Assembly (NCBI RefSeq): GCF_964048965.1
Contig: NZ_OZ040189.1
Coordinates: 1,550,001 to 1,614,000 of the forward strand
Reading direction: 5' to 3'
Origin: Tenacibaculum sp. 190130A14a
GTDB taxonomy: Bacteria; Bacteroidota; Bacteroidia; Flavobacteriales; Flavobacteriaceae
DNA length: 64,000 nucleotides
A program made the position numbers and the translations under genes. Below, piece by piece: positions 1-64,000 of the stretch (its first letter is position 1; every line of letters begins with the position of its first letter). Below the pieces are notes generated by a model. That model was not told the DNA's origin. It did not search any database and was given only the letters and a program-made list of their open reading frames with translations.

Positions 1-751
1 TATCTTTTTCGTATTCATACAAACTCCATTTTTTGTTGTTATATTCAAGAGCAGTAAGATTTTCTACCCAATCGCCAGAATTTAAGTACAGTGTTTTTCC
101 ATTTTCGTTAAAAATCTCTCTAATTTCTGGTTGATGTATATGACCACAAACAACATAGTCATATCCTTTCTCAATGGCAATATCAGAAGCAGTAGTTTCA
201 AAGTTGTTAATAAACTTAACAGCACTTTTTACACTGTTTTTAATTTTTTTAGAAAAAGACAATCTGCCATAGCCTAATTTTTCATTCACCCAATTAACAG
301 CGGTATTTATCATAATTAACATATCGTATCCTATACCGCCAAGTTTAGCTAACCATTTAGAATGTTGCATCGTAACGTCAAAAACATCACCATGAAAAAA
401 CCAAGCTTTTTTTCCATCTAAGTTGAGAACCACTTTATTGACTATTTCAAAACTACCTAGCTTAAATCCTTTAAACTTTCTGAGCGTTTCATCATGATTT
501 CCGGTTACATAATAAACTTTAGTGCCAGAAGTAATGAATGACATTAGTTGTTTTATGACTTTTAAATGTGGTTTTGGAAAATATCGTTTGTTAAACTGCC
601 AGATATCTATAATATCACCGTTTAAAATTAGAATTGCTGGATTAATGGTTTTTAAATAATTGTTTAATTGCGTTGCTCTACAACCATATGTTCCTAAATG
701 TACATCCGATATCACAGCGATATCGATTTTTCGTTTCTTAGTTTTATTCAT
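1..751 (-). CDS. LpxH-like metallophosphoesterase (UDP-2,3-diacylglucosamine diphosphatase family), 3' end cut by window
   Basis: Reading leftward from the ATG at 751 gives 250 codons with no stop before the window edge, so the C-terminus is missing. The calcineurin-type metal motifs occur in order: SDVHLG (residues 15-20), NGDIIDIW (44-51), TGNHD (83-87), FHGD (119-122) and CGHIHQ (202-207). This family hydrolyses UDP-2,3-diacylglucosamine to lipid X in lipid A synthesis at the inner membrane. The order and spacing of motifs match that family, but substrate is inferred. It lies downstream of secA on the same strand, separated from it by a terminator. Confidence 0.85.
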   Translation of the reverse strand, partial: MNKTKKRKIDIAVISDVHLGTYGCRATQLNNYLKTINPAILILNGDIIDIWQFNKRYFPKPHLKVIKQLMSFITSGTKVYYVTGNHDETLRKFKGFKLGSFEIVNKVVLNLDGKKAWFFHGDVFDVTMQHSKWLAKLGGIGYDMLIMINTAVNWVNEKLGYGRLSFSKKIKNSVKSAVKFINNFETTASDIAIEKGYDYVVCGHIHQPEIREIFNENGKTLYLNSGDWVENLTALEYNNKKWSLYEYEKD

Positions 752-877
752 TTTAAAAGATATACTTAATGTATCATCTCAAATATACTTTTGAGATGTT
801 TTGTTAAAATGAAATTATTGTAAACTGTTGTTAATTAAACTGTTGTTAATTTGTGAGCGAAAGGTTATGTAAAAGTA

Positions 878-903
878 AAGGCTCGGAATTTCCGAGCCTT
901 TTT
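878..903 (-). terminator. Terminator after secA
   Basis: An 11-bp perfect stem (AAGGCTCGGAA / TTCCGAGCCTT) with a one-base centre lies between the secA stop (927) and the next leftward gene. On the minus strand it is followed by a T-rich run, on the plus strand by five T, so it could stop transcription either way. Confidence 0.75.
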
Positions 904-926
904 ATGTATTGTATGTAAAGAGTATT

Positions 927-3900
927 TTACTTATTGTATAACACCCAAGTTCCCTTTTCTAATAAAGGAATAGCTTGTTTGTATTTTACTTCTTTCTCTT
1001 CTCCGGTCATTACATTCTTTATTGTAACGCGTTCATTTCTTCCGATTTTTGGTTGTTCTCTAACAACTGTTTCAACTACTTGTTGTTCTTGAGTTTGTTG
1101 ATTACGAGCATTAGAAATAGCTTGTTGAGTTGAGTTTTGTACTTCATCCTTGCTATAATCTAATTGTTCACGTTGTTGTTCATGAGCTTCAGATACTTGA
1201 GAAACATCTTGTGTAGGTAACTGTCCTTTGAATAAGAAAGAAAGAACCTCTTTGTTTACTTTATCTATCGTTTGTTGGAATAATTCAAAAGCCTCAAACT
1301 TATAGATTAATAACGGGTCTTTTTGTTCGTACGTAGCGTTTTGAACTGTTTGTTTAAGTTCATCCATTTTACGTAAGTGATCTTTCCAGTTTTCATCAAT
1401 AATGGCTAATGTGATGTTCTTTTCAAAGTCATTTACTAATGATTTTCCTTCAGATTCATATGCTTCTTTAAGGTTTGTAACTACTTGTAAAGTTTTAATA
1501 CCATCTGTAAAAGGAACAACAATACGCTCATAACGATCTCCTTCATTTTCAAAAACATTTTTGATAACAGGGTAGGCTTGAGATGCATTTCTGTCTGAAT
1601 CCTTTTTATAATGTTCAGTTACAATAGTATATAACTTATCAGTTAATTCTTGCTCAGTTAGTCTGTTGAATTCTTCTTCAGAGAAAGGAGAAGTCATTGA
1701 TGAAAAACGGATTAACTCAAATTCAAAGTTTTGGAAATTTTTAGTTGCTTTATTTTGTCTTACAACAGCATCACATGTGTCATAAATCATATTTGCAATA
1801 TCAATTTGTAAGCGTTGACCATCTAAAGCATGACGACGACGTTTGTAAACGAATTCACGTTGCGAATTCATTACATCATCATATTCTAATAATCGTTTAC
1901 GAATTCCGAAGTTATTTTCTTCTACTTTCTTTTGAGCTCTTTCAATAGATTTGGTAATCATAGAATGTTGAATAACTTCACCTTCTTTTAATCCCATTCT
2001 ATCCATCATTTTTGCTATTCTTTCAGAACCGAATAAACGCATTAAGTTATCATCTAATGCTACATAGAATTGAGAAGAACCTACATCACCTTGACGTCCA
2101 GCACGTCCACGTAACTGACGGTCAACACGACGAGAATCATGACGCTCAGTACCAATAATGGCTAAACCTCCAGCAGCTTTTACTTCGTCAGATAATTTAA
2201 TATCTGTACCACGACCTGCCATGTTTGTAGCAATAGTTACGATTCCTGGCTTACCAGCTTCCGCAACAACGTCTGCTTCTTTTTTATGTAGTTTAGCATT
2301 TAAGATGTTATGAGGAATTTTACGCATTTTAAGCATTCTTCCTAATAATTCTGAAATTTCAACAGACGTAGTACCTACTAATACAGGTCTTCCTTGATTT
2401 ACTAACTCTACGACATCATCAATTACAGCGTTGTATTTTTCACGCGTAGTTTTATATACTAAATCTTGTTTATCATCACGAGCAATTGGACGATTTGTAG
2501 GGATTTCTACTACATCTAATTTATAAATTTCCCAGAATTCACCAGCTTCAGTAATAGCAGTACCTGTCATACCAGAAAGCTTACGATACATTCTAAAGTA
2601 GTTCTGTAAAGTAACGGTTGCAAAGGTTTGTGTAGCATCTTCGATTTTTACATTTTCCTTTGCTTCAATAGCTTGGTGTAAACCATCAGAGTAACGACGA
2701 CCATCCATGATACGTCCTGTTTGCTCGTCAACAATCATTACTTTGTTGTCCATTACTACATATTCAACATCTTTTTCAAAAACAGTATATGCTTTTAAAA
2801 GTTGATTCATTGTATGAATTCGTTCACTTTTAATACTGTAGTCTCTGTATAAGTCTTCTTTTTTAGTAGCCTTTTCTTCTGGAGTTTCTTCACTGTTGTC
2901 AATTTCACCAACGCGAACACTTAGGTCTGGTAAAACGAAGAATGTTGCGTTGTTTGTGATTTCAGAAAGGTGGGCAATACCTTTATCTGTTAAATCAATT
3001 TGGTTGTTTTTCTCTTCAACAGTAAACCAAAGTTCAGAATCTACCTCTGGCATTAACTTATTGTTGTCTTGCATATAGAAATTCTCTGTTTTTTGCAAGA
3101 TTTGTCTAACACCTTCTTGTGATAAAAACTTGATTAAAGCTTTGTTTTTAGGTAAACCTCTATATACTCTTAATAATAAGAAACCTCCTTCTTTGGTATC
3201 TCCATCTTTAATTAATTTCTTTGCTTCAGCTAAAACTCCAACTAAATATTTGTTTTGTAAAGAAACTAAGTCTGCAACCAATGGTTTAAGGTCATTAAAC
3301 TCATGACGATCTCCTTGTGGAATAGGACCAGAGATAATTAACGGAGTACGAGCATCATCAATTAAAACCGAATCAACTTCATCAATAATTGCGTAGTTAG
3401 GAGCACGTTGTACTAAATCTTCTTTAGATGAAGCCATGTTATCACGTAAATAATCGAAACCAAATTCGTTATTTGTTCCGTAAGTAATATCAGCATTATA
3501 AGCTTTTCTACGTGCTTCAGAATTTGGTTGGTGATAATCAATACAATCTGTACTCAAACCATGGAATTCAAAAATTGGTGCCATCCAAGCACGGTCACGT
3601 TTCGCTAAGTAATCATTAACTGTTACTACATGCACTCCATTACCCGTTAAGGCATTTAAATAAACTGGTAAAGTAGAAACTAATGTTTTACCTTCTCCAG
3701 TCATCATTTCCGCAATTTTACCTTGGTGTAAAATTGAACCACCAATTAACTGAACATCATAGTGAATCATATCCCAAGTTACTTCTTTACCAGAAGCATC
3801 CCATGAGTTTGCCCAAAAGGCTTTGTCATCTTCTAGAACAACATGTTCTCTTGTTCCAGATAATTCACGATCAAAAGGAGTTGCTGTTACCTCAATTTCA

Positions 3901-4277
3901 GTATTATTAGCAAAACGCTTAGCAGTTTCTTTAATAACGGCAAAAGCTTCAGGCATGATATCTGCCAAAACTTGTTCAGAAGCAGCATAAGCATCATCTT
4001 TTAACTGATCAATTTCTTTGTAAATTTCTTCTTGACGATCAATGTCGGCAGAAATTGCTTCATTTTCTAAGGTGGCAATTTGATCATTATATGATTTTGT
4101 AGCTTCCTTTATCTTAGCCTTAAATTCGATAGTTTTTGCACGTAATTCATCATTAGATAAACTACTTAAAGTACCTTCAATAGACTTTACCTGATCTACG
4201 ATGGGTTGAATTAGTTTTAAGTCTTTTTGTTGTTTGTCTCCAACAAATATTTTTATAATCGAATTTAAAATGCTCAT
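927..4277 (-). CDS. secA: Preprotein translocase ATPase SecA
   Basis: 1116-residue SecA, the motor that drives precursor proteins through SecYEG. Visible motifs are Walker A MTGEGKT, the DEAD-like box [13 protein letters not shown], the second nucleotide-binding-domain signature [11 protein letters not shown], and [12 protein letters not shown]. It is longer than the roughly 900 residues of Proteobacterial SecA because of an insertion (about residues 320-480), which is typical of Bacteroidetes. The C-terminus lacks the Cys-rich zinc finger and ends in a basic stretch instead. Start: the ATG at 4277 opens directly into the family N-terminus. It is transcribed alone, with terminators on both sides. 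Confidence 0.98.
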
Positions 4278-4366
4278 TGTAAAATATTGTTTTAGAGCTG
4301 GTTACTGATTTTTGTAATCAGCTCGTTTTCTTTTTTGTTATGGTGCTTAAAAATAAGCAAAAAAAA

Positions 4367-4386
4367 AGCCTCTATAGTAAGAGACT
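4367..4386 (-). terminator. Terminator downstream of the DUF2795 gene
   Basis: On the minus strand a 6-bp stem (AGTCTC / GAGGCT, one G-U) is followed by nine T. It sits between the DUF2795 stop (4401) and the secA start. Confidence 0.65.
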
Positions 4387-4400
4387 TTTATTAGTGTTTT

Positions 4401-4622
4401 TTAGTATTCGTCTTCGTTCCAAAGATAATCTTCTTCGGTAGGATAATCTGGCCAAATTTCAACGATTGAATCATAAGCCTCTCCTTCATCCTCAATATCT
4501 TGCAGATTCTCAACTACTTCTAAAGGAGCTCCAGTACGAATTGCATAATCTATTAATTCGTCTTTGGTTGCTGGCCAAGGCGCATCTGCTAAATAAGATG
4601 CTAATTCTAGTGTCCAATACAT
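4401..4622 (-). CDS. DUF2795 domain small acidic protein
   Basis: 73 residues, strongly acidic. The core (YLADAPWPATKDELIDYA, then DIEDEGEAYDSI) matches the DUF2795 family common in Bacteroidetes. Function is unknown; the fold is thought to be helical. It is monocistronic with its own terminator, and there is a 100-bp gap to the adenosyltransferase gene upstream. Confidence 0.8.
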   Translation of the reverse strand: MYWTLELASYLADAPWPATKDELIDYAIRTGAPLEVVENLQDIEDEGEAYDSIVEIWPDYPTEEDYLWNEDEY

Positions 4623-4722
4623 TTCTTTATCTGTTTGTTTTTAGATTTCTCGCAAAAATATATTTTTTTTGTAAAAAGTCAAGTTTTTTTTTAAAAATGT
4701 GTTATTTATATGAAAAGAACGT

Positions 4723-5295
4723 TTATAGCTTTTCAGGAATCCATTTAATTTCTTCAGCTTGTAGTGTTTGGGTCAACTTCCGTGCCAACACAAAAAGATA
4801 GTCAGAAAGTCGGTTTAGGTACATTAAAACATTATTATTAATACCTTCTTCGTCATTTAATGCGACAGATAAACGTTCTGCTCTTCTACAAACACAGCGT
4901 GCTACATGACAGAATGACACAGTTTGATGCCCTCCAGGTAATACAAAGTGAGTCATTGGAGGAAGCGTATTGTTCATGTTGTCTATTTCAGTTTCTAAAA
5001 AAGAAATAGAAGCTTCATTTATTTTTGGAATATTTAATCGCTCCTTACCACTTTTTAAAGTTTCTTTTTCAGGAGGAGTTGCAAGCATGGCTCCTAATGT
5101 AAATAGTTCGTTTTGAATTTTTGTCAAAGCCTGCTTGGTAAGATTGTCAATATCTTGATCTCGTATAAGTCCAATATAAGAATTAAGTTCATCTACAGTA
5201 CCATAACTTTCTATACGTAAATGATATTTTGGAACTCTTGTACCTCCAAATAGGGCAGTGGTTCCTTTATCTCCGGTTTTAGTATATATCTTCAT
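4723..5295 (-). CDS. PduO-type cob(I)alamin adenosyltransferase
   Basis: 190 residues. The N-terminal ATP-binding signature TKTGDKGTTALFGG (5-18) and the C-terminal CRRAERL are those of PduO-family enzymes. These transfer adenosyl from ATP to cob(I)alamin to make coenzyme B12 in the cytosol. The length is normal. The upstream thioesterase gene stops one base before this ATG, so the two form a tight operon. Confidence 0.93.
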   Translation of the reverse strand: MKIYTKTGDKGTTALFGGTRVPKYHLRIESYGTVDELNSYIGLIRDQDIDNLTKQALTKIQNELFTLGAMLATPPEKETLKSGKERLNIPKINEASISFLETEIDNMNNTLPPMTHFVLPGGHQTVSFCHVARCVCRRAERLSVALNDEEGINNNVLMYLNRLSDYLFVLARKLTQTLQAEEIKWIPEKL

Positions 5296-5706
5296 TTAAA
5301 TAAGTTGGTTTTCTTTAAGAGTTTTTAAGATGTAGTCAGGACATTTTACTGGCCTTTTAGTTGTTGAATTGATAAAGGCAAGTGTAGTATCTCCAGTACA
5401 AATTAATTCATCATTTTGATTTGTAATTTCATATGTAAATTCAATCTTAACACCAGGTTCTTTTTTTAAAAAGGTTTTAATGGTAAGAAGGTCATCATAA
5501 TAAGCCGATTTTTTAAAATTACAATTTAATGAAATTACAGGAAGCATGATGCCTGTTTTTTCCATATATTTGTACGTAACGCCCATAGAACGTAACCACT
5601 CGGTTCGTCCTATTTCAAAAAATTGAGCATAATTTCCGTGATATACAATGCCCATTTGATCAGTTTCAGCATAACGAACGCGGATATTAGATATGTGTTT
5701 TAGCAA
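5296..5706 (-). CDS. YbgC-like acyl-CoA thioesterase (hot-dog fold)
   Basis: 136 residues. The active-site loop YAETDQMGIVYHGNYAQF carries the Asp expected as catalytic residue in 4-hydroxybenzoyl-CoA thioesterase/YbgC proteins. The fold is a single hot-dog domain acting on short or medium acyl-CoA; the substrate cannot be told here. It abuts the adenosyltransferase gene. dnaA is divergent, 180 bp away. Confidence 0.88.
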   Translation of the reverse strand: MLKHISNIRVRYAETDQMGIVYHGNYAQFFEIGRTEWLRSMGVTYKYMEKTGIMLPVISLNCNFKKSAYYDDLLTIKTFLKKEPGVKIEFTYEITNQNDELICTGDTTLAFINSTTKRPVKCPDYILKTLKENQLI

Positions 5707-5828
5707 GATTAAATATTTCGAGATTTATATTGCAAACGTTACATAAAAAATAATTAAAAGTCAATAGCAAATCGATTTTTTTTTACTGAATTTTATTCAC
5801 ATTTTTGTTCACCCAATCAAGTGTGTTT

Positions 5829-5846
5829 GGGGGTCCCCTAGATTTG
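5829..5846 (+). promoter_or_regulatory. dnaA promoter -7 box with adjacent G/C palindrome
   Basis: TAGATTTG at 5839-5846 matches the Bacteroidetes -7 consensus TAnnTTTG, 41 bp before the dnaA ATG. Immediately upstream, GGGGGTCCCC (5829-5838) is a striking G/C palindrome in otherwise AT-rich DNA. It occupies the spacer where a repressor would block polymerase. The operator role is inferred. Confidence 0.55.
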
Positions 5847-5886
5847 AAGGAAATTAACCAATATTTTAAACGTTTTTAAACCTAAT

Positions 5887-7311
5887 ATGACTAAAACTGC
5901 CGAATCAGTTTGGAATGAGTGTTTGTCTTTTATAAAGGACAATATCAAACCGCAAGCATACAAGACTTGGTTTGAGCCTATTAAACCAATGAAGCTTTCA
6001 GGGGAGGCTTTAACAGTTCAGGTACCAAGTAAATTCTTTTACGAATGGTTGGAAGAGCACTATATAAAATTGTTAAGAGTGGCTTTGGTTCGTCAGTTGG
6101 GTAATGAGGCTAAACTGATTTATGATGTACGTATGGAAAATACGTATAGTAGTAATAGTCCACAAACTGTTAAAATTCCTAGTTCTAACCGTAATCCTAT
6201 TAAACCACAAAAAGTAACGGTACCTATAGAGTCTAAAAGAGAATTAAAAAATCCTTTTATTATTCCTGGACTTCAAAAGGTAAAAATAGAGTCGCAGTTA
6301 AATCCAAATTACAACTTCGTAAATTTTGTTGAAGGAGATTCAAATAGATTGGCGCGTTCGGCTGGTATGGCAGTTGCAAATAAGCCAGGTGGAACTTCGT
6401 TTAATCCATTGTTAATTTATGGAGGTGTTGGTTTAGGAAAAACACACCTAGCACATGCTATTGGTGTTGAAATTAAAGATAAATATCCTGATAAGACAGT
6501 ATTGTATATATCATCAGAAAAATTTACACAACAGTTTATTGATTCGGTAAAATCAAATACAAGAAATGATTTTATTCATTTTTATCAGATGATTGACGTG
6601 TTAATTATTGATGATGTTCAATTTTTATCAGGAAAAGCAGGAACACAAGATGTGTTCTTCCATATATTTAACCATTTACATCAAAATGGAAAACAGGTGA
6701 TTTTAACTTCAGACAAAGCGCCTGTAGATATGCAAGATATTGAACAACGATTACTTTCTAGATTTAAATGGGGGCTATCTGCAGAATTGCAATCGCCAGA
6801 TTATGAAACTAGAATTTCAATTCTTCAGAATAAGCTATATAGAGATGGTGTAGAAATGCCAGAAGAGATAGTGGAATATATCGCGAAAAATATTAAATCA
6901 AATGTACGTGAATTAGAAGGGGTGATTATTTCTATGATTGCTCAAGCTTCTTTTAACAGAAAAGAGTTTACAATTGAATTAGCAAAACAGATTGTAGATA
7001 AGTTTGTAAAGAATACAAAGAAGGAGGTTTCTATTGACTATATTCAAAAAGTAGTATCAAAATATTTTGATATGGATGTAGCTACATTACAGTCTAAAAC
7101 ACGTAAACGTCATATTGTTCAAGCACGTCAGTTAGCAATGTATTTTGCAAAACGCTTAACGAAATCATCTTTAGCAAGTATTGGTAGTCAAATTGGTCAA
7201 CGAGATCATGCTACTGTATTGCATGCTTGTAAGACTGTTGATAACTTAACAGAAACGGATAAGCAGTTTAAAAAATATGTGGATGATTTATTGAAAAAAT
7301 TAACACTCTAA
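5887..7311 (+). CDS. dnaA: Chromosomal replication initiator DnaA
   Basis: 474 residues with all four DnaA domains. Domain I is at about 1-90. The AAA+ domain has Walker A GGVGLGKTH (178-186) and Walker B VLIIDDVQF. The C-terminal DnaA-box-binding helix-turn-helix carries the signature RDHATVLHACKTV. It binds oriC and opens it with ATP. The divergent neighbour is a thioesterase, and the next gene (LMW phosphatase) starts 11 bp after its stop, so the three rightward genes probably form one transcript. Confidence 0.99.
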   Translation: MTKTAESVWNECLSFIKDNIKPQAYKTWFEPIKPMKLSGEALTVQVPSKFFYEWLEEHYIKLLRVALVRQLGNEAKLIYDVRMENTYSSNSPQTVKIPSSNRNPIKPQKVTVPIESKRELKNPFIIPGLQKVKIESQLNPNYNFVNFVEGDSNRLARSAGMAVANKPGGTSFNPLLIYGGVGLGKTHLAHAIGVEIKDKYPDKTVLYISSEKFTQQFIDSVKSNTRNDFIHFYQMIDVLIIDDVQFLSGKAGTQDVFFHIFNHLHQNGKQVILTSDKAPVDMQDIEQRLLSRFKWGLSAELQSPDYETRISILQNKLYRDGVEMPEEIVEYIAKNIKSNVRELEGVIISMIAQASFNRKEFTIELAKQIVDKFVKNTKKEVSIDYIQKVVSKYFDMDVATLQSKTRKRHIVQARQLAMYFAKRLTKSSLASIGSQIGQRDHATVLHACKTVDNLTETDKQFKKYVDDLLKKLTL

Positions 7312-7321
7312 AACTTACAAC

Positions 7322-7765
7322 ATGAAAATACTTATGGTTTGTTTGGGGAATATTTGTCGTTCGCCATTGGCCGAAGGTATTTTACAGTCAAAGGTAAAAG
7401 AATCTGTGATGGTTGATTCAGCTGGAACCTCTGGGTTTCATGAAGGAGAATTACCAGATACTAGGTCTATTGCAGTTGCCAGAAAATATGGTTTGGATAT
7501 TACTTCTCAACGCTCCAGAAAATTTATCATAAAAGACTTTCAGGAGTTTGATTTGATTTATGCGATGGATGTTAGCAATTTTCGAGATATTTTATCGTTA
7601 GCTAGTACAGAAGAAGATAGAAGGAAGGTGAAAATGATTTTAAATGAATCTTTTCCAAATGAAAATAGAAATGTCCCGGACCCTTATTATGGAGGAGATA
7701 TGGGATTTGAAAATGTATATGCAATGTTGGATGAAGCTTGTGAAATAATAGCTTCTAAATTATAG
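7322..7765 (+). CDS. Low-molecular-weight protein tyrosine phosphatase
   Basis: 147 residues. The P-loop CLGNICRSPLAEG (7-19) has the catalytic Cys7 and Arg13, and the general acid lies in the late DPYYGG loop. These are the hallmarks of the LMW-PTP family, cytosolic enzymes that dephosphorylate tyrosine residues (often of capsule or signalling kinases). It is co-directional with dnaA and the methyltransferase gene (4-bp gap). Confidence 0.95.
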   Translation: MKILMVCLGNICRSPLAEGILQSKVKESVMVDSAGTSGFHEGELPDTRSIAVARKYGLDITSQRSRKFIIKDFQEFDLIYAMDVSNFRDILSLASTEEDRRKVKMILNESFPNENRNVPDPYYGGDMGFENVYAMLDEACEIIASKL

Positions 7766-7769
7766 ATTC

Positions 7770-8474
7770 ATGCGAGGAAAACTGTATTTGATACCCACTA
7801 CATTAGGTGATACTGAGCCGTTAGAGGTAATACCATTATCTGTAAAAAAAGTAATTGAACATTTGAATTATTTTATTGTGGAAAATGAAAAATCTGCAAG
7901 AAGGTTTATAAAAAAAATTACACCATCAAAATCACAGCCATCTTTAGAGTTACGTTTGTTAGATAAATATTCTGATGAATTTGAAACACAAAACTATTTA
8001 GATATTTGTGAAGAAGGCGTTTCAGTAGGGTTGTTATCAGAGGCTGGAGTTCCTGCTGTTGCTGATCCAGGAGCAAGTATTGTAAAGTTAGCACACCAAA
8101 AAGGAATTCAAGTAGTTCCGTTAGTCGGACCTTCTTCTATTTTAATGGCAATGATGGCTTCAGGAATGAATGGCCAAAATTTTGCATTTAATGGTTATCT
8201 GCCTATTGACAAGGGAGATCGAAAAAAAGCGATTAAAGAATTAGAGCGTTTTTCTAAAGATAAAAATCAATCACAAATGTTTATTGAAACTCCTTATAGG
8301 AATGAAAAGATGTTAGATGATTTAAGAGCGGTCTTATCACCAGAAACGAGAGTTTGTGTTGCTTGTGATATTACATTGCCTTCAGAATATATTAAAACAT
8401 TATCGGTGAAAGAATGGAAAAAGACTAAGACCGATTTACACAAAAGACCCACAATTTTTATAATTCATAAATAA
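7770..8474 (+). CDS. RsmI-family SAM-dependent methyltransferase
   Basis: 234 residues of the tetrapyrrole-methylase-like fold used by RsmI, which 2'-O-methylates C1402 of 16S rRNA. Seen: LYLIPTTLGD at the N-terminus, VGLLSEAGVPAVADPG, and VPLVGPSSILMAMMASG. In Bacteroidetes this shorter branch (about 235 residues) coexists with classical RsmI, so the exact target is less certain. It is the last gene of the dnaA-led operon. Confidence 0.85.
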   Translation: MRGKLYLIPTTLGDTEPLEVIPLSVKKVIEHLNYFIVENEKSARRFIKKITPSKSQPSLELRLLDKYSDEFETQNYLDICEEGVSVGLLSEAGVPAVADPGASIVKLAHQKGIQVVPLVGPSSILMAMMASGMNGQNFAFNGYLPIDKGDRKKAIKELERFSKDKNQSQMFIETPYRNEKMLDDLRAVLSPETRVCVACDITLPSEYIKTLSVKEWKKTKTDLHKRPTIFIIHK

Positions 8475-8477
8475 AAA

Positions 8478-8502
8478 AAGCTCAATATTATTGAGCTTTT
8501 TT
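8478..8502. terminator. Bidirectional terminator shared by convergent genes
   Basis: A 9-bp stem AAGCTCAAT / ATTGAGCTT with A and T runs on either side. It lies after the methyltransferase gene and overlaps the last codons of the convergent acyltransferase gene. Confidence 0.85.
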
Positions 8503-9417
8503 TCTGTTCTTTAACCAGTCTTCATATTTGTCTTTGTGCTTGAAACGCTTATGAGTCCATAAATAATATTCAGGCTGTTTTCTAATATGTTCTTCTGTGA
8601 TTTTTAAATACTTATCAGTGATTTCGAAATTCTCATAATCTTTAGGAGTTGAAGTGATTAGTTCGAATTCAGTAGTATAATACCCACGTTTTACTTTGGT
8701 AGTATTCATATTTACAATAGAGAAATCGTATTTTTTAGCTAAAATTTCCATCCCTGTATGAACTGGAACTTTTTGATTTAGAAATTTAGCCCAATATCTT
8801 GTTCTTTTTAACTGAGGAGATTGATCGCTTAGCAAAATATATAAACTTTGAATACCGTCTTTTACGCGTTCTTCTAGTTTCTTGTTAAATAAACCTGTAG
8901 GTACTCCATCGAAACCAAATTTAGTTCTTGATGATTTGATAGCCTTTTCAAAATATGGGTTTTGAATTCTTGTATATGCACCATAGCAGCTAATTTCCGC
9001 CTCAAGAGGAAGTCCAAAAGAAAGTTCCCAGTTACCTTGGTGAGAACCTGTAAGAATAATACTCTTGCCTTCATTAGCTAATTTGTTAATTACCTCTATG
9101 TTTTTATAGATGTATCGTTTTTGAATTGCTTTTTGGGAAATTGTAAAGGATTTGATACTTTCAAAAACTAAATCGATAAAATGCTTTTGAAATTTTTTTG
9201 ATAATGAGCGAACTTCTTTGTCTGTTTTTTCTGGGAATGCCATTTTAATGTTTTGAACGATTACTTTCTTACGGTAACCGACAACGTTAAATATGATAAA
9301 ACGGAAAAAATCAGATAGTATATATAATATTCTCATTGGGAGAATAGACAGTATCCATATAAGTGGATATACAATGACAAAAACGAGTAGTTTCATTAAG
9401 TTCAAAAATTTAAGCAA
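8488..9417 (-). CDS. LpxL/HtrB-like lysophospholipid acyltransferase
   Basis: 309 residues with an N-terminal membrane anchor (about 5-30) and the catalytic H-x4-E block HQGNWE within GSHQGNWELSF. This family adds the secondary acyl chains of lipid A, or acylates other lipids, at the inner membrane. The stop lies inside the shared terminator hairpin. The rhomboid gene is divergent. Confidence 0.9.
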   Translation of the reverse strand: MLKFLNLMKLLVFVIVYPLIWILSILPMRILYILSDFFRFIIFNVVGYRKKVIVQNIKMAFPEKTDKEVRSLSKKFQKHFIDLVFESIKSFTISQKAIQKRYIYKNIEVINKLANEGKSIILTGSHQGNWELSFGLPLEAEISCYGAYTRIQNPYFEKAIKSSRTKFGFDGVPTGLFNKKLEERVKDGIQSLYILLSDQSPQLKRTRYWAKFLNQKVPVHTGMEILAKKYDFSIVNMNTTKVKRGYYTTEFELITSTPKDYENFEITDKYLKITEEHIRKQPEYYLWTHKRFKHKDKYEDWLKNRKKAQ

Positions 9418-9483
9418 ATATCGGACTAAATATTTAAAATATATTAACGTTGTTTTATTTATGTTTGTTAAAAATAATAGAAG

Positions 9484-10134
9484 ATGAATAGAGTTGTTTT
9501 AATACTCATTATAGCGAATGTTTTAATTTCTTATAGAGGATTTAATGATTATTCCTTTTTTGATAAGTACAAATTTCAAATTGGAAGAATTCAAGCAGGG
9601 GAAAAGCTGAGAATGATTAGTTCTGGTTTTTTGCATGTAGATTGGATGCATTTAATTTTTAATATGTATGCCTTGTATTTGTTTGGAGGATTGGTGCTTT
9701 TACATTTTAGTACGATCCATTTCTTAGTAATATACTTAGCAGGATTGTTAGGAGGAAGTATGTATTCGTTTATTCAACATAAAAAAGAATATTATTATAG
9801 TGCAGTAGGGGCGTCTGGTGCGGTTTCTGGAGTTATGTTTGCAGCAGTCATGTTGTATCCAGATAAAACGTATAGTTTTATCTTTTTTCCTTTTTTTGAT
9901 TTTCCAGCCTATCTATTAGGAATAGGATATTTGATTTATTCTATTTACGGAATGAAAAAGAATATAGGTAATATTGGACACTCTGCCCATTTAGGTGGTG
10001 CTATTGGTGGATATGCAGTGACTTTATTATTGAAGCCTTATTTACTTTCAGAAGAACCATTGATTATTTTAATTATGGGGGCTATTATTGGAGGATTACT
10101 ACTTTTTGGAGATCAGCTAAAATTGAAGAAGTGA
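9484..10134 (+). CDS. Rhomboid family intramembrane serine protease
   Basis: 216 residues, about six membrane helices. It has the rhomboid L1-loop and helix-2 segment HVDWMHLIFNMYAL, the catalytic GASG serine, and the partner histidine in GHSAHLGG. It cleaves membrane helices within the bilayer; the substrate is unknown. The divergent neighbour is the acyltransferase gene. Confidence 0.93.
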   Translation: MNRVVLILIIANVLISYRGFNDYSFFDKYKFQIGRIQAGEKLRMISSGFLHVDWMHLIFNMYALYLFGGLVLLHFSTIHFLVIYLAGLLGGSMYSFIQHKKEYYYSAVGASGAVSGVMFAAVMLYPDKTYSFIFFPFFDFPAYLLGIGYLIYSIYGMKKNIGNIGHSAHLGGAIGGYAVTLLLKPYLLSEEPLIILIMGAIIGGLLLFGDQLKLKK

Positions 10135-10142
10135 TAAATAAA

Positions 10143-10175
10143 AAAAAACCGAAACAAATGTTTCGGTTTTTTTTT
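10143..10175 (+). terminator. Terminator after the rhomboid gene
   Basis: Stem AACCGAAAC / GTTTCGGTT followed by nine T on the plus strand. An A run on the other side would also serve the leftward tRNA-Gly transcript. Confidence 0.85.
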
Positions 10176-10182
10176 ATTTTAG

Positions 10183-10255
10183 AGCGGGAGACCGGGTTCG
10201 AACCGGCGACATTCAGCTTGGAAGGCTGACGCTCTACCAGCTGAGCTACTCCCGC
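10183..10255 (-). tRNA. tRNA-Gly(TCC), copy 1
   Basis: A 73-nt cloverleaf read on the minus strand: acceptor GCGGGAG/CTCCCGC, anticodon loop CTTCCAA (anticodon TCC), T-loop GGTTCGAACC, discriminator U. CCA is not encoded. First of three near-identical copies about 114 bp apart. Confidence 0.96.
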
Positions 10256-10296
10256 ATGGTAAAGATTTTTTGCAAACTTAATTGCTATGTAATTAG

Positions 10297-10369
10297 AGCG
10301 GGAGACCGGGTTCGAACCGGCGACATTCAGCTTGGAAGGCTGACGCTCTACCAGCTGAGCTACTCCCGC
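10297..10369 (-). tRNA. tRNA-Gly(TCC), copy 2
   Basis: Same sequence as copy 1. The spacer (TGGTAAAGATTTTTTGCAA...) is also repeated, so the unit arose by tandem duplication. Confidence 0.96.
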
Positions 10370-10411
10370 ATGGTAAAGATTTTTTGCAAGCTTAATTGCT
10401 ATGTAATTTAG

Positions 10412-10484
10412 AGCGGGAGACCGGGTTCGAACCGGCGACATTCAGCTTGGAAGGCTGACGCTCTACCAACTGAGCTACTCCCGC
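10412..10484 (-). tRNA. tRNA-Gly(TCC), copy 3
   Basis: As copies 1 and 2 except for one base in the D arm (CTCAGTTGG instead of CTCAGCTGG). It is first in the leftward transcript. Confidence 0.95.
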
Positions 10485-10703
10485 AGTAAAGCGGTTGCAA
10501 ATATAAGATTGTTTGTAAGATTACCAAAGACTTTTTTCGAAAAAAAATATGATTTTTTATAATGCCTCCGTAACTTTCACATAATGAAAAGATAACAATA
10601 AGATAAAATTTTAAAGTAAGATTGAATTCTTGGAGGAAGAAGACTACAAATCGATTAAAATTCATAAATACTACTTTTAAAAAAGAGAAAAACTTATTTG
10701 AAA
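10485..10703. other. Gene-free spacer upstream of tRNA-Gly genes
   Basis: I see no credible CDS here. It should hold the leftward tRNA promoter. The longer frames across this area are read through the tRNA repeats and are not genes. Confidence 0.6.
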
Positions 10704-10734
10704 TTACGGATTTCCGTAAAATAGTTGTATTTTG
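10704..10734 (+). promoter_or_regulatory. Palindromic operator and -7 box of a host small RNA
   Basis: TTACGGA-TT-TCCGTAA (10704-10719) is a perfect 7-bp-arm palindrome directly before TATTTTG (10728-10734), a near match to the Bacteroidetes -7 element. Transcription would start at about 10738, just before the hairpin RNA. The regulator is unknown. Confidence 0.6.
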
Positions 10735-10736
10735 AG

Positions 10737-10822
10737 GCATGCGATGTCTCGGGGGACTTCGCTCAATACATTTTATGTATTGATAAAAAAAGCACAGGTT
10801 CTCTTTTTACCTGTGCTTTTTG
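10737..10822 (+). ncRNA. Host small RNA with UCGGGG-loop hairpin
   Basis: A predicted transcript of about 85 nt with three consecutive hairpins: GCGA-U-GUC[UCGGGG]GAC-U-UCGC (10741-10762), then CAATACATTTTATGTATTG, then a 9-bp terminator AGCACAGGT/ACCTGTGCT with U run (10791-10821). There is no ORF. The 13-mer TCGGGGGACTTCG (10749-10761) recurs exactly in a predicted RNA inside the prophage (minus strand, 25813-25825). Its function is unknown. It could belong to a described RNA family, which a covariance-model search would tell. Confidence 0.6.
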
Positions 10823-10851
10823 AATTTGAAATGCTTTTCTTTTAAACTTTA

Positions 10852-11298
10852 TTAATAAAAAGTATTGTCGTCTCTCAATACTTTAACAAAATGAAAACCA
10901 TAAATTTCAAAACCCTCGTTATAATAAAATTTATGTGATTTTCGATTTCCTGTATAGGTGTTTAGTTCAATGGCTTCACAACCTTTTTCTTTGGTATATT
11001 GATAGATCCATTCAAAAAAACGTTTTCCAATATTATTACCTCTATAAGACTCATCAATAATAACATGATCTGGTTCTACACTTTTACCTACATAATGACG
11101 GTGACTATACCATAACCCAGAAATTCCAATAAGTTTCTGATCATCATATGCACCAACACATTCGTAATTTGAACATGTTACCATATCAAGAATGCGTTTT
11201 TCTAATATGTCATGAGGAGTGGTAGTATTAATAATCTTTAATAAAGGAAGTATAGTGCTAATATCTTCCTTTACGATTGGTTTAAATTGAATATTCAT
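10852..11298 (-). CDS. GNAT family N-acetyltransferase
   Basis: 148 residues. The acetyl-CoA-binding motif A is visible as VIIDESYRGNNIGKRFFEWI, followed by KGCEAIELNT and the conserved HKFYYNEGF of GNAT enzymes. It transfers acetyl from acetyl-CoA to an amine; the acceptor is unknown. It is monocistronic and convergent with the small RNA. Confidence 0.9.
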   Translation of the reverse strand: MNIQFKPIVKEDISTILPLLKIINTTTPHDILEKRILDMVTCSNYECVGAYDDQKLIGISGLWYSHRHYVGKSVEPDHVIIDESYRGNNIGKRFFEWIYQYTKEKGCEAIELNTYTGNRKSHKFYYNEGFEIYGFHFVKVLRDDNTFY

Positions 11299-11426
11299 TG
11301 CTAAAAAATTGTAAAGCTAATTTACGGAAAGTGGTGTTCTGAACATTGAAATTTGATTTAAATTTAAATAGTGTAAATTCAAGCTCATAATAACGACTTT
11401 ATATAGCATATAAACTTTTATATATC

Positions 11427-12314
11427 ATGAGAAAAATTCAAATACTATTCACATTACTTTCTTTATTTACCATTGTAACATATGGTCAGAATAAAGAAGT
11501 GAAAATTACTAAGGAGAAATTAACTGAGCATATATATGTGTTAAAAGGTAGGGGAGGAAATATTGGACTTTTTGTAGGAGAACAAGAAGTATTTATGATA
11601 GATGATCAATTTGCTCCATTGTCAGAAAAAATTTTAAAAGCAATTAGAACTATTTCAGATAAACCTTTAAAATATTTGGTAAATACGCATTGGCATGGAG
11701 ATCATACAGGAGGAAATACCAATATGCAAAAGGAGGGAGCTATTATTGTATCCCATGAAAACGTTAGAAAACGTATGGGGACTGAGCAAGTAGTATGGGG
11801 GAAAAAGAGACCAGCTTCTCCTAAAGAAGCATTACCGGTAATTACTTTTTCAGATGATATGCGATTTTATATGGACAATGAAGAAATATATATAACCCAT
11901 GTACACAATGCACATACAGATGGGGATGCTTTGGTGTATTTTACAACAAGTAATGTATTGCATGTTGGGGATACTTATTTTCAAGGAAAGTTTCCATATA
12001 TAGATTTAGGTTCTGGAGGAAGTATAGATGGATATATAAAAGGAATAGAAAAAATGTTGTTGTTATCGGATGATGATACTAAAATAATCCCTGGACATGG
12101 AAATGTAACTTCAAAAAAAGAGTTGAAATCGTATTTGAAAATGTTACAAGGATTAAAAGATAATGTTGTAAAAGCTATTAAAGAAGGAAAAACTTTAGAA
12201 GAAGTTAAAAGTGATGTTTCTATAACAAAAGCATTTAAAGAGTATAGTGGTTGGATTACAGAAGAACGAATTCGAGAAACGATTTATAAAAGTTTGAAGG
12301 AAGCAAAAATGTAA
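11427..12314 (+). CDS. Secreted MBL-fold metallo-hydrolase
   Basis: 295 residues. A signal peptide covers about residues 1-20 (ending near TYGQ). The zinc motif THWHGDH (HxHxDH) is followed by a downstream His in HVHNAHTDGD, an Asp in HVGDTY and a His in IIPGHG. This is a periplasmic or exported metallo-beta-lactamase-fold hydrolase close to the quinoprotein-relay / B3-like group. It is the last host gene before the element. Confidence 0.9.
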   Translation: MRKIQILFTLLSLFTIVTYGQNKEVKITKEKLTEHIYVLKGRGGNIGLFVGEQEVFMIDDQFAPLSEKILKAIRTISDKPLKYLVNTHWHGDHTGGNTNMQKEGAIIVSHENVRKRMGTEQVVWGKKRPASPKEALPVITFSDDMRFYMDNEEIYITHVHNAHTDGDALVYFTTSNVLHVGDTYFQGKFPYIDLGSGGSIDGYIKGIEKMLLLSDDDTKIIPGHGNVTSKKELKSYLKMLQGLKDNVVKAIKEGKTLEEVKSDVSITKAFKEYSGWITEERIRETIYKSLKEAKM

Positions 12315-12365
12315 AATGCTGAGGCCGATTAGACTAAATGTTCTCCCTCAGAAGTTAGATAAAAC

Positions 12366-12398
12366 AAAAAAGGTTCAAATCATATGATTTGAACCTTT
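12366..12398 (-). terminator. Original terminator of tRNA-Met, displaced by the insertion
   Basis: A perfect 13-bp stem (AAAGGTTCAAATC / GATTTGAACCTTT) with a T run on the minus strand. It touches attL. In the uninterrupted chromosome it would lie directly after the leftward tRNA-Met 3' end now at 49812, 37 kb away. This supports the direction and precision of the integration. Confidence 0.75.
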
Positions 12399-12417
12399 GT
12401 AGCGAAGGCGGGAGTTG
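12398..12417. repeat. attL core (20-bp direct repeat)
   Basis: TGTAGCGAAGGCGGGAGTTG is identical to 49810-49829, which covers the T-arm 3' half, acceptor strand and discriminator of tRNA-Met. Identity ends exactly at both sides (next bases T versus A). Confidence 0.93.
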
Positions 12418-12495
12418 TTAATTCCCGTTTATGTTTTCGTGTATATTGATAATCAAATAGTTACATTCTTTGATTTGTTGGTTATTACATTGGTT

Positions 12496-12513
12496 TGACG
12501 CGATTTTGACACG
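12496..12513 (+). promoter_or_regulatory. attL arm-type repeats
   Basis: Two copies of TGACRCG (12496-12502, 12507-12513) exactly 11 bp apart, within TTTTGACACGCT. The same pair and spacing recurs at attR (49737 and 49748), in the same orientation. These are probably integrase or excisionase arm sites. Confidence 0.65.
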
Positions 12514-12625
12514 CTCCAATTCTTAATTTCTTTAGCATATATAATAGGTTCAGCGTTTTCAGAACTCAAAGAACACTCTAAAAACAGCAGTTTTTCACTT
12601 ATTTTACAAAAACTAATACTACTAC

Positions 12626-12716
12626 TATCACTTTATTATCATAAAAGTATCACTTTTTTATCATTTGCGACAAACGTCCACAAATTAAATTCATTCATTA
12701 TCATACATTTGTGATA
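12626..12716 (+). promoter_or_regulatory. TATCAC/T operator array upstream of the response regulator
   Basis: TATCA(C/T) starts at 12626, 12637, 12648 and 12659: four copies with exact 11-bp period. An inverted pair follows, TATCAT (12699) and GTGATA (12711), 20 bp before the ATG. The same hexamer with the same period forms the lysogeny operator at 16930-16957, so one regulator probably binds both. The stretch 12514-12625 shows nothing else. Confidence 0.7.
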
Positions 12717-12735
12717 TAATAGTTTAAAAAGAAAA

Positions 12736-13383
12736 ATGAAAGTGTACCTGGTAGATGACCATCCAATAGTAATTGATGGTTATAAAGCCCTTCTTAAAGC
12801 TCATGGTATAAATGTCGTCGGATTCTCAACTACAGGTCAGGATTTAATTGATTGGTTAGAAAATAACTTCTGCGACATTCTGATTCTTGATTTGCAGATG
12901 CCTTATTTTTCTGGTTTAGATGTTCTAAAATATTTAAATGAGAAGAATAGCAGAGTAAAAGTTATTATAGTTACAAGCTATGGAGATGCAGCTATAATTC
13001 AAAAAGTCATTAACCTTGGAGCGAGAGGGTATATATTAAAAGATGAAGCAAGTGATTGCATTGTAAAAGCAATTAGAGATGTCAATAACGGAAAGACTTA
13101 CTTTTCTGAATATGTTCGTGACGCAATAATTGATTTGCAACTAGAAACTTCAGAAGAGGTATTAATTACAGATGTACTTTCTAAGAAGGAAACGGAAGTA
13201 TTAAAATTTTTAATTGAAGGTTTTGATACTGATGCTATTTGTGAAGAGATGGAAATCAAACCTACAACTCTTAGAAGTTACAAAGAGCGCATTCGTAAAA
13301 ACTTAGGTGTAAATAATAATATTCAAATGGCTTTAGTTGCTGTAAAGCATAAAGCACAGTTATTTTTAAAGAAAAAATCTTAG
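12736..13383 (+). CDS. NarL/LuxR-type response regulator (orphan)
   Basis: 215 residues. The receiver domain has the acidic pair DD (7-8), phospho-acceptor Asp in DILILDLQMP (about 54), the switch Thr/Ser in VTSYGD, and Lys in ILKDEA. The C-terminal LuxR-type helix-turn-helix starts at LSKKETEVLKFLIEG. No kinase gene is adjacent. It lies next to attL under the TATCAC array, so it may link host signalling to the prophage switch; that link is inference. Confidence 0.9.
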   Translation: MKVYLVDDHPIVIDGYKALLKAHGINVVGFSTTGQDLIDWLENNFCDILILDLQMPYFSGLDVLKYLNEKNSRVKVIIVTSYGDAAIIQKVINLGARGYILKDEASDCIVKAIRDVNNGKTYFSEYVRDAIIDLQLETSEEVLITDVLSKKETEVLKFLIEGFDTDAICEEMEIKPTTLRSYKERIRKNLGVNNNIQMALVAVKHKAQLFLKKKS

Positions 13384-13443
13384 TAATATAACGAAGCTAA
13401 TTATCGTATTTTTAAAGTTTTAAATATTTAAACTATTATAAAT

Positions 13444-13626
13444 ATGAAAACTTTTACGAAAGTATTAGCAGTTGTTATGATTTTAGGGTTTGTTTCTTGT
13501 ACAGATAATACAGAAGAAACAGAAATTCAATTAAATGAACAACAAGAATTATTCGGAATCAACAAAAATGACTCAACAACTCCAGGAAGTGACGGGGGTG
13601 AAGACCCTGACAACGGAGAAGAATAA
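13444..13626 (+). CDS. Small lipoprotein
   Basis: 60 residues. Signal peptide with lipobox GFVSC (Cys19), then a short acidic, Gly/Asp/Glu-rich tail. It would be a surface-exposed or periplasmic lipopeptide of about 41 residues. Small lipoproteins of this kind often follow regulators in Flavobacteria; no function is known. Its 3' end overlaps the next gene in another frame. Confidence 0.6.
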   Translation: MKTFTKVLAVVMILGFVSCTDNTEETEIQLNEQQELFGINKNDSTTPGSDGGEDPDNGEE

Positions 13627-14284
13627 ATATATAGTTTACTTTTTATTTGCAATAGTTCTTGCTTTATCATTCTATTCTTTTGAATTTTTCAATGATTTTA
13701 GTGAGGAGTATACTGCTGCCATAAAATCACATTCTATTAAAAAGAAGAATAGAACTAAAGCCTTAAACAAAGTTAAATCTTTAGCTGAAGGAACACCGGA
13801 ATATATAGCTTATTTAGAAGCTAAAAAAGAGACCGACAAGGCTTATAATAGCTTCAAAGAAGTGAAAAAGAAAGAAAAAGTATTTGGTTTTAAATCGTTT
13901 AAATTTTTTATGGAAAGATTGGGGTTATGGTTTGGAGTATTTCTCTATTCAATTTTTAATCTTTTTAACTCTTTTAGGCAGAAAAAGAAGTTTACGGGTG
14001 TTAAGTTAATTCATGGGTTAATAATATCTGTTTGCTTTTTCTATTTCTTTTGGATTTTTCAACAATTCCAAGATGTAAGTAAAGTTTCCTACTATTTTGC
14101 AACAATTGTTTCTGCAGTTTTTGTGGTCTTGGCAGTATACTTAATTGCAAAGTATAGGAAGGATAGGATAAATTCATTACAGGATAACTTAATGGAAGTT
14201 GCCAAGTTTACCTTTAAAAATACAAAGCCAGAAAAAAGAGAAGAAATGTTAGATATGATTAAGAAAATAGCCACGAACAAATAA
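13568..14284 (+). CDS. Four-helix membrane protein, unknown
   Basis: About 238 residues from the ATG at 13568; an earlier in-frame ATG at 13535 is possible. Both overlap the lipoprotein gene, suggesting translational coupling. A membrane helix (KYIVYFLFAIVLALSFYSF) is followed by a lysine-rich loop of about 60 residues and three more helices, then a charged tail. I do not recognise the family. A prophage membrane protein expressed beside a regulator could be an exclusion factor, but nothing proves it. Confidence 0.6.
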   Translation: MTQQLQEVTGVKTLTTEKNKYIVYFLFAIVLALSFYSFEFFNDFSEEYTAAIKSHSIKKKNRTKALNKVKSLAEGTPEYIAYLEAKKETDKAYNSFKEVKKKEKVFGFKSFKFFMERLGLWFGVFLYSIFNLFNSFRQKKKFTGVKLIHGLIISVCFFYFFWIFQQFQDVSKVSYYFATIVSAVFVVLAVYLIAKYRKDRINSLQDNLMEVAKFTFKNTKPEKREEMLDMIKKIATNK

Positions 14285-14372
14285 TCCCTATCCCTTAATA
14301 CACTTAAATTCCATTCCAATTATTTAGCAAAGAGATTTGCTATGTATAACTATTCCCCAAAAGTAATAATAA

Positions 14373-14555
14373 ATGGATTTTTTAAAGCTAATTGAAATAA
14401 AGAAACAAATTGAAAAAATTGAAAAAGACCCTAACTCAACTGAGTTTGAGAAGTTTTGTGAATTATTAATTCTTAAAGAAAAATTAGAAGAAGAAAGAAG
14501 AAAAAAAAATACCCAGAAGAATTCTGGGTTTAATAGATTATTTGGATTGAGTTGA
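14373..14555 (+). CDS. Small charged protein (doubtful)
   Basis: 60 residues, mostly Lys/Glu helix with coiled-coil character. The 3' third contains the hairpin ACCCAGAA/TTCTGGGT (14511-14529), which with nine T on the minus strand is the terminator of the convergent lysogeny operon. The overlap makes this ORF less certain. Confidence 0.35.
   Translation: MDFLKLIEIKKQIEKIEKDPNSTEFEKFCELLILKEKLEEERRKKNTQKNSGFNRLFGLS
14500..14529 (-). terminator. Terminator of the lysogeny operon
   Basis: Minus-strand stem ACCCAGAA/TTCTGGGT followed by a T-rich run (complement of 14500-14510). It lies 54 bp past the stop of the coiled-coil gene. Confidence 0.75.
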
Positions 14556-14582
14556 TTTCTTATTATTTAATTGTAGTACTAT

Positions 14583-15419
14583 TTATTTAAACTTATTTTC
14601 TAAAAAATTTAAACCAATTATTATTTTTGATATAATAATTTGAGATTCATTTAATTCGAACATTTCCATTGCTTTAAGTGTTCTTTTGTATTTATCTAAT
14701 TTTTCATTAAAAAGTTCTTGTTCGTAAATAAAACTTGCGCCAGTGGTAATTTGTTTAAGTTTATTGATACATTTTTCAGCCTCAACAAGATTTACATAAA
14801 AAGCTAAATCTGTTTCTTTTTTAGAATCTAATTGATTTCTGAATATAGCAAAGGTTTTTAGATAGTACGCGGCTGATAATCTGTGTGCTAGTGAAAGACT
14901 GAATTTGTTTTGGTTGTATCTTTTACGCGCTATTGATGCGTCTAAATTTCCAATTGTTCTAGATACATTATTTCTAGTTTCTTCAATTAAGTCATATTGA
15001 CTTTTCATTTTTTGACCATGAACTTTTATTTTTTGTTTAACATATCTTTTAAGTTTCAATAATTCAGTTTTATAGAACCCCCAAGAAATAAGCCCAAATA
15101 GAAAAAGAATTACAGATACAGTTAAAACATAAAATTTACTTTGTTCTGCAAGTGCAGTTTTGTAAAAATCTTCTTTACTTTTAAAATAAATCAATTCGCT
15201 GTTAAGTTGGTGCTGATCTTCGATCATGATATCTAACTTTTTTGAAAGTTGATTTACTTCGGAGCTAAGGGTCTTAGTAACATAGGTTAAACTATCAGCC
15301 TTTTGCTTAAGCTCTTTTGTTAATTTAATATTTTGATTTTTTGGGTCTATTTTTTTTTGCTTTTGAGCATAACTTGAGATTGATAAAACTACAAGTAGTA
15401 ATAATAATGTCTTTTTCAA
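14583..15419 (-). CDS. Exported coiled-coil protein with one membrane helix
   Basis: 278 residues. N-terminal signal sequence (about 1-18), a predicted coiled coil (about 30-85), one membrane helix near 93-113 (VLTVSVILFLFGLISWGFY), then a long helical cytoplasmic-type domain. No family recognised. It is the third and last gene of the repressor-led operon, 28 bp after the RelA/SpoT gene. It may be the partner or membrane sensor of that enzyme; this is inference from position. Confidence 0.75.
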   Translation of the reverse strand: MKKTLLLLLVVLSISSYAQKQKKIDPKNQNIKLTKELKQKADSLTYVTKTLSSEVNQLSKKLDIMIEDQHQLNSELIYFKSKEDFYKTALAEQSKFYVLTVSVILFLFGLISWGFYKTELLKLKRYVKQKIKVHGQKMKSQYDLIEETRNNVSRTIGNLDASIARKRYNQNKFSLSLAHRLSAAYYLKTFAIFRNQLDSKKETDLAFYVNLVEAEKCINKLKQITTGASFIYEQELFNEKLDKYKRTLKAMEMFELNESQIIISKIIIGLNFLENKFK

Positions 15420-15447
15420 TTTTTTTAGGTTTTATTGTTTTAATTAA

Positions 15448-16500
15448 TTACTTTTTAATTTTAGCTTTCCAGTGTTCAACTAATTCTATCCAATCAATAA
15501 ATAATTCTGTTCCTTTTCTGTTTTTATAAAATTTATCATTAGTAACATCCATTATGAATAATAAATGGACAATTCCCATATAACGCATTAAAGTAGGAAA
15601 GAACTTAAATATATCAGCTTTAATTTCTTCGTTATATTCCTTAACAAGTGTTATTGAATGATTAATATCTTTGAATCCAATATTAAGTAAGATAAATTTT
15701 CCATAAAGGTTATTTAAATCCCTTTCTTTCCAGGTAAATAGGTCATCGTAGTGTAGTTTTAGAAATTCTTTAAAGGTTTCAATATTAAACTCTTGATTTG
15801 TGTCAAAACCTTTATTCGTTTTAATTTCTTCTTTAATATGTTCTTTATATCCTAAAATTTCTTTCCTCAAATTATCAAATTGATCATCTGCATTTTCTAA
15901 TAGAGCGCTTAAAACGAATAATTTTCTTTTGTAAGCAGAAGGTACTTCATCCTCTGTTTTGTAATTAAGTTTGTGTGCTATTTCTGCCCAAGCATGCATT
16001 AGAACGGTTCTAACTTGAATTTCGAATTTTAATTTAACTAAATCTCTATAATTAGGTGCTTGTGTCCATTCTTTCTTAATGCGAGCAATAAAATGATGAC
16101 TACGATATCCAAATTCCTTTTCCTTTAGCAAATTGGATTTATCAGAATCCTCTACAATTTCAAATTCTTTTGAGATAATACTTCTAATTCGGTTAATATC
16201 ATCTGGGTAGTAACAAATAATTCTTATTCCACAAATGTCTTCCATTTCATTAAATGGATCTTCATAGTTTTTTCGATCAATTTTTTCAAGGAAGGAGTTG
16301 GTATCTTTTACGCGATAATAAATTTCTAAATATCCAATATTATTATCATCTAAAAACTTTTTTAGTGCGTTTACAACATTATTCCCGAGGTTATCGTATT
16401 GTTGTTTTTCCTGGTCGTATTTTAATTTATATACGTGCTCTTCAAGACTGTTTTTACTAACTTTTATGTTTTTTTCGGGGGTATCTTCTTTCTTAGTCAT
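15448..16500 (-). CDS. RelA/SpoT-domain (p)ppGpp synthetase-like protein
   Basis: 350 residues. The nucleotidyltransferase core is intact: EDICGIRI with Mg-binding Asp88, GYRSHH with substrate-stacking Tyr132, and FEIQVRT (catalytic Glu160) leading to MHAWAEIAHKLNYK. There is no hydrolase, TGS or ACT domain, so it is a small-alarmone-synthetase-type protein with an extra C-terminal helical region of about 135 residues. It could make (p)ppGpp, or be a toxSAS/CapRel-like defence enzyme. Its place directly behind the repressor (6-bp gap) means it is expressed in lysogeny, as phage-borne defence genes often are. Which reaction it performs is open. Confidence 0.87.
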   Translation of the reverse strand: MTKKEDTPEKNIKVSKNSLEEHVYKLKYDQEKQQYDNLGNNVVNALKKFLDDNNIGYLEIYYRVKDTNSFLEKIDRKNYEDPFNEMEDICGIRIICYYPDDINRIRSIISKEFEIVEDSDKSNLLKEKEFGYRSHHFIARIKKEWTQAPNYRDLVKLKFEIQVRTVLMHAWAEIAHKLNYKTEDEVPSAYKRKLFVLSALLENADDQFDNLRKEILGYKEHIKEEIKTNKGFDTNQEFNIETFKEFLKLHYDDLFTWKERDLNNLYGKFILLNIGFKDINHSITLVKEYNEEIKADIFKFFPTLMRYMGIVHLLFIMDVTNDKFYKNRKGTELFIDWIELVEHWKAKIKK

Positions 16501-16506
16501 ATTTTT

Positions 16507-16878
16507 TTAAATCTCTCTATTCTTTATAGCTTCATCGAGTTTTTCTTCTATAACCTTAAAGAAGGCATCTTTAAAAGTTTCAAACTCTTTTTGCAGTTTA
16601 GTAATCTTACTGTCCATTCCTAGCATACTGAGCTCATTTGAGATTTGCTCTGTAGTTTTTTGATTGGACTCAGGTGTAATTATCATTTCACCTTTATCCA
16701 TTAGCAACCAATATATATTTAAATCACTAAAGTTTTCTAATATTGTTCCTAGTTTATCTGAAGTTATTGATCCTTTTGAATCTAAATAGCCATTGCTGAA
16801 ACCACAAATCCTAGTGAATTTAGTTTTTGTAATCCCTTTGTTTTCAATGTATTGGAGTAGTTTTTCTTTATGGGTCAT
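16507..16878 (-). CDS. Lysogeny repressor (HTH, CI-like)
   Basis: 123 residues. An N-terminal XRE-type helix-turn-helix (KLLQYIENKGITKTKF, then GFSNGYLD and SDKLGTILENFSDLN) is the pattern of Bacteroidetes phage repressors. The C-terminal part is a coiled-coil helix that probably dimerises it. It heads a leftward operon with the RelA/SpoT gene and faces an early gene across a 110-bp region full of repeats. Confidence 0.82.
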   Translation of the reverse strand: MTHKEKLLQYIENKGITKTKFTRICGFSNGYLDSKGSITSDKLGTILENFSDLNIYWLLMDKGEMIITPESNQKTTEQISNELSMLGMDSKITKLQKEFETFKDAFFKVIEEKLDEAIKNREI

Positions 16879-16893
16879 ATAAAATAATTAGAA

Positions 16894-16957
16894 AATATTA
16901 GGATAAATTAGAAAAAACCCTAATATTTGTATCACTAAACTATCACTAAGGTATCAC
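16894..16957. promoter_or_regulatory. Lysogeny switch operator region
   Basis: Between the divergent repressor and early genes: an inverted repeat AATATTAGG (16894-16902) / CCTAATATT (16919-16927), then three TATCAC at 16930, 16941 and 16952 with exact 11-bp period. This is the layout of a CI/Cro switch. The TATCAC array also stands before the response regulator at 12626. Confidence 0.75.
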
Positions 16958-16988
16958 AAAACTTTAAATAATCAAATAATGTCTTTCT

Positions 16989-17240
16989 ATGATTACAGAA
17001 ACTCAAAAAAAGAAGATTTTAGGAATAATAGGCCATAGATATGTTGCGGATATTAAAGAATACTTAAGCGTAAATAATCTATTTAATAAAAGCGGGAAAC
17101 CTCATTCTTCTTCTATGATTACTAATGTAATGAATGGCCAGTCACACAAAATAATAGAAAAAGCAATTTATGCTGTGGTACAAAATAAAAAGGAAGAGCA
17201 AAAACAAAGACAAGAACTTCTTAAAAAGAGGATTGCATAA
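16989..17240 (+). CDS. Small early regulator (Cro-like candidate)
   Basis: 83 residues, basic, helical. It is the first rightward gene facing the repressor across the operator array, the position of cro or an antirepressor. The region KPHSSSMITNVMNGQSH resembles the recognition part of a small helix-turn-helix domain, but I cannot assign a family with confidence. Confidence 0.6.
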   Translation: MITETQKKKILGIIGHRYVADIKEYLSVNNLFNKSGKPHSSSMITNVMNGQSHKIIEKAIYAVVQNKKEEQKQRQELLKKRIA

Positions 17241-17293
17241 AGTTGGTTAGTTCCTGGCGAGGAGAATAATACGTAGAATAGTTTTTCATAATT

Positions 17294-17342
17294 AAAACCA
17301 CTCTGTGCACTTATCGGGGGACAAGGAATCGGGGTGGTTATT
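17294..17342 (+). ncRNA. GGGG-loop hairpin RNA in the early region
   Basis: An outer stem AACCACUC/GGGUGGUU (17296-17303 with 17332-17339) encloses CUU-A-UC[GGGG]GA-C-AAG (17310-17325), a hairpin with GGGG tetraloop closed by C-G. TCGGGGGAC is shared with the host RNA at 10749 and the prophage RNAs at 25.2 and 25.8 kb. It may be an independent RNA or a leader element of the primase mRNA. A possible -7 box TAGTTTTT lies at 17279. Confidence 0.5.
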
Positions 17343-17379
17343 AAACCTACAACATGAAGCTTTACAGAAAATTTAAAAT

Positions 17380-17408
17380 AAAAAAATCGGTAGCTGTAAC
17401 TACCGATA
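17380..17408 (-). terminator. Leftward terminator in the early region
   Basis: ATCGGTA/TACCGAT stem (17387-17407) followed by seven T on the minus strand only. No leftward gene ends here, so it implies an antisense transcript, or protection of the switch from readthrough. Confidence 0.55.
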
Positions 17409-17439
17409 TAAATAATTAATCACTAATAATTAGAAGCAA

Positions 17440-17643
17440 ATGATTAATCAAGGCAAAACTACAAACTTCAAATTAATTCCGCAAGCAGCAGGAATATCTC
17501 CCAATGATCATAATACTGAATTCATGGGTGTAAGAGAAAACAAACAAGAACTTTGGATTCAAAACGGGACCACAAGGTACTTTGCAGATTTACTAGTTAA
17601 ATTAAGTTTGGCTTACTCTTTTTATCAAGAAGAACGATTATAA
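17440..17643 (+). CDS. Small early protein, unknown
   Basis: 67 residues, not recognised. The stop is one base before the primase-helicase ATG, so the two are surely cotranscribed and probably coupled. The role is likely replication-linked. Confidence 0.6.
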   Translation: MINQGKTTNFKLIPQAAGISPNDHNTEFMGVRENKQELWIQNGTTRYFADLLVKLSLAYSFYQEERL

Positions 17644-17644
17644 T

Positions 17645-20485
17645 ATGCAGCCAACTATAAAAGACTTAAAAGACAAAATTTTTGATGTAACCAATGGAGG
17701 TTTAGATATTATAGTTTCATTATATCCACAAGTTAATGAACGATCTCATTTTAAAATAAGAGAAGGGGAGAAGACGGCCAGTTCATCTTTGAAAAAATTA
17801 GATGATGGTATATATATCTTAAAGGATTGGGGACAATCAGAAAAAGCTAAAAATGCAATTCAATTATATGCTGACTTTCACGGATTAGAATTTGTCCAGG
17901 CATTACTACAATTAGCAAAGAACTATCAAATTCCAACATCAAACCAATCACAAGTTAATAATGCTAGTTTTAAAAGTATCGATTTAAGTGCATGGGATAA
18001 AGACCAAGAGTTTGATGATAATAACTTTTGTTTTGAAACCAAAGATTTTACCGAGTTCGAATTAAGTACTTTAGGTCCATTTGTAGATGATAAAACATGT
18101 AATAAATACAATCTATTCTCGCTATCCTGGTATGCAGTAAAAAAGGAAGGTAAAATCAAAATAGTAGAGTCAACAGATACCTACCCAATATTTATCTTTT
18201 GCTTCACCAATAATAAGAGTAAATTCTATAAAATCTTACAACCAAAATGCACTGATAAACAGTATAGGTTCTTTTGGAAAGGCAAAAAGTCTATTGATTT
18301 TGTTGGTGGATTAAAAGCTTTGGAATCTGAGTTTAGTAAAAGAAAAGCCCAATATGAAATTGAGCTACAAGATGAATCTAAATCAGCTAAGGCAAAATTA
18401 GAAAAGATAGATAAGGTCTTTTTATGTTCAGGAGAACGTGATGCATTAAATATGGCAAGCTTAGGGTATTTTGTTCTTTGGTTAAATTCTGAAACAGCAG
18501 AACTAACTACGGAACAATTAAAGAGAATTTACAATTGTTCGGATGAGTTATATAATATTCCTGATTTAGACGAAACGGGTAAGCGAGAAGGCTTTTCTAG
18601 AGCTTTAAAGTATTTAGATATCAAGACTATTTGGTTACCTAATTATTTAAGGAATAGAAGAGATTGGCGTGGGAATCCACGAAAGGATCTTTGTGATTTT
18701 TTTGAGTTGAATAAGAATCAAAAGGTAAAGAGTGTAGCCAAGAAAGTTAAAACCATGATAAAGACTACATATCCTATGAGGTTTTGGGATATGGCTGTAA
18801 ATGATAAAGGAAGAACCACCTATACTTATAACAATGTACATGCTTTGAACTTTCTTTATCGAAATGGTTTTTGCAGGCTAAATGTAGAGGAAGATAAAGA
18901 TGGATTTAAGTTTGTTTATGTAAACGAGCATATTGTAAAGGAGATTAAATCTATTGAAGTTAAGGATTTCGTTTTTGATTTTCTTGAAAAAAGAAACATA
19001 GAAACGGCTATTCGAAATATGATGTACAATACTACTCGTTTAAGTGATAATCAAATTGCCGCTTTACCTAGAGTTGATTTAGATTTTAAGAGTTTTGATC
19101 AAACTTTTCAATTGTTCTATTTTTCAAATCAGTTTTGGAAAATAACCAAAGAAGGGATTACTCCTTATACTAAGAATACGCACAATAAATATGTTTGGAG
19201 GCAGCAAATTATAGATCAAAAGGTAGATAAATTATATGCCAAGAAAATTGACAATCGGTCTATAAAACTAGAACACAACTTTTTTGATATAAAGAAAGTA
19301 GAGGAGAACTACACTATTGAAGTGAAAGAAGAGAATTGTGAGTTCCTTAATTTTCTCATCAATATTAGTCGAATTCACTGGAGAAAAGAGTTAGAAGAAG
19401 GATTTAAAAATGAAGAAGAAAAGCAGGATTATTGGAAGAAAAACTTATTTAATATTTCAGGTGATAAGTTAGATCAAGAGGAGAAGTTAGAGCAACAAGC
19501 ACACTTGGTGAATAAACTTTTTACAATTGGTTATTTACTACATGGATACAAACAAAGTAGCAAAGCATGGGCGGTATATGCTATTGAGAATGAGGTTGTT
19601 GATGATAATGAAAGTCATGGTGGTAGCGGTAAATCTTTATTTCTGAAAGCACTCCAAATAATCCTTGATCAAAAGTACATTGAAGCAAGGAATAACCGTA
19701 TTTGGGAAGATAAACATTTATTTGAAGGAGTAACGAAACATACGGGTTACGTGCTGTTTGATGATGCTAATAAAGAGTTTAAATTCAATAACCTTTATAG
19801 TTCCATCACAGGACCAATGAATGTTAACCCGAAAAACAATCAACCCTATACAATTCCTTTTAATGATGCTCCTAAAATTGCTATCTCGAGTAATTACTCT
19901 TTAAGAGAAGCAGACCCATCAACTACGAGACGTATTTTATTTACTGCAGTAAGTGATTACTATCATGCAGAAAGTGAAATTCATCCAATAAAACGAGATC
20001 CTAAAGATGATTTTGGACATGAACTATTTAGACATTGGGATGATGATCAGTTTAATAAAGTATTCAATCTTTTTGCTCAATGTGTTCAATTTTACTTAAG
20101 TGTTGATGAAAAGATTAATCCACCAATGAACAAAATTCGTTTAAGAAATCTTCAGGCAGAAATGGGAGGAACCTTTATCGATTGGGCGGATGATTATTTG
20201 AATAACCATTTAGATATAGAGTTTAATAAGAATGCTGCTTTGGAAGATATAAAATCTAAGAAGCAAGCATTAAGAAATATTACTTCAACCAAGTTTGTAA
20301 AGAAAATTAAAGCTTGGTGTGAGTTTAATGGACATTTATTTATGCCAAAGGCTAAAACGGATAGTGCCGGGAGAATTCAGAAGAAAAATGAAACAGGTAA
20401 GCGAGAAGATTTCCTTTTCATTGAAAGAAAAGAAGGAGTTGTAGATATCTCTGCGGGTGGTGAACCAGAAGAACTTTTCACTTAA
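17645..20485 (+). CDS. Toprim primase - SF3 (D5-like) helicase replication protein
   Basis: 946 residues. The N-terminal part ends in a Toprim domain: Glu in CSGERDAL (about 265) and the DxD in NIPDLDETG (about 306). The C-terminal part is a superfamily 3 AAA+ helicase: Walker A GGSGKSLF (about 659), Walker B YVLFDDANKEF (about 700), sensor Asn in AISSNY (about 750), and an arginine-rich STTRRILF. Such fusions prime and unwind viral or plasmid DNA at an origin. It is the main replication gene of the element. The downstream gene starts 11 bp after its stop. Confidence 0.88.
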   Translation: MQPTIKDLKDKIFDVTNGGLDIIVSLYPQVNERSHFKIREGEKTASSSLKKLDDGIYILKDWGQSEKAKNAIQLYADFHGLEFVQALLQLAKNYQIPTSNQSQVNNASFKSIDLSAWDKDQEFDDNNFCFETKDFTEFELSTLGPFVDDKTCNKYNLFSLSWYAVKKEGKIKIVESTDTYPIFIFCFTNNKSKFYKILQPKCTDKQYRFFWKGKKSIDFVGGLKALESEFSKRKAQYEIELQDESKSAKAKLEKIDKVFLCSGERDALNMASLGYFVLWLNSETAELTTEQLKRIYNCSDELYNIPDLDETGKREGFSRALKYLDIKTIWLPNYLRNRRDWRGNPRKDLCDFFELNKNQKVKSVAKKVKTMIKTTYPMRFWDMAVNDKGRTTYTYNNVHALNFLYRNGFCRLNVEEDKDGFKFVYVNEHIVKEIKSIEVKDFVFDFLEKRNIETAIRNMMYNTTRLSDNQIAALPRVDLDFKSFDQTFQLFYFSNQFWKITKEGITPYTKNTHNKYVWRQQIIDQKVDKLYAKKIDNRSIKLEHNFFDIKKVEENYTIEVKEENCEFLNFLINISRIHWRKELEEGFKNEEEKQDYWKKNLFNISGDKLDQEEKLEQQAHLVNKLFTIGYLLHGYKQSSKAWAVYAIENEVVDDNESHGGSGKSLFLKALQIILDQKYIEARNNRIWEDKHLFEGVTKHTGYVLFDDANKEFKFNNLYSSITGPMNVNPKNNQPYTIPFNDAPKIAISSNYSLREADPSTTRRILFTAVSDYYHAESEIHPIKRDPKDDFGHELFRHWDDDQFNKVFNLFAQCVQFYLSVDEKINPPMNKIRLRNLQAEMGGTFIDWADDYLNNHLDIEFNKNAALEDIKSKKQALRNITSTKFVKKIKAWCEFNGHLFMPKAKTDSAGRIQKKNETGKREDFLFIERKEGVVDISAGGEPEELFT

Positions 20486-20495
20486 AAACAAAATT

Positions 20496-20783
20496 ATGGG
20501 TGCCAATTCAAATGTTAATCAAGTTATTGTTTCATTGACCTTAGTTTCAGCTGAGGCCAATGATCTAAGAAACATTAAAAGAAACATTGAACAGCCTGAC
20601 GGATCTTTTAAACCAGAATATGAAAGAAGGTTAAATCTTCCATTTTGGTTAAGAAGCTTAGAAACAAACGAGATTGAACCTCAATGTTACTTTCTAGATG
20701 AGAGTAAGAAGCCTCATGAAATCAAAGAGTTTCTAGATGCTGGAAACATCTTTATTCATGAGTTACACAAAAGGAATTCATAA
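20496..20783 (+). CDS. Small protein downstream of primase-helicase, unknown
   Basis: 95 residues from the ATG at 20496. The frame also opens upstream at a GTG (20457) inside the primase gene, but the ATG fits better. No family recognised. It is followed by a terminator, so it is the last gene of the early operon. Confidence 0.6.
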   Translation: MGANSNVNQVIVSLTLVSAEANDLRNIKRNIEQPDGSFKPEYERRLNLPFWLRSLETNEIEPQCYFLDESKKPHEIKEFLDAGNIFIHELHKRNS

Positions 20784-20799
20784 AACTGTATCATTTTTT

Positions 20800-20822
20800 T
20801 AAAACCAAAAAGAGGTTTTTTT
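20800..20822 (+). terminator. Terminator of the early operon
   Basis: AAAACC/GGTTTT stem followed by T run, 17 bp after the stop at 20783. Confidence 0.65.
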
Positions 20823-20843
20823 GATATCGATAACAGTAAAGTT

Positions 20844-21149
20844 CATTGACAAATTTGCGGTAAGATATAATTGACTTAATTTTATAAAAAAATTATGGCA
20901 AGACACAATCCAAATACTCAATATGGAAGGCGTAAGAATAGAGAAGAAGCTTTCAATCGATATCGAAACTTAAAAGGTAAAGAAAAGGAAGAGTATGATA
21001 AGATTTATAATACTATTTATATAATTTTCTTTGTATTGGTTGTGATTATTGGTTTCGTTGTAATTTCGATGGGAGGAGAACTAAAATAAAACATTTTATA
21101 TATAACTTACTGCAAGAGCTTCTTATTGAGGCTCTTTTTTATTGTCAAA
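20844..21149 (+). other. Expression module 1 (promoter - gene - terminator with matching ends)
   Basis: Left end: TTGACAAATTTGCGGTAAG. Right end: CTTACTGCAAG, a 9-bp terminator stem (21114-21136) with T run, then ATTGTCAAA (21141-21149). The right end is the reverse complement of the left with the hairpin inserted. The -33/-7 elements (TTGAC 20846; TATAATTG 20866) lie in the left end. Modules 2 and 3 share this design. Confidence 0.6.
20895..21089 (+). CDS. Small membrane protein
   Basis: 64 residues. A basic hydrophilic N-terminal half is followed by one membrane helix (TIYIIFFVLVVIIGFVVISM) and a short tail. No family recognised. It is the gene carried by module 1, with its own promoter and terminator. 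Confidence 0.6.
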   Translation: MARHNPNTQYGRRKNREEAFNRYRNLKGKEKEEYDKIYNTIYIIFFVLVVIIGFVVISMGGELK

Positions 21150-21182
21150 GATTAAGTAAACGAATATTTAAAATATGTAGTT

Positions 21183-21311
21183 ATGAAAGAAGTCAAAGAA
21201 TTTTTTATCTCACTTATTGAGATGTTCCTATTCAAGACAGCAGACCTTATAGATATTCTCTTTGGAATTTTGGCATGGGTAGGAGTAATAATAATATTAA
21301 TAAATCTGTAG
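21183..21311 (+). CDS. 42-residue membrane microprotein
   Basis: ATG at 21183, TAG at 21309. An amphipathic N-terminus (MKEVKEFFISLIEMF) is followed by one hydrophobic helix (ILFGILAWVGVIIILINL). It follows the junction motif AAAATATGTAG. The role is unknown; a small toxin-like or holin-like peptide is possible. Confidence 0.45.
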   Translation: MKEVKEFFISLIEMFLFKTADLIDILFGILAWVGVIIILINL

Positions 21312-21384
21312 TAAAAGAGAAAAGGAACCGATTAAAGTTCCTTTATCAGCCAGATAGCTAATCCCCTTACTAGCTAAATGACTA
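21312..21384 (-). ncRNA. Predicted small RNA R5 (AAGGGG loop)
   Basis: On the minus strand: hairpin UAGCUA[GUAAGGGGAU]UAGCUA (21355-21376), then a terminator AAAGGAAC/GTTCCTTT (21321-21344) and a U-rich tail. The loop has the AAGGGG(A/U)U seen in R1a and R1b, although the stem sequence is entirely different. Confidence 0.5.
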
Positions 21385-21523
21385 TGCTAAATTATAAAAA
21401 CCACAGTTGATTTTGAGAACCGTTAGTCGAAAAACAAGTAAGGAGAAGCCTTTTTTCAATTTGAATAAAAAAATATAAACAATAGTCTTATGATAATAAA
21501 AGAAGAAAGAATTGAATTAAAGA

Positions 21524-21611
21524 ATAAAAAGTACAGACAAATATTAAATTCATCTGTACCAATACCTTAATGTGCAACCCCTTAATAGCACATATAGGAA
21601 AAAATTTGCTA
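21524..21611 (-). ncRNA. Predicted small RNA R1a
   Basis: About 88 nt. A perfect -7 box TATATTTG on the minus strand (21618-21625) starts it. Hairpin UGUGC[UAUUAAGGGGUU]GCACA (21571-21592) and terminator GUACAGA/UCUGUAC (21531-21559) plus U run end it. It is nearly identical to R1b 4.4 kb away (about eight substitutions), with the structure kept. There is no conserved ORF. Confidence 0.65.
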
Positions 21612-21652
21612 GCTACTCAAATATACGTAAATAATTGAAATTTAATGTTTTA

Positions 21653-21732
21653 CAAAAAAAAGGCAAGAAAAAAGAATTTCAAGCCTTTCTATTCATAAAT
21701 AAATCTGTGGGAGATCCTTTTATAGAATAGTG
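21653..21732 (-). ncRNA. Predicted small RNA R2a
   Basis: Conserved with R2b: -7-like TATCTTTA (21739-21746), the block GGATCTCCCACAGATTTATT, and a terminator stem (AAAGGC/GCCTTT, 21659-21688) with U run. The stem bases differ from R2b but pairing is mostly kept. Confidence 0.55.
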
Positions 21733-21754
21733 TAAAGGTAAAGATAATTATTGA

Positions 21755-21867
21755 GAAAAAAAGCTCCTAATGGAGCTCCTAAATTAACAAGGAAGTTAAT
21801 TTAAATGTATTGATAAATATGTTATAGCGTCCCCCCGGACTTTCTAATACATAGCTTATATATAATA
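21755..21867 (-). ncRNA. Predicted small RNA R4 (C-GGGG-G loop)
   Basis: About 113 nt from a perfect -7 box TATATTTG (21874-21881). Hairpin GUCC[GGGG]GGAC (21829-21840) with flanking UAG/CUA pairing, a second stem AAATTAAC/GTTAATTT (21781-21803), and a terminator AGCTCC/GGAGCT (21762-21777) with seven U. Confidence 0.6.
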
Positions 21868-21881
21868 CAAATTCAAATATA

Positions 21882-22022
21882 AAAAAAAAAAAAAAAACAC
21901 CGAGGTGGGCGCTTTTTAGGGAAAATGATTAAAAAAGAACATTATAATCATTCTCTCAAAAAGGAGAATAAAAGTAAGTAAAATATTCATAGTGAAATCA
22001 CTGAATTTAAATAGTTAAAAAC
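21882..22022 (-). ncRNA. Predicted structured RNA R3a
   Basis: About 140 nt, duplicated as R3b. Hairpins in order: AGUG[AUUU]CACU; AUUCUC[CUUUUUGA]GAGAAU; AUGAUUA/UAAUCAU; then terminator CAC[CUCG]GUG with a very long U run (17 A on the plus strand). It begins just after the stop of the 53-residue gene, so it may be its 3' UTR or a processed RNA. Confidence 0.6.
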
Positions 22023-22028
22023 CTGTAG

Positions 22029-22190
22029 TTAGAAGAAGTCAACGTTATCTCCAGGGTCATAATAACTATTAGAAGACTTGGTGTTTTCACCGTAACCAAG
22101 ATAATCTCTAATAAGTCCAACTATAATTCCTAGAACTATGACAGAAATAATAAATAATAGAATAAAACCGGCTTCTGTAATTAACATCAT
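22029..22190 (-). CDS. 53-residue membrane microprotein
   Basis: ATG at 22190 (a second at 22187), TAA at 22029. One membrane helix (FILLFIISVIVLGIIVGLI) near the N-terminus, then a polar, acidic tail. A good promoter precedes it (TATTTTTG on the minus strand at 22194-22201). It is divergent from the gene at 22234. Function unknown. Confidence 0.5.
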   Translation of the reverse strand: MMLITEAGFILLFIISVIVLGIIVGLIRDYLGYGENTKSSNSYYDPGDNVDFF

Positions 22191-22233
22191 AAATCAAAAA
22201 TAGTAAAATCAAAACAAAGTAAAACAGTAGGTT

Positions 22234-22557
22234 TTGGAAGATAAAAAATACATAGTAGGAATCAGTCCTAAAGATAAATTTCACCTAAGAATGCACATAG
22301 AGCAGCAAATTGGAGAAATAATTTACAAGCAACTAATATCATTGTTAGAAATAATAGGAGAAGAAAGAAATGATTTAGGAATGCCGCATTTAAGATTAGG
22401 TTATTACCTGGACACAAATAATACTGGTTCAAGGAGTTTTTTATTAGATGAAAAAGCTTTTGATATGATTTATGATAATTATTCTCATTCTTTTTTTAAA
22501 GAACTAAATGCTTTTGCGAGTAGAGAAAGAAAAAAAGGAAGTGAAGTATTATTTTAA
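22234..22557 (+). CDS. Small soluble protein, unknown
   Basis: 107 residues if the TTG at 22234 is used. The next ATG (about residue 20) would shorten it. Mostly helical with a conserved-looking core EQQIGEIIYKQLISLLEIIGEE. Not recognised. The non-ATG start is a weak point, but the frame is long and uninterrupted. Confidence 0.5.
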   Translation: MEDKKYIVGISPKDKFHLRMHIEQQIGEIIYKQLISLLEIIGEERNDLGMPHLRLGYYLDTNNTGSRSFLLDEKAFDMIYDNYSHSFFKELNAFASRERKKGSEVLF

Positions 22558-22620
22558 TTAAATAATGGTGAGTTAACCTTAGAGCAATTTAATGAAAAAC
22601 TAAAATAAGTGTAGTTAATC

Positions 22621-22707
22621 TTATTTGTCCATTTCTTTATTGTCAAAATATTCTGCAATAACAGGGAAGATAACACCAGTAAGGATAAATATTATTAAAA
22701 ATGTCAT
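22621..22707 (-). CDS. 28-residue membrane microprotein
   Basis: ATG at 22707, TAA at 22621. Almost all one helix (TFLIIFILTGVIFPVIAEYF) with a charged end. The upstream motif TATTTTTGATTTATG is the same as at the 53-residue gene. Confidence 0.4.
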   Translation of the reverse strand: MTFLIIFILTGVIFPVIAEYFDNKEMDK

Positions 22708-22740
22708 AAATCAAAAATAAACAATAAAAAATAAGTGTAG

Positions 22741-22860
22741 TTATTTTTTTAGGTGGCGTTTAAAATAGTTGGATTTAGATTTTCTCAATCGATTCTTGAG
22801 ATAAGCGCCCCAACTAAATACAATTAGAATAATAGTAACAGATATAACAATATTTAGCAT
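22741..22860 (-). CDS. 39-residue membrane microprotein
   Basis: ATG at 22860, TAA at 22741. Hydrophobic helix (IVISVTIILIVFSWGAYL) with a strongly basic tail (KNRLRKSKSNYFKRHLKK). A perfect TATATTTG box on the minus strand lies 20 bp upstream. The helix plus cationic tail resembles type I toxin or membrane-anchored peptides; that is inference. Confidence 0.45.
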   Translation of the reverse strand: MLNIVISVTIILIVFSWGAYLKNRLRKSKSNYFKRHLKK

Positions 22861-22896
22861 GTGTAATTTTTATTCAAATATAAGTAAATCAACAAA

Positions 22897-22926
22897 ACAG
22901 TAGAATTAAGAGCACGAGAAATGTGC
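22897..22926 (-). terminator. Terminator of the DUF2158-like gene
   Basis: Minus-strand stem AAGAGCAC/GTGCTCTT with a short T-rich tail, just past the stop at 22935. Confidence 0.6.
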
Positions 22927-22934
22927 TCTTAATG

Positions 22935-23111
22935 TTAAGAGTTATACTTTTTTAAACATTTAATATTAATATTAATAGACTTCATTTCTAGAGTTCCAGG
23001 GTGAAACCAATAAATGATACACGATGTAGGTGTTTTCATTGCTCCGACGGTGAATTTTTGATTAGATGAATCAGATTTTAAAGTAACAACGTCTCCTGTT
23101 TGTATTTTCAT
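22935..23111 (-). CDS. DUF2158-like small protein
   Basis: 58 residues, ATG at 23111. The N-terminus GDVVTLKSDSSNQKFTVG and later CIIYWF follow the DUF2158 (YodC-like) pattern of a short SH3-like barrel. Function is unknown in this family. It has its own terminator and a likely TTATTTTG -7 element upstream. Confidence 0.55.
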   Translation of the reverse strand: MKIQTGDVVTLKSDSSNQKFTVGAMKTPTSCIIYWFHPGTLEMKSININIKCLKKYNS

Positions 23112-23261
23112 AATTTATAAAATTTAATAACCAAAATAAGAAAAAATGAAAATTCAATTTTATGAAAAACCGTAATAAAAGTAAGGATTTACCTTGTTTA
23201 ACTAAAATTAACAAATAATAAATAAGTGAAGGTTCTCAGATCCTCAAAACTGAAAAAGTTC

Positions 23262-24089
23262 TTTGACATTGTAGTAAGTATTTCTTATTTTCAATTATTA
23301 ATTAAATAAAGAGAATTGAAAAGAGAACGAGAAGAATTTATATTTGAAAAATTTAAAAATTCCTATAAACACTTCCCTTTAGGGAAAATTGATAAAGAAC
23401 ATAAAGATATGCCTGACTTTATGTTATATTCAGAAGGAAAGAAAATAGGAATAGAGGTTACTGAAGTTTATCAAGATTCAAATGATAAATACTCTAGGTT
23501 AAAGCAGAAGTTTTCTGATAGACAGTGTTTTACAGAATTATTAATACAAGAACTTCAAGAATTAGTGAATTTTAAATTTGAATTATCAATATTGTTTAAT
23601 GAACACGAATACATAAAAAAATCAGAAAGAAGTAATATTTCAGAGATACTATGTGAATTAGTGAGGGAAGAGTTTATTAAGTTGGAAAACAAAAATGAAA
23701 TTGTTTGCAAAGATCAAATGATGTTACCTGAACAAATAGTTTCTATTCAGATTTTAAGGTTTGATGAACTTGATGAATCTTTTTATAATAATTCGGAAGG
23801 AGGCTCTATTGGCGCATTAAAGGATCCCCATATAGAATCGATCTTATTAAAAAAAGAAAAGGCTTTATTGAAATATATAGATTGCGATGAACAATGGTTG
23901 TTAATTTCTCAAGGTAATGGCTTTGCTGGTTATTTTGTAGGAACAGATATTAAGCCTAGTTTCGAAAGTAATTTTGATAAAGTTTTTTTATTTAAACTTG
24001 GAGAATCCAAGATAATTGAATTGAAATAAACTAAAGTTATAAATATACTTACTACAAGCACCTTTTCAAGGTGCTTTTTTATTGTCAAA
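23262..24089 (+). other. Expression module 2
   Basis: Left end TTTGACATTGTAGTAAG, containing the promoter. Right end CTTACTACAA, terminator AAGCACCTT/AAGGTGCTT (24056-24076), then ATTGTCAAA. TTGTAGTAAGTAT (23269-23281) and ATACTTACTACAA (24045-24057) are a perfect 13-bp inverted pair 760 bp apart. A 60-bp leader (GTTCTC..GAT..CCT, then AACT-GAAAA-AGTT) precedes it and recurs before module 3. Confidence 0.65.
23316..24029 (+). CDS. PD-(D/E)XK nuclease-like protein, unknown
   Basis: 237 residues from a TTG start; no ATG lies near. The segment MPDFMLYSEGKKIGIEVTEVY has the Asp...Glu-x-Thr/Lys arrangement of PD-(D/E)XK nucleases, with DKEHKDMPD before it. The rest is not recognised. If it is a nuclease it could serve exclusion or host takeover. 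It is the gene of module 2. Confidence 0.55.
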   Translation: MKREREEFIFEKFKNSYKHFPLGKIDKEHKDMPDFMLYSEGKKIGIEVTEVYQDSNDKYSRLKQKFSDRQCFTELLIQELQELVNFKFELSILFNEHEYIKKSERSNISEILCELVREEFIKLENKNEIVCKDQMMLPEQIVSIQILRFDELDESFYNNSEGGSIGALKDPHIESILLKKEKALLKYIDCDEQWLLISQGNGFAGYFVGTDIKPSFESNFDKVFLFKLGESKIIELK

Positions 24090-24277
24090 TATTTAGAAAC
24101 AAATAATAAAATAATGTAGGTTCTCCGATACCTTAAAAACGGAAAACGTTCTTTGACATAATTGTGGTAAGAAATATTTTTCGGATAAACATAAATGTTT
24201 TGTTGGGTTATCCGGAAAAATATACAGGATAACATTTATATTTGTTTGAATATAACTAGTTGTACACAATTTGAGTA

Positions 24278-24934
24278 ATGAACAAATATGACAAAATTGG
24301 AATTGGGTTAATTATTATTGGATTTTTGATTCCAATGTTTGTCTTTATGGGATTTATAATCGGGCTTACGATTTTTATTATTGGAGTAATCTCTCTACTC
24401 TTTGGTACTTTTAAATTAAAGCAAAAGCTAATTTGGATTTTAACACCTTTAGTTTTGTTCTATCCTACTTCAGAAGCAGTTTATGAAATATCATTTTACT
24501 TCACTGACATTCAAAAAGTTGATTTAATTTTACCTGAAAACTTTAAAGGAACTGCAATAATTATTGACAATTCAGACTTCGGACAAAAGTTTGACAAAAA
24601 GAATTGGCGAGAACAAATCGTTTTTAATGAAAATGGAATTGCTTTTTACCCAACTGAATTGGAATTACAAAGCTCTCGATTTAGGGTTTTTATCAAGCAA
24701 AAAAACGGAGAATTAGAGAGAATCTCTAAAAGTTCAGAGAAAACAAAACTTCTCGCTTATGGAGAAAGTAGTTTTGAAAAAACAATCGTATCTGAAAACA
24801 AATATATTCCATTCGATTTTGTGCGAATTGGAGAGAATTTCTCGGAACAAAGCAATTCGGAAAAAAGACGTGAATTAATTGAACTAATAAAAAAAGGAGA
24901 AATAAAAACTGTGTACAACACCGTGTATAATTAA
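24278..24934 (+). CDS. Membrane protein carried by module 3, unknown
   Basis: 218 residues. Two or three N-terminal helices (GIGLIIIGFLIPMFVFMGFIIG and following), then a soluble domain. Not recognised. It is flanked by TGTACACAA-type sequences (24260 and 24911), and a long hairpin element follows it, so it may have been swapped into the module as a cassette. Confidence 0.6.
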   Translation: MNKYDKIGIGLIIIGFLIPMFVFMGFIIGLTIFIIGVISLLFGTFKLKQKLIWILTPLVLFYPTSEAVYEISFYFTDIQKVDLILPENFKGTAIIIDNSDFGQKFDKKNWREQIVFNENGIAFYPTELELQSSRFRVFIKQKNGELERISKSSEKTKLLAYGESSFEKTIVSENKYIPFDFVRIGENFSEQSNSEKRRELIELIKKGEIKTVYNTVYN

Positions 24935-25045
24935 TTGTTTTGATCGTTGCTTATTTGGAAAATTCCTGTGGAATTTTCTTGCGTTCATTTTTGTTTACTA
25001 AATTAGTTGCTGAAACAGGCAACTAACCATACACAAAACCGTTAG
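24908..25045 (+). repeat. Long imperfect hairpin (recombination-site-like) after the module 3 gene
   Basis: GTGTATAATTAATTG (24923-24937) pairs with CAACTAACCATACAC (25020-25034) at 12 of 15 positions. An inner perfect 9-bp stem GAAAATTCC/GGAATTTTC (24958-24978) lies within. This nested foldback, placed directly after an orphan ORF, resembles integron-type attC sites in shape, but the usual GTTRRRY core is not clear. Confidence 0.45.
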
Positions 25046-25132
25046 TAAAACATATCATCTTACCACAAAGCACCTTAATTAAGGTGTTTTTTTATGTCAA
25101 AAATTTAAAAGTAAATATTAAAATAAGTGTAG

Positions 25133-25200
25133 GTAAAAAAAACTCCCTAAGGAGCTAAGAAACCATAATGGTTGAGATTATTAAGGGCTGTAATCAGATT
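25133..25200 (-). ncRNA. Predicted small RNA R8
   Basis: Minus strand: GAUUA[CAGCCCUUAA]UAAUC loop, AACCA[UUA]UGGUU, then terminator CTCC[TTA]GGGAG with eight U. The loop sequence CCCUUAAUA is the exact complement of nine bases in the R1a/R1b loop. No clear promoter of its own. Confidence 0.45.
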
Positions 25201-25202
25201 TA

Positions 25203-25284
25203 TTAAAAAAAAAGGGACCGAAATCCCTTTTTGGATATTTAAATTTTGAGTCCCCCGAATCAAACATTGTAATATCTATTTGTT
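25203..25284 (-). ncRNA. Predicted small RNA R6 (C-GGGG-G loop)
   Basis: Hairpin UUUGA-U-UC[GGGG]GA-C-UCAAA (25245-25264). Terminator AGGGAU[UUCG]GUCCCU (25213-25228) with nine U; the stable UUCG loop shows the leftward direction. A near-consensus TTATTTTG box lies upstream. Confidence 0.6.
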
Positions 25285-25324
25285 AAGATACAAAATAAAT
25301 ATAAAAAGTCACATAAACAGTAGA

Positions 25325-25390
25325 AAAGAGAACGGAACTTTATAAGTTCCGTTAATCTCGATGAAAGTCCAAAGGACTAACTAATTGTTT
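25325..25390 (-). ncRNA. Predicted small RNA R7
   Basis: Perfect -7 box TAATTTTG on the minus strand (25396-25403). Hairpin AGUCC[UUU]GGACU (25366-25378) and a 10-bp terminator stem AACGGAACTT/AAGTTCCGTT (25331-25353). No G-rich loop. Confidence 0.5.
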
Positions 25391-25438
25391 CTCTTCAAAA
25401 TTATGAAAAAACATTTAACAAAACTAGAAGAGCTATGA

Positions 25439-25660
25439 TTATAGAGAATCAATCCATTTAGAGAAACCTTTAAGACTATTGAACGAATTAATTAATTCAT
25501 TTTTTGAGTTATAAACTTCCAATGAAAGTTGTTTCTTGTGAAATTTAGCTAGGTACATAATTGTACCTTTTTTATAGTCATAATGTAATAAGTCATTAGA
25601 AGATTCAATGTCAGATCTAAACCTAAATCCATTTTTTAATAAGAGTGTGTGTGATATCAT
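25439..25660 (-). CDS. Small protein, unknown
   Basis: 73 residues from an ATG at 25660, mixed helix and strand, ending GFSKWIDSL. Not recognised. It lies between predicted RNAs R7 and R9 on the same strand, in DNA otherwise free of long frames. Confidence 0.5.
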   Translation of the reverse strand: MISHTLLLKNGFRFRSDIESSNDLLHYDYKKGTIMYLAKFHKKQLSLEVYNSKNELINSFNSLKGFSKWIDSL

Positions 25661-25769
25661 TTAGCGAAATTAGAAATAAAAAAAAGGTTAGTCAAATTAA
25701 AGACTCATTTATGATTGAAGGATAAATAACTAAAGAATTATATAAAAATAAAATTAAGTAGGGAATGAA

Positions 25770-25845
25770 AAATATAAAAAGGAACCATTTCTAGTTCCTT
25801 TTATGCAAAATACGAAGTCCCCCGACCTCATGTATAATATACTAA
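25770..25845 (-). ncRNA. Predicted small RNA R9 (C-GGGG-G loop, shares 13-mer with host RNA)
   Basis: Hairpin GAGGUC[GGGG]GACUUC (25814-25829) with a 6-bp stem. Terminator AAAAGGAAC/GTTCCTTTT (25777-25802) with T-rich tail. TCGGGGGACTTCG (25813-25825, minus) equals 10749-10761 of the host RNA. The promoter is not clear. Confidence 0.58.
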
Positions 25846-25910
25846 TTAGACGATAAAAAATAATGATACTTACAATTAGACAAAAACTAAATGTTGGCAT
25901 AAATGAAAAT

Positions 25911-25997
25911 AAAAAAGTACAGATAAATATATTATTCATCTGTACCAATACCTTAATGTGCATCCCCTTAATAGCACACATAGGAAAAAATTTGCTA
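25911..25997 (-). ncRNA. Predicted small RNA R1b
   Basis: Paralogue of R1a: TATATTTG box (26004-26011), hairpin UGUGC[UAUUAAGGGGAU]GCACA (25957-25978), terminator GUACAGA/UCUGUAC (25917-25945). Confidence 0.65.
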
Positions 25998-26039
25998 GCT
26001 TTTCAAATATACATAAATATTTACAAATCAATTATTTAT

Positions 26040-26109
26040 AAAAAAAGACGTAGAGCAAACTCTATGTCTTATCATTCATAAATAAATCTGTGGGAGATCC
26101 TTTAATTGA
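26040..26109 (-). ncRNA. Predicted small RNA R2b
   Basis: Paralogue of R2a: TATCTTTA box (26116-26123), the shared GGATCTCCCACAGATTTATT, and an 11-bp terminator stem (26045-26070) with U run. The stem bases are different from R2a, yet it still pairs apart from one mismatch. Confidence 0.55.
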
Positions 26110-26153
26110 ATAGCATAAAGATAAGAATAAATAGATAAGTTAGAAATTAAAAA

Positions 26154-26292
26154 GAAAAAAACCCACCGAAGTGGGAGCTTTTTAGGGAAAATGATTACAA
26201 ATATTATTGTAATCATTCTCTTAAAAAGGAGAATAAAGATAGGTAAATTAAACATAGTGAAAACACTGAATTTATACAGTTAAAAACCTGTA
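26154..26292 (-). ncRNA. Predicted structured RNA R3b
   Basis: Paralogue of R3a: AGUG[UUUU]CACU, AUUCUC[CUUUUUAA]GAGAAU, AUGAUUACAA/UUGUAAUCAU, terminator CCCAC[UUCG]GUGGG (26162-26175) with U run. Compared with R3a the third stem is longer and compensated. The UUCG loop fixes the leftward reading. An upstream terminator (AGCTCC/GGGAGCT near 26305-26319) separates it from anything further right. Confidence 0.62.
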
Positions 26293-26530
26293 GAGTGTAA
26301 GAAAGCTCCCTAAGGAGCTTAATAAAATGTGAAAATTGATATATTAATTTTTGGATTAATGAAAATCCCAAACGAATTTAATTAATACTTGAAGTTTGGA
26401 ACTAAATTTTAGACAAATGGTAAAAGTTAAAGGTTAAATAGTTTGATTTTGTAGTTAATTAGAATTTTAAACTAATTTAGAATACAACGATATGACAAAA
26501 ACATTATCAGAAATTAAAAGAGAGAAGCAT

Positions 26531-26592
26531 AAAAAAACCACTCAAAGAGAGTGGTAAAATTGCTATGAAAAAGAAAAATGTATAACCGATCT
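26531..26592 (-). ncRNA. Predicted small RNA R10 (AGGAG loop)
   Basis: Minus strand: UAAUCG[AGGAGAU]CGGUUA, a 6-bp stem with an AGGAG loop, then terminator ACCACTC/GAGTGGT (26537-26555) with seven U. Between R3b and here (26320-26530) I see only a weak stem CCAAAC/GTTTGG and a 21-codon frame. Confidence 0.45.
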
Positions 26593-26658
26593 CCTCGATT
26601 ATAAAGTAACTAAATTAAGAATAATAATTGTGTTAAACAATTTAGAGTTAGTGAAAAT

Positions 26659-26807
26659 TTGCAACAAAATTGCAACAATTGAATTAAGTTGTTGCACGAG
26701 CTCACACAAACTTTAAATCTTAATTAACAATGAGTTACAGATGTTTATTTAACCCCTGCAACAATATTGCAACAGAAAATCAACAATGTTGCAACAAAAT
26801 TGCAACA
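26659..26807 (+). promoter_or_regulatory. TTGCAACA tandem array before the late region
   Basis: GCAACA starts at 26661 and 26672, then (G/T)CAACA at 26758, 26769, 26780, 26791 and 26802, i.e. five in a row with exact 11-bp period. An inverted TTGTTGCA lies at 26689. Five 11-bp repeats recall centromere-like partition sites bound by ribbon-helix-helix proteins. A second five-copy array lies inside the gene at 36310. Confidence 0.7.
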
Positions 26808-26820
26808 GAAATTAACGGCA

Positions 26821-27069
26821 ATGAAACAACAAATTGAGGAACAAAAGAAATTGAAAATCGAAGAATTAAGAAATAACCCATTAGGATCAAAAGGAGCAAT
26901 CTATAAAAGATACTTTAAAATTCCAGAACCTTTTCTAAGAGAAACTATCAATAATATTATTTCTGAATGCAGAAAAATAACAATAGACAAAGCCAAAAAC
27001 GAAAAGAGAATAACACCTCGAGAGTATTATAAATTAGTTGAAGAAATCGAAGGAATTAAACTGATATAG
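26821..27069 (+). CDS. Small basic protein between two repeat arrays, unknown
   Basis: 82 residues from the ATG at 26821. The frame continues upstream to a TTG at 26767, but that part is only the GCAACA array read as Gln-rich sequence, so the ATG is preferred. Helical and Lys/Glu-rich. It stands between the 11-bp array and the 10-bp array, so it is a candidate binder of one of them. Confidence 0.6.
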   Translation: MKQQIEEQKKLKIEELRNNPLGSKGAIYKRYFKIPEPFLRETINNIISECRKITIDKAKNEKRITPREYYKLVEEIEGIKLI

Positions 27070-27080
27070 TTCAGAAAACC

Positions 27081-27158
27081 TCCTGAATCCTCGCTAATCC
27101 TTTCTTATCCTCTTGAATCCTCCTGAATCCTAAGAGGAGCTTTGATTTACAATTCATA
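27081..27158 (+). promoter_or_regulatory. Late-operon control region: five 10-bp repeats and promoter
   Basis: AATCC (TATCC once) followed by T recurs with ATCCT starting at 27087, 27097, 27107, 27117 and 27127: exact 10-bp period, consensus CCTGAATCCT. Directly after comes CATATTTG (27147-27154), a near -7 box with no good -33. This suits an activator-dependent late promoter for the operon starting at 27196. Confidence 0.65.
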
Positions 27159-27195
27159 TTTGCAATGTAAATGATATAATCAATTTACTTGTAAC

Positions 27196-28521
27196 ATGGA
27201 TATAGACACAATTAATAATGTTTTACATAGAGATGTATTAACTCATGCTAAGTATGATAAATACTTTGCTGTTACTCCATGTAAATCGACTTATTTAGGT
27301 GATTATACCACTACAGGAGGATTAGAACAAATGGTAAAGATCTCTTTAGAATATAAAAACTTTGCCAAAAAAATTGCGCGACATCTTAAAGGTCGCACTC
27401 TTAGTGAAACTGTAACAAATATTTACAACTTCCTATATAGCCATATACAATACCAAGCCGACGGATTCGATCAACAACTTAGGACTCCTTCTTGTAGTTG
27501 GTCGAGCCGTTTTGAAGGTATTGATTGTAAGAGTTATAGTGTTTTTGCAAGTGCTATTCTTTTGAATTTAAATATTGATCATTCATTTAGAAAAGTTACG
27601 CAACCTTCTCAACCTTATAGATGGTCTCACGTATATGTCATAATTCACTCCCAAGGCAAAACTTTCATTATAGATCCAACTAAGAAAGTTAATACAGAAG
27701 TAACATACATACAAAAAGAAGATATGAAAGTACAGGACAAAAAATTGCCATACTACGGAATGCATGGTGACCTTACAAACTCAAATAGTGAGATAGAAAC
27801 TATCGCACATGATACCATTTTAACCTTTAGACTTTTTCTACAGGATTTAAACAATTATGGAGTTTCTAAAAGTGTAACTCAACAAATTGAATCTGTAGTT
27901 CGAAGAAGTACCGATTCAGGTATCAATCCAAAAATTACATTAAGTCCAAGTTACATTAAGGTAAATCAAACTATAATCCACTATGGAATCACTTTACCAA
28001 CTCCCCAAGGATTAGGATTTCTTGATGAAGCTGTAGGGGTATTTTCTAACCTTTTTGGACCAGAAGATAGAGCCAGTGTTTTGGCTAGAGCGGATGCGGA
28101 GGCCAAAAGAGATATTTCGCAGGCGATGACTATTGCAAATTCCCAAGGTAAGGCTGCAGCCATCAAATTTATAGATGATAAAGTATCTCATCATAGAAGG
28201 TTAGTATCTAAATACAAGTCTGCCAATTCAAAAGCAAAACACAGAAAAATTGCAGATGATTTAGAAAAGTTCAAAGTTCAAAGTCTATTAGGGAGCCAAC
28301 CAGTAGGTACTACTTCTCACAACTATTCGCAACCTTCTAATCAGTATTCAACAACTTCAGTTGGTTTACCAGTTAATACTGCTAATCCAGTTAATTCTTC
28401 TGTTAGATCACAAGGGAGTAACATGAGTACAGGTAAAGTAGTGGCCATTGCAGGAGGTGGAGCCGTATTAGTTGCAGCGTTGACCTATGCTCTGACTAAA
28501 AAATCAAAAAGTAACAAATAA
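27196..28521 (+). CDS. Transglutaminase-like cysteine protease/structural protein with C-terminal membrane helix
   Basis: 441 residues. The transglutaminase-like triad is visible: Cys111 (GIDCKSYS), His145 (RWSHVYVI) and Asp160 (FIIDPTKK). Then come a helical middle, a Ser/Pro/Asn-rich linker and one C-terminal membrane helix (VVAIAGGGAVLVAALTYAL) before a Lys tail. It is first in the late operon. It may be a virion membrane protein with peptidase or crosslinking activity used in maturation or entry. The fold call is good; the role is inference. Confidence 0.75.
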   Translation: MDIDTINNVLHRDVLTHAKYDKYFAVTPCKSTYLGDYTTTGGLEQMVKISLEYKNFAKKIARHLKGRTLSETVTNIYNFLYSHIQYQADGFDQQLRTPSCSWSSRFEGIDCKSYSVFASAILLNLNIDHSFRKVTQPSQPYRWSHVYVIIHSQGKTFIIDPTKKVNTEVTYIQKEDMKVQDKKLPYYGMHGDLTNSNSEIETIAHDTILTFRLFLQDLNNYGVSKSVTQQIESVVRRSTDSGINPKITLSPSYIKVNQTIIHYGITLPTPQGLGFLDEAVGVFSNLFGPEDRASVLARADAEAKRDISQAMTIANSQGKAAAIKFIDDKVSHHRRLVSKYKSANSKAKHRKIADDLEKFKVQSLLGSQPVGTTSHNYSQPSNQYSTTSVGLPVNTANPVNSSVRSQGSNMSTGKVVAIAGGGAVLVAALTYALTKKSKSNK

Positions 28522-28537
28522 AAAAAGAAGAGAAATA

Positions 28538-28990
28538 ATGAAAGTAAAATTCAATGAGAAAAAAGCAAAAGAAACTGCCGCTTTTGGAACTGGAGCAGCT
28601 GCAGGATTTATGGCCTCTAAAGGTGCTTCTGGAATAGTACCAGCAGAAGCTAAAACTCCTATTGTTAGAGGAGGAATTGCCATTGGAGCCTTGTTGTTTG
28701 CAAGTGCAATTCAAGGTACTGGTTATGTAGCTAAAGGCACACAAGGAGCTTTAGTTGGAGTTTCACTTGAGCAAGGTACAAGTGCAATCTCTGAGGTTCT
28801 TGCACCAAAAGTAAAGGAGAACGCCTCAACCTCAGGTGAAAGGTTTTTAAAAGCCATGGCAGGAATGAATGCTGCTGAGGAAACTGGTTACACCTACCAA
28901 CCTAGAACAATTGATCTTTCTTCAGATGCTTGGAATCAAGAAGGAGTATTAAATACACAATCTCAAGCAGGATCTTTCGGAGCAGTGTAA
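28538..28990 (+). CDS. Virion membrane protein candidate
   Basis: 150 residues, Ala/Gly-rich, with two or three hydrophobic segments (TAAFGTGAAAGFMASKGASG; GGIAIGALLFASAIQGTGYVA; TQGALVGVSLEQG) and a polar tail. Not recognised. Start 17 bp after the transglutaminase-like gene. Confidence 0.6.
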   Translation: MKVKFNEKKAKETAAFGTGAAAGFMASKGASGIVPAEAKTPIVRGGIAIGALLFASAIQGTGYVAKGTQGALVGVSLEQGTSAISEVLAPKVKENASTSGERFLKAMAGMNAAEETGYTYQPRTIDLSSDAWNQEGVLNTQSQAGSFGAV

Positions 28991-29050
28991 AACCTGTCAA
29001 ACTCAAAACAAAAACAATTTTAAAAAAGTACAAAGTAAAATCAAAATACA

Positions 29051-29653
29051 ATGAAACAAGTATATAACTTACATCAAACGAATGATGCAATTTTAGAGAT
29101 TCTAAGATTCAATGAAAAAAGATTAACAGCTCAGTTTGTTACTTCAATGAACCAACCTAATGCTTTAAAGGTATTAAACAATACTTCTATCTTAAGAAAA
29201 GAAGTTGAAGTAGGGGCCGGAGCAATTCCACTAGTGGATTCTAATACAAGAAAAGTAATTGGAGTTTCAGACTTTAATGAAAATCGTTTGGCTAATGATG
29301 AAGTATTAATTGTCGAAAAAATTAGAGTTGGGTATGATGTTAATGCAGCTTCTGGAAAGGAAACAGAATTGACGTATCAAAAAACTATGCCTGCATCTTT
29401 TAGAAATTCAATTCTTAGACTTAGACAAGCCGGTATCGTTATTGGAGAGTTCCCAATGTCGGATATTCAAAATAAGTATACAGGTAATTCAATGAAGGAT
29501 GATTATTTAGAATTAAAGCATCCTTTAGTATTAGTTGGAGGTGCTGAGTTTGATTTTGAAATTGTTTTCCCTTCAGGTGCAACCCAAGCTACTGATAAGG
29601 AGTATTTCGAACTTGCGTTTGACGGACATAAAATCATCCGTTCTTCAAAGTAA
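29051..29653 (+). CDS. Candidate major capsid protein (single jelly roll)
   Basis: 200 residues. A helical N-terminus is followed by a run of predicted beta strands (DEVLIVEKIRVGYDV; SILRLRQAGIVIGEFPMSD; HPLVLVGGAEFDFEIVFPSG; YFELAFDGHKII), the look of a jelly roll. No sequence family recognised. It is the only late gene followed at once by a strong terminator (29681-29713), which would allow high expression like a capsid gene. At 200 residues it is too short for a double jelly roll. Structure prediction would settle this. Confidence 0.5.
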   Translation: MKQVYNLHQTNDAILEILRFNEKRLTAQFVTSMNQPNALKVLNNTSILRKEVEVGAGAIPLVDSNTRKVIGVSDFNENRLANDEVLIVEKIRVGYDVNAASGKETELTYQKTMPASFRNSILRLRQAGIVIGEFPMSDIQNKYTGNSMKDDYLELKHPLVLVGGAEFDFEIVFPSGATQATDKEYFELAFDGHKIIRSSK

Positions 29654-29680
29654 TTCCAATCCATCACGTTAATTAATTCA

Positions 29681-29713
29681 AAAAGCCTATATGGAACTTG
29701 TATAGGCTTTTTT
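29681..29713 (+). terminator. Terminator after the capsid candidate
   Basis: AAAGCCTATA / TGTATAGGCTTT stem with seven T. It sits inside the late operon, so downstream genes depend on readthrough or another promoter. Confidence 0.8.
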
Positions 29714-29727
29714 TAAACCTATTTTTT

Positions 29728-30078
29728 ATGAGAAAGTTTAAATCTAATGTTGTTAATGTTACAATTGAACAATCACAACCTTCAGGATCTCAAACATTAA
29801 AAATTGATAGTGGAATAGTAACAAAATGTGTGTTGTTAACCAACGATGTACCTGCGGAATTCATTAATGTAAAAATTGAAGATGTTCATGGAGATGAATT
29901 ACATCCTTCTGTTTCTTACAAAGAGTACCAACCTACAAACGGTAATCATTTTGAAAGTAGAAAAGATATCTACTTCGAAGGAAATAGAGATATCAAAGTT
30001 ACCGCTTACGCTGATGGGGCAGTTAGTAAAGCTTTTAAGTTTCAAATGCTTTTTTACGTAGAACCTTTACAAGATTAA
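29728..30078 (+). CDS. Small beta-rich capsid-type protein
   Basis: 116 residues from the ATG at 29728. An earlier non-ATG frame start overlaps the terminator and is rejected. Alternating strands (VVNVTIEQSQ; FINVKIEDVHG; RDIKVTAYADG; FKFQMLFYVE) fit a small jelly roll or beta sandwich. Three bp before the next gene. Possibly a minor capsid or penton protein. Confidence 0.55.
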   Translation: MRKFKSNVVNVTIEQSQPSGSQTLKIDSGIVTKCVLLTNDVPAEFINVKIEDVHGDELHPSVSYKEYQPTNGNHFESRKDIYFEGNRDIKVTAYADGAVSKAFKFQMLFYVEPLQD

Positions 30079-30081
30079 TCC

Positions 30082-30351
30082 ATGAGATACAAAGGAAATT
30101 TAGTTAGTGATGTTATCATTTCTGATCAGTCTTTAAAGTTAAAGGATCTGAACAATATTTATTTTCAGAACAAAGGAGCTGTTAATGTTACCATTGGAAC
30201 ATACACTTTAAGACCTGAACAGGAATACAGAATTGAAACTGGTAATATTTCAATTGATACTAACCTTACAATTTCATTTGACAGAACTACAGGAGGAACC
30301 AAATCTCTTTATTACCACGCGATTAAAATAACAGAAACTATCTGTGATTAA
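30082..30351 (+). CDS. Small beta-rich protein, possible minor capsid protein
   Basis: 89 residues, almost all beta (IYFQNKGAVNVTIGTYTL; LTISFD; LYYHAIKI). Not recognised. Third of three consecutive small beta proteins. Confidence 0.5.
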   Translation: MRYKGNLVSDVIISDQSLKLKDLNNIYFQNKGAVNVTIGTYTLRPEQEYRIETGNISIDTNLTISFDRTTGGTKSLYYHAIKITETICD

Positions 30352-30373
30352 TTAAAATCATCACTGAATTACC

Positions 30374-31303
30374 ATGCGAAAATTTTTAGACGATATACAG
30401 GAATACTTAAGTTCAAAAAAAGGAGCTTCTATTGATGTATTTGATTTTAAAACCAATGAAAGTTTTTATAAGAAATTAACTATAGAAGGTCTCAAGAAGA
30501 GTGATTTTGAATCATTTGCTGATTTAATTGATTACTTAAACCGAACTTTTGATACTTCTGTATTCGGGATTCAAAGATATAAATCCAATGGTAGTTCAAA
30601 TAAACGTTTCGGTACTACAACACAATTAAATATTACAAGAGGAAATCAACAACATAAGCCAGAGGAGAAAGTGGTTAGTGAAGCAGCTAAAGGCGCAATT
30701 AATAATCAGCATATTAGTGCGCCTTCTGTTTCCACTGTACAACCTAGTGTTATTCAAACGCAACAACCTTCACCTATTGGAATGGCCTCTGCTTTTGGTA
30801 TGTCTATGCCCGACGTTATGAACCTGAATACAAAAGCATCTAAATATGATGACTTAATAAAAGAGCATAACGAATTAAAAGAGAGAAACAAAAAGTTAGA
30901 GCAAAAGAATGACGCGCAAGCTTTAGAAATCCGTGAACTTAAAATGGATCTTAAACTTGCTGAAAGGCTTAAAGAAATTGATATAAAAGAGAGAGACTTA
31001 AAAGATAAGCCTGCCATTGATCCAGAAATCTTTAGCCGTCTTTTAGATGTTGCAGAAAATGTTGGAGCAACCGTAATGGCTAATAAAACAGGAGCTACTG
31101 CTGCAGGTATGGCGGCAGCTGAAACTTTTGAAGAACTATCTCAAAACAAACAAGATTTAATCTATGTAATAAAAAGTGAAAGTGTAACTGATGAAATGGC
31201 CAAGGAGTTAGCTCTAGTGGCTGTAGGGTTTTCACGTAATGCTGAATTTACAACTGCTATTAGAAAAAGTATTCAAGAATTTAAAATTAACGAATTAGTA
31301 TAA
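30374..31303 (+). CDS. Coiled-coil structural protein candidate
   Basis: 309 residues. A folded N-terminal domain (1-95), a Gln/Pro/Ser-rich linker (about 100-150), a long charged coiled coil (about 155-215: DDLIKEHNELKERNKKLEQK and on), then a helical C-terminal domain. No family recognised. Might be an internal scaffold or a vertex component. Confidence 0.6.
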   Translation: MRKFLDDIQEYLSSKKGASIDVFDFKTNESFYKKLTIEGLKKSDFESFADLIDYLNRTFDTSVFGIQRYKSNGSSNKRFGTTTQLNITRGNQQHKPEEKVVSEAAKGAINNQHISAPSVSTVQPSVIQTQQPSPIGMASAFGMSMPDVMNLNTKASKYDDLIKEHNELKERNKKLEQKNDAQALEIRELKMDLKLAERLKEIDIKERDLKDKPAIDPEIFSRLLDVAENVGATVMANKTGATAAGMAAAETFEELSQNKQDLIYVIKSESVTDEMAKELALVAVGFSRNAEFTTAIRKSIQEFKINELV

Positions 31304-31305
31304 AT

Positions 31306-31491
31306 ATGGGAATTTCATTAGAAAATAAAGGAACAGGAGCAATCGATAATATGAAAAGAGAAGAAGCTCTAAAAACTCTTAATCAATTCGGATCAACTAA
31401 GGCTTTGACTTTACTCGCCGAAATGGTAAAAAAACCAGGAGCCAGTGAAAAGTTTGTAAAGCATGCTCCAATGCTAAAAAAGTTTATCTAA
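31306..31491 (+). CDS. Small helical protein, unknown
   Basis: 61 residues, helical, basic C-terminus. The stop is one base before the next start. Probably a minor virion component by context only. Confidence 0.55.
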   Translation: MGISLENKGTGAIDNMKREEALKTLNQFGSTKALTLLAEMVKKPGASEKFVKHAPMLKKFI

Positions 31492-31492
31492 A

Positions 31493-32266
31493 ATGAGAAA
31501 GCCAAAAGGAATGGGGAACGCACTTGTAGCAGCTACAGCAGTTTCTGCTGTTAACAGTGAAGAAGGTAAAAAAACCATTAGTCAAGGTGTTTCTGCTTTG
31601 AAATGGGGAGTACTCCTTTTGGGTATTGGAAGTGGTGTTTTCTTGTTAAACAGACAATTTAAAAAGATTAGAGCAGAACGTTTTGCTAGAGAAAATGCTG
31701 GGAACCCTAATTTAACTGCAGCAGCAATTATTTATGAGTCTTTTACAAGAATTGGTTTTAGTCCTTCTAGCTTTTTAAACTTTTTAATCCCAGAGATAAA
31801 TATCTCCACGGATGAAGATGCTTTAAATGATATTGCAAGACAGGTAACTAATATAAAGGCTGTATCACATGCCTATTATATTTTGTTTGACAGAAACCTG
31901 TTTTCAGATGTTCAAAAAGGACTTGATACAGAAGAGTTAAAAAGGTTTTGGGAAATCATAAACTCACCTTCGAAGAACTTTAACAACAATACGCTATTCC
32001 CTATAGGAAGTGATTTGTATTGTGCGGTTAAAACAGGAATAACCGTAAATATTGCCGAACTAGAAAACAACAATTGGAAAGGAACAGGGACACTCTTTGG
32101 GAAATTTGCATTTAGAGAAAAAGTAGGAGAAGTCATTGCTAATGGTGTATTTACCAAAGGCGATTTGACTAGAGAAAATTATTATATCGTAGAAACTTCC
32201 ATTTTAGGTTTTTTCAAAAAAACGGGAGTAGTGCTACAACATCAAATTACTAACGAAGAAAAATAA
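31493..32266 (+). CDS. Virion membrane protein candidate
   Basis: 257 residues. One membrane helix at about 41-58 (WGVLLLGIGSGVFLLNRQF) after a short basic N-terminus; the remaining 200 residues are soluble. Not recognised. The pattern (short inside, one helix, soluble domain) is shared by several neighbours. Confidence 0.6.
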   Translation: MRKPKGMGNALVAATAVSAVNSEEGKKTISQGVSALKWGVLLLGIGSGVFLLNRQFKKIRAERFARENAGNPNLTAAAIIYESFTRIGFSPSSFLNFLIPEINISTDEDALNDIARQVTNIKAVSHAYYILFDRNLFSDVQKGLDTEELKRFWEIINSPSKNFNNNTLFPIGSDLYCAVKTGITVNIAELENNNWKGTGTLFGKFAFREKVGEVIANGVFTKGDLTRENYYIVETSILGFFKKTGVVLQHQITNEEK

Positions 32267-32269
32267 GCT

Positions 32270-32647
32270 ATGAGCGTATTAAGATCATATAGAAGTAGAA
32301 TTGTTGATGATACGAATATGGGACTGCCAGATGTACATATCAAAAATTTAGCAATGCACTCTGGAACAACAACCAACATCGATGGGTATTTCAACATATT
32401 GGCCAACGAATCTGACATACTAGAGATATCACATGTCTCGATCAAAAATTTCACAATTCAAGCTAAAGATTTGAGAAATACTCTGACTACTTCATTTGGC
32501 GAAACGTTAGACGAAGTTGTGATAGCGCTTCCTAAGAAGAATAAATCTTGGTTAGGATGGTTGGCAGCAGGAGTTCTAGGAGTAGGATTGTTAGTTGCTT
32601 TTAGCAGTTCAGAAGAAGAAAAAGAAGTTAAACGCGTAGTATTATAA
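32270..32647 (+). CDS. Carboxypeptidase-regulatory-like domain with membrane anchor
   Basis: 125 residues. GLPDVHIKNLAMHSGTTTNIDGYFNI and the following ILEISHVSIK match the CarboxypepD_reg-like beta-sandwich usual at the N-terminus of Bacteroidetes TonB receptors. Here it ends in a membrane helix (WLGWLAAGVLGVGLLVAF) and an acidic/basic tail. This is an unusual setting for that domain, and it may be a virion membrane or attachment protein. The stop overlaps the lysozyme start by one base. Confidence 0.65.
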   Translation: MSVLRSYRSRIVDDTNMGLPDVHIKNLAMHSGTTTNIDGYFNILANESDILEISHVSIKNFTIQAKDLRNTLTTSFGETLDEVVIALPKKNKSWLGWLAAGVLGVGLLVAFSSSEEEKEVKRVVL

Positions 32648-33207
32648 TGTCAGTTTTTGAAAAATACATTGATGACTTAACCTTTATTGAAGGAGGATAT
32701 CAAAACCGAGCAGATGATCCTGGTAATTATAATTCAGAAAAAGAATTGGTTGGTACCAATCATGGTATTTCTGCTCCAGTTTATGAAAGATGGATTGGCA
32801 GAGTTCCCACAGAAGCTAATATGAGGGCAATTACAAAACCCATCGCTTTACAAATTATAAAAGCTTGGTACTGGGATAAAGTACAAGCTTCTTTTATCAA
32901 TTCACAAGCAGTTGCTGAAAACATAGCGGATCATGCAATTAATGCAGGAACAGGAAGTGCTGCAGGAATTGTACAGGAAGTTTTAAACTATGAGTTTAAT
33001 AAAGATTTGAGTGTCGATGGAGTAATTGGTCCAATGACAATTGATGCGATTAATAGTGTTGATCAAACAAAATTGTTTCAAAAGTTCAGTCAATATCGAA
33101 TAGATTATTACAGGTCAATCAACAATCGTTCTTGGTTAAGAATATGGGAAAATAGAGTGAAGTATCTAGCCCGTAAGTTCAATATTGATATAAAAAAAAA
33201 AGTGTAA
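32647..33207 (+). CDS. GH108 lysozyme with C-terminal peptidoglycan-binding part
   Basis: 186 residues. The GH108 signature EGGYQNRADDPG has the likely catalytic Glu15, and TNHGIS follows. The second half (DLSVDGVIGPMTIDAINS) is the usual PG_binding_3 region. It cleaves peptidoglycan during lysis or entry. It is next to a holin and a spanin-like gene. Confidence 0.92.
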   Translation: MSVFEKYIDDLTFIEGGYQNRADDPGNYNSEKELVGTNHGISAPVYERWIGRVPTEANMRAITKPIALQIIKAWYWDKVQASFINSQAVAENIADHAINAGTGSAAGIVQEVLNYEFNKDLSVDGVIGPMTIDAINSVDQTKLFQKFSQYRIDYYRSINNRSWLRIWENRVKYLARKFNIDIKKKV

Positions 33208-33270
33208 TTCTTTCCACCTTCATTCTCTTTGGTTTAGGTATAACAATTTATAAATTAACAAACCCCGAAA

Positions 33271-33582
33271 ATGCAAATAATTGACCTACTAGAATCTTAC
33301 GGAATCAAAATTGGTCTTTTAATCACAGGTACTTTATCTGGATTAATTGGAACTAAAATACAAGAAAAAACAGGCTTCTTTAACTACATGTTTGGAGCTT
33401 TTTGTGGAGCTTCATGCTCAACTTACTTAACCCCAATGTTGGTAGATTATTTAAACCTATCCCAGAGCTCTTCTTATGGAGTAGGTTTTTTAATAGGTCT
33501 GGTCTCAATGAATTTAGCGAGTAGATTTATTGAAATCAGTAAAGATTTACAATTCATAAAAAGATTACTAACAAAGCAATGA
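33271..33582 (+). CDS. Holin
   Basis: 103 residues with three hydrophobic segments (IGLLITGTLSGLIGTKI; YMFGAFCGASCSTYLTPML; YGVGFLIGLVSMNLASRF) and a basic C-terminus, directly after the lysozyme gene. Size, topology and position are those of a phage holin. It overlaps the next gene by 4 bp. Confidence 0.75.
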   Translation: MQIIDLLESYGIKIGLLITGTLSGLIGTKIQEKTGFFNYMFGAFCGASCSTYLTPMLVDYLNLSQSSSYGVGFLIGLVSMNLASRFIEISKDLQFIKRLLTKQ

Positions 33583-34172
33583 AAGAGATATTAAAATACA
33601 TATTCGTATGCTATATACTAGTACTAATATTTCTAAACTTAAAGGAATGTAGTAATAGAGAAGAACCAATTGATTTAAAAGTTACTACTCAAAAAAAAGT
33701 AGTTAATCGTAAGGACAGTCTTGTAGTTGTTTTTGATACAATTTATCAAACTAAAAAGATTATGGTTTTCGATACCATTACAAATAAGATTATTCAAAAT
33801 CGAATAGTTCCTGTTAATGATCACGAAGTAACCAGGGAAGTTTTTCAAACCAATGATACAATTGAGCTATCAAACGCGAAAGTTGTTTCTTCAATCATTG
33901 CTGAAGGCAGGGTTTTACAACAAGATTTTAAAGTAACTACTGCAGATTCTATTATCAATCATTTCATTGAAAAAACAATCTATAAAGAGCGTAATAAACT
34001 CTTTTTAAATGTATCCCCAACAATTGGGTTTAACGGAGTTTTTACAGGTGGTGAATTAAGTATTGATTATACAATTAAAGATAAAATTAGATTAGGAGTA
34101 GGTGTTGGCGTTTTACAGGATATCCAAACCAAACCATATATAAAATTCAGTGTAGGAGTACCATTAAATTAA
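33579..34172 (+). CDS. Spanin-like protein (inner-membrane anchor, C-terminal strands)
   Basis: 197 residues. An N-terminal membrane helix (YIFVCYILVLIFLNL) is followed by a periplasmic stretch with repeated DTI/DSL turns and a C-terminal set of amphipathic strands (LFLNVSPTIGFNGVFTGGEL ... YIKFSVGVPLN) resembling outer-membrane barrel strands. One protein reaching from inner to outer membrane would act as a unimolecular spanin. That role is inferred from position after the holin. Confidence 0.6.
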   Translation: MKEILKYIFVCYILVLIFLNLKECSNREEPIDLKVTTQKKVVNRKDSLVVVFDTIYQTKKIMVFDTITNKIIQNRIVPVNDHEVTREVFQTNDTIELSNAKVVSSIIAEGRVLQQDFKVTTADSIINHFIEKTIYKERNKLFLNVSPTIGFNGVFTGGELSIDYTIKDKIRLGVGVGVLQDIQTKPYIKFSVGVPLN

Positions 34173-34177
34173 ACGCA

Positions 34178-34732
34178 ATGAGTGAAGTTAAAAAAGTAGG
34201 TCAAAAAGGAAATTTAAAAGAAAAAGAAACAGGGAATTATTTAGGGTTCGCAGCCGCTTTAGTAATTGGTATAGTTGGATTTCAACGCTACAACAGGTTC
34301 AAAAATTTCATTGATTCTGTTTTGTTTGAAGTGGAAATTTTAAAGTTTGACTCGAATGATCTTTCAATTTTTATCAGTCCAGTAAGTAGTTTAAATGTCC
34401 CTTATTCGATTAGGTCTATTGAATTTGTATTTGACAACAAACTTTGGCAAGCCAAATATTGTGATCTACATAAAATGATTGTGGCTAATTCACAAATTCC
34501 AATGTCTTTTCAATTTGTGAAACCAATCTCAACAGAAGATCCAAATGTAATGATCATAACATATAATTTTTTCGGATTTAAGTTAGAAAGAGCATATCAA
34601 CCGAGAATTGCAACTCTCCAAAGAAATTTCACTCCGAGAGTGCAAGCAGCAAACTTACAAGATAAACAGGTGTCTATTTCTAAATGTGGATGCACTAAAA
34701 AAAGTAACACATGGCAAGAACAATCAAGATAA
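34178..34732 (+). CDS. Virion membrane protein candidate
   Basis: 184 residues. One helix near the N-terminus (NYLGFAAALVIGIVGFQRY), then a beta-rich domain and a tail with Cys pair CGC. Not recognised. The 3' end overlaps the next gene by 22 bp. Confidence 0.55.
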   Translation: MSEVKKVGQKGNLKEKETGNYLGFAAALVIGIVGFQRYNRFKNFIDSVLFEVEILKFDSNDLSIFISPVSSLNVPYSIRSIEFVFDNKLWQAKYCDLHKMIVANSQIPMSFQFVKPISTEDPNVMIITYNFFGFKLERAYQPRIATLQRNFTPRVQAANLQDKQVSISKCGCTKKSNTWQEQSR

Positions 34733-35199
34733 CGAAAACAGGAAATATAACTATAGTTACTACCACCATTTTCGGTAAAAGTAGTACTATCTATTCTTCA
34801 GAAAAAAGGTCGATTAAAGCTCATTTAAATGGAGTAATTGTTGAACCTAGTACCTCGGAGCCTACCTTCAGTAATTTTTATTTTCCAATTAATGAACTGG
34901 AAAACAATTTCGGTGCAAAAACCGCAGAGGAATTGGTTTTAATTTTTGCTGATAAAGGATTCTTTAGCGGTGATGATACTGGAGGGAACTCTTCAAGTGG
35001 TTCAGAGCAGAATAATAAAATCCTTCAATTGACTTTCCATAGTATTCCTCTAGCTCCAAAACAAACTCCTGAAGATGCTTTGGCGAATCATATGAATAAT
35101 TACCCCAAAGCTATTGTTGTAAATGAAGATGAAATAGCCATCATTGATGCAACCTTCATACCTACATCACAAGAAGAAGAAGGACAATCATTATTTTAA
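34711..35199 (+). CDS. Structural protein candidate, unknown
   Basis: 162 residues. Beta-rich N-terminal half, a Ser/Gly linker (GGNSSSGSEQ), and an acidic C-terminus. The start overlaps the previous gene. Could be a spike or attachment component; no family seen. Confidence 0.55.
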   Translation: MARTIKITKTGNITIVTTTIFGKSSTIYSSEKRSIKAHLNGVIVEPSTSEPTFSNFYFPINELENNFGAKTAEELVLIFADKGFFSGDDTGGNSSSGSEQNNKILQLTFHSIPLAPKQTPEDALANHMNNYPKAIVVNEDEIAIIDATFIPTSQEEEGQSLF

Positions 35200-35211
35200 A
35201 ACTAACGTGCA

Positions 35212-35844
35212 ATGAAATTTATTTTAAAAATAGGAAAGGGTAACTATGGAGCTGGTAATACACAATTAACTGGTGCAGATGTATATGCCTTAGATGTTGA
35301 GTTACATCAAGAAATAGCACAATTAAAAAGCACTGTTGCAGGAATTCCAAAGATTACTAATGCGACTCTTTTAAATTCAATTACTGCAGCACAAGTTGCA
35401 AATTGGAATGCAGGTGATTTAACAGACTCAGAAGAAAAACAAATTGAAACTTTACTTAAATGGAGAAGTGAATCTTTTAGTTTAAACAACTTCTATCAAC
35501 CTGCCAGTATTCCTGCTTTCCCATGGACAGAAGGATCGAGTATTGTTACTTTTAACAACTACAATTTAACCGAGAGTTATTTACTAGTAAACACAACTGT
35601 TTCAACAAGAAGTGTTAATTGGGATAGTTTGAAAAACGAAACAAAAATTGGGATTTCATTCTATGTGGATTCATTGGAGGCTCCATTATCAATTTATTTA
35701 GAGAGAACAACCGAGATAGTCGTTTCAGACTTTGTAGTATTCAAACCTTCAGATATTAATTCAAGAAGTTTTTTTAATACTCATTTAGCACCAAATACAA
35801 ACGGAGCCTACAACAAGGAATTACAGGTATATCCTATAAAATAA
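35212..35844 (+). CDS. Spike or receptor-binding protein candidate
   Basis: 210 residues. A short beta start, a helical stretch LDVELHQEIAQLKSTVAGIP that could form a trimeric coiled coil, NAGDLTDSEEKQIE, then a beta-rich C-terminal domain. The layout resembles phage fibre tips. No family assigned. Confidence 0.55.
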   Translation: MKFILKIGKGNYGAGNTQLTGADVYALDVELHQEIAQLKSTVAGIPKITNATLLNSITAAQVANWNAGDLTDSEEKQIETLLKWRSESFSLNNFYQPASIPAFPWTEGSSIVTFNNYNLTESYLLVNTTVSTRSVNWDSLKNETKIGISFYVDSLEAPLSIYLERTTEIVVSDFVVFKPSDINSRSFFNTHLAPNTNGAYNKELQVYPIK

Positions 35845-35850
35845 TGTTCT

Positions 35851-36306
35851 ATGAAAAAGGTAGTAGTTGCATCATTGGTAGGTATTGGAATTTACTCTGT
35901 TTTTAAATATCAAAGGTTAAAAAAAGGAGCTTCTAGCCTGCATGCAAAAATCATTGGAGTAAATGGGCTTGATATTGGTTTTGATAAAATCAATTTCAGG
36001 CTTTCTATTGCTTTAAAAAACAATAGTGATACAGATTTAGGGATTAATACATATAAACTCTTAAAGCTATCTGAAATCAACTTTTTCAATAAACAGAATG
36101 GTAACTATTTAGGAACCGCAAAAACAAACATTTCTGAGATACAAATTCCTAAAAAAGACATCTTAGTTATTAAAGATATCCCAACTGTTTTGCCTGTTCA
36201 AAACATATTATCAAACATAAAGCTGTTCAATAAAAATATTGAACAGAACTTAAAAATTGTACTCATTTTCGACTCGTTAGGTAAACGATTTGAAGTAATA
36301 GTTTAA
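35851..36306 (+). CDS. LEA14-like domain protein with membrane anchor
   Basis: 151 residues. N-terminal membrane helix (VVVASLVGIGIYSVFKY) and a domain with GLDIGFDKINFRLSIALKN, the hallmark of LEA type 2/WHy beta-sandwiches. Probably another virion membrane protein. Four bp before the zincin-ATPase gene. Confidence 0.6.
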   Translation: MKKVVVASLVGIGIYSVFKYQRLKKGASSLHAKIIGVNGLDIGFDKINFRLSIALKNNSDTDLGINTYKLLKLSEINFFNKQNGNYLGTAKTNISEIQIPKKDILVIKDIPTVLPVQNILSNIKLFNKNIEQNLKIVLIFDSLGKRFEVIV

Positions 36307-36309
36307 AAT

Positions 36310-38718
36310 ATGATTAACAGAATTATTGAACAATACAACGCTTTAGACAATAACACAATAAACAGAGAAGTTTTAGAAGGTTTACTTTCTAAAACTTCTT
36401 TGGTAAAAAACACAACGGATCAAACTGCAGTGATCTATGAAAAGTTAAAAAAACTACTTGATCAAAATAAAGATTCCGAGTTTTTTATTGAATTATCTAA
36501 AGAGATTGAGCCGATTGATTTAGATATCAATGAAGGAATGGGAATTCCCCTTTTTAAAAGACCGGTTAGAGATTACTCCCAAGGAATGAATGGGAAAATA
36601 AACGCTTCAGAAATATATTCCATGATCACCGATAGTATGATCAAATTAATTGAAAAAGCAACCGGAGAAGGGTATGTAAAAGAGTGGCAGGAAAACCGAA
36701 ATGACTTTATGCAGCCTTTAAACTTCATTTCTAAAAAGCCCTATAGAGGTATCAATCAATTATTATTAACCAATTTCGGGTTTACCACTTTTGAAAATCC
36801 ATTTTTTCTAACATTCAAGCAAATTGAACGACTGGGAGGGAAAATTAAAAAAGGAAGTAAGAGTAAAAGAATCATCTATTTTACAAAGCTTTATGTTTAT
36901 AGTAATAAAGAGTATAAACTAAAAATTGGTACCTATGACGTTAAAAAGTTCGTCAGGTATATAAACAAGCACAAGGATAAAATCAGCCATTTTAAAAAAG
37001 GAGGAGATTTAGAATCTTTTATTAGAAAAAATAATGTCTCCTTATTAAAGTACTATTTAGTTTTTAACGGATCAGATGTTGAAGGAATCGATTTTAAACT
37101 AGAAGAATTCAAAGCAAAATTTAGTAGAAATGAAAATGAAATAGTTGAAGCAGCAGAAGAAATAGTACAGCAATACCCAAATCCAAAGCCACCACTAAAA
37201 CACGGAGGTAATGATGCTTATTATTCTCCTACAAAAGATTATGTTCAAATGCCAAAATTGAAAGATTTTGACTCAGAACAGGGTTATTATGCAACATTAT
37301 TTCATGAGTATATTCATAGTACTGGCCATAAATCTAGATTAGATCGTTTTGTGCCAGGAGATTCATTTGGTAGCCCAGCGTATGCAAAAGAAGAATTAGT
37401 TGCAGAGTTTGGTGCCGTATTCTTATCGGCTGAAGCAGGTATTTTATGGAGAAATAATTCAAACCATGCCGAGTATATAAAGCATTGGAAAGGAGTTTTA
37501 CCAAATTTAAAAAAGGATAATAGGTTATTGTTTAACGCAAGTAAAGATGCTCAAAAAGCTTCCGATTATATTTTACAAAGAGATGAAAACGGAGAACCAA
37601 AATATTTAAAGAAATTTACTAAGAAATTCAATGCAAAGAAGTCTACTAATAGCAATAAAAAAGATGTTGTTGCTGCAGGAATGAATGGTGAAGCTGTAAC
37701 TGTTACTTTACCATCTATTAAAAAAGTATCAGTCAATTTACCTGAGAGAACTGGAACAGTTGCAACAACCGGTGCAATAAAAATGCAACAATCAAAAACC
37801 ATTACCTCCGATAGTTTAAGTACTGAAAAGCAAGAAGTTAAAAAAGAACAACAACGGCCTGCAACAAAAGAGCAACAGTTTTGCAACAAAAGTGCAACAA
37901 TTTTGCAACAAGAAAATACAGCAAAAAACTTAAATAGTGATCAAATGCAACAACCGTTGCAACAGAAAGAAACAATTGTTGCAATAACTCCACCGATACG
38001 TCAAGAGAAGAAATTGAAAACGAACATCACTACTCAAAAGAAAAATTCTGTATTAACTTCTTCAGATATCAACAACATGACTTTTGATACATTGACATTC
38101 TCCGGAGAGTGGGCAGACTTTATGCAAGAACCTGCTAAAACTATGAAGTTGGCAATTTGGGGAAAACCTAAAAACGGTAAAACGGCAGGGGCAACCAAAT
38201 TAGCAAACTATTTAACCAACTTTGGAAGTGTACTTTATAATTTCGCTGATCAGGGTATTAATAAAAGTACGCAGGACCTTTGGAAACTTTCAGGTTTAAG
38301 TGAGAAGTCAAACGCTGCAGCAACAGGGATAAGAGATATCAAAGAACTTGACAAATTATGTGCCAGTGGCCAGTATGATTTTGTTTTTATAGATATGATC
38401 AATACCTATATACATAGAACTGGAATTAAATATTTTGAGTTTGAAGAACAATTTTTAAAGAAGTACCCAAACATTTCTTTTATTCTAATATTTGAGGTAA
38501 CAAAAACTGGAAACTTTAAAGGTGATCAAGGCTGGACCCATTTACCAGATGCATTAATCACAGTTGATAGTTTTGTAATGCATAATCAAGGCCGTTACGG
38601 TGTTGGAGAGTATGTGGTTTGGAAAGAAGGATTAAAAAAGGTTAATCCTAAGAAATACAAAGAGTTCTTTACTGAAAAATTAGGTCAAGATAATGAAGTG
38701 GTTCATGTTAATATTTAG
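36310..38718 (+). CDS. ArdC-like zincin fused to a RecA/RadA-like ATPase
   Basis: 802 residues. The N-terminal half ends in an ArdC/PolyVal-type metallopeptidase: FHEYIHSTGHKSRLDR (zinc HExxH at about 332) with EELVAEFGA as the downstream Glu helix. A Gln-rich linker (about 500-560) follows. The last 190 residues form a P-loop ATPase: Walker A GKPKNGKT (about 617), Walker B YDFVFIDM (about 690), and EVTKTGNFKGDQGWTHLPDA, like the RadA/KaiC core. It is the last gene of the late operon. It could handle DNA during entry, replication or packaging. It is not a typical A32-type packaging ATPase. The linker DNA carries a five-copy 11-bp array. Confidence 0.8.
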   Translation: MINRIIEQYNALDNNTINREVLEGLLSKTSLVKNTTDQTAVIYEKLKKLLDQNKDSEFFIELSKEIEPIDLDINEGMGIPLFKRPVRDYSQGMNGKINASEIYSMITDSMIKLIEKATGEGYVKEWQENRNDFMQPLNFISKKPYRGINQLLLTNFGFTTFENPFFLTFKQIERLGGKIKKGSKSKRIIYFTKLYVYSNKEYKLKIGTYDVKKFVRYINKHKDKISHFKKGGDLESFIRKNNVSLLKYYLVFNGSDVEGIDFKLEEFKAKFSRNENEIVEAAEEIVQQYPNPKPPLKHGGNDAYYSPTKDYVQMPKLKDFDSEQGYYATLFHEYIHSTGHKSRLDRFVPGDSFGSPAYAKEELVAEFGAVFLSAEAGILWRNNSNHAEYIKHWKGVLPNLKKDNRLLFNASKDAQKASDYILQRDENGEPKYLKKFTKKFNAKKSTNSNKKDVVAAGMNGEAVTVTLPSIKKVSVNLPERTGTVATTGAIKMQQSKTITSDSLSTEKQEVKKEQQRPATKEQQFCNKSATILQQENTAKNLNSDQMQQPLQQKETIVAITPPIRQEKKLKTNITTQKKNSVLTSSDINNMTFDTLTFSGEWADFMQEPAKTMKLAIWGKPKNGKTAGATKLANYLTNFGSVLYNFADQGINKSTQDLWKLSGLSEKSNAAATGIRDIKELDKLCASGQYDFVFIDMINTYIHRTGIKYFEFEEQFLKKYPNISFILIFEVTKTGNFKGDQGWTHLPDALITVDSFVMHNQGRYGVGEYVVWKEGLKKVNPKKYKEFFTEKLGQDNEVVHVNI
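37760..37983 (+). promoter_or_regulatory. GCAACA array embedded in coding sequence
   Basis: GCAACA starts at 37861, 37872, 37883, 37894 and 37905, again five copies at exact 11-bp period. Scattered copies lie at 37762, 37785, 37947 and 37959, with an inverted TGTTGC at 37977. Since 11 is not a multiple of 3, the DNA motif passes through all reading frames. The DNA, not the protein, is therefore being kept. Same motif as 26659-26807. Confidence 0.7.
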
Positions 38719-38867
38719 GGGTAATAAATGTTAATTAAGGGTTTAAATAAAATCAATTGAAATTTTGTTATAAAAAGTTCGGTAGCTTTTAGAAAGTAAA
38801 AGTGAGGAATGAGAAACGAATGACATCTCTTTAGAAAGTTTTTAAATGTTCTAAGAGGATTACCAAA

Positions 38868-38875
38868 TAATTTTG
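38868..38875 (+). promoter_or_regulatory. Promoter of the LRR lipoprotein gene
   Basis: TAATTTTG matches TAnnTTTG, 65 bp before the ATG at 38940. The rest of 38719-38939 shows no gene. Confidence 0.5.
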
Positions 38876-38939
38876 TAGCCGATTCAAATAATTCACATTT
38901 GAACGAAAACGTATTTTAAAAAACAAAAAAAAACTCAAA

Positions 38940-40778
38940 ATGAGGAAAAAAATTAACATGTATTTTAGTGCTATTCTTTTTGTACTAGCATTCATCACAA
39001 GTTGTGATAAAGATGAAGAAATAATGCCTGCAGTTTTTTCAATCACTCCTGTAGAAAAAGACTTTGGTATAATTGAAGTAGAAAAATCTACAAACTATTC
39101 ATTTGAAATTACAAATGAAGGTGAAGCCGTATTAGAAATTAAAGAGTATGCTATTATAGGAACTAATGCATCTGATTTTTCTATAAATGCAGTAGCTGTT
39201 AATATCGAGAAAAACGATTCATACGATTTTGAGCTTACTTTTGCTCCATTGACAATTGGTATAAAAGAGGCTGTTTTAGAAATAACAACTAATGTTGGTG
39301 TAAAAAATATAGCCTTAAATGGAGAAGGAATTGCCAAGCCTATCCCTGTAATTCAATTCAGCGAGTCTCCTGTTAATTTTGGAAATGTTTTAATTGAGCA
39401 AAACTTATCTAAAAATGTTACAATTAGTAATATTGGAAATGCAGATTTAGAAATTACTAGTGCTAACATTTCGAGTGGTTCAACAGTTTTTTCGATTACT
39501 GGATCTCCAAGTTCACTTATAAAAACAATCCCTTCTGGAGACTCATATACTTTTGAAGTTAAATTTACTCCAAACTCTTTGGGAGCCGCTTCAGGTATTC
39601 TAAGGTTGGTTAACAATTCTAACGCCAGTGAAATCAATTTAGAAATGAATGGTATAGGGATAGTACCTGCTCTACCAGAAATTAATCTGAGTGAAACAGG
39701 TTTAAATTTTGGTAATGTGAACATTGGTAGTTCAAGTAGTGATTTAACTTTTGATATTCAAAATAACGGGCAAGGAAACCTAGAAGTTAGTAATATAAAT
39801 TTAAGTGGGGCTAACTCGAGTGATTTTACCTTGGTTGGCGTATCATATCCAATTACAATATTACCTAATAACTCATATACAGTCACTGTTAGATTCACCC
39901 CACAATCTGAAGGACGAAAGTATGGAAGAGTTAATATTGTAAGTAACGATCCAACTAAACCAAATTATGCTTTAATAATTGAGGGCAATGGTTTATCAAC
40001 AACAAGTAATATTGTTAACATTCCAGATTCTAATTTTAAAGCGGCATTAGTGGCTAATTCTTCCATTAATACTAATGGGGATTCTGAAATCCAAATATCT
40101 GAAGCTCAGTCTTATAGCGGTGTTGTTCGTGTTGATGGTTTAACTATTTCAGATTTAACAGGTTTAGAAGAGTTTGTGAATATTTCCGAGTTTCACGCAA
40201 TGAACAATTCCTTAACAAGTATAGATTTAAGCCAAAATACAGCAATTACTAGATTGTCTTTAACTAATAATGATTTAACTTCTCTTGATCTTTCAACAAA
40301 TATTATCCTTAAGACGATTTTAATTCAAAACAACAATATTAGTTCGATAGATTTAACAAATCATTCTAGTTTAGTTAATTTTCAATGTGGAAACAATAAT
40401 ATTTCAAACTTAGTGTTGCCGACAACAGCTAATGGGCTAAGAACTTTATATTTGGAGCAAAATAAAATTAGTACGTTAGATGTTTCTATGTATTCAGATT
40501 TAAGAACTTTGTCTGTATATAACAATAATTTAACTAATCTAGATATTTCACCAAACACCAAAATAAGGGCATTACATGTTAGAAATAATAAATTATCAAG
40601 TTTAAATGTAGCTAATGGTAATAATGTAAACTTCATTTATATGGTGGCAGACAGAAACACTGATTTAACTTGTATTCAGCATGATGCTGGATTTGATCCT
40701 TTAAACCCTCCAAATACTGCAGTAAACCAATGGGCCAAACCATCTGGAGCTTCTTGGAGTACTACTGCATGCCCTTAA
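38940..40778 (+). CDS. Lipoprotein with HYDIN-like repeats and leucine-rich repeats
   Basis: 612 residues. Lipobox FITSC after a signal peptide; three choice-of-anchor-D/HYDIN-like beta domains (each with NFGNV or FGIIEV and YTFEVKFTP-type strands, about 30-345); then seven to eight leucine-rich repeats (LTSLDLSTN, ISSIDLTNH, LTNLDISPN). Probably on the cell surface. Lysogenic-conversion cargo by position: separate promoter, downstream of the late operon. Confidence 0.82.
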   Translation: MRKKINMYFSAILFVLAFITSCDKDEEIMPAVFSITPVEKDFGIIEVEKSTNYSFEITNEGEAVLEIKEYAIIGTNASDFSINAVAVNIEKNDSYDFELTFAPLTIGIKEAVLEITTNVGVKNIALNGEGIAKPIPVIQFSESPVNFGNVLIEQNLSKNVTISNIGNADLEITSANISSGSTVFSITGSPSSLIKTIPSGDSYTFEVKFTPNSLGAASGILRLVNNSNASEINLEMNGIGIVPALPEINLSETGLNFGNVNIGSSSSDLTFDIQNNGQGNLEVSNINLSGANSSDFTLVGVSYPITILPNNSYTVTVRFTPQSEGRKYGRVNIVSNDPTKPNYALIIEGNGLSTTSNIVNIPDSNFKAALVANSSINTNGDSEIQISEAQSYSGVVRVDGLTISDLTGLEEFVNISEFHAMNNSLTSIDLSQNTAITRLSLTNNDLTSLDLSTNIILKTILIQNNNISSIDLTNHSSLVNFQCGNNNISNLVLPTTANGLRTLYLEQNKISTLDVSMYSDLRTLSVYNNNLTNLDISPNTKIRALHVRNNKLSSLNVANGNNVNFIYMVADRNTDLTCIQHDAGFDPLNPPNTAVNQWAKPSGASWSTTACP

Positions 40779-40805
40779 TCTATTTATTACCTTGTGTTAA
40801 ATCCT

Positions 40806-40845
40806 GAAGTTGTCTACAACATATAACAGTAGGCAACTTCTTTAA
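40806..40845 (+). terminator. Terminator after the LRR gene
   Basis: GAAGTTG-t-CTAC / GTAG-g-CAACTTC stem with T-rich tail. Confidence 0.65.
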
Positions 40846-40853
40846 TTAAATAT

Positions 40854-42164
40854 GTGACTATGAGACATAATATTATCAAGTTATCTTGTATTATTTTTTT
40901 TGGGATTTTTACTCCTTTTTTTGCCAATGCACAATTTGGAGGTATTATGAAAAAAGTAAAACAAAATGTAGTTGACAAAACAACGAAAAAATATAACTCT
41001 GGGAAAAATACTAATTCATCAAGTAAGCAAGATGAATCGAAGGAGAATGAATTATATTCAGATTCAGAGTATAAACTAGAGTTAGCTAGAAAATACCCAA
41101 ATGATAAACAAAAACAAGAATACTATTACAAAAAGTATAAAGAATTTCAACAAAAAAAACTTAATGAACAAGAAAAATTATTAGCCAATACTAATAAAAA
41201 AGGCAAGGTAGTTAATAATATTCCATCTCCAATTGATAGTGAAGTTCAAGATAAATTTAAAGATAATGAAATCTATATACTTAATGGTGTTAAGTTTAGA
41301 AAGATTCCATCGTATAATGGAAAGTTTTACGATAAATTAGATCTATCAGGATATTATCATTTGTCTCAATATTTTGTAAGATATCCATCAAGTCATTTTG
41401 ATAGAGAACCTGGACGAATTTATGAAGGCTTTTCAATAGAATATAACCCAAATACATATGAATTAAAAGCTTATTTCGATCCAGTTACAAAACGACATGG
41501 AGTGATTCCTAAACAATATAGAGAATCTGCAGATAAAGGTAATATTCAGTTTCAATTTGGAATTGGAGATGGACCAGAATGGACTAATGTTAACGCACTA
41601 TTATTAGAACCGGGTGTATTATTAATAGGGGCAGAAGTTTATTATAAGAATAAAAAAGAAGGACACAAGTGGATGAATAATATAGAACCAAAGCAGTTTG
41701 TCATTGCTTCTAAAGATCCTGCAAAGATTTTAAAGTATTATAGAAACCCAGAGTTAACTTCACAAGTTACCTTCGCTAAATTTGATTCTTTACTTCATGA
41801 TTCAGAAAATTTTTCTTTTTCTAAATTGAAAATGCCATCAAAAGGCAATTTGAATAATAACTTAATTGGTATTGCTACTAAAGGTTTGAACAATTATTAC
41901 AGTAAAACAAGTATGAAAAACCTTAAGCAATACATTACTTCGAACAGATGGTCTACCGTTAAACATAAAATAACAGGAATCCCACAGTATCAATGGGCAG
42001 TTGGTGCAGTCATTCAAAAAAATTCAGATGGACAATGTATGTTGCAACAGTTCATAATTAGAAGGGATTATGAAGGAGGAGGGAAATTCGGAACAGCGTT
42101 TTTTAATGGGATTAGTCGAACAGGAAAAGCTCCATATGGAAGCTATTGTAAATGCATAAATTAA
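40854..42164 (+). CDS. Secreted protein, unknown
   Basis: 436 residues. Signal peptide (about 1-25, ending near ANAQ), a Lys/Ser/Asn-rich low-complexity part, then a globular domain with two late Cys. Not recognised. Cargo region, between two secreted-protein genes. Confidence 0.6.
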   Translation: MTMRHNIIKLSCIIFFGIFTPFFANAQFGGIMKKVKQNVVDKTTKKYNSGKNTNSSSKQDESKENELYSDSEYKLELARKYPNDKQKQEYYYKKYKEFQQKKLNEQEKLLANTNKKGKVVNNIPSPIDSEVQDKFKDNEIYILNGVKFRKIPSYNGKFYDKLDLSGYYHLSQYFVRYPSSHFDREPGRIYEGFSIEYNPNTYELKAYFDPVTKRHGVIPKQYRESADKGNIQFQFGIGDGPEWTNVNALLLEPGVLLIGAEVYYKNKKEGHKWMNNIEPKQFVIASKDPAKILKYYRNPELTSQVTFAKFDSLLHDSENFSFSKLKMPSKGNLNNNLIGIATKGLNNYYSKTSMKNLKQYITSNRWSTVKHKITGIPQYQWAVGAVIQKNSDGQCMLQQFIIRRDYEGGGKFGTAFFNGISRTGKAPYGSYCKCIN

Positions 42165-42193
42165 CTAAAGATAATAAATAAACAAAAAAACAA

Positions 42194-42691
42194 ATGAACA
42201 AATTATATATTGCAGCACTCTTTTTTATAACTATATTTTCCTCTTGCAGTTCAAATGAACAGGATTCATTATCAGAAACCTATAATAATACAATAAGTTT
42301 TGGGCAAGAAGAGTTTGGAATTCAGCAAGTTAATGTTGGGTATGATTTATTTGGTAATATTTCATTGCTATTACACTCTTTAAACAAAAATCAGTTAATT
42401 CAATTACCATCTGGAAGTGGTGCATTTATTGAGTTTGAAGGTATTAAGCAATCACAAATCCATATGGACTCAGATTATTATGTAGAAATTCCAGAGGCGC
42501 ATTATTATTTAGGAGTAGTAAATGGAGATCAGCTTTTGAGGTCAAATGGAATTAACATTAAAAAAGCAGTTGAAGGATATGTGAAAATTATTGAATTATC
42601 AAATGATAATATTAAACTGAGATATTTATATAAGAGATTTGATGGAGTAATGTTCAAAGGGGAGTACAGTGGACCATATACAGAAAAATAA
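42194..42691 (+). CDS. Lipoprotein, unknown
   Basis: 165 residues, lipobox FSSCSS after a short signal peptide, otherwise beta-rich. Not recognised. Starts 29 bp after the previous gene, so probably cotranscribed. Confidence 0.6.
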   Translation: MNKLYIAALFFITIFSSCSSNEQDSLSETYNNTISFGQEEFGIQQVNVGYDLFGNISLLLHSLNKNQLIQLPSGSGAFIEFEGIKQSQIHMDSDYYVEIPEAHYYLGVVNGDQLLRSNGINIKKAVEGYVKIIELSNDNIKLRYLYKRFDGVMFKGEYSGPYTEK

Positions 42692-43041
42692 CATCAACTA
42701 ATGTTTAAAAATTTTATAGTTTTTTTCATGTTATATACGAGTAAATACAACAACATAAATTTTGGATTATTAAATCTTCTTTATTACTTCAAGTATTAAA
42801 AAATTATGTGGGTAATATTTCTCAAATAATGAATTATTTATTTTAGAGCAAAACAGTAACTCAGGTTATTAACTAATTTATATATTTGGTAACTTATTTT
42901 CTAGTATCTGTTTTAACATTATAATTTGATATTAAGTACTACCAGATAAAAATTAGTCGTTATTAAAAATGATTTTAATTATCATTAGCAACTTCTTTTT
43001 GTCAAATTTGTATTAGTACCATAAAGAATATAGTTAAATGA
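42692..43041 (+). other. 350-bp spacer before the sensor kinase
   Basis: No ORF seen. A perf TATATTTG box at 42881-42888 could be a promoter for the kinase gene. Confidence 0.4.
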
Positions 43042-45951
43042 ATGAAAAAGAGTTTACAAACAATTGTTATTCTTATATTGTTCTGTGGTAAAATTTTTTC
43101 CCAAGAACCTTACTACACAAAATTTACATCAGATGATGGATTGGTTGCATTAGCAAATTTCAATGTCGTACAGGATAAGGACAATCTAATTTGGGTTGGT
43201 ACCAAACAAGGGTTGTTTTATTATAATGGGAGAAAATTTATAGAAGTTAAAAATTCGATTTCAACAACTAAAAGTATCTTCAATTTACAAATTGATAATG
43301 AAGGACAAATTTGGTGTTCAACTATTTCAGGACAGATTTATAGAATTGTAAACAAAGAGTTTCATCTTTTTAAAGATTTTTCTAAAAAGTTAAAAGGTGC
43401 TTTTCCTCACTTAATAGTTATGAGGAATTGCGTCTTTTTTCTTTCACAAAAGGAAAGCTACAAAATAAATATAAAAACAGGAGAAGTAAATAAAATAGAT
43501 GGTCAGATAACTAAAATAGTAAAGTCAAATAATAGTTTTTTTTATTACAATCTAAGTGAAAATAATATAATTACTCAGATTTATCAAGATGAAGAAGAAG
43601 TTGTTACGAGAAAAATAAAATGTTACGGAAAGTTTCTTTTAGACAAAGGTAAATTCCAAATGTTCAAGTGGTTCGATGAAATTGTTATTATACCCGACAA
43701 GATGACAATTAAGCCATTCTCAATAGATATTAATACAAGGAAATTGAATCGAATTAAACTACCTAGTAGCTTTAAAAAGCTTCAGGTTTATAATTCTAAG
43801 AATTATCAAGATAATTGGTTATTAACATCAAATGGTATATATAGATCTATCGAGAAAAGAGCAATTAGTGATGCTGAACATATTTTTAAGGGTTTTCATA
43901 TTACAGATGTTTTAAAAGATAATGAGAATAACTTTTGGTTAACCACACTTCAGAATGGTGTATTTGTGGTACCAAATTTAGGAATAAGGAAGAAAAATTT
44001 TTTTGATATAAAAGATGATATAATATCTGTAGAAACTTTACCTGAGAATCATTTATTATTAGGGACACAAAACGGTAAATTAATTGATTTTAATACTCAA
44101 AGTAATAGTTATACTCAAATTGATTTATTAAATCAGCGCCCAATAAATAGAATTAGATATGATAATGTTCTAGGTAGGGCTTATGTAAGTACAAATGGTA
44201 CCAATAGCTACATTTATGATGTAAAAAGTAAAAGAATTAGAGAAGTTGGAGAGCAATTTGCAACGGCCAAAGGATTAGCTCAAATAAGCAAAGATTCATT
44301 AATCTATCTTTCATATCGACATGCTTTGGTATATACTAATCTTACAAAAAATAAGGATCATATTGTACTAGAAAATAAAAGGCCGATTAGTACTTTTTAC
44401 GACTCTATAAATAAACTTATTTATATAACCTATATTGATGGAGCAGTAGTTTATGATAAAAATTTAAATAAAGTTCCTGTAAAGTATAGAAACAAACCTA
44501 TTATTTTATATAAGTATACTCAAACCAATAATGGTAAAATATGGGCAACATCCGGTGATAAGATTTTAGAATTAAAGGCCGAAAAAGTTATTGATAGTTT
44601 AACTTACTCCAAAGGATTGTTAAGGTCACCCTTAAAAGGTTTAATGTCAAGGGAATGTTTTTTGTGGATTGTCACAGCAAAAGGTATACAAAGATATAAT
44701 ACAAACGAGAAAAGTATAAAAACTCTCAATTTGACGGATAAAAATACTATCAAATTCAAACATCCTGAAATTCAAAATGGTTATTTGTGGATACCAGGGA
44801 ATAGTTTTTTATGTAAAATAGATTTGTCAATTTTAGATTCCAAGCAATCAAAAAAAGTACCATTAGCATATATTAGTAATGTGAAAATTGGAGGTAAGGA
44901 AGAAAAATTAAAAACCGAATATGAACTGCCCTATAAAACAAACGATATTACATTTAATTTAAATTTTAATGGATTCTTGGCTAGCAGTAAAAATGTTTTA
45001 GAATATAAACTTTTAGGTTTCAACACCGAGTGGCAAACATCAGAATTAAATGATAATATTGTTAGATATATTGGGATTCCATCCGGAAATTATGAGTTTC
45101 TATATAGAGCCAAAAGTTTAGATGGAAGCATTGGTAAACAGAGTAAGGGAGTTAAAATTATTATCCACAAACCTTTTTGGGAGAATTGGTGGTTTATCGT
45201 GACTGTTTTTATTGTATCATTTTTTATGATTGTAATATATTACAGAATAAAATTAAGATTGAGAGAAAAAGAAGTGGAACGTGAATTAGAAAAAGTGATT
45301 TTAGCTAGTAGAATAAGTAAATTAAAATTAGAGAATCTACGTTCTCAGATGAATCCACATTTTATTTTTAACTCTTTAGGAGCGATTCAAGATTATGTTA
45401 TGAATAATGAGAAGTATTTAGCAAGTGATTATTTAGTTAAGTTTTCTCGTTTAATTAGGATGTATTTAAATCATAGTAGAATTAATGTTATATCTCTGAA
45501 AGAGGAATTAAAATCTTTAGAAATGTATATAGCATTAGAACAATTGAGGTTTGAGAATAAGTTTAACGTTCAATTTTTAATAGATAAAAGTATTAATCAA
45601 AATAAGGTTAAAATTCCTCCATTGTTTTTACAACCATTTGTAGAAAATGCAATAAAACATGGTCTTATTCATAGAAAAGAAGAAGGGAATCTATTGATAT
45701 CAATTACAGAAGATTCTGCAGGTATAATGATTGTGACCATAGATGATGATGGAATAGGGAGAATAAAGTCTTCTAAAATTAATATGAAAAGACAAAATCA
45801 TAAGTCCTTTGCCGTTAACGCAACGAAGGAAAGAGTTTTGCTATATAAGAAGGAAAAGTTGTTTAATATTTCAATAGATTTTATCGATAAAGTAGGAGAA
45901 AATAATGAAGCTATAGGAACAACTGTAATACTTAAAATAAAAAGAATTTAA
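43042..45951 (+). CDS. LytS-type sensor histidine kinase with sensor propeller
   Basis: 969 residues. Signal peptide; two-component-regulator beta-propeller repeats (DNLIWVGTKQGLFYYNG, NFWLTTLQNGVFV); Y_Y_Y domain (about 640-710); one membrane helix (WWFIVTVFIVSFFMIVIYY); His_kinase block LRSQMNPHFIFNSLG with phospho-acceptor His; ATPase block QPFVENAIKHGL. It detects an unknown periplasmic ligand and phosphorylates the regulator starting 3 bp downstream. Similar in plan to the host pair at 51943-55531. Confidence 0.92.
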   Translation: MKKSLQTIVILILFCGKIFSQEPYYTKFTSDDGLVALANFNVVQDKDNLIWVGTKQGLFYYNGRKFIEVKNSISTTKSIFNLQIDNEGQIWCSTISGQIYRIVNKEFHLFKDFSKKLKGAFPHLIVMRNCVFFLSQKESYKINIKTGEVNKIDGQITKIVKSNNSFFYYNLSENNIITQIYQDEEEVVTRKIKCYGKFLLDKGKFQMFKWFDEIVIIPDKMTIKPFSIDINTRKLNRIKLPSSFKKLQVYNSKNYQDNWLLTSNGIYRSIEKRAISDAEHIFKGFHITDVLKDNENNFWLTTLQNGVFVVPNLGIRKKNFFDIKDDIISVETLPENHLLLGTQNGKLIDFNTQSNSYTQIDLLNQRPINRIRYDNVLGRAYVSTNGTNSYIYDVKSKRIREVGEQFATAKGLAQISKDSLIYLSYRHALVYTNLTKNKDHIVLENKRPISTFYDSINKLIYITYIDGAVVYDKNLNKVPVKYRNKPIILYKYTQTNNGKIWATSGDKILELKAEKVIDSLTYSKGLLRSPLKGLMSRECFLWIVTAKGIQRYNTNEKSIKTLNLTDKNTIKFKHPEIQNGYLWIPGNSFLCKIDLSILDSKQSKKVPLAYISNVKIGGKEEKLKTEYELPYKTNDITFNLNFNGFLASSKNVLEYKLLGFNTEWQTSELNDNIVRYIGIPSGNYEFLYRAKSLDGSIGKQSKGVKIIIHKPFWENWWFIVTVFIVSFFMIVIYYRIKLRLREKEVERELEKVILASRISKLKLENLRSQMNPHFIFNSLGAIQDYVMNNEKYLASDYLVKFSRLIRMYLNHSRINVISLKEELKSLEMYIALEQLRFENKFNVQFLIDKSINQNKVKIPPLFLQPFVENAIKHGLIHRKEEGNLLISITEDSAGIMIVTIDDDGIGRIKSSKINMKRQNHKSFAVNATKERVLLYKKEKLFNISIDFIDKVGENNEAIGTTVILKIKRI

Positions 45952-45953
45952 CG

Positions 45954-46703
45954 ATGAAAGTTTTAATAATTGACGATGAAGCAAAAGCACGTAGTTTAAT
46001 GGAAACATTGTTGACACAATTTTTTCCAGAAATTAAAAAAATTGTTAAAGCAGATAATTTATTAAACGGAGTAAAGCAAATAAATAAATATGAACCCGAT
46101 ATTGTTTTTTTAGATATTGAAATGCCTGAGTATTCCGGATTAGAAATTTTAGATTTTATTCCCGCTCCAATTAAGTTTCAATTAATTTTTACAACTGCTT
46201 ATCAACAATATGTAAGAGAAGCATTAAGAATGTCAGCAATAGACTATTTAATAAAACCTATTGATAGAGAAGAGTTAAGAGAAGCTATAAATAAGGCTAA
46301 ATTTAATATTGAAAAAAACAAGGTTTCAGTACAGTTTTCAGAATTGAAAAAGGCCATTCTTTCATTATCATCACATAAAATTGCATTAGAAGTTCCCGGA
46401 GAAATTATTTTTGTTACTCATGAGGAAATATTGTATTTGGAGGCCGATGGAATGTATACCAAGGTGCATCTTGCAAACCATGAAAAGCGACTAATATGTA
46501 AGCCTTTAGGGTATTTTGAAAATCAATTGCTCAATAATAATTTGTTTTTCAGATGTCATAGGTCTTTTTTGATTAATCTACATTATTTAGAAAAGTTTGT
46601 AAAGAAGGATGGTGATTTTCTACTTATGCAAAACCAAATTGCAATTCCAATATCCAAAACAAAAAAGAGTGATTTTTTAAGAATTATAAAAGAAGTCTTT
46701 TAA
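45954..46703 (+). CDS. LytTR response regulator
   Basis: 249 residues. Receiver with phospho-Asp in DIVFLDIEMPEYSGL and Lys in YLIKPIDREE; C-terminal LytTR DNA-binding domain (EILYLEADGMYTKVHL, RCHRSFLINLHYL). Partner of the upstream kinase. Confidence 0.93.
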   Translation: MKVLIIDDEAKARSLMETLLTQFFPEIKKIVKADNLLNGVKQINKYEPDIVFLDIEMPEYSGLEILDFIPAPIKFQLIFTTAYQQYVREALRMSAIDYLIKPIDREELREAINKAKFNIEKNKVSVQFSELKKAILSLSSHKIALEVPGEIIFVTHEEILYLEADGMYTKVHLANHEKRLICKPLGYFENQLLNNNLFFRCHRSFLINLHYLEKFVKKDGDFLLMQNQIAIPISKTKKSDFLRIIKEVF

Positions 46704-46775
46704 ATTATTGTATAGAAGAATATAAAGTTAGAGATGTAACTAACGAAATTTTTATAGACAATAAATAATGATGAT

Positions 46776-47018
46776 TTAAAAAGACAACTTAACCATTTCT
46801 TTTAACAGATCCTCAGGTGTTTGATTACCTGTTAGGTCTGTAAGTTGTTTTTGAACCTTGAAGATGGATATATGATTATCTCTAGATTTGTATTTTTTCA
46901 TTCCATGTATTCTTTCTTCTAAAATGAGAATATTCATATAGCGTGCAAATTGATCAGAATTCAATGCTGGCATTCCTTTTACTTTATTACTGGTTGAAAA
47001 ATAGTTTGTGTATTGCAT
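46776..47018 (-). CDS. Small protein, unknown
   Basis: 80 residues from the ATG at 47018, helical, with EERIHGMKKYKSRDNH. Not recognised. Divergent from the YedK gene. Confidence 0.5.
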   Translation of the reverse strand: MQYTNYFSTSNKVKGMPALNSDQFARYMNILILEERIHGMKKYKSRDNHISIFKVQKQLTDLTGNQTPEDLLKEMVKLSF

Positions 47019-47128
47019 AATGCAAAATTACATCATATATGTAGCGAGTCTTGCTACATATATTAGCATTCGTGCATTTTTATTCTTAAATTTAAAGGAT
47101 AAGATAAATTCTCAAAAGTTTTCTCACT

Positions 47129-47872
47129 ATGTGTTATCATATATCCAACAGGAGAAGAGAAGAAAGGGCACTACAAGACAGATTTGATGCCACTTTTGAA
47201 CATCCTAAAGTATATCAGCCTTATCATCATTTTAATGGTTGGGAGTCTAAGAACTTATATATTATTAGACAAGAAGATCCAGAAAGTATCGATTTTGCTT
47301 CTTGGGGGTTGTTACCCACTGGATATGACTTATCATTAAGAAGCGAGTTTTTAAGAATAACCAATACGTTAAATGCAACTCGTGAAAGACTTTTTGAAAG
47401 CCAATTGTTTAATCAGTTTATTCATTGGCAAAGATGTTTAATTATTGCCGATGGTTTCTATGAACCACATAAGGATCCTGATATAAAAGGTTCGGTTCCA
47501 TTTTATTTTCAATTAAAGAATAAAGAATTATTTGCGTTGGCAGGAGTGTATAGTGTTATTGATGATGGTATTAACCCACTTTATTCTGCAAGTATTATAA
47601 CTACCGAAGCAAATCCATTATTTAAAAAGATTCATAATTCACCTAATAGTAAAGGGAGCTATAGAATGCCCTTAATTCTGAATCCTTCGGACGAATATGA
47701 TTGGTTGCACTCTAATAATGATGAAGCTATAATAAATACATTATTACATACATTTACTAAATCTGAATTTGAAACCTACCCAGTTTCACAAGATATATTT
47801 AAAAGAGTAGATAGTAATCGTCCGGATATCACAAATCGGGTTGATTATCCTGAGTTGAAGATTTCATTTTAA
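47129..47872 (+). CDS. SRAP-domain protein (YedK/HMCES family)
   Basis: 247 residues. It begins MCYH, so Cys2 becomes the N-terminal nucleophile that crosslinks to abasic sites in single-stranded DNA. Later family motifs are seen: NATRERL, RCLIIADGFYEP, FALAGVY. In mobile elements it may protect replicating or invading ssDNA. Located between the cargo genes and the integrase. Confidence 0.9.
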   Translation: MCYHISNRRREERALQDRFDATFEHPKVYQPYHHFNGWESKNLYIIRQEDPESIDFASWGLLPTGYDLSLRSEFLRITNTLNATRERLFESQLFNQFIHWQRCLIIADGFYEPHKDPDIKGSVPFYFQLKNKELFALAGVYSVIDDGINPLYSASIITTEANPLFKKIHNSPNSKGSYRMPLILNPSDEYDWLHSNNDEAIINTLLHTFTKSEFETYPVSQDIFKRVDSNRPDITNRVDYPELKISF

Positions 47873-48510
47873 TTATAGTTTTCTCCGTTGCAAAGTTGTT
47901 TCAGTATTGTTGATTTGCTGTTACAGATGTTGCATTTTTGATTCAACAACTCAGCAACAGAAAAATTATTGATTAAAAAATTACCTATTAATTACTTGAA
48001 TTATTGATTGTTGGAGAACACATTTTTATGGTGACTTTCTATAAGAAAGCAAAATTCTTTGATTCCCCTCAGACCCCTCTTTAAAATTCTCTGCAAGAAA
48101 AATGTGATTCTGTGATTCGGGTATAAAGTCAGGTGTAATAAGGGCTTAGGCTTATTTTATTTTTTGTGATTATTATATTCTTTCACAAAAAAATATTGTG
48201 ATTCACTAAATAGAAAATAGATAAACTTAAAATCACAAAATTTATAAATACCCAATCACAAAATTTAAATAAGCTTAAGTGTTTGTATTTCAATATTTTA
48301 TATCCTAATCACAGAATCACAAAAAATTTGCGGGTTTAAAACAAGAGAGGTTTTCTAGTTACAGACAAAATCGTCCTATTTTACCCAAAAACATCACTGT
48401 ACTTTAGGTTTAATTCAGAAGAGTATAAAGTAATAAAGTTTTACGACGAAACATCCAAGTCAAATAAATTTGTTTTAGTTGGTAGGTAGGAATAATAAAG
48501 TTTTATTTTA
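47873..48510. other. Repeat-rich non-coding region (possible origin or integrase control region)
   Basis: About 640 bp with no credible gene. TGTGATT or its complement occurs about nine times. TGTGATTCTGTGATTC (48103-48118) and AATCACAGAATCACA (48307-48321) form inverted tandem pairs with 8-bp period, and single copies lie at 48165, 48197, 48231 and 48254. The left part (47885-47960) has loose TGTTGC/GCAACA copies. Confidence 0.5.
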
Positions 48511-49686
48511 TTAAAAATTTAAGCTGGCATATTGAATATTACCTACAGCTTTTAATATAGTTTTAGGAATATAAGCTTCTGTTTGAGTAATTGAATGGTG
48601 CCTAGCTTGATTCTTTACATCAATTGTTGGTATTCCTAATTGCAAATAGTTTGTAATACCAGTATCTTTTAATGAGTACCACTGATAGGTGTTACTGAAT
48701 TTAAGTTTTTTTCTTATTCTAGCCCATGTATCAGAAATTCTTTTGGGATCAAGTTGATTAGGACCAGGTTTAAAATTTTCTGAGAAAAGGAAATCTGAAT
48801 TTTTGGCATTTTTGAGATGTTTAGCAAAAGAGTGCATTAATTCTCCAGGAATGGTAACCATTTGAGTTTTTCCGTTTTTGGAAACATAAGAAGGAATATT
48901 AATTATTCCATTTTTTAATATCACATCGTTTACTTTAAGCTTTGTCATTTCTGTTCTTCTTATTAAACAGTAGAAAGCTACTTTACACAGGTGATAATAT
49001 CCTTTGTCGTAATCATATATATGTTTGAATATAATGTCTCTTACTTCTTTTGGAATTATTGTTCTCTTTTTTTCAGATTCCTTAATTTTCTTTATATGGA
49101 TTGTAAAATCAACCGAGAGATATCTTTTTTTTATTAACCATCTATTAAAAACTCCAATAAAACGGAGGTAGTTATTATGAGTAGCAGCAGAATTCTCTCT
49201 TTCATAAAAGATTTCGTCTAAAAAGTCTCTACATAAATCTTCATTAAAACTATTAATGAACAAATGTTCTTTATTAATGGAAATTAGATATTGTTTAAAA
49301 TTATTAATGTAGCTTTTGTAGGCTCTAATGGTATCTTTTCTTACAACTCCTTTTTTTAATTGTTGGTTGTATTTATTCAAAAAGATATCTAAGGTGTCAA
49401 ATAGTTTGGCAAATGACTTTACATTTTTCTCATTAATAAAAGGAGTCCATCCTTTAGGAAGCTTTTCATTAAGCTTTTGAACTATTCTTTTTGCGTACTT
49501 CCTTCTTTCTGTTTTGTTTTTCATCGGTTTAACCCGAATTCTCTTTCTCTTAAGTTGTTTTGATACGTTAATCTCTGAAGGATCAATAGCATAATAAACG
49601 ATTTCCCAAGTTTGGTTTTCTCTTAGTTCTGCTGGAACGTAATCAATAAAAGGAATTAGATTTTTTGGGTTTTGAAGTTTTGACAT
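48511..49686 (-). CDS. int: Tyrosine recombinase integrase
   Basis: 391 residues. An N-terminal basic region, a SAM-like core-binding domain (about 110-200), and a catalytic domain with box I Arg (CLIRRTEM), and the late ARHHSITQTEAYI with nucleophile Tyr. The usual HxxR of box II reads YSLK, a variant. The gene is beside attR and reads away from the tRNA, as expected for an element that integrates there. Confidence 0.92.
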   Translation of the reverse strand: MSKLQNPKNLIPFIDYVPAELRENQTWEIVYYAIDPSEINVSKQLKRKRIRVKPMKNKTERRKYAKRIVQKLNEKLPKGWTPFINEKNVKSFAKLFDTLDIFLNKYNQQLKKGVVRKDTIRAYKSYINNFKQYLISINKEHLFINSFNEDLCRDFLDEIFYERENSAATHNNYLRFIGVFNRWLIKKRYLSVDFTIHIKKIKESEKKRTIIPKEVRDIIFKHIYDYDKGYYHLCKVAFYCLIRRTEMTKLKVNDVILKNGIINIPSYVSKNGKTQMVTIPGELMHSFAKHLKNAKNSDFLFSENFKPGPNQLDPKRISDTWARIRKKLKFSNTYQWYSLKDTGITNYLQLGIPTIDVKNQARHHSITQTEAYIPKTILKAVGNIQYASLNF

Positions 49687-49690
49687 TTTT

Positions 49691-49725
49691 TTTTTACATC
49701 GAGATTGGCATCGAGAATGTAAAAA
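49691..49725. promoter_or_regulatory. Repeats at the integrase start
   Basis: CATCGAGA occurs at 49697 and 49709 (12 bp apart), framed by a 9-bp inverted repeat TTTTTACAT / ATGTAAAAA. Position just before the integrase ATG suggests an operator or excisionase site. Confidence 0.45.
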
Positions 49726-49736
49726 TGGACATCAAA

Positions 49737-49754
49737 TGACACGTTTTTGACACG
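49737..49754 (+). promoter_or_regulatory. attR arm-type repeats
   Basis: TGACACG at 49737 and 49748, 11 bp apart, matching the attL pair at 12496/12507. Confidence 0.65.
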
Positions 49755-49770
49755 CTTTTTTTTATATTTA

Positions 49771-49804
49771 CTTCGGAACCATTGTGGTTATTATGGTTCC
49801 GAAG
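49771..49804 (-). terminator. Element-supplied hairpin after tRNA-Met
   Basis: A perfect 12-bp stem CTTCGGAACCAT / ATGGTTCCGAAG just downstream of the leftward tRNA-Met. It lacks a U run, so it may stop transcription weakly or protect the tRNA 3' end, replacing the displaced terminator. Confidence 0.45.
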
Positions 49805-49809
49805 ATTTC

Positions 49810-49829
49810 TGTAGCGAAGGCGGGAGTTG
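49810..49829. repeat. attR core (20-bp direct repeat)
   Basis: Identical to 12398-12417; lies within the tRNA-Met 3' end, so the tRNA stays intact after integration. Confidence 0.93.
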
Positions 49830-49885
49830 AACCCGCGACCTCAGGGTTATGAATCCTGCGCTCTAACCACCTGAGCTACCTCGCC
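49812..49885 (-). tRNA. tRNA-Met(CAT)
   Basis: A 74-nt cloverleaf on the minus strand, anticodon CAT in TTCATAA, T-arm GCGGGTTCAACTCCCGC, discriminator A, no encoded CCA. The acceptor contains G-U pairs, which may reflect the 3' end brought by the element. Elongator Met is most likely; an Ile(CAU) tRNA is not excluded. Confidence 0.93.
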
Positions 49886-49990
49886 TGATTGCGGGTGCAA
49901 ATATAGACGATTTTTTGTTTTACCCAACAAAAATTTTCAATTTTTTTTTAAAAAAATATTTATCTATATTGCCAGCAAACTTAAACATAA

Positions 49991-50374
49991 ATGAGTAAAG
50001 TAAAATTCGAATTAGAGTTTCCAATACATGCTTCTCCAAGTATGTTATATCAATACTTCGGAACTCCTGCTGGATTAGAGGAATGGTTTGCCGATAGAGT
50101 AAATTCAAGAGGTAAAATGATTACTTTTATTTGGGATGATTCAGAAGAAGAAGCAAAGATTGTAGCCAACAAAGCAGATGAGCGTATCAAATATAAATGG
50201 ACCGAGAGTGAAGGAGATGAAAGTTACTTTGAATTTAGAATACAAGTAGATGCTTTAACGAAAGATGTTTCTTTAATTGTTACTGACTTTGCAGATGATG
50301 AAGATGAAGTAGAAGAGGCTAAAATGTTATGGGAAAATCAAATAGAAGAACTAAAACACACTATTGGTGCATAA
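49991..50374 (+). CDS. START-like (SRPBCC) domain protein
   Basis: 127 residues. Begins with FELEFPIHASPSMLYQYFGTP and GLEEWFADRVN, as in the START-like/AHSA1-type proteins conserved in Flavobacteria. A hydrophobic-ligand-binding or chaperone-partner fold; the role is unknown. First host gene right of the element. Confidence 0.85.
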   Translation: MSKVKFELEFPIHASPSMLYQYFGTPAGLEEWFADRVNSRGKMITFIWDDSEEEAKIVANKADERIKYKWTESEGDESYFEFRIQVDALTKDVSLIVTDFADDEDEVEEAKMLWENQIEELKHTIGA

Positions 50375-50470
50375 TTAAAATATCAAATACTATAAACTCG
50401 GCAATTTGTCGAGTTTTTTTATGTCTTATCGTTACTGAAATTAGTAATTTTGCTTTCAAATTTTTTTAGA

Positions 50471-51298
50471 ATGGTAAATTTTAATGGAAGCATAATTTCA
50501 GAGAACGAATTGCAATTTTCGCATGAGAATAGAGCCTTTAAATATGGTGATGCTATTTTTGAAACAGTAAAGATTGTAAATAATAAAGTAGTTTTTTGGG
50601 AAGATCATTATTTTCGATTGATGGCATCAATGCGTATGCTGAGAATGAAGATTCCTATGGAATTTACTTTAGAGTACTTAGAAAGTCAAATTTTAAAGGT
50701 ACTTGAGACGAAAGAAGGAAGTACTTTTAGAGCGCGATTAACAGTTTTTAGAAAAGATGGAGGGTTGTATACTCCAAAAACAAATGAAGTAGACTTTTTA
50801 ATTGATGTTAAAGCGATAGAGGTATCTGTTAAAGAATCTTATAGAGTTGACTTATTCAAAGACTTTTATAATTATAGTGGTTTAATGTCAACTGTAAAAA
50901 CAACCAACAGAATGCTGAATACCATTGCAGCAGTTTTTGCGGAAGAAAATGACTTGGATAATTGTATTTTGTTAAATGAGCGCAAAGGAGTTGTTGAAGT
51001 TACCAATGGAAACATATTTATTGTAAAAGGTACTACGATAAAAACACCAGCGTTAACAGAAGGATGTATTAAAGGAGTTGCACGAAAGAAGGTTATTGAG
51101 ATTTTAGAGAAGCATCCAGAATATACAATAGAACAAACGGTAATATCTCCTTTCGAGGTTCAAAAAGCAGATGAAGTTTTTATAACAAATGTTATTTCAG
51201 GTGTACAGATTGTAACGAATTATAGAAAGAAAGAATTTGCTACAGAAATAGGTCAGAAAATTGGTAAAAGCCTACAGGTAAAAATGATTACAGGTTAG
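50471..51298 (+). CDS. Class IV PLP-dependent aminotransferase
   Basis: 275 residues from the ATG at 50471; the upstream extension begins at a non-ATG codon and is not family-like. NRAFKYGDAIFETVKI near the start and the late EVFITNVISGVQIV are typical of class IV enzymes (branched-chain aminotransferase or aminodeoxychorismate lyase). The substrate is undecided. The 3' end meets the convergent yqgE-type gene. Confidence 0.9.
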   Translation: MVNFNGSIISENELQFSHENRAFKYGDAIFETVKIVNNKVVFWEDHYFRLMASMRMLRMKIPMEFTLEYLESQILKVLETKEGSTFRARLTVFRKDGGLYTPKTNEVDFLIDVKAIEVSVKESYRVDLFKDFYNYSGLMSTVKTTNRMLNTIAAVFAEENDLDNCILLNERKGVVEVTNGNIFIVKGTTIKTPALTEGCIKGVARKKVIEILEKHPEYTIEQTVISPFEVQKADEVFITNVISGVQIVTNYRKKEFATEIGQKIGKSLQVKMITG

Positions 51299-51852
51299 TT
51301 AAGCTGAACATCACTCGGGGCATTTGCCCATATTTTATATTTACCACCCCTTTGTAACAGTTTGTTTTTCCACAAAGATTCATTTTCAATGGAAAATATA
51401 TTTTCATAATCGTTTTTAGAAACAAACCAAGAAGCCGTGTTCAATTCTTTTTCTAATTGATTACTTTCCCATCCAGAATACCCTAAAAAGAATCTGATCT
51501 CATTAGCGTCAATTTTATGCTCATTTAGTAAATCTTGAAGTAAGGTAAAATTACCTCCCCAATAAATACCATCTGATACTTCTATGCTATTTGGTAATTT
51601 CTCAGGAGCACTATGAATAAAATACAAATTATCCTGCTCTACAGGACCACCATTATAAACTTTAAAATTACAGTCTATTTCAGGAATCAAATCACTTAAA
51701 ACATAGTTGGTAGGTCTATTCATAATAAAGCCAACAGAACTATTTTTAGAATGTTCAGTCAAATATATAATAGTACGCTTAAAAGAACTGTCATTAAGAA
51801 TTGACGGCTCAGCAATTAGTAAACGACCTTTTTGAGGTTTTAATGCAACCAT
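51295..51852 (-). CDS. YqgE/AlgH family protein
   Basis: 185 residues. GRLLIAEPSILNDSSFKRTI at the start, then GFIMNRPTN, YNGGPVEQDNLYFIH and FLGYSGWESNQLEKEL, which are the family signatures. Molecular role unknown. Convergent with the aminotransferase (4-bp overlap). Confidence 0.95.
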   Translation of the reverse strand: MVALKPQKGRLLIAEPSILNDSSFKRTIIYLTEHSKNSSVGFIMNRPTNYVLSDLIPEIDCNFKVYNGGPVEQDNLYFIHSAPEKLPNSIEVSDGIYWGGNFTLLQDLLNEHKIDANEIRFFLGYSGWESNQLEKELNTASWFVSKNDYENIFSIENESLWKNKLLQRGGKYKIWANAPSDVQLN

Positions 51853-51942
51853 GTATGCTTGTTTAGTTTTACTAATATAAATAAAATTTTAATAAAAAAT
51901 TAACAAACTATATAACAATAATTAAAAATTAGGGTTTTTCTC

Positions 51943-52692
51943 TTACAATAATTTAAGGGCTTCAGTTACTTCGTTTCGTTTACGAACAGATACCGGAACA
52001 GTTACTTTGTTGTTTAACAGTAAGTAACCTCCATCAGACTTTATGTATTCTTTTACATAGTGAAGATTCACTAAGTGACTTTGGTGCACACGTAAAAATT
52101 GATAGTCTTTAAGCATATCAGCAAAGTATTTAAGTGTTTTACCTACTAAAATCTTTTGTCCGTTGCTCATATAAAACTCTGTATAGTTATTATCAGCCTT
52201 GCATCTTACAATAAGATCTAGTTCTACAACTACTATTTTATCAGAAGTATGTAAAGATATTTTTTTAGGACGGGTGTTCGGTTGAGAAATTGATTGTTGT
52301 AAAACAGATAGCTGTTCTTTGTCGGGTTGTATTTGACTTTTAGCTTTTTCAATAGCGTTGCTTAAATCGTCATTTGAATAAGGTTTTAATACGTAATCAA
52401 TAGCTGCGAACTTAAAAGCTTTGATGGCGTATTCATCACTAGCCGTTACAAAAATAATCTTAGAAGATAAGTCTGGATGGATTTCTAAAACATCAAAACC
52501 AGTACCATCACCAAGCATAATATCTAGAAACAAAATATCTGGTTGTTGCTTACGTAATAATTTCGATGCTTCTACAACACTTTTGGCAGTACCAATAATT
52601 TCAATGTCTTGATGATTGTTTGTAATATCTTGTTGCAACATATCTAGAGCTGCACTCATATCATCTACTAAAATTGCAGTGAGTTTATTCAT
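51943..52692 (-). CDS. LytTR response regulator
   Basis: 249 residues. Receiver with phospho-Asp in DILFLDIMLGDGTG and Lys in YVLKPYS; LytTR domain with RVHQSHLVNLHYV. Last of a three-gene leftward set with a phosphoesterase and the kinase; the start overlaps the phosphoesterase stop by one base. Confidence 0.94.
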   Translation of the reverse strand: MNKLTAILVDDMSAALDMLQQDITNNHQDIEIIGTAKSVVEASKLLRKQQPDILFLDIMLGDGTGFDVLEIHPDLSSKIIFVTASDEYAIKAFKFAAIDYVLKPYSNDDLSNAIEKAKSQIQPDKEQLSVLQQSISQPNTRPKKISLHTSDKIVVVELDLIVRCKADNNYTEFYMSNGQKILVGKTLKYFADMLKDYQFLRVHQSHLVNLHYVKEYIKSDGGYLLLNNKVTVPVSVRKRNEVTEALKLL

Positions 52693-53534
52693 TATGCTTT
52701 GGTTAATTCAAAAATTGTTATCTCAGGCCTTACGTTAAATCGTACTTGCCATAAATGTCCTAATGCTCTGTTAATATACAAAGTTCTGTCATTTTCTAAT
52801 GCTATTTTACCTGAAGTATACTTTTTGTTCTTTACAGGTATCATAAAAGGAGGGAGAAAAGGAGCTTTGCATTGTCCTCCATGGGTGTGTCCAGATAAAA
52901 TCCAACCTTTGTAGTTATTCCACACATCTAAATCGCATACGTCTGGGTTATGGCATAAAACAATACTAGCACTATTAGGACTGTAGTTTTGCATTGCTTT
53001 TCGAGGATTGAAATTTAATCCCCAGTAATCATCAAATCCAATAAAATTTAAACCATTTATTTCATATTGCTCATTACTTAAAACGGTAATTCCTGACTTT
53101 TTTAATAAGTTGGTTATTCCAGAGGCTACATTTTGTTCCGCCCAATTTTTACCATAGTCATGATTTCCCAAAATACCCAAAGTTCCTAATGTGCCTTTTA
53201 CGCTATGTTGTAAAACTTCTTGAAGTTGTGTTAATTGAGTTTCATCTTCATAAGAAACATAATCGCCAGTGTATACAACAAAATCTGGTTTGTGTTTTTG
53301 AGCTTCTGTAAAAGCATCAATAATGTATTGATAGTTAAACCTATTTCCAACATGAATATCACTTATTTGCATTAGTTTTTTACCAATAAGATTATCGGGG
53401 AGATTTTTTATAGGCATTTTAAGTTGTACATATTCTAACCAAAAAGGTTCTATTTTCCACGCATACAATCCCGTTAGTATTCCGAGGCCTAAAGTTCCCA
53501 AAAATGATCTTTTTATAAATTTTCTTCTTTTCAT
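52692..53534 (-). CDS. YkuE-like metallophosphoesterase
   Basis: 280 residues. N-terminal twin-Arg-like start (MKRRKFIKRS) with a helix, then the calcineurin motifs QISDIHVG, YTGDYV, GNHDYG, LCHNPD and LSGHTHGGQ. Probably membrane-anchored outside the cytoplasm. Sits between kinase and regulator genes of one operon. Confidence 0.92.
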   Translation of the reverse strand: MKRRKFIKRSFLGTLGLGILTGLYAWKIEPFWLEYVQLKMPIKNLPDNLIGKKLMQISDIHVGNRFNYQYIIDAFTEAQKHKPDFVVYTGDYVSYEDETQLTQLQEVLQHSVKGTLGTLGILGNHDYGKNWAEQNVASGITNLLKKSGITVLSNEQYEINGLNFIGFDDYWGLNFNPRKAMQNYSPNSASIVLCHNPDVCDLDVWNNYKGWILSGHTHGGQCKAPFLPPFMIPVKNKKYTSGKIALENDRTLYINRALGHLWQVRFNVRPEITIFELTKA

Positions 53535-53539
53535 AGATT

Positions 53540-55531
53540 TTAGAAATCTGTTTTTAAGGGTATTTTAAACCAAACCTTGGTGCCTTTTACGGTGTTTTTC
53601 TCTTTTAGTTCGCTAATGGTAAAACTGTGTGATCCAGATAAATTTTCTATACGTTCTTTAGTTACTTTAATTGCAAGAGAATGGTGTTTTTTATGTCCCT
53701 TAGTTTTTTGAGATTCATAGTAGCCAACACCATTATCAATAATTGTACAATAGAGAAATTGATTAAATACAGAGAATTCCAAAGTAATATGTCCTTGTGC
53801 ACGGTTTTTCAGTCCATGTTTAATACTATTCTCAATAAAAGGTTGCATTAACATTGGAGGAACTAAAATTTCTTCAATGTCAATGTTTAGGTTTTGCTCT
53901 ATAGAAAAACTGAATGAATCATTGTTTAATTGCTGTTCTAGCTCAACATAGTTTTGTAGTGTGTTTACTTCATCCTGTAAACTTATTTCTTCCAGTCTTG
54001 AGTTTTGAAGAATAGCACGTAATAAACTTGAAAATTTACTAATGGTATTATTCAATTCTAATGTTTTACCTGCATTTCCAAGTGCTTTTATTCCATTCAA
54101 TACATTAAAAATGAAATGAGGATTCATTTGTAATTGTAAAGCTTTCTGTTCGAGAGAAAGTAAATGATTTTCTAATTGTAGTTTTTCAATTTTGGCTCTG
54201 TCTTTAGCTTTTATTTTTCTTATTCGTTTATAAATAAAGAAACCTATTAAAAGAAAGATTATGCTGGAAGCAATCCATTGAAACCAAATCTTTTCATAAA
54301 TGGGTTTATCAATAAAAAACTGAAAAGAAATAGGGTTACTAACCTTGTTATTTATTTTCGATTCAACAAGAAAAGTATACTTTCCTGAAGATAGATTTGC
54401 AAAATTTACAGAGTTTTTTAAACCCCATGGACTTGTTTGGTCATTTAATTTATATCGATATTGTACATGCTTTGGTTTTTCAATATCTACTGTTTTAAAA
54501 GTAAATGATAAGTGATTCTTATTGGGGGGCAATTGAAATTCTTTGGTGTAATTATTAATATTTATACTATCAATTGATTTATACACAACTTGAATGTCTT
54601 CAAAGGCAATAATAGGGTTTTGGGTATTGTAAGTTCCAGGGTTCCGATATTTAAAAACTCCTTTATTATCAGTAGCAATCCATACATTTTGATGAGTATC
54701 TACAAAAAGTTTGTTGATTTTGTTGGTTGGAATTGAACCATTGTACTTATTTAACTTGTTGCTAAAACTAAAGTCAGTATTTAGTTTTTCTATACCGTCG
54801 TTAAAAGTACTAATCCAAATATTCGATTGGGTATATGCGATAGAGCTGATGTATTTTGGAGTATCAGTTAGTTGAATAACTTTATTATCAAAAAGTACCA
54901 CTCCATTGGTGTGGGTAGCTGCAACTACTTTACGATCTTTAATTATTAATTGTGATGTAGTATTGTTGGTAATTTTATCTACTAGTTTTGGAGCATTTAA
55001 ATTGTCAACTTTCCATAAGGCTTTATTAGTAGCCACCCAAAAATAGGTACCATCAAATTGAATGTCATTTATCTCAGATAAGTCTAAGCTATCATGTATT
55101 TTCAATCGACCTAAATAATCTTCCTTTAATGTGTATATTCCTAAAGAAGTTCCTACAAAGACTTCATTATTGTGGGCTATAATAGCATGAATGCTTTTAC
55201 ATTCAAAATTGATAAATTGATTCCCTTTTTTTATAGAAAGTCCTTTGTCTGTACCAATGTAAAGTTTTTGATTTTTTGCATATACTTTCTGAATCTTATT
55301 GGAAATTAAGCCGTTCTCTTTTTTTAATGAGGTAAATGTTTTCCCATCAAACTGGGCAAGTCCTTTATGGGTTGCAAACCATAGGTAGCCAATGGAGTCT
55401 TGTGTGATGTCTTTTATACTATTACTAGGTAAATCATTGGTAGAGGTATAATGAACAAGAGAATTTTGTGCAGCTATTGTTGCTGTACATAGAATAAAAA
55501 GTACCGTTAAAATCTTTTTAAAAGCAATCAT
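53540..55531 (-). CDS. LytS-type sensor histidine kinase with propeller
   Basis: 663 residues from the ATG at 55531, which starts a clean signal peptide (MIAFKKILTVLFILCTATIA). Propeller repeats (GYLWFATHKGLAQFDG, NVWIATDNKGVFKYRN), a membrane helix (WIASSIIFLLIGFFIYKRI), phospho-His block LQMNPHFIFNVLNGI and ATPase block QPFIENSIKHGL. Partner of the LytTR regulator at 51943. Confidence 0.92.
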   Translation of the reverse strand: MIAFKKILTVLFILCTATIAAQNSLVHYTSTNDLPSNSIKDITQDSIGYLWFATHKGLAQFDGKTFTSLKKENGLISNKIQKVYAKNQKLYIGTDKGLSIKKGNQFINFECKSIHAIIAHNNEVFVGTSLGIYTLKEDYLGRLKIHDSLDLSEINDIQFDGTYFWVATNKALWKVDNLNAPKLVDKITNNTTSQLIIKDRKVVAATHTNGVVLFDNKVIQLTDTPKYISSIAYTQSNIWISTFNDGIEKLNTDFSFSNKLNKYNGSIPTNKINKLFVDTHQNVWIATDNKGVFKYRNPGTYNTQNPIIAFEDIQVVYKSIDSININNYTKEFQLPPNKNHLSFTFKTVDIEKPKHVQYRYKLNDQTSPWGLKNSVNFANLSSGKYTFLVESKINNKVSNPISFQFFIDKPIYEKIWFQWIASSIIFLLIGFFIYKRIRKIKAKDRAKIEKLQLENHLLSLEQKALQLQMNPHFIFNVLNGIKALGNAGKTLELNNTISKFSSLLRAILQNSRLEEISLQDEVNTLQNYVELEQQLNNDSFSFSIEQNLNIDIEEILVPPMLMQPFIENSIKHGLKNRAQGHITLEFSVFNQFLYCTIIDNGVGYYESQKTKGHKKHHSLAIKVTKERIENLSGSHSFTISELKEKNTVKGTKVWFKIPLKTDF

Positions 55532-55604
55532 AATAAACAAACTTAATAGAAAAAAGTAACTGTTCAAACTAAACAGTTACTTTTAGTAGACAATTAACAT
55601 TACT

Positions 55605-56699
55605 TTATTTCATTGCATATAGACGTTTGTTTTGTGTATCAGGTTTTACATGTTCTAAGTTACCATATGGTTTTGTTAAAGGTTTTAATACACATAACAC
55701 TGTTGTTTTTCCTTTGATGATAAGTTTACTATCTTTAATTCTATATGACCATCTAAATTTGTCAATAGGTATTTGTAATTTATTTATTTTAGTAACTAAA
55801 TCTGGGTCTGCTTCAATCCAATCCATTAACTCTTCTTGATTGATAAATGATGGGATTTCATTGTCTGAGTTATGGTAATCAAATTCCCATTTAATTGGTA
55901 CTATAAATTGTTTTGTATATGGCTCACCAACATAGCGTTCTCTTTCATTAGTTAAAGCTGAAAACCATTCTATTTCTCTTTCATCAGGGTATTTCCTAGC
56001 AATCTCTTTAGATAAATCTACTTTACCTGGAGAGTGTGCTGTTGGGTAAAATACATAGTATGGTTTAGCTAAATAATGTTCTGCGAATTCTCCACCAAAT
56101 ACATTGTAGAAAGGTGATGATATGACCTGTGGTACCTCTTCACTTATAAATGTACTTTTTAAAGCTTCCATTAACTCAATGTCACTACCTAAAGCATTTG
56201 AATGAAATACAATTTTAGTATTATTATTAACTGTATTGTTTAATTTTGGTAGACTACCTAAAGCTAAGCTTTTACTTAAAGATTCATGTGTAACACGAGC
56301 TCCCTTAACAACAGTTTCTAATTCAAGTCCTTTCCAAGGATTACTATAATTAACAATATGAACTTCACCATATGGATTTTTAGTAGCGTTACCATTCATC
56401 CAGTTAATAATTTCCTCTAATGAATAGGCTTCATTAATAATTTGATAATCTTTTGCTGAAAAATAAGCACGAGCACTATCATAGAAATGCTGATCGTTTT
56501 CATCATATCCAGCAATAAAGACAATGGGTTTTCTTGCTTTTTTAACATCCAATTTTAAAACTTCTTCTTTTTTTGCAATTGTTCCCACTTCTTGTGCTGC
56601 TTTTGGGGTAGTTGTTTTCGTATTGTTGCAGCTAGTAAATACTCCGATAAGTAGCAGTAATCCCATTACTGTGCCTACTTTTAAAATGTTTTGATTCAT
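55605..56699 (-). CDS. Lipoprotein, unknown
   Basis: 364 residues. Lipobox GVFTSCN, a Thr/Lys linker, then a domain with IVFIAGYDENDQHFYDSARAYF and KIVFHSNALGSD that reads like an alpha/beta hydrolase- or CHAT-like fold, not certain. Upstream of the kinase gene on the same strand. Confidence 0.6.
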   Translation of the reverse strand: MNQNILKVGTVMGLLLLIGVFTSCNNTKTTTPKAAQEVGTIAKKEEVLKLDVKKARKPIVFIAGYDENDQHFYDSARAYFSAKDYQIINEAYSLEEIINWMNGNATKNPYGEVHIVNYSNPWKGLELETVVKGARVTHESLSKSLALGSLPKLNNTVNNNTKIVFHSNALGSDIELMEALKSTFISEEVPQVISSPFYNVFGGEFAEHYLAKPYYVFYPTAHSPGKVDLSKEIARKYPDEREIEWFSALTNERERYVGEPYTKQFIVPIKWEFDYHNSDNEIPSFINQEELMDWIEADPDLVTKINKLQIPIDKFRWSYRIKDSKLIIKGKTTVLCVLKPLTKPYGNLEHVKPDTQNKRLYAMK

Positions 56700-56730
56700 A
56701 GACTTAGAATTTTAAAGGTTAATATTAAGT

Positions 56731-56946
56731 TTATTGTTGTAGAATAATAGTTACATCTTTTTCTAAAGAAACAGTATTTGAAAGTTTGTTTAGTATGTGA
56801 GGTAAGTTTCGATCGTTAACCCACATACCATTTTCTTCTTTTTGTACAGAGGAAATGTATCCGTTTGTATTTACTTGTAATTTTAAGCTGTTGTATTTGC
56901 TTAAATATAATTTTAGAATAGATGAATAATTATTATTTGACCACAT
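56731..56946 (-). CDS. Small protein, unknown
   Basis: 71 residues from the ATG at 56946; a TTG at 56988 would add 14. Mixed composition, ends in KDVTIILQQ. Not recognised. 31 bp before the lipoprotein gene, so possibly cotranscribed. Confidence 0.5.
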   Translation of the reverse strand: MWSNNNYSSILKLYLSKYNSLKLQVNTNGYISSVQKEENGMWVNDRNLPHILNKLSNTVSLEKDVTIILQQ

Positions 56947-57152
56947 GTTTATTTGTTTTATATGATCAAAAGTAGGGTAGGAATACAATGTTGTTTTGAG
57001 CTAATTAGAATTCGTTGATTCTAAATTAGAATTCGTCGATTGATTTATAGATATGGGAAGTTCGATGAATGTGGGTAAATAGAAGTAGAAAAGAAAATAG
57101 CTGGAAGTTAAACAATGCAACTACCAGCTATTTAAAAATTTAAGGGATGCGA

Positions 57153-57332
57153 TTATAGTAAAATACAACCACCCCAAGCATAGCATCTACATGGCTCTCT
57201 TAAGACGTGTCCGTTAGGTAGGGTAAGACAGCATCTCGATGGACCACATTGTTGCCAACCTGCTCCCCCGTTTATAGATTTTTGCTCTGATTTGTTTAAA
57301 GTTGTTCCTAAGTTTGAAATGTTTTTTAACAT
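57153..57332 (-). CDS. Cys-rich peptide with double-glycine leader (bacteriocin/natural-product precursor-like)
   Basis: 59 residues, ATG at 57332, TAA at 57153. The leader MLKNISNLGTTLNKSEQKSI ends in NGG, the pattern of GG-leader natural-product precursors in Bacteroidetes. Cleavage after GG would free a 36-residue core with six Cys, including CC and CRC, plus Trp and Gly. No peptidase-transporter or maturase is visible nearby, so export would have to use distant genes. Confidence 0.65.
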   Translation of the reverse strand: MLKNISNLGTTLNKSEQKSINGGAGWQQCGPSRCCLTLPNGHVLREPCRCYAWGGCILL

Positions 57333-57444
57333 GTTTGGTTGTTTAAATTTCTTAAAATTAATTAGTTATGTTTTATTTTTAGAAAAAAAAACCATAAAAA
57401 AAGTAAGGAAAAACCGTAAAATTTGTGTCGTTTTTATTGAAGCA

Positions 57445-59601
57445 TCAGTAACAGTCTGTTTTTATTTGATTTCTTTTATGAAAAGTAGTCAATCGCGTAT
57501 TTAATTTTTCTAAAGTAATTTGATTTAAAACTATTAAAACACTTTTCATCATTGCAATAGATCCACAAATCATAATTGTGCCATCATTTTGTAGCACTGA
57601 AGAAACTAGGTCTTTTTGATTGGCGACAAGATCTTGAACATATTCTTTGTTGTTTTTTTGAGAATAGGCAACATGGATGTTATTGTTTTGTAAATAAGCA
57701 TCGTATAGTTTTAGTGACTCTTTTGTTCTTCCGCCCCAAAAAAGATGTGTTTTTGTAGTGGTATTTAACATTCCTAAAAACGGAGCAATCCCTGTTCCGT
57801 TAGCAATTAAAATAAGCTCTTTTGATTTTTTAGGGAAATGAAAATCTTTGTTTTTTTCAATTACTGCCTTTATGCTTTCTTGTTCCTCTAATTTAAAAAG
57901 AAGGTTAGAGCAGATTCCTAATTCATGTTTTTTTATGCTTAGTAAAATATCATTTTCTATTTTTCCAATCGAATACAAACGTTTTATGTTGTCTTCTTTA
58001 GGCGTAATAGCGAGCAGATCTCCTGAAGAGAAGTTCAACTTTTTAGTTGGCTGTAATCTTAGCAAAAAGGAATCATCTATGTTTAAAGGTGTTTTATGAA
58101 TCACTTTGAAGTTTTGCTGCTTTTTTCGTTTACCTAATTTTTGTTGTACTTCTAAAGAAAAGGAATGTGTATTAGTAAACTCTATAACCCAAGACTTAAA
58201 ATCTGTAAAGCTTTGATTGTGAATTTTTTTCAAAGGAAGTGCTCTGGAGAAGTTATTGTTTTCTCTTAATTTATTATCAATTTCAATGGCAAAATGGCAA
58301 AATTTTCTATAGGCTTTTGACCCAAAACCAACCACAGAGAACAACAAAGAATTTTCTTGTTGAATTGTATCAATTAATTTCAAAAAATTAGTGCCGTTAC
58401 TAGGAGCTTCACCTTCACCATAGGTTGAGGTTAACAGAATTAAATGTTTTGCTTTTTTGTAGGTAGTATAGTTGTTTAATACATCTATAAATACAGTTTT
58501 ATTTTTTTTGATAAATGCATCGTACAATGCTTCAGCAAAACTAAAGGTACTGCCTGATTCAGAACCCACAAGAATAATAAATTCAGCGTCCTTTTTGTGA
58601 TACTTATTTTTTGGGAGTTTACTTTTTTTACGTCTTTTAAGTGTTATTGCAAAACCAGAGTAGATAAAGAATAAAATTACAAAGCATGATGTTAAAAGTA
58701 CTAAAGACCATACTATGGTACCTCGACCAGTATGTAATATCAAACTCCAATTAGAAATGATTTTATACCATGAAAGTTGTTGGTTACTGATAATAGCTCC
58801 CGAATATTGATGTACTAGTATTTCTTTAGTTTTTAGTTTAAGAAAAAAATAATCTTCTTCATCTTCAGAAAATGGAAACTCTAAACTATGGAGTTCACTA
58901 AGTTTGGTTTTTTGAAAAAGATTAAAATCCTGAATAGGTTTCTTTACATAACTTTCTGTATTGGAACCGTATTGATGATTGATTTTTGTTTTAGGTAATA
59001 CAGAAAATTTTTCTAATGATAAATATACTCCAGTAAGTGTAATTATAACAATAGGAATTAAGAAGAAACGCCCTAAAATAACGTGATAAAATTGTTTAAA
59101 ATCCTCCTTTACTACTTTTGTAAAGAATTGAATAATTCCACCTTGCCTTTTTATGAGTAATAAAGTACCGGTAACTGTTATAAGAAAGAGTAAAAAAGAG
59201 AAAAAACCGACTAAAATTCTACCCGTAGACTTCAAGAATAAAGAGCGATGCAGATTAGTTGCAAATTTGTAAATAGGAGCTCTTGAAGCAGTGTTTTGAA
59301 TTTTTTTACCTGTTTTAGGGTTAACATAAAATGTTTCATTTTTACCATCTTTAGTAATTACAGATGTTGTGACATAGTTGTTCTCATCTACTTCTAACAT
59401 AACTACTTCCTCATATTCTTTTTGCAAAGAAGTTAAGGTTTCTGATAAAGTGATGTTACTTGTATTTATAGCGTAGGGTTGCAACTGGTTTGAAATTGGT
59501 TCAAACGCTAAGATGATTCCTGTTAAAGAGGCAATAAGTATAAAAATAAAAGAAGATATAGCCAGCGTAAGATGGCTATATCTCCATATTGAAATTGTCA
59601 T
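57445..59601 (-). CDS. PepSY membrane / flavodoxin / FAD-NADPH reductase fusion (ferric-siderophore reductase type)
   Basis: 718 residues. Four membrane helices and PepSY regions (1-320); flavodoxin-like domain (about 335-475: VGSESGSTFSFAEAL, LTSTYGEGEAPSNG); FAD-binding domain (RLYSIG); NAD(P)H part (IANGTGIAPFLGML). It resembles sulfite-reductase-type reductases that pass electrons from NADPH across the membrane, here probably to Fe(III)-siderophore. Operon with DUF2271 and the ankyrin gene. Confidence 0.88.
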   Translation of the reverse strand: MTISIWRYSHLTLAISSFIFILIASLTGIILAFEPISNQLQPYAINTSNITLSETLTSLQKEYEEVVMLEVDENNYVTTSVITKDGKNETFYVNPKTGKKIQNTASRAPIYKFATNLHRSLFLKSTGRILVGFFSFLLFLITVTGTLLLIKRQGGIIQFFTKVVKEDFKQFYHVILGRFFLIPIVIITLTGVYLSLEKFSVLPKTKINHQYGSNTESYVKKPIQDFNLFQKTKLSELHSLEFPFSEDEEDYFFLKLKTKEILVHQYSGAIISNQQLSWYKIISNWSLILHTGRGTIVWSLVLLTSCFVILFFIYSGFAITLKRRKKSKLPKNKYHKKDAEFIILVGSESGSTFSFAEALYDAFIKKNKTVFIDVLNNYTTYKKAKHLILLTSTYGEGEAPSNGTNFLKLIDTIQQENSLLFSVVGFGSKAYRKFCHFAIEIDNKLRENNNFSRALPLKKIHNQSFTDFKSWVIEFTNTHSFSLEVQQKLGKRKKQQNFKVIHKTPLNIDDSFLLRLQPTKKLNFSSGDLLAITPKEDNIKRLYSIGKIENDILLSIKKHELGICSNLLFKLEEQESIKAVIEKNKDFHFPKKSKELILIANGTGIAPFLGMLNTTTKTHLFWGGRTKESLKLYDAYLQNNNIHVAYSQKNNKEYVQDLVANQKDLVSSVLQNDGTIMICGSIAMMKSVLIVLNQITLEKLNTRLTTFHKRNQIKTDCY

Positions 59602-59611
59602 TTTTACAGAT

Positions 59612-60085
59612 TTATTGTGGTATTAAGCGAATATAACGGATAAATCCTTTACCTTTAACTTTACTCTTTACACTTTCTGAAGTTAACTCGAATTGAACAT
59701 CATCTGCATAGTACTCTTGGTCTTCTACCGCAGTTTCAAATCGAATTTTATATCCTTTATCAATTTTATCATTTGGAATTTCAATAAGACTAATAGCTCT
59801 ATTTCCTCCACTAATAGTTGCCCCAGTTATAGCATCAATATCAGAGCGAACTTTTCCTTGAAACTTCCACCATTCATCAATATCATGATACCATTCTTCA
59901 TCATCACCTTGAACGTACAATGTTTGTTCATATGCTCCTTCAGGATTTAAAAGAGAAATTACAATATATGCACCCTCACCTTCATAATTTGTCATCTGAA
60001 TCATACATTTATATGTTGTTTTTTCAGATGTAGTAAAAGCCATTACTCCACATAGAATTAATAAGACGGCTATAATTTTTTTCAT
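59612..60085 (-). CDS. DUF2271 periplasmic protein
   Basis: 157 residues with signal peptide and the DUF2271 features NPEGAYEQTLYVQGDDEEWY, DAITGATISGG. Usually found beside PepSY reductases. 10 bp from the reductase gene. Probably a periplasmic partner in the iron-reduction locus. Confidence 0.85.
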   Translation of the reverse strand: MKKIIAVLLILCGVMAFTTSEKTTYKCMIQMTNYEGEGAYIVISLLNPEGAYEQTLYVQGDDEEWYHDIDEWWKFQGKVRSDIDAITGATISGGNRAISLIEIPNDKIDKGYKIRFETAVEDQEYYADDVQFELTSESVKSKVKGKGFIRYIRLIPQ

Positions 60086-60090
60086 ATTTC

Positions 60091-61581
60091 TTACTTTAAA
60101 AAGCTAATATCGGTATTTTTTAATGCTTCATTTTCCTTTGCTAAATCATATAAACTTTCATCAAAGTCTGTTTTAATATTCGTATTAGCACCTTGAGCAA
60201 TTAAATACTTAATAACCTTATTGTTTTTTCCTGTCATTACAGCTTGTTGTAATGCCGTTAACCCTTTATTGTTTTTAGCATTGATATCAATTTTATAATT
60301 CTTCACAAAGTTAAGCATTGGAATACTCTGTTTTTCTACAGCTAAATGAAATAAAGTACTTCCGTCTTTTTGCGGAGTCTCTACTTTTAAACCTTTATTC
60401 GATAAAATATTAAGTTTTTTCTTGAAAGTTTCTTCGTTTTTAGGATTGTATGTTTTAAACAAATAATATCCTAAATGATTACCTTTATTGTCTTTAACTG
60501 TAACATCAGCACCTTTATTAACTAAAAAGGTTACAACTTCTGGAGTATTTCTAAGAGCGAATGTTAAAGCAGACTTACCATCTTTATTGATATGGTTTAT
60601 ATTTTTAGTTTTATTAGCAATCAGCTTAATAACATCAATAGAATTTCTTCCAGAAGCATTTAAAAGAGGTGAATTTCCTTTACTATCTGGTTGATTTACA
60701 TTTACACCTTTATCAATGAAGTATTGTAGTGTTGCAATATCTTTGTTTCCATACGATAGGTTGTGTAAAGGGGTTTTACCTTCTTTGTTAGTAATGTTAG
60801 GTGAAATACCTAATCCTTCTAAATATTTAAAATACTCTAAAGAGTTATAACCTCTTCGAGAGCCTTTAGTAGCAAAAAGCATGGCATTGCCACCATTTTT
60901 ATTAATGTTTTTATATGGAACTCCTTTTTTAATCAATAACTCTAACATTATTCTATTGTCTTTTTGAGCTACGTAATTAAATACTCCATTACCATGGTTA
61001 TCAGTGTCATTTATATGAAGACCTTTGTTTATAAAATACTCTACCATTACGAAGTCTTTCAGATTTGGAATTATCAATAATAATGGATTGGCTCCTTTTG
61101 GAGTTTTTTCTGTCAAAACATTTGCTCCGTTATCAATAAGCAAATCGTATAGTTTTGGGTTTTCTACTCCAGCAACAGCTGCAAAGTTTAATAAAGAATA
61201 TCCTTTGTCATCAATAACATCTGTTTTAGCCTTGTTAGCTAGTAAATGTTTAACAATCTGCATATTGTTTTTGTAGGCTGCCCAAAAAATATAGGTCCTA
61301 CCATCATGAGTAAGCTTATTAACATCATTGCCTTCTTTGGTTAGTAGATGTTTAATAACTTTTTGATCTGCATTTTCCAGTAAAGCATAAGTAATGGCAT
61401 CAAAACCCCATCTATTTAACTGAGTAGCACTATTACCTTCTTTAATTTTTTGTTCTACTATTTCTATGGTAGGGTTAGTTTTCCAAAAATCTCTTTGTAA
61501 GAAAATATTAGAATTTTGAGAAATAATTGATGAGCTTACAGTAAGTAAGCTCATCAATAAAAATGTTTTTAAGAAATTCAT
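60091..61581 (-). CDS. Exported ankyrin-repeat protein
   Basis: 496 residues with signal peptide (to about residue 21) and around twelve ankyrin repeats (e.g. DGRTYIFWAAYKNNMQIVKH, EGKTPLHNLSYGNKDIATLQ). A protein-binding scaffold in the periplasm. Member of the same leftward operon. Confidence 0.9.
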   Translation of the reverse strand: MNFLKTFLLMSLLTVSSSIISQNSNIFLQRDFWKTNPTIEIVEQKIKEGNSATQLNRWGFDAITYALLENADQKVIKHLLTKEGNDVNKLTHDGRTYIFWAAYKNNMQIVKHLLANKAKTDVIDDKGYSLLNFAAVAGVENPKLYDLLIDNGANVLTEKTPKGANPLLLIIPNLKDFVMVEYFINKGLHINDTDNHGNGVFNYVAQKDNRIMLELLIKKGVPYKNINKNGGNAMLFATKGSRRGYNSLEYFKYLEGLGISPNITNKEGKTPLHNLSYGNKDIATLQYFIDKGVNVNQPDSKGNSPLLNASGRNSIDVIKLIANKTKNINHINKDGKSALTFALRNTPEVVTFLVNKGADVTVKDNKGNHLGYYLFKTYNPKNEETFKKKLNILSNKGLKVETPQKDGSTLFHLAVEKQSIPMLNFVKNYKIDINAKNNKGLTALQQAVMTGKNNKVIKYLIAQGANTNIKTDFDESLYDLAKENEALKNTDISFLK

Positions 61582-61587
61582 ATTGGA

Positions 61588-62493
61588 TTATTTTTTAACG
61601 AAAGATTCGATGATTGCATCAATTTCTTCTTCTTTGTTATATCCATCTTTTTTAAACAAGTACTTGAATAACTGCTTGTTTTTTACTTTTGCTTCTAATG
61701 AAAGCTGTTGGTTTCTACCATATACTTCATCCCATTTATTTCTTACTAATTGCCATTTAGCTTGGTTTTTCTTCCACCAATCTTGAGCAGCTTGACAACG
61801 AGCATCAGGAACTCTTTTGTAAGTATTGTACCCTTTTTCGTTGGCTAAAATAAAATCTTGTTCTCCAGATTTTCTTACAACTTTTTGATTGTCTTGGTCA
61901 TGTACCCAACCGTAATCAGTAATTTCATGGCGATTTCCCCTTACAGTAACATTATAGTCACTTCTTTTTGTATATTCTCTTCTAGGTAATGGAGCGTCTG
62001 TTGTGTTTTCCCAATAGCTTTTTCCATCAACATGTACCCAAGTAGCAGAACCTTCATAACGAGGACTATCATCTACTTGATAAACTTTTTGAGTCCATTG
62101 TTTTTTGACTGCTGCTTTTGGCTTTTTAACAAATAACCAATTATTATCTCCATTAAACATATAGAAGTCTTGGTTTTGATATACCCAATCTTGTCGCCAA
62201 TGTTTTACAATATGTGGACTAGCTGGATTACCAACTTGTAATAAATGTTGAATTGATATTTTATTTTTATCGTCTTCAATTAATTGTGCCCACTCCAAAC
62301 CTCTAGAAACCTTATTCTTTGATGGTTTATAAGTGCTGTCTTTTGAGTGGTTAAAAGTTTCTGCAAAGTTGAAAGTAACTTCGAAGCAACCGCACATTTT
62401 TTTTATGGCTTCTCTGTCTTTAGTCTTCTTACTTTGAGCATTTAGAGTAAACGCTGAAAAAAGAACCAAACCTCCTAAAAATATTTTTTTCAT
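61588..62493 (-). CDS. DUF6607 family protein
   Basis: 301 residues, signal peptide ending near LNAQ. CGCFEVTFNFAETF at the start of the mature part, and many Trp (DWWKKNQAKWQ). The family commonly sits next to TonB receptors in Flavobacteria; its role is unknown. First gene of the leftward iron-related operon. Confidence 0.82.
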   Translation of the reverse strand: MKKIFLGGLVLFSAFTLNAQSKKTKDREAIKKMCGCFEVTFNFAETFNHSKDSTYKPSKNKVSRGLEWAQLIEDDKNKISIQHLLQVGNPASPHIVKHWRQDWVYQNQDFYMFNGDNNWLFVKKPKAAVKKQWTQKVYQVDDSPRYEGSATWVHVDGKSYWENTTDAPLPRREYTKRSDYNVTVRGNRHEITDYGWVHDQDNQKVVRKSGEQDFILANEKGYNTYKRVPDARCQAAQDWWKKNQAKWQLVRNKWDEVYGRNQQLSLEAKVKNKQLFKYLFKKDGYNKEEEIDAIIESFVKK

Positions 62494-62594
62494 TATATCT
62501 ATATATTTTATGTTTTGAAAATTTTTGACAAAAATATAAATTTTATTTAGACTGATTTAAAATAAGTGTATATATTTGCCGAAAATTATTAAGA
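62494..62594 (+). promoter_or_regulatory. Divergent promoter region of the iron-uptake locus
   Basis: TATATTTG at 62571-62578 is a perfect -7 box for the rightward TonB receptor gene. The leftward promoter must lie in the same 100 bp. No clear Fur-type palindrome was seen. Confidence 0.6.
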
Positions 62595-64000
62595 ATGTTT
62601 CTAAATAGAGTTTTAGTTTTTAGTTTTTTGTTTGCAAGTGTTGCGATGTTTTCTCAAGAGGAACAAAAGAAAGACACTATAAAAGTGAATGATTTAGATG
62701 AAGTTGTAGTTACTGCTACAAGGACTAAAAGACAATTATCTTCTTTACCAATGCCAGTTACTTTAATATCAAAAAAGCAATTGCAACAATCGGGTTCAGT
62801 TAGATTGAGAGATATCTTGTTAGAACAAATTGGTATTGTAATGGTATCTGACTTCGGTAACTCTGAAGGGGTTCATTTACAGGGAGTTGCTGCAGACTAT
62901 ACATTAGTATTAATTGATGGGGTGCCGGTAGTTGGAAGAACAGCAGGAAACATTGATTTACGAAGATTAACAGTTAATAATATAAAGCAAATAGAAATAG
63001 TAAAGGGTCCCTCATCGTCTTTATATGGTTCTGAAGCTTTAGGTGGTGTAATCAATATTATAACTGAAAATCCAAAACGAAATAGTTTTAAGGGTTCGTT
63101 ACAGCTTTTTACTAGAGAAGGAGCAAGAAATGAACTAGATATTAATGCGAATGTTGTAACGAAAAAGGAAAAAGTGAGTGTTGTGGCTGGCGTTAACTTG
63201 AATTCTAGCAAGGGATTTGATTTATCGCCAGATAACACTAGTTCAGTTACGGCTTATCCGCATCAGAATTTTACAGGAAACTTACAAGTAGGATATGATT
63301 TTTCTGATAAGTTCAAGACATTGGTTTCAGGTAGATTTTATCAACAAGAGCAAAACACACCGACATCAGATAATACACAAACTGATTGGAATATTAATAC
63401 GAGGCTTACACATCAAATTTCTGATGTATGGGAAGTTGAATATTTATTCTACGGAACTCGTTTTAAAACAGAAAGTCTTTTTAACGGAGATGAAGCTATA
63501 TTTAATAGAAGTTTATGGAGGCCAGAAATTAAAGCAAAGGTGTCTTTAGGAGATAAAAGTACCATAATAGCAGGTGTAGGAGCAAACTTTGATGCTTTAG
63601 ATCGAAGTGCTTTTGATGGAGAGAAAAGATACGAAGCCCAATATGTGTTTGGACAATATGATTTTAATCCCATTAAAAATGTAAATGTTGTATTAGGAGC
63701 AAGGTTTGATAGTCATAATAAGTATCAATCAGCATTTTCTCCAAAACTATCAGCAAGTTATAAGGTTAATGATTGGATTACTACAAAAGGTTCTGTTGGG
63801 TATGGTTTTAAAGCTCCAGATTTTCGTCAGTTGTATTATAATTTTAGAAATACAGCCGGTGGGTATGCTGTTTTTGGAACACAAACAATACATGAGTTTT
63901 TTGCAGGAGAAGTTGGACTTAACCATATAGAGAGAGAATTAAAACCTGAAAGTTCTATAGGATATAATTTTGGTTTTCAATTAAAACCACTATCAAATTT
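62595..64000 (+). CDS. TonB-dependent outer-membrane receptor (3' end outside window)
   Basis: 468 codons visible from the ATG at 62595; no stop before the window ends. Signal peptide to about FSQ, TonB-box-like DEVVVTATRTKRQL, plug domain (LRDILLEQIGIV ... HLQGVAADYTLVLIDGVPV ... VKGPSSSLYGSEALGGVINI), then barrel strands. Without the usual CarboxypepD-reg extension it resembles siderophore/haem receptors. Divergent from the reductase operon, which supports an iron role. Confidence 0.93.
   Translation, partial: MFLNRVLVFSFLFASVAMFSQEEQKKDTIKVNDLDEVVVTATRTKRQLSSLPMPVTLISKKQLQQSGSVRLRDILLEQIGIVMVSDFGNSEGVHLQGVAADYTLVLIDGVPVVGRTAGNIDLRRLTVNNIKQIEIVKGPSSSLYGSEALGGVINIITENPKRNSFKGSLQLFTREGARNELDINANVVTKKEKVSVVAGVNLNSSKGFDLSPDNTSSVTAYPHQNFTGNLQVGYDFSDKFKTLVSGRFYQQEQNTPTSDNTQTDWNINTRLTHQISDVWEVEYLFYGTRFKTESLFNGDEAIFNRSLWRPEIKAKVSLGDKSTIIAGVGANFDALDRSAFDGEKRYEAQYVFGQYDFNPIKNVNVVLGARFDSHNKYQSAFSPKLSASYKVNDWITTKGSVGYGFKAPDFRQLYYNFRNTAGGYAVFGTQTIHEFFAGEVGLNHIERELKPESSIGYNFGFQLKPLSN

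Follow-up and report, generated by a model that had tools for sequence, protein, structure and literature searches.

An integrated element of Tenacibaculum, probably a temperate tailless virus with an upright single-jelly-roll capsid protein, and its relatives in flavobacteria

This study revealed that the genome of Tenacibaculum sp. 190130A14a carries an integrated element of 37.4 kb, bounded by 20-bp direct repeats at a tRNA-Met gene, which is in all likelihood a temperate tailless icosahedral dsDNA virus in whose shell the single-jelly-roll protein c1 stands upright, with an internal membrane probably lying beneath. We infer the virions, the internal membrane and the packaging of DNA from the genes in the window, that is, the whole stretch of 64,000 nucleotides that was analysed. 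A tailless virus had been proposed in the initial annotation, and this reading is supported by late ORFs devoid of tail, portal and terminase profile matches and by the capsid-like fold of c1.

The exact att cores described earlier were recovered: the repeat TGTAGCGAAGGCGGGAGTTG (20 bp, exact) occurs on the forward strand of the window at 12398 and 49810 only, the right copy lying on the 3' end of tRNA-Met. The integrase was likewise recovered.
12398..12417, no strand: attL core, 20 bp, identical to 49810-49829
49810..49829, no strand: attR core, overlapping the 3' end of tRNA-Met
49811..49885, minus strand: tRNA-Met, the integration target, with an empty site in 3 relatives
48511..49686, minus strand: tyrosine integrase, 391 aa (phrog_1, 1.7e-31; PF00589, 1.4e-13)
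16507..16878, minus strand: 123-aa protein resembling a repressor by eye (two related elements encode homologues, ~1e-11)
17645..20485, plus strand: primase-helicase-like protein, 946 aa (phrog_28855, no function given, 1.7e-27)
38940..47872, no strand: cargo, comprising an LRR/DUF1573 protein, a sensor kinase, a receiver-like regulator, an SRAP protein and ORFs of unknown kind (Pfam; the regulator by clustering)

In 3 of the 30 loci of the genus fetched via the right-hand neighbour gene (the window's own locus included), the left and right neighbour genes directly flank tRNA-Met, which indicates an empty integration site. The element integrates site-specifically at tRNA-Met. The 123-aa protein, which adjoins the putative lysogeny switch and gave no Pfam match, may be a repressor according to our reading of its sequence by eye. 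The 946-aa protein owes its primase label to its resemblance to the annotated primase/TOPRIM protein of the tailed Polaribacter phage Leef_1 (38.9% identity, 97% coverage); the primase-helicase named earlier thus stands on this resemblance, the Pfam scan having returned no match. Cargo-type genes fill about 9 kb on the right (38.9-47.9 kb) and 4 kb on the left of the element, and include two-component proteins, the LRR/DUF1573 protein, SRAP and a RelA/SpoT-domain protein. The length of 37 kb first ascribed to the virus is that of the element, part of which is this cargo. The receiver-like regulator at 45954 clusters with the response regulator at 12736, and in one relative the SRAP protein adjoins the integrase.

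The late genes form a block, in which the GH108 lysozyme and the holin reported initially are both present.
27196..28521, plus strand: c3, transglutaminase-like, with a C-terminal membrane helix at 410 (PF04473, 1.4e-8)
28538..28990, plus strand: c0, 150 aa, membrane helix at 40 (in 71/82 loci)
29051..29653, plus strand: c1, 200 aa, putative major capsid protein, single upright jelly roll (predicted structure)
29728..30078, plus strand: c4, 116 aa, single jelly-roll protein, ATG at 29728 (pLDDT 95.5, eight strands)
30082..30351, plus strand: small protein of 89 aa between c4 and c5 (positional conservation)
30374..31303, plus strand: c5, 309 aa, coiled coil by eye (70/82 loci)
31306..31491, plus strand: c6, 61 aa, conserved, small (63/82 loci)
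31493..32266, plus strand: c12, 257 aa, N-terminal membrane helix (hydropathy)
32270..32647, plus strand: c7, 125 aa, CarboxypepD_reg-like domain (PF13715, 4.8e-6, below the cut-off) and C-terminal membrane helix
32647..33207, plus strand: GH108 endolysin (PF05838, 3e-16; phrog_315, 3.5e-31), also with a PG_binding_3 domain
33271..33582, plus strand: holin (phrog_2359, 1.7e-13)
33579..34172, plus strand: c29, 197 aa, N-terminal helix (hydropathy)
35851..36306, plus strand: c8, 151 aa, conserved (49/82 loci)
36310..38718, plus strand: c2, ArdC-like zincin fused to a RadA/RecA-type ATPase (PF18818, 7e-36; PF08401, 2.6e-19)

Structure prediction, suggested initially for the proteins at 29051, 29728 and 30082, covered the first two and gave a capsid-like fold for c1. 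Among 989 solved chains, c1 is closest in structure to single-jelly-roll capsid proteins that stand upright in tailless viruses with a membrane, the structure-alignment (VIA-align) lists leaving open whatever Foldseek ranked lower. The predicted fold of c1 is therefore read as an upright single jelly roll, its uprightness being taken from these matches, and corresponds to the major capsid protein of Singelaviria in the broad sense. In a library of viral models, c1 matched capsids of many unrelated viruses as well as uncharacterised phage proteins. The jelly-roll matches of c4 are generic and were rejected as a diagnostic of the kind of virus; c4 is a probable minor capsid or penton protein. 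Three adjacent small beta-rich proteins had been described: all three exist (200, 116 and 89 aa), and the first two have models that are all-beta except for short helices. Profile searches of PDB sequences with c1 and c4 returned nothing significant, and the A1 profile did not reach any SPV1 chain up to E 1. A double jelly roll of the FLiP kind was rejected for c1 and c4, the two late proteins folded, whose models comprise one barrel each.

The block is not a one-off of this element but is widespread. The search for the same genes elsewhere showed that 72 of the 82 loci reached via the transglutaminase-like neighbour c3 hold c1, with gene order kept, in at least 14 flavobacterial genera, type strains among them; the counts exclude the weak c1 matches G554 (E 6.2e-4, five in-frame stops) and G080 (E 7.3e-4, 38 residues). 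The window has a single c1, as do 71 of these 72 loci; two paralogues occur in L039 only. A gene of 83-134 aa occupies the gap between c4 and c5 in 44 of the 45 loci listed, L038 being the exception. The block genes are under purifying selection, and c3 has C111, H145 and D160 invariant across 8 aligned sequences, which may be read as a Cys-His-Asp triad. The block was also found on circular plasmids of Persicobacter (48.8 and 47.6 kb) and in a virus contig of 30.3 kb, which is terminally repeated and thus probably a circular, complete genome. Locus L040, a possible circle on account of the same gene at both ends, has no exact terminal repeat, the two copies sharing 95% DNA identity. No match to the block was found among 50,697 phage records, nor did the late-block DNA match phages.

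With regard to tailed phages, profile scans of the 17 late ORFs and three others yielded no portal, terminase, HK97 capsid, tape measure or tail gene in the 17, in agreement with the initial annotation; two weak PHROG matches with tail or head labels (E 0.27 and 0.2) do not rise above chance level. Pfam scans of 161 further proteins from seven relatives (at least 90 aa, outside the block families) gave no portal, terminase, HK97 capsid or tail genes, and with another 29 (at least 80 aa) included, portal, terminase, HK97 capsid and tape measure were likewise without a match. The hallmarks of Caudoviricetes (HK97 capsid, portal, large terminase, tail genes) are thus absent from the scanned proteins. 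A tailed phage too diverged for these profiles is highly improbable. It would fit the one or two proteins of the relatives that match each of the PHROG families tail fibre, lytic tail protein and baseplate hub, and the primase-like protein shared with Leef_1. However, the matches that were traced are lysozyme/transglycosylase-like domains (SLT) and long, variable fibre or spike proteins, the relatives' proteins lack the hallmarks as described above, and the block encodes small proteins (51-337 aa in the loci compared), apart from c3 and c2, which are larger and have other domains. Leef_1, a member of Helgolandviridae of similar genome length, is annotated with a portal, neck, tape measure and head maturation protease, none of which was found in the element. 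The single-helix proteins, of which at least six had been counted, number 6/17 late ORFs with a looser hydropathy cut-off and 5/17 with the strict one. Given that 6 of 25 hand-picked late proteins of tailed Leef_1 are single-helix at the looser cut-off, this count is not discriminating by itself.

A phage satellite or defective element, whose jelly rolls would decorate or remodel a capsid supplied by a tailed helper phage, is unlikely. The integrase, primase-like gene and cargo are satellite-like, a packaging motor and a tail were not seen, and cement proteins can be jelly rolls too, as with the KHP30/KHP40 chains among the structure matches. Nevertheless, the element has its own lysozyme and holin, and the complete-looking 30.3-kb relative carries the same block. 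Terminase_6N, the terminase family covered by the whole-genome search, which was positive in 6/14 control genomes, is absent from the host genome; across 15 related genomes or records, its single match fell short of the cut-off.

Plasmids commonly carry ArdC-like genes, and the block is found on the Persicobacter plasmids. An integrative mobilisable or plasmid-like element, with the block serving a structure other than a capsid (an adhesin or vesicle coat, for example), has only a very slight probability: PLSDB types these plasmids as non-mobilizable, lysis genes accompany the block, and neither a relaxase nor a mating apparatus had a Pfam match in the relatives or in 30 window proteins other than the small early ORFs.

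Under the preferred reading of a tailless virus, the integrase would excise the genome upon induction and the primase-helicase would drive its replication. c1 would form hexameric capsomers, with c4 and perhaps the 89-aa protein at the vertices, and the single-helix proteins c0, c3, c7, c12/c16 and c8 would belong to a membrane vesicle beneath the shell. The membrane-bound c3 may process or crosslink the virion or the cell wall, the ArdC-like protein may shield incoming DNA, and GH108 and holin would lyse the cell. The candidate packaging motor is the RadA-like ATPase domain with which the block ends (c2 C-terminal domain, RadA profile match at 2e-8); otherwise packaging would be motor-free. 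No FtsK/HerA packaging ATPase of the kind that Helvetiavirae have appears in the Pfam lists of the late ORFs and relatives. In one Flavobacterium subgroup, 11 loci carry a P-loop protein of 203 aa upstream of c3, which was rejected as a motor, its nearest PDB matches being AAA+ proteins (1.5e-5) rather than FtsK or HerA.

FLiP and PhiCjT23, lipid-containing Flavobacterium phages, have a double jelly roll and genomes no longer than about 9 kb. They resemble the element, known here from its genes, in being tailless and in host family, whereas the element has one barrel per folded protein and its group 30-37 kb; since c1 is modelled as a single jelly roll, FLiP, the comparison made initially, is not the nearest kind. 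Microviridae and related proviruses have capsids of single jelly rolls, a much larger capsid protein and small circular ssDNA genomes. Such proviruses, tailless and in the same phylum as the element, are described in Bacteroidetes in the available text of PMC3091885. Passages of PMC8812541 describe SPV1 and FLiP as lacking packaging ATPases, a feature of FLiP that parallels the missing FtsK/HerA match of the element. Sulfolobus polyhedral virus 1 (SPV1, Portogloboviridae) shares its fold with the c1 model; no sequence kinship was found by profile against the PDB. The element yielded no FtsK-type motor but does have the RadA-like domain, a candidate motor, where Portogloboviridae have no packaging ATPase. 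It differs from SPV1 in its host (Bacteroidota rather than an archaeon), in the 30-37 kb of its group with integrase, primase-like and lysis genes, and in the second jelly-roll protein, c4, adjoining c1. Helvetiavirae (Singelaviria; P23-77, SH1, HHIV-2, HCIV-1) have other hosts and two single-jelly-roll capsid proteins; the window has one c1 and the adjacent jelly roll c4.

Upright single-jelly-roll capsids are the hallmark of Singelaviria, for which excerpts of PMC8812541 and PMC5332951 name haloarchaea, Sulfolobus and Thermus as hosts. To date, this kind of capsid is known chiefly from archaea and from bacteria of hot springs; relatives of the element with the same block occur in many flavobacteria. 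Among the matches listed, no open-licence PMC paper deals, by title or start of abstract, with such viruses of Bacteroidota, which does not prove novelty. A temperate group that is widespread among flavobacteria amenable to culture would supply a Singelaviria-type lineage with tractable bacterial hosts, and would point to prophages that scans keyed to tail genes may miss. A Tenacibaculum prophage survey relied on PHASTEST, in which keywords such as capsid, tail and portal enter the score, and the available part of its text contains neither "tailless" nor "non-tailed" (PMC11672841). The group would also allow a direct test of the proposed order of one capsid protein, duplication and packaging motor. 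We propose tentatively, at somewhat less than even probability, a realm-deep new bacterial branch of portoglobovirus grade, present across Bacteroidota in the form of prophages, plasmids and free circles, in which some members have one capsid gene and at least one has two (L039), and up to ~37 kb are packaged by means other than an FtsK-type motor. One living lineage would then span the transition from a single capsid protein to two that has been proposed for how Helvetiavirae arose. Two further candidates were rejected as relatives on the basis of partial texts: the myovirus prophage fF4 of F. columnare, which has a contractile tail and a terminase (PMC7761591), and the Charybdis elements, which are ~4.3 kb long, have a probable archaeal host and encode a double Greek-key protein (PMC12324425).

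Analysis of related genomes revealed that the late genes of the element form a block with a conserved gene order. The initial annotation had proposed searching for this block elsewhere, and it was indeed found to recur. In a set of 82 loci (77 from scanning one genome per GTDB species with an alignment of the transglutaminase-like protein c3, and five from IMG/VR), the putative major capsid protein c1 was present in 72, c0 (150 aa) in 71, c5 (309 aa) in 70, the jelly-roll neighbour c4 in 69 and c6 (61 aa) in 63. All 72 c1-bearing loci show the order c3-c0-c1-c4-c5-c6, with the full six genes in 62. Judged from record titles, they span at least 14 genera, some via metagenome-assembled genomes: Flavobacterium, Tenacibaculum, Capnocytophaga, Aquimarina, Maribacter, Leeuwenhoekiella, Zunongwangia, Kordia, Algibacter, Cochleicola, Bizionia, Croceivirga, Pustulibacterium and Aurantibacter. 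Eight of the 10 loci lacking c1 reach a contig end soon after c3; the remaining two are L074 (Tenacibaculum finnmarkense), in which c3 has full flanks and neither c1 nor the remaining block, and L040, which gave only weak matches. L040 (IMG/VR 3300028025_005500, 13.4 kb) carries a c3-type gene and, at both ends, a 219-aa gene whose copies are 95% identical; it may represent a small, circular member that varies between strains. The ArdC-like gene was found in at least 41 of the 82 loci; with flanking sequence limited to 10 kb, further copies may have been missed.

In a first protein search with the 200-aa c1, the relatives carrying a name were Tenacibaculum. A scan of 299 genomes from the family detected c1 in 10, own genome included. 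A c1 profile built from 41 sequences matched 16 of 397 family genomes and 9 of 395 phylum genomes (own included in both); one weak match per scan is probably spurious, leaving 15 and 8. In the reverse direction, c3 lay within 3 kb of c1 in all seven further c1-selected genomes (the phylum matches, leaving out the window's genome and G554, a weak match), two of which belong to other families.

The late block itself (27196-38718) comprises 17 ORFs on the same strand, with a GC content of 33% versus 28-29% elsewhere in the element. Pfam and PHROGs identified five of them: the transglutaminase-like protein, the GH108 lysozyme, the holin, an ArdC-like zincin-ATPase fusion and a CarboxypepD_reg-like protein, the last below its cut-off. 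The reported absence of tailed-phage genes was borne out, as scans of these 17 ORFs against both collections gave no portal, terminase, HK97 capsid, tape measure, tube or baseplate protein above chance. Median dN/dS (Nei-Gojobori) was 0.074-0.154 for ten block families, computed from 4 to 129 non-independent pairs per family of moderately related copies (dS 0.05-1.5, identity >60%); the block is maintained and not decaying. Loci L015, L017, L018 and L020 encode proteins of 703-1121 aa after the lysozyme region, which the window element does not carry; these are likely spikes or receptor-binding fibres.

The initial annotation had also counted at least six single-helix late proteins, a number reached at the looser hydropathy cut-off (6/17) and missed by one at the strict cut-off (5/17). 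At the latter, helices were found in c16 (63/94), c8 (28/50), c3 (42/84), the CarboxypepD_reg-like c7 (18/42), c12 (16/38) and c0 (23/71), and were nearly absent from c1 (3/73), c4 (2/69), c5 (1/71) and c6 (0/63). For comparison, the looser cut-off gave a helix in 6 of 25 late proteins chosen from the tailed Polaribacter phage Leef_1, versus 6 of 17 in the window. The membrane reading thus depends mainly on structural kinship and not on helix counts; we consider a membrane quite likely to be present.

The block occurs in several forms. The window element and relatives with an integrase represent the integrated form, and the circular Persicobacter (Cytophagales) plasmids CP012854 and CP012856 carry c8, c3, c1, c4, c5 and ArdC-like genes. 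On pPP10 three genes match and no c1 was seen in the 50.0 of 53.2 kb covered; c3 also matches two further, larger Persicobacter replicons. In IMG/VR 3300031224_000003, the first 127 bases equal the last 127, giving a unit of 30,340 bp. Assemblers typically leave such a repeat on a circular molecule, and the contig is therefore probably complete. Prolonged by 3 kb, the unit has 39 ORFs of at least 60 aa on a single strand. Neither a PF00589 integrase nor, among its 29 proteins of at least 80 aa, any tailed-phage Pfam match at E 0.01 was found.

When the loci were surveyed for motifs, c2, the zincin-ATPase fusion, was the only block family with a regular P-loop occurrence. In its C-terminal domain, the P-loop lysine and Walker B aspartate are invariant in nine aligned sequences. 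The profile of this domain matches RadA (2e-8), FlaH-like and SRP GTPase chains, with KaiC weaker, and no FtsK/HerA protein is among the 30 matches listed. On pPP10, the c2 profile is matched by a stand-alone 174-aa gene that is annotated as an AAA family ATPase. A role of the RadA-like domain in DNA packaging is conjectural. A 203-aa P-loop protein, nearest to AAA+ proteins, lies upstream of c3 in 11 loci of one Flavobacterium subgroup (e.g. L088:8315-8923).

In one locus, L039, c1 is represented by two adjacent paralogues (243 and 218 aa) that share 31.7% identity. The last c1 protein search returned 59 proteins, and 47 of the 67 gathered scored >200 bits against the 218-aa copy, nearly all metagenome-derived. 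In a midpoint-rooted FastTree tree, flavobacterial c1 lies apart from the clade shared by both copies, which fits a duplication within the lineage of these copies. Two more scans gave no second contig with both copies, so the pair is known from the L039 contig only.

Among 50,697 phage records, no match was found to c3, the window c1 or three divergent c1 proteins; late-block DNA likewise matched no phage, and c1, c4, c0, c5 and c6 hit no PHROG at E 0.01. The literature matches listed (open-licence, titles and abstract openings) report no upright single-jelly-roll viruses of Bacteroidota, which is not proof of novelty. In 2025, ICTV assigned Helvetiavirae to a newly created realm, Singelaviria (PMC12451622, PMC12714852). 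The present group has the same fold as Helvetiavirae and agrees with them in part of the gene plan. However, no FtsK-type motor was detected, and 71 of the 72 c1-bearing loci have no second c1 gene; for these reasons we do not file the group there. It probably functions in the manner of upright single-jelly-roll viruses.

With regard to integration, the exact att cores described initially were recovered as a 20-bp repeat (12398-12417 and 49810-49829) enclosing 37.4 kb of the 3.94 Mb single-contig genome. The right copy coincides with the 3' end of tRNA-Met, and the integrase sits at this end. The right neighbour gene is present in 39 of 40 Tenacibaculum genomes, and the site is unoccupied in three of 30 fetched loci, own included (L123, L124, L150), where left neighbour, tRNA-Met and right neighbour are contiguous. 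A perfect 15-bp inverted repeat (12369-12398) directly adjoins attL and is perhaps the terminator of the upstream host gene; three tandem tRNA-Gly(TCC) genes (10182-10484) lie just outside the element. Cargo-type genes include:

12736-13383: LuxR-type response regulator
15448-16500, minus strand: RelA/SpoT-domain protein (PF04607, 3.4e-26), adjoining a repressor-like gene
38940-40778: 612-aa protein with DUF1573/ASH-like and LRR domains
43042-46703: sensor kinase (propeller and Y_Y_Y domains, His_kinase PF06580) and receiver-like regulator, cargo between the att sites

The RelA/SpoT-domain protein is possibly an alarmone synthetase carried by the prophage, of the type that acts as a toxin or in anti-phage defence. 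An LRR protein is also encoded among the late genes of relative L024, and an LRR family is matched by one protein from the 30.3 kb contig IMG/VR 3300031224_000003.
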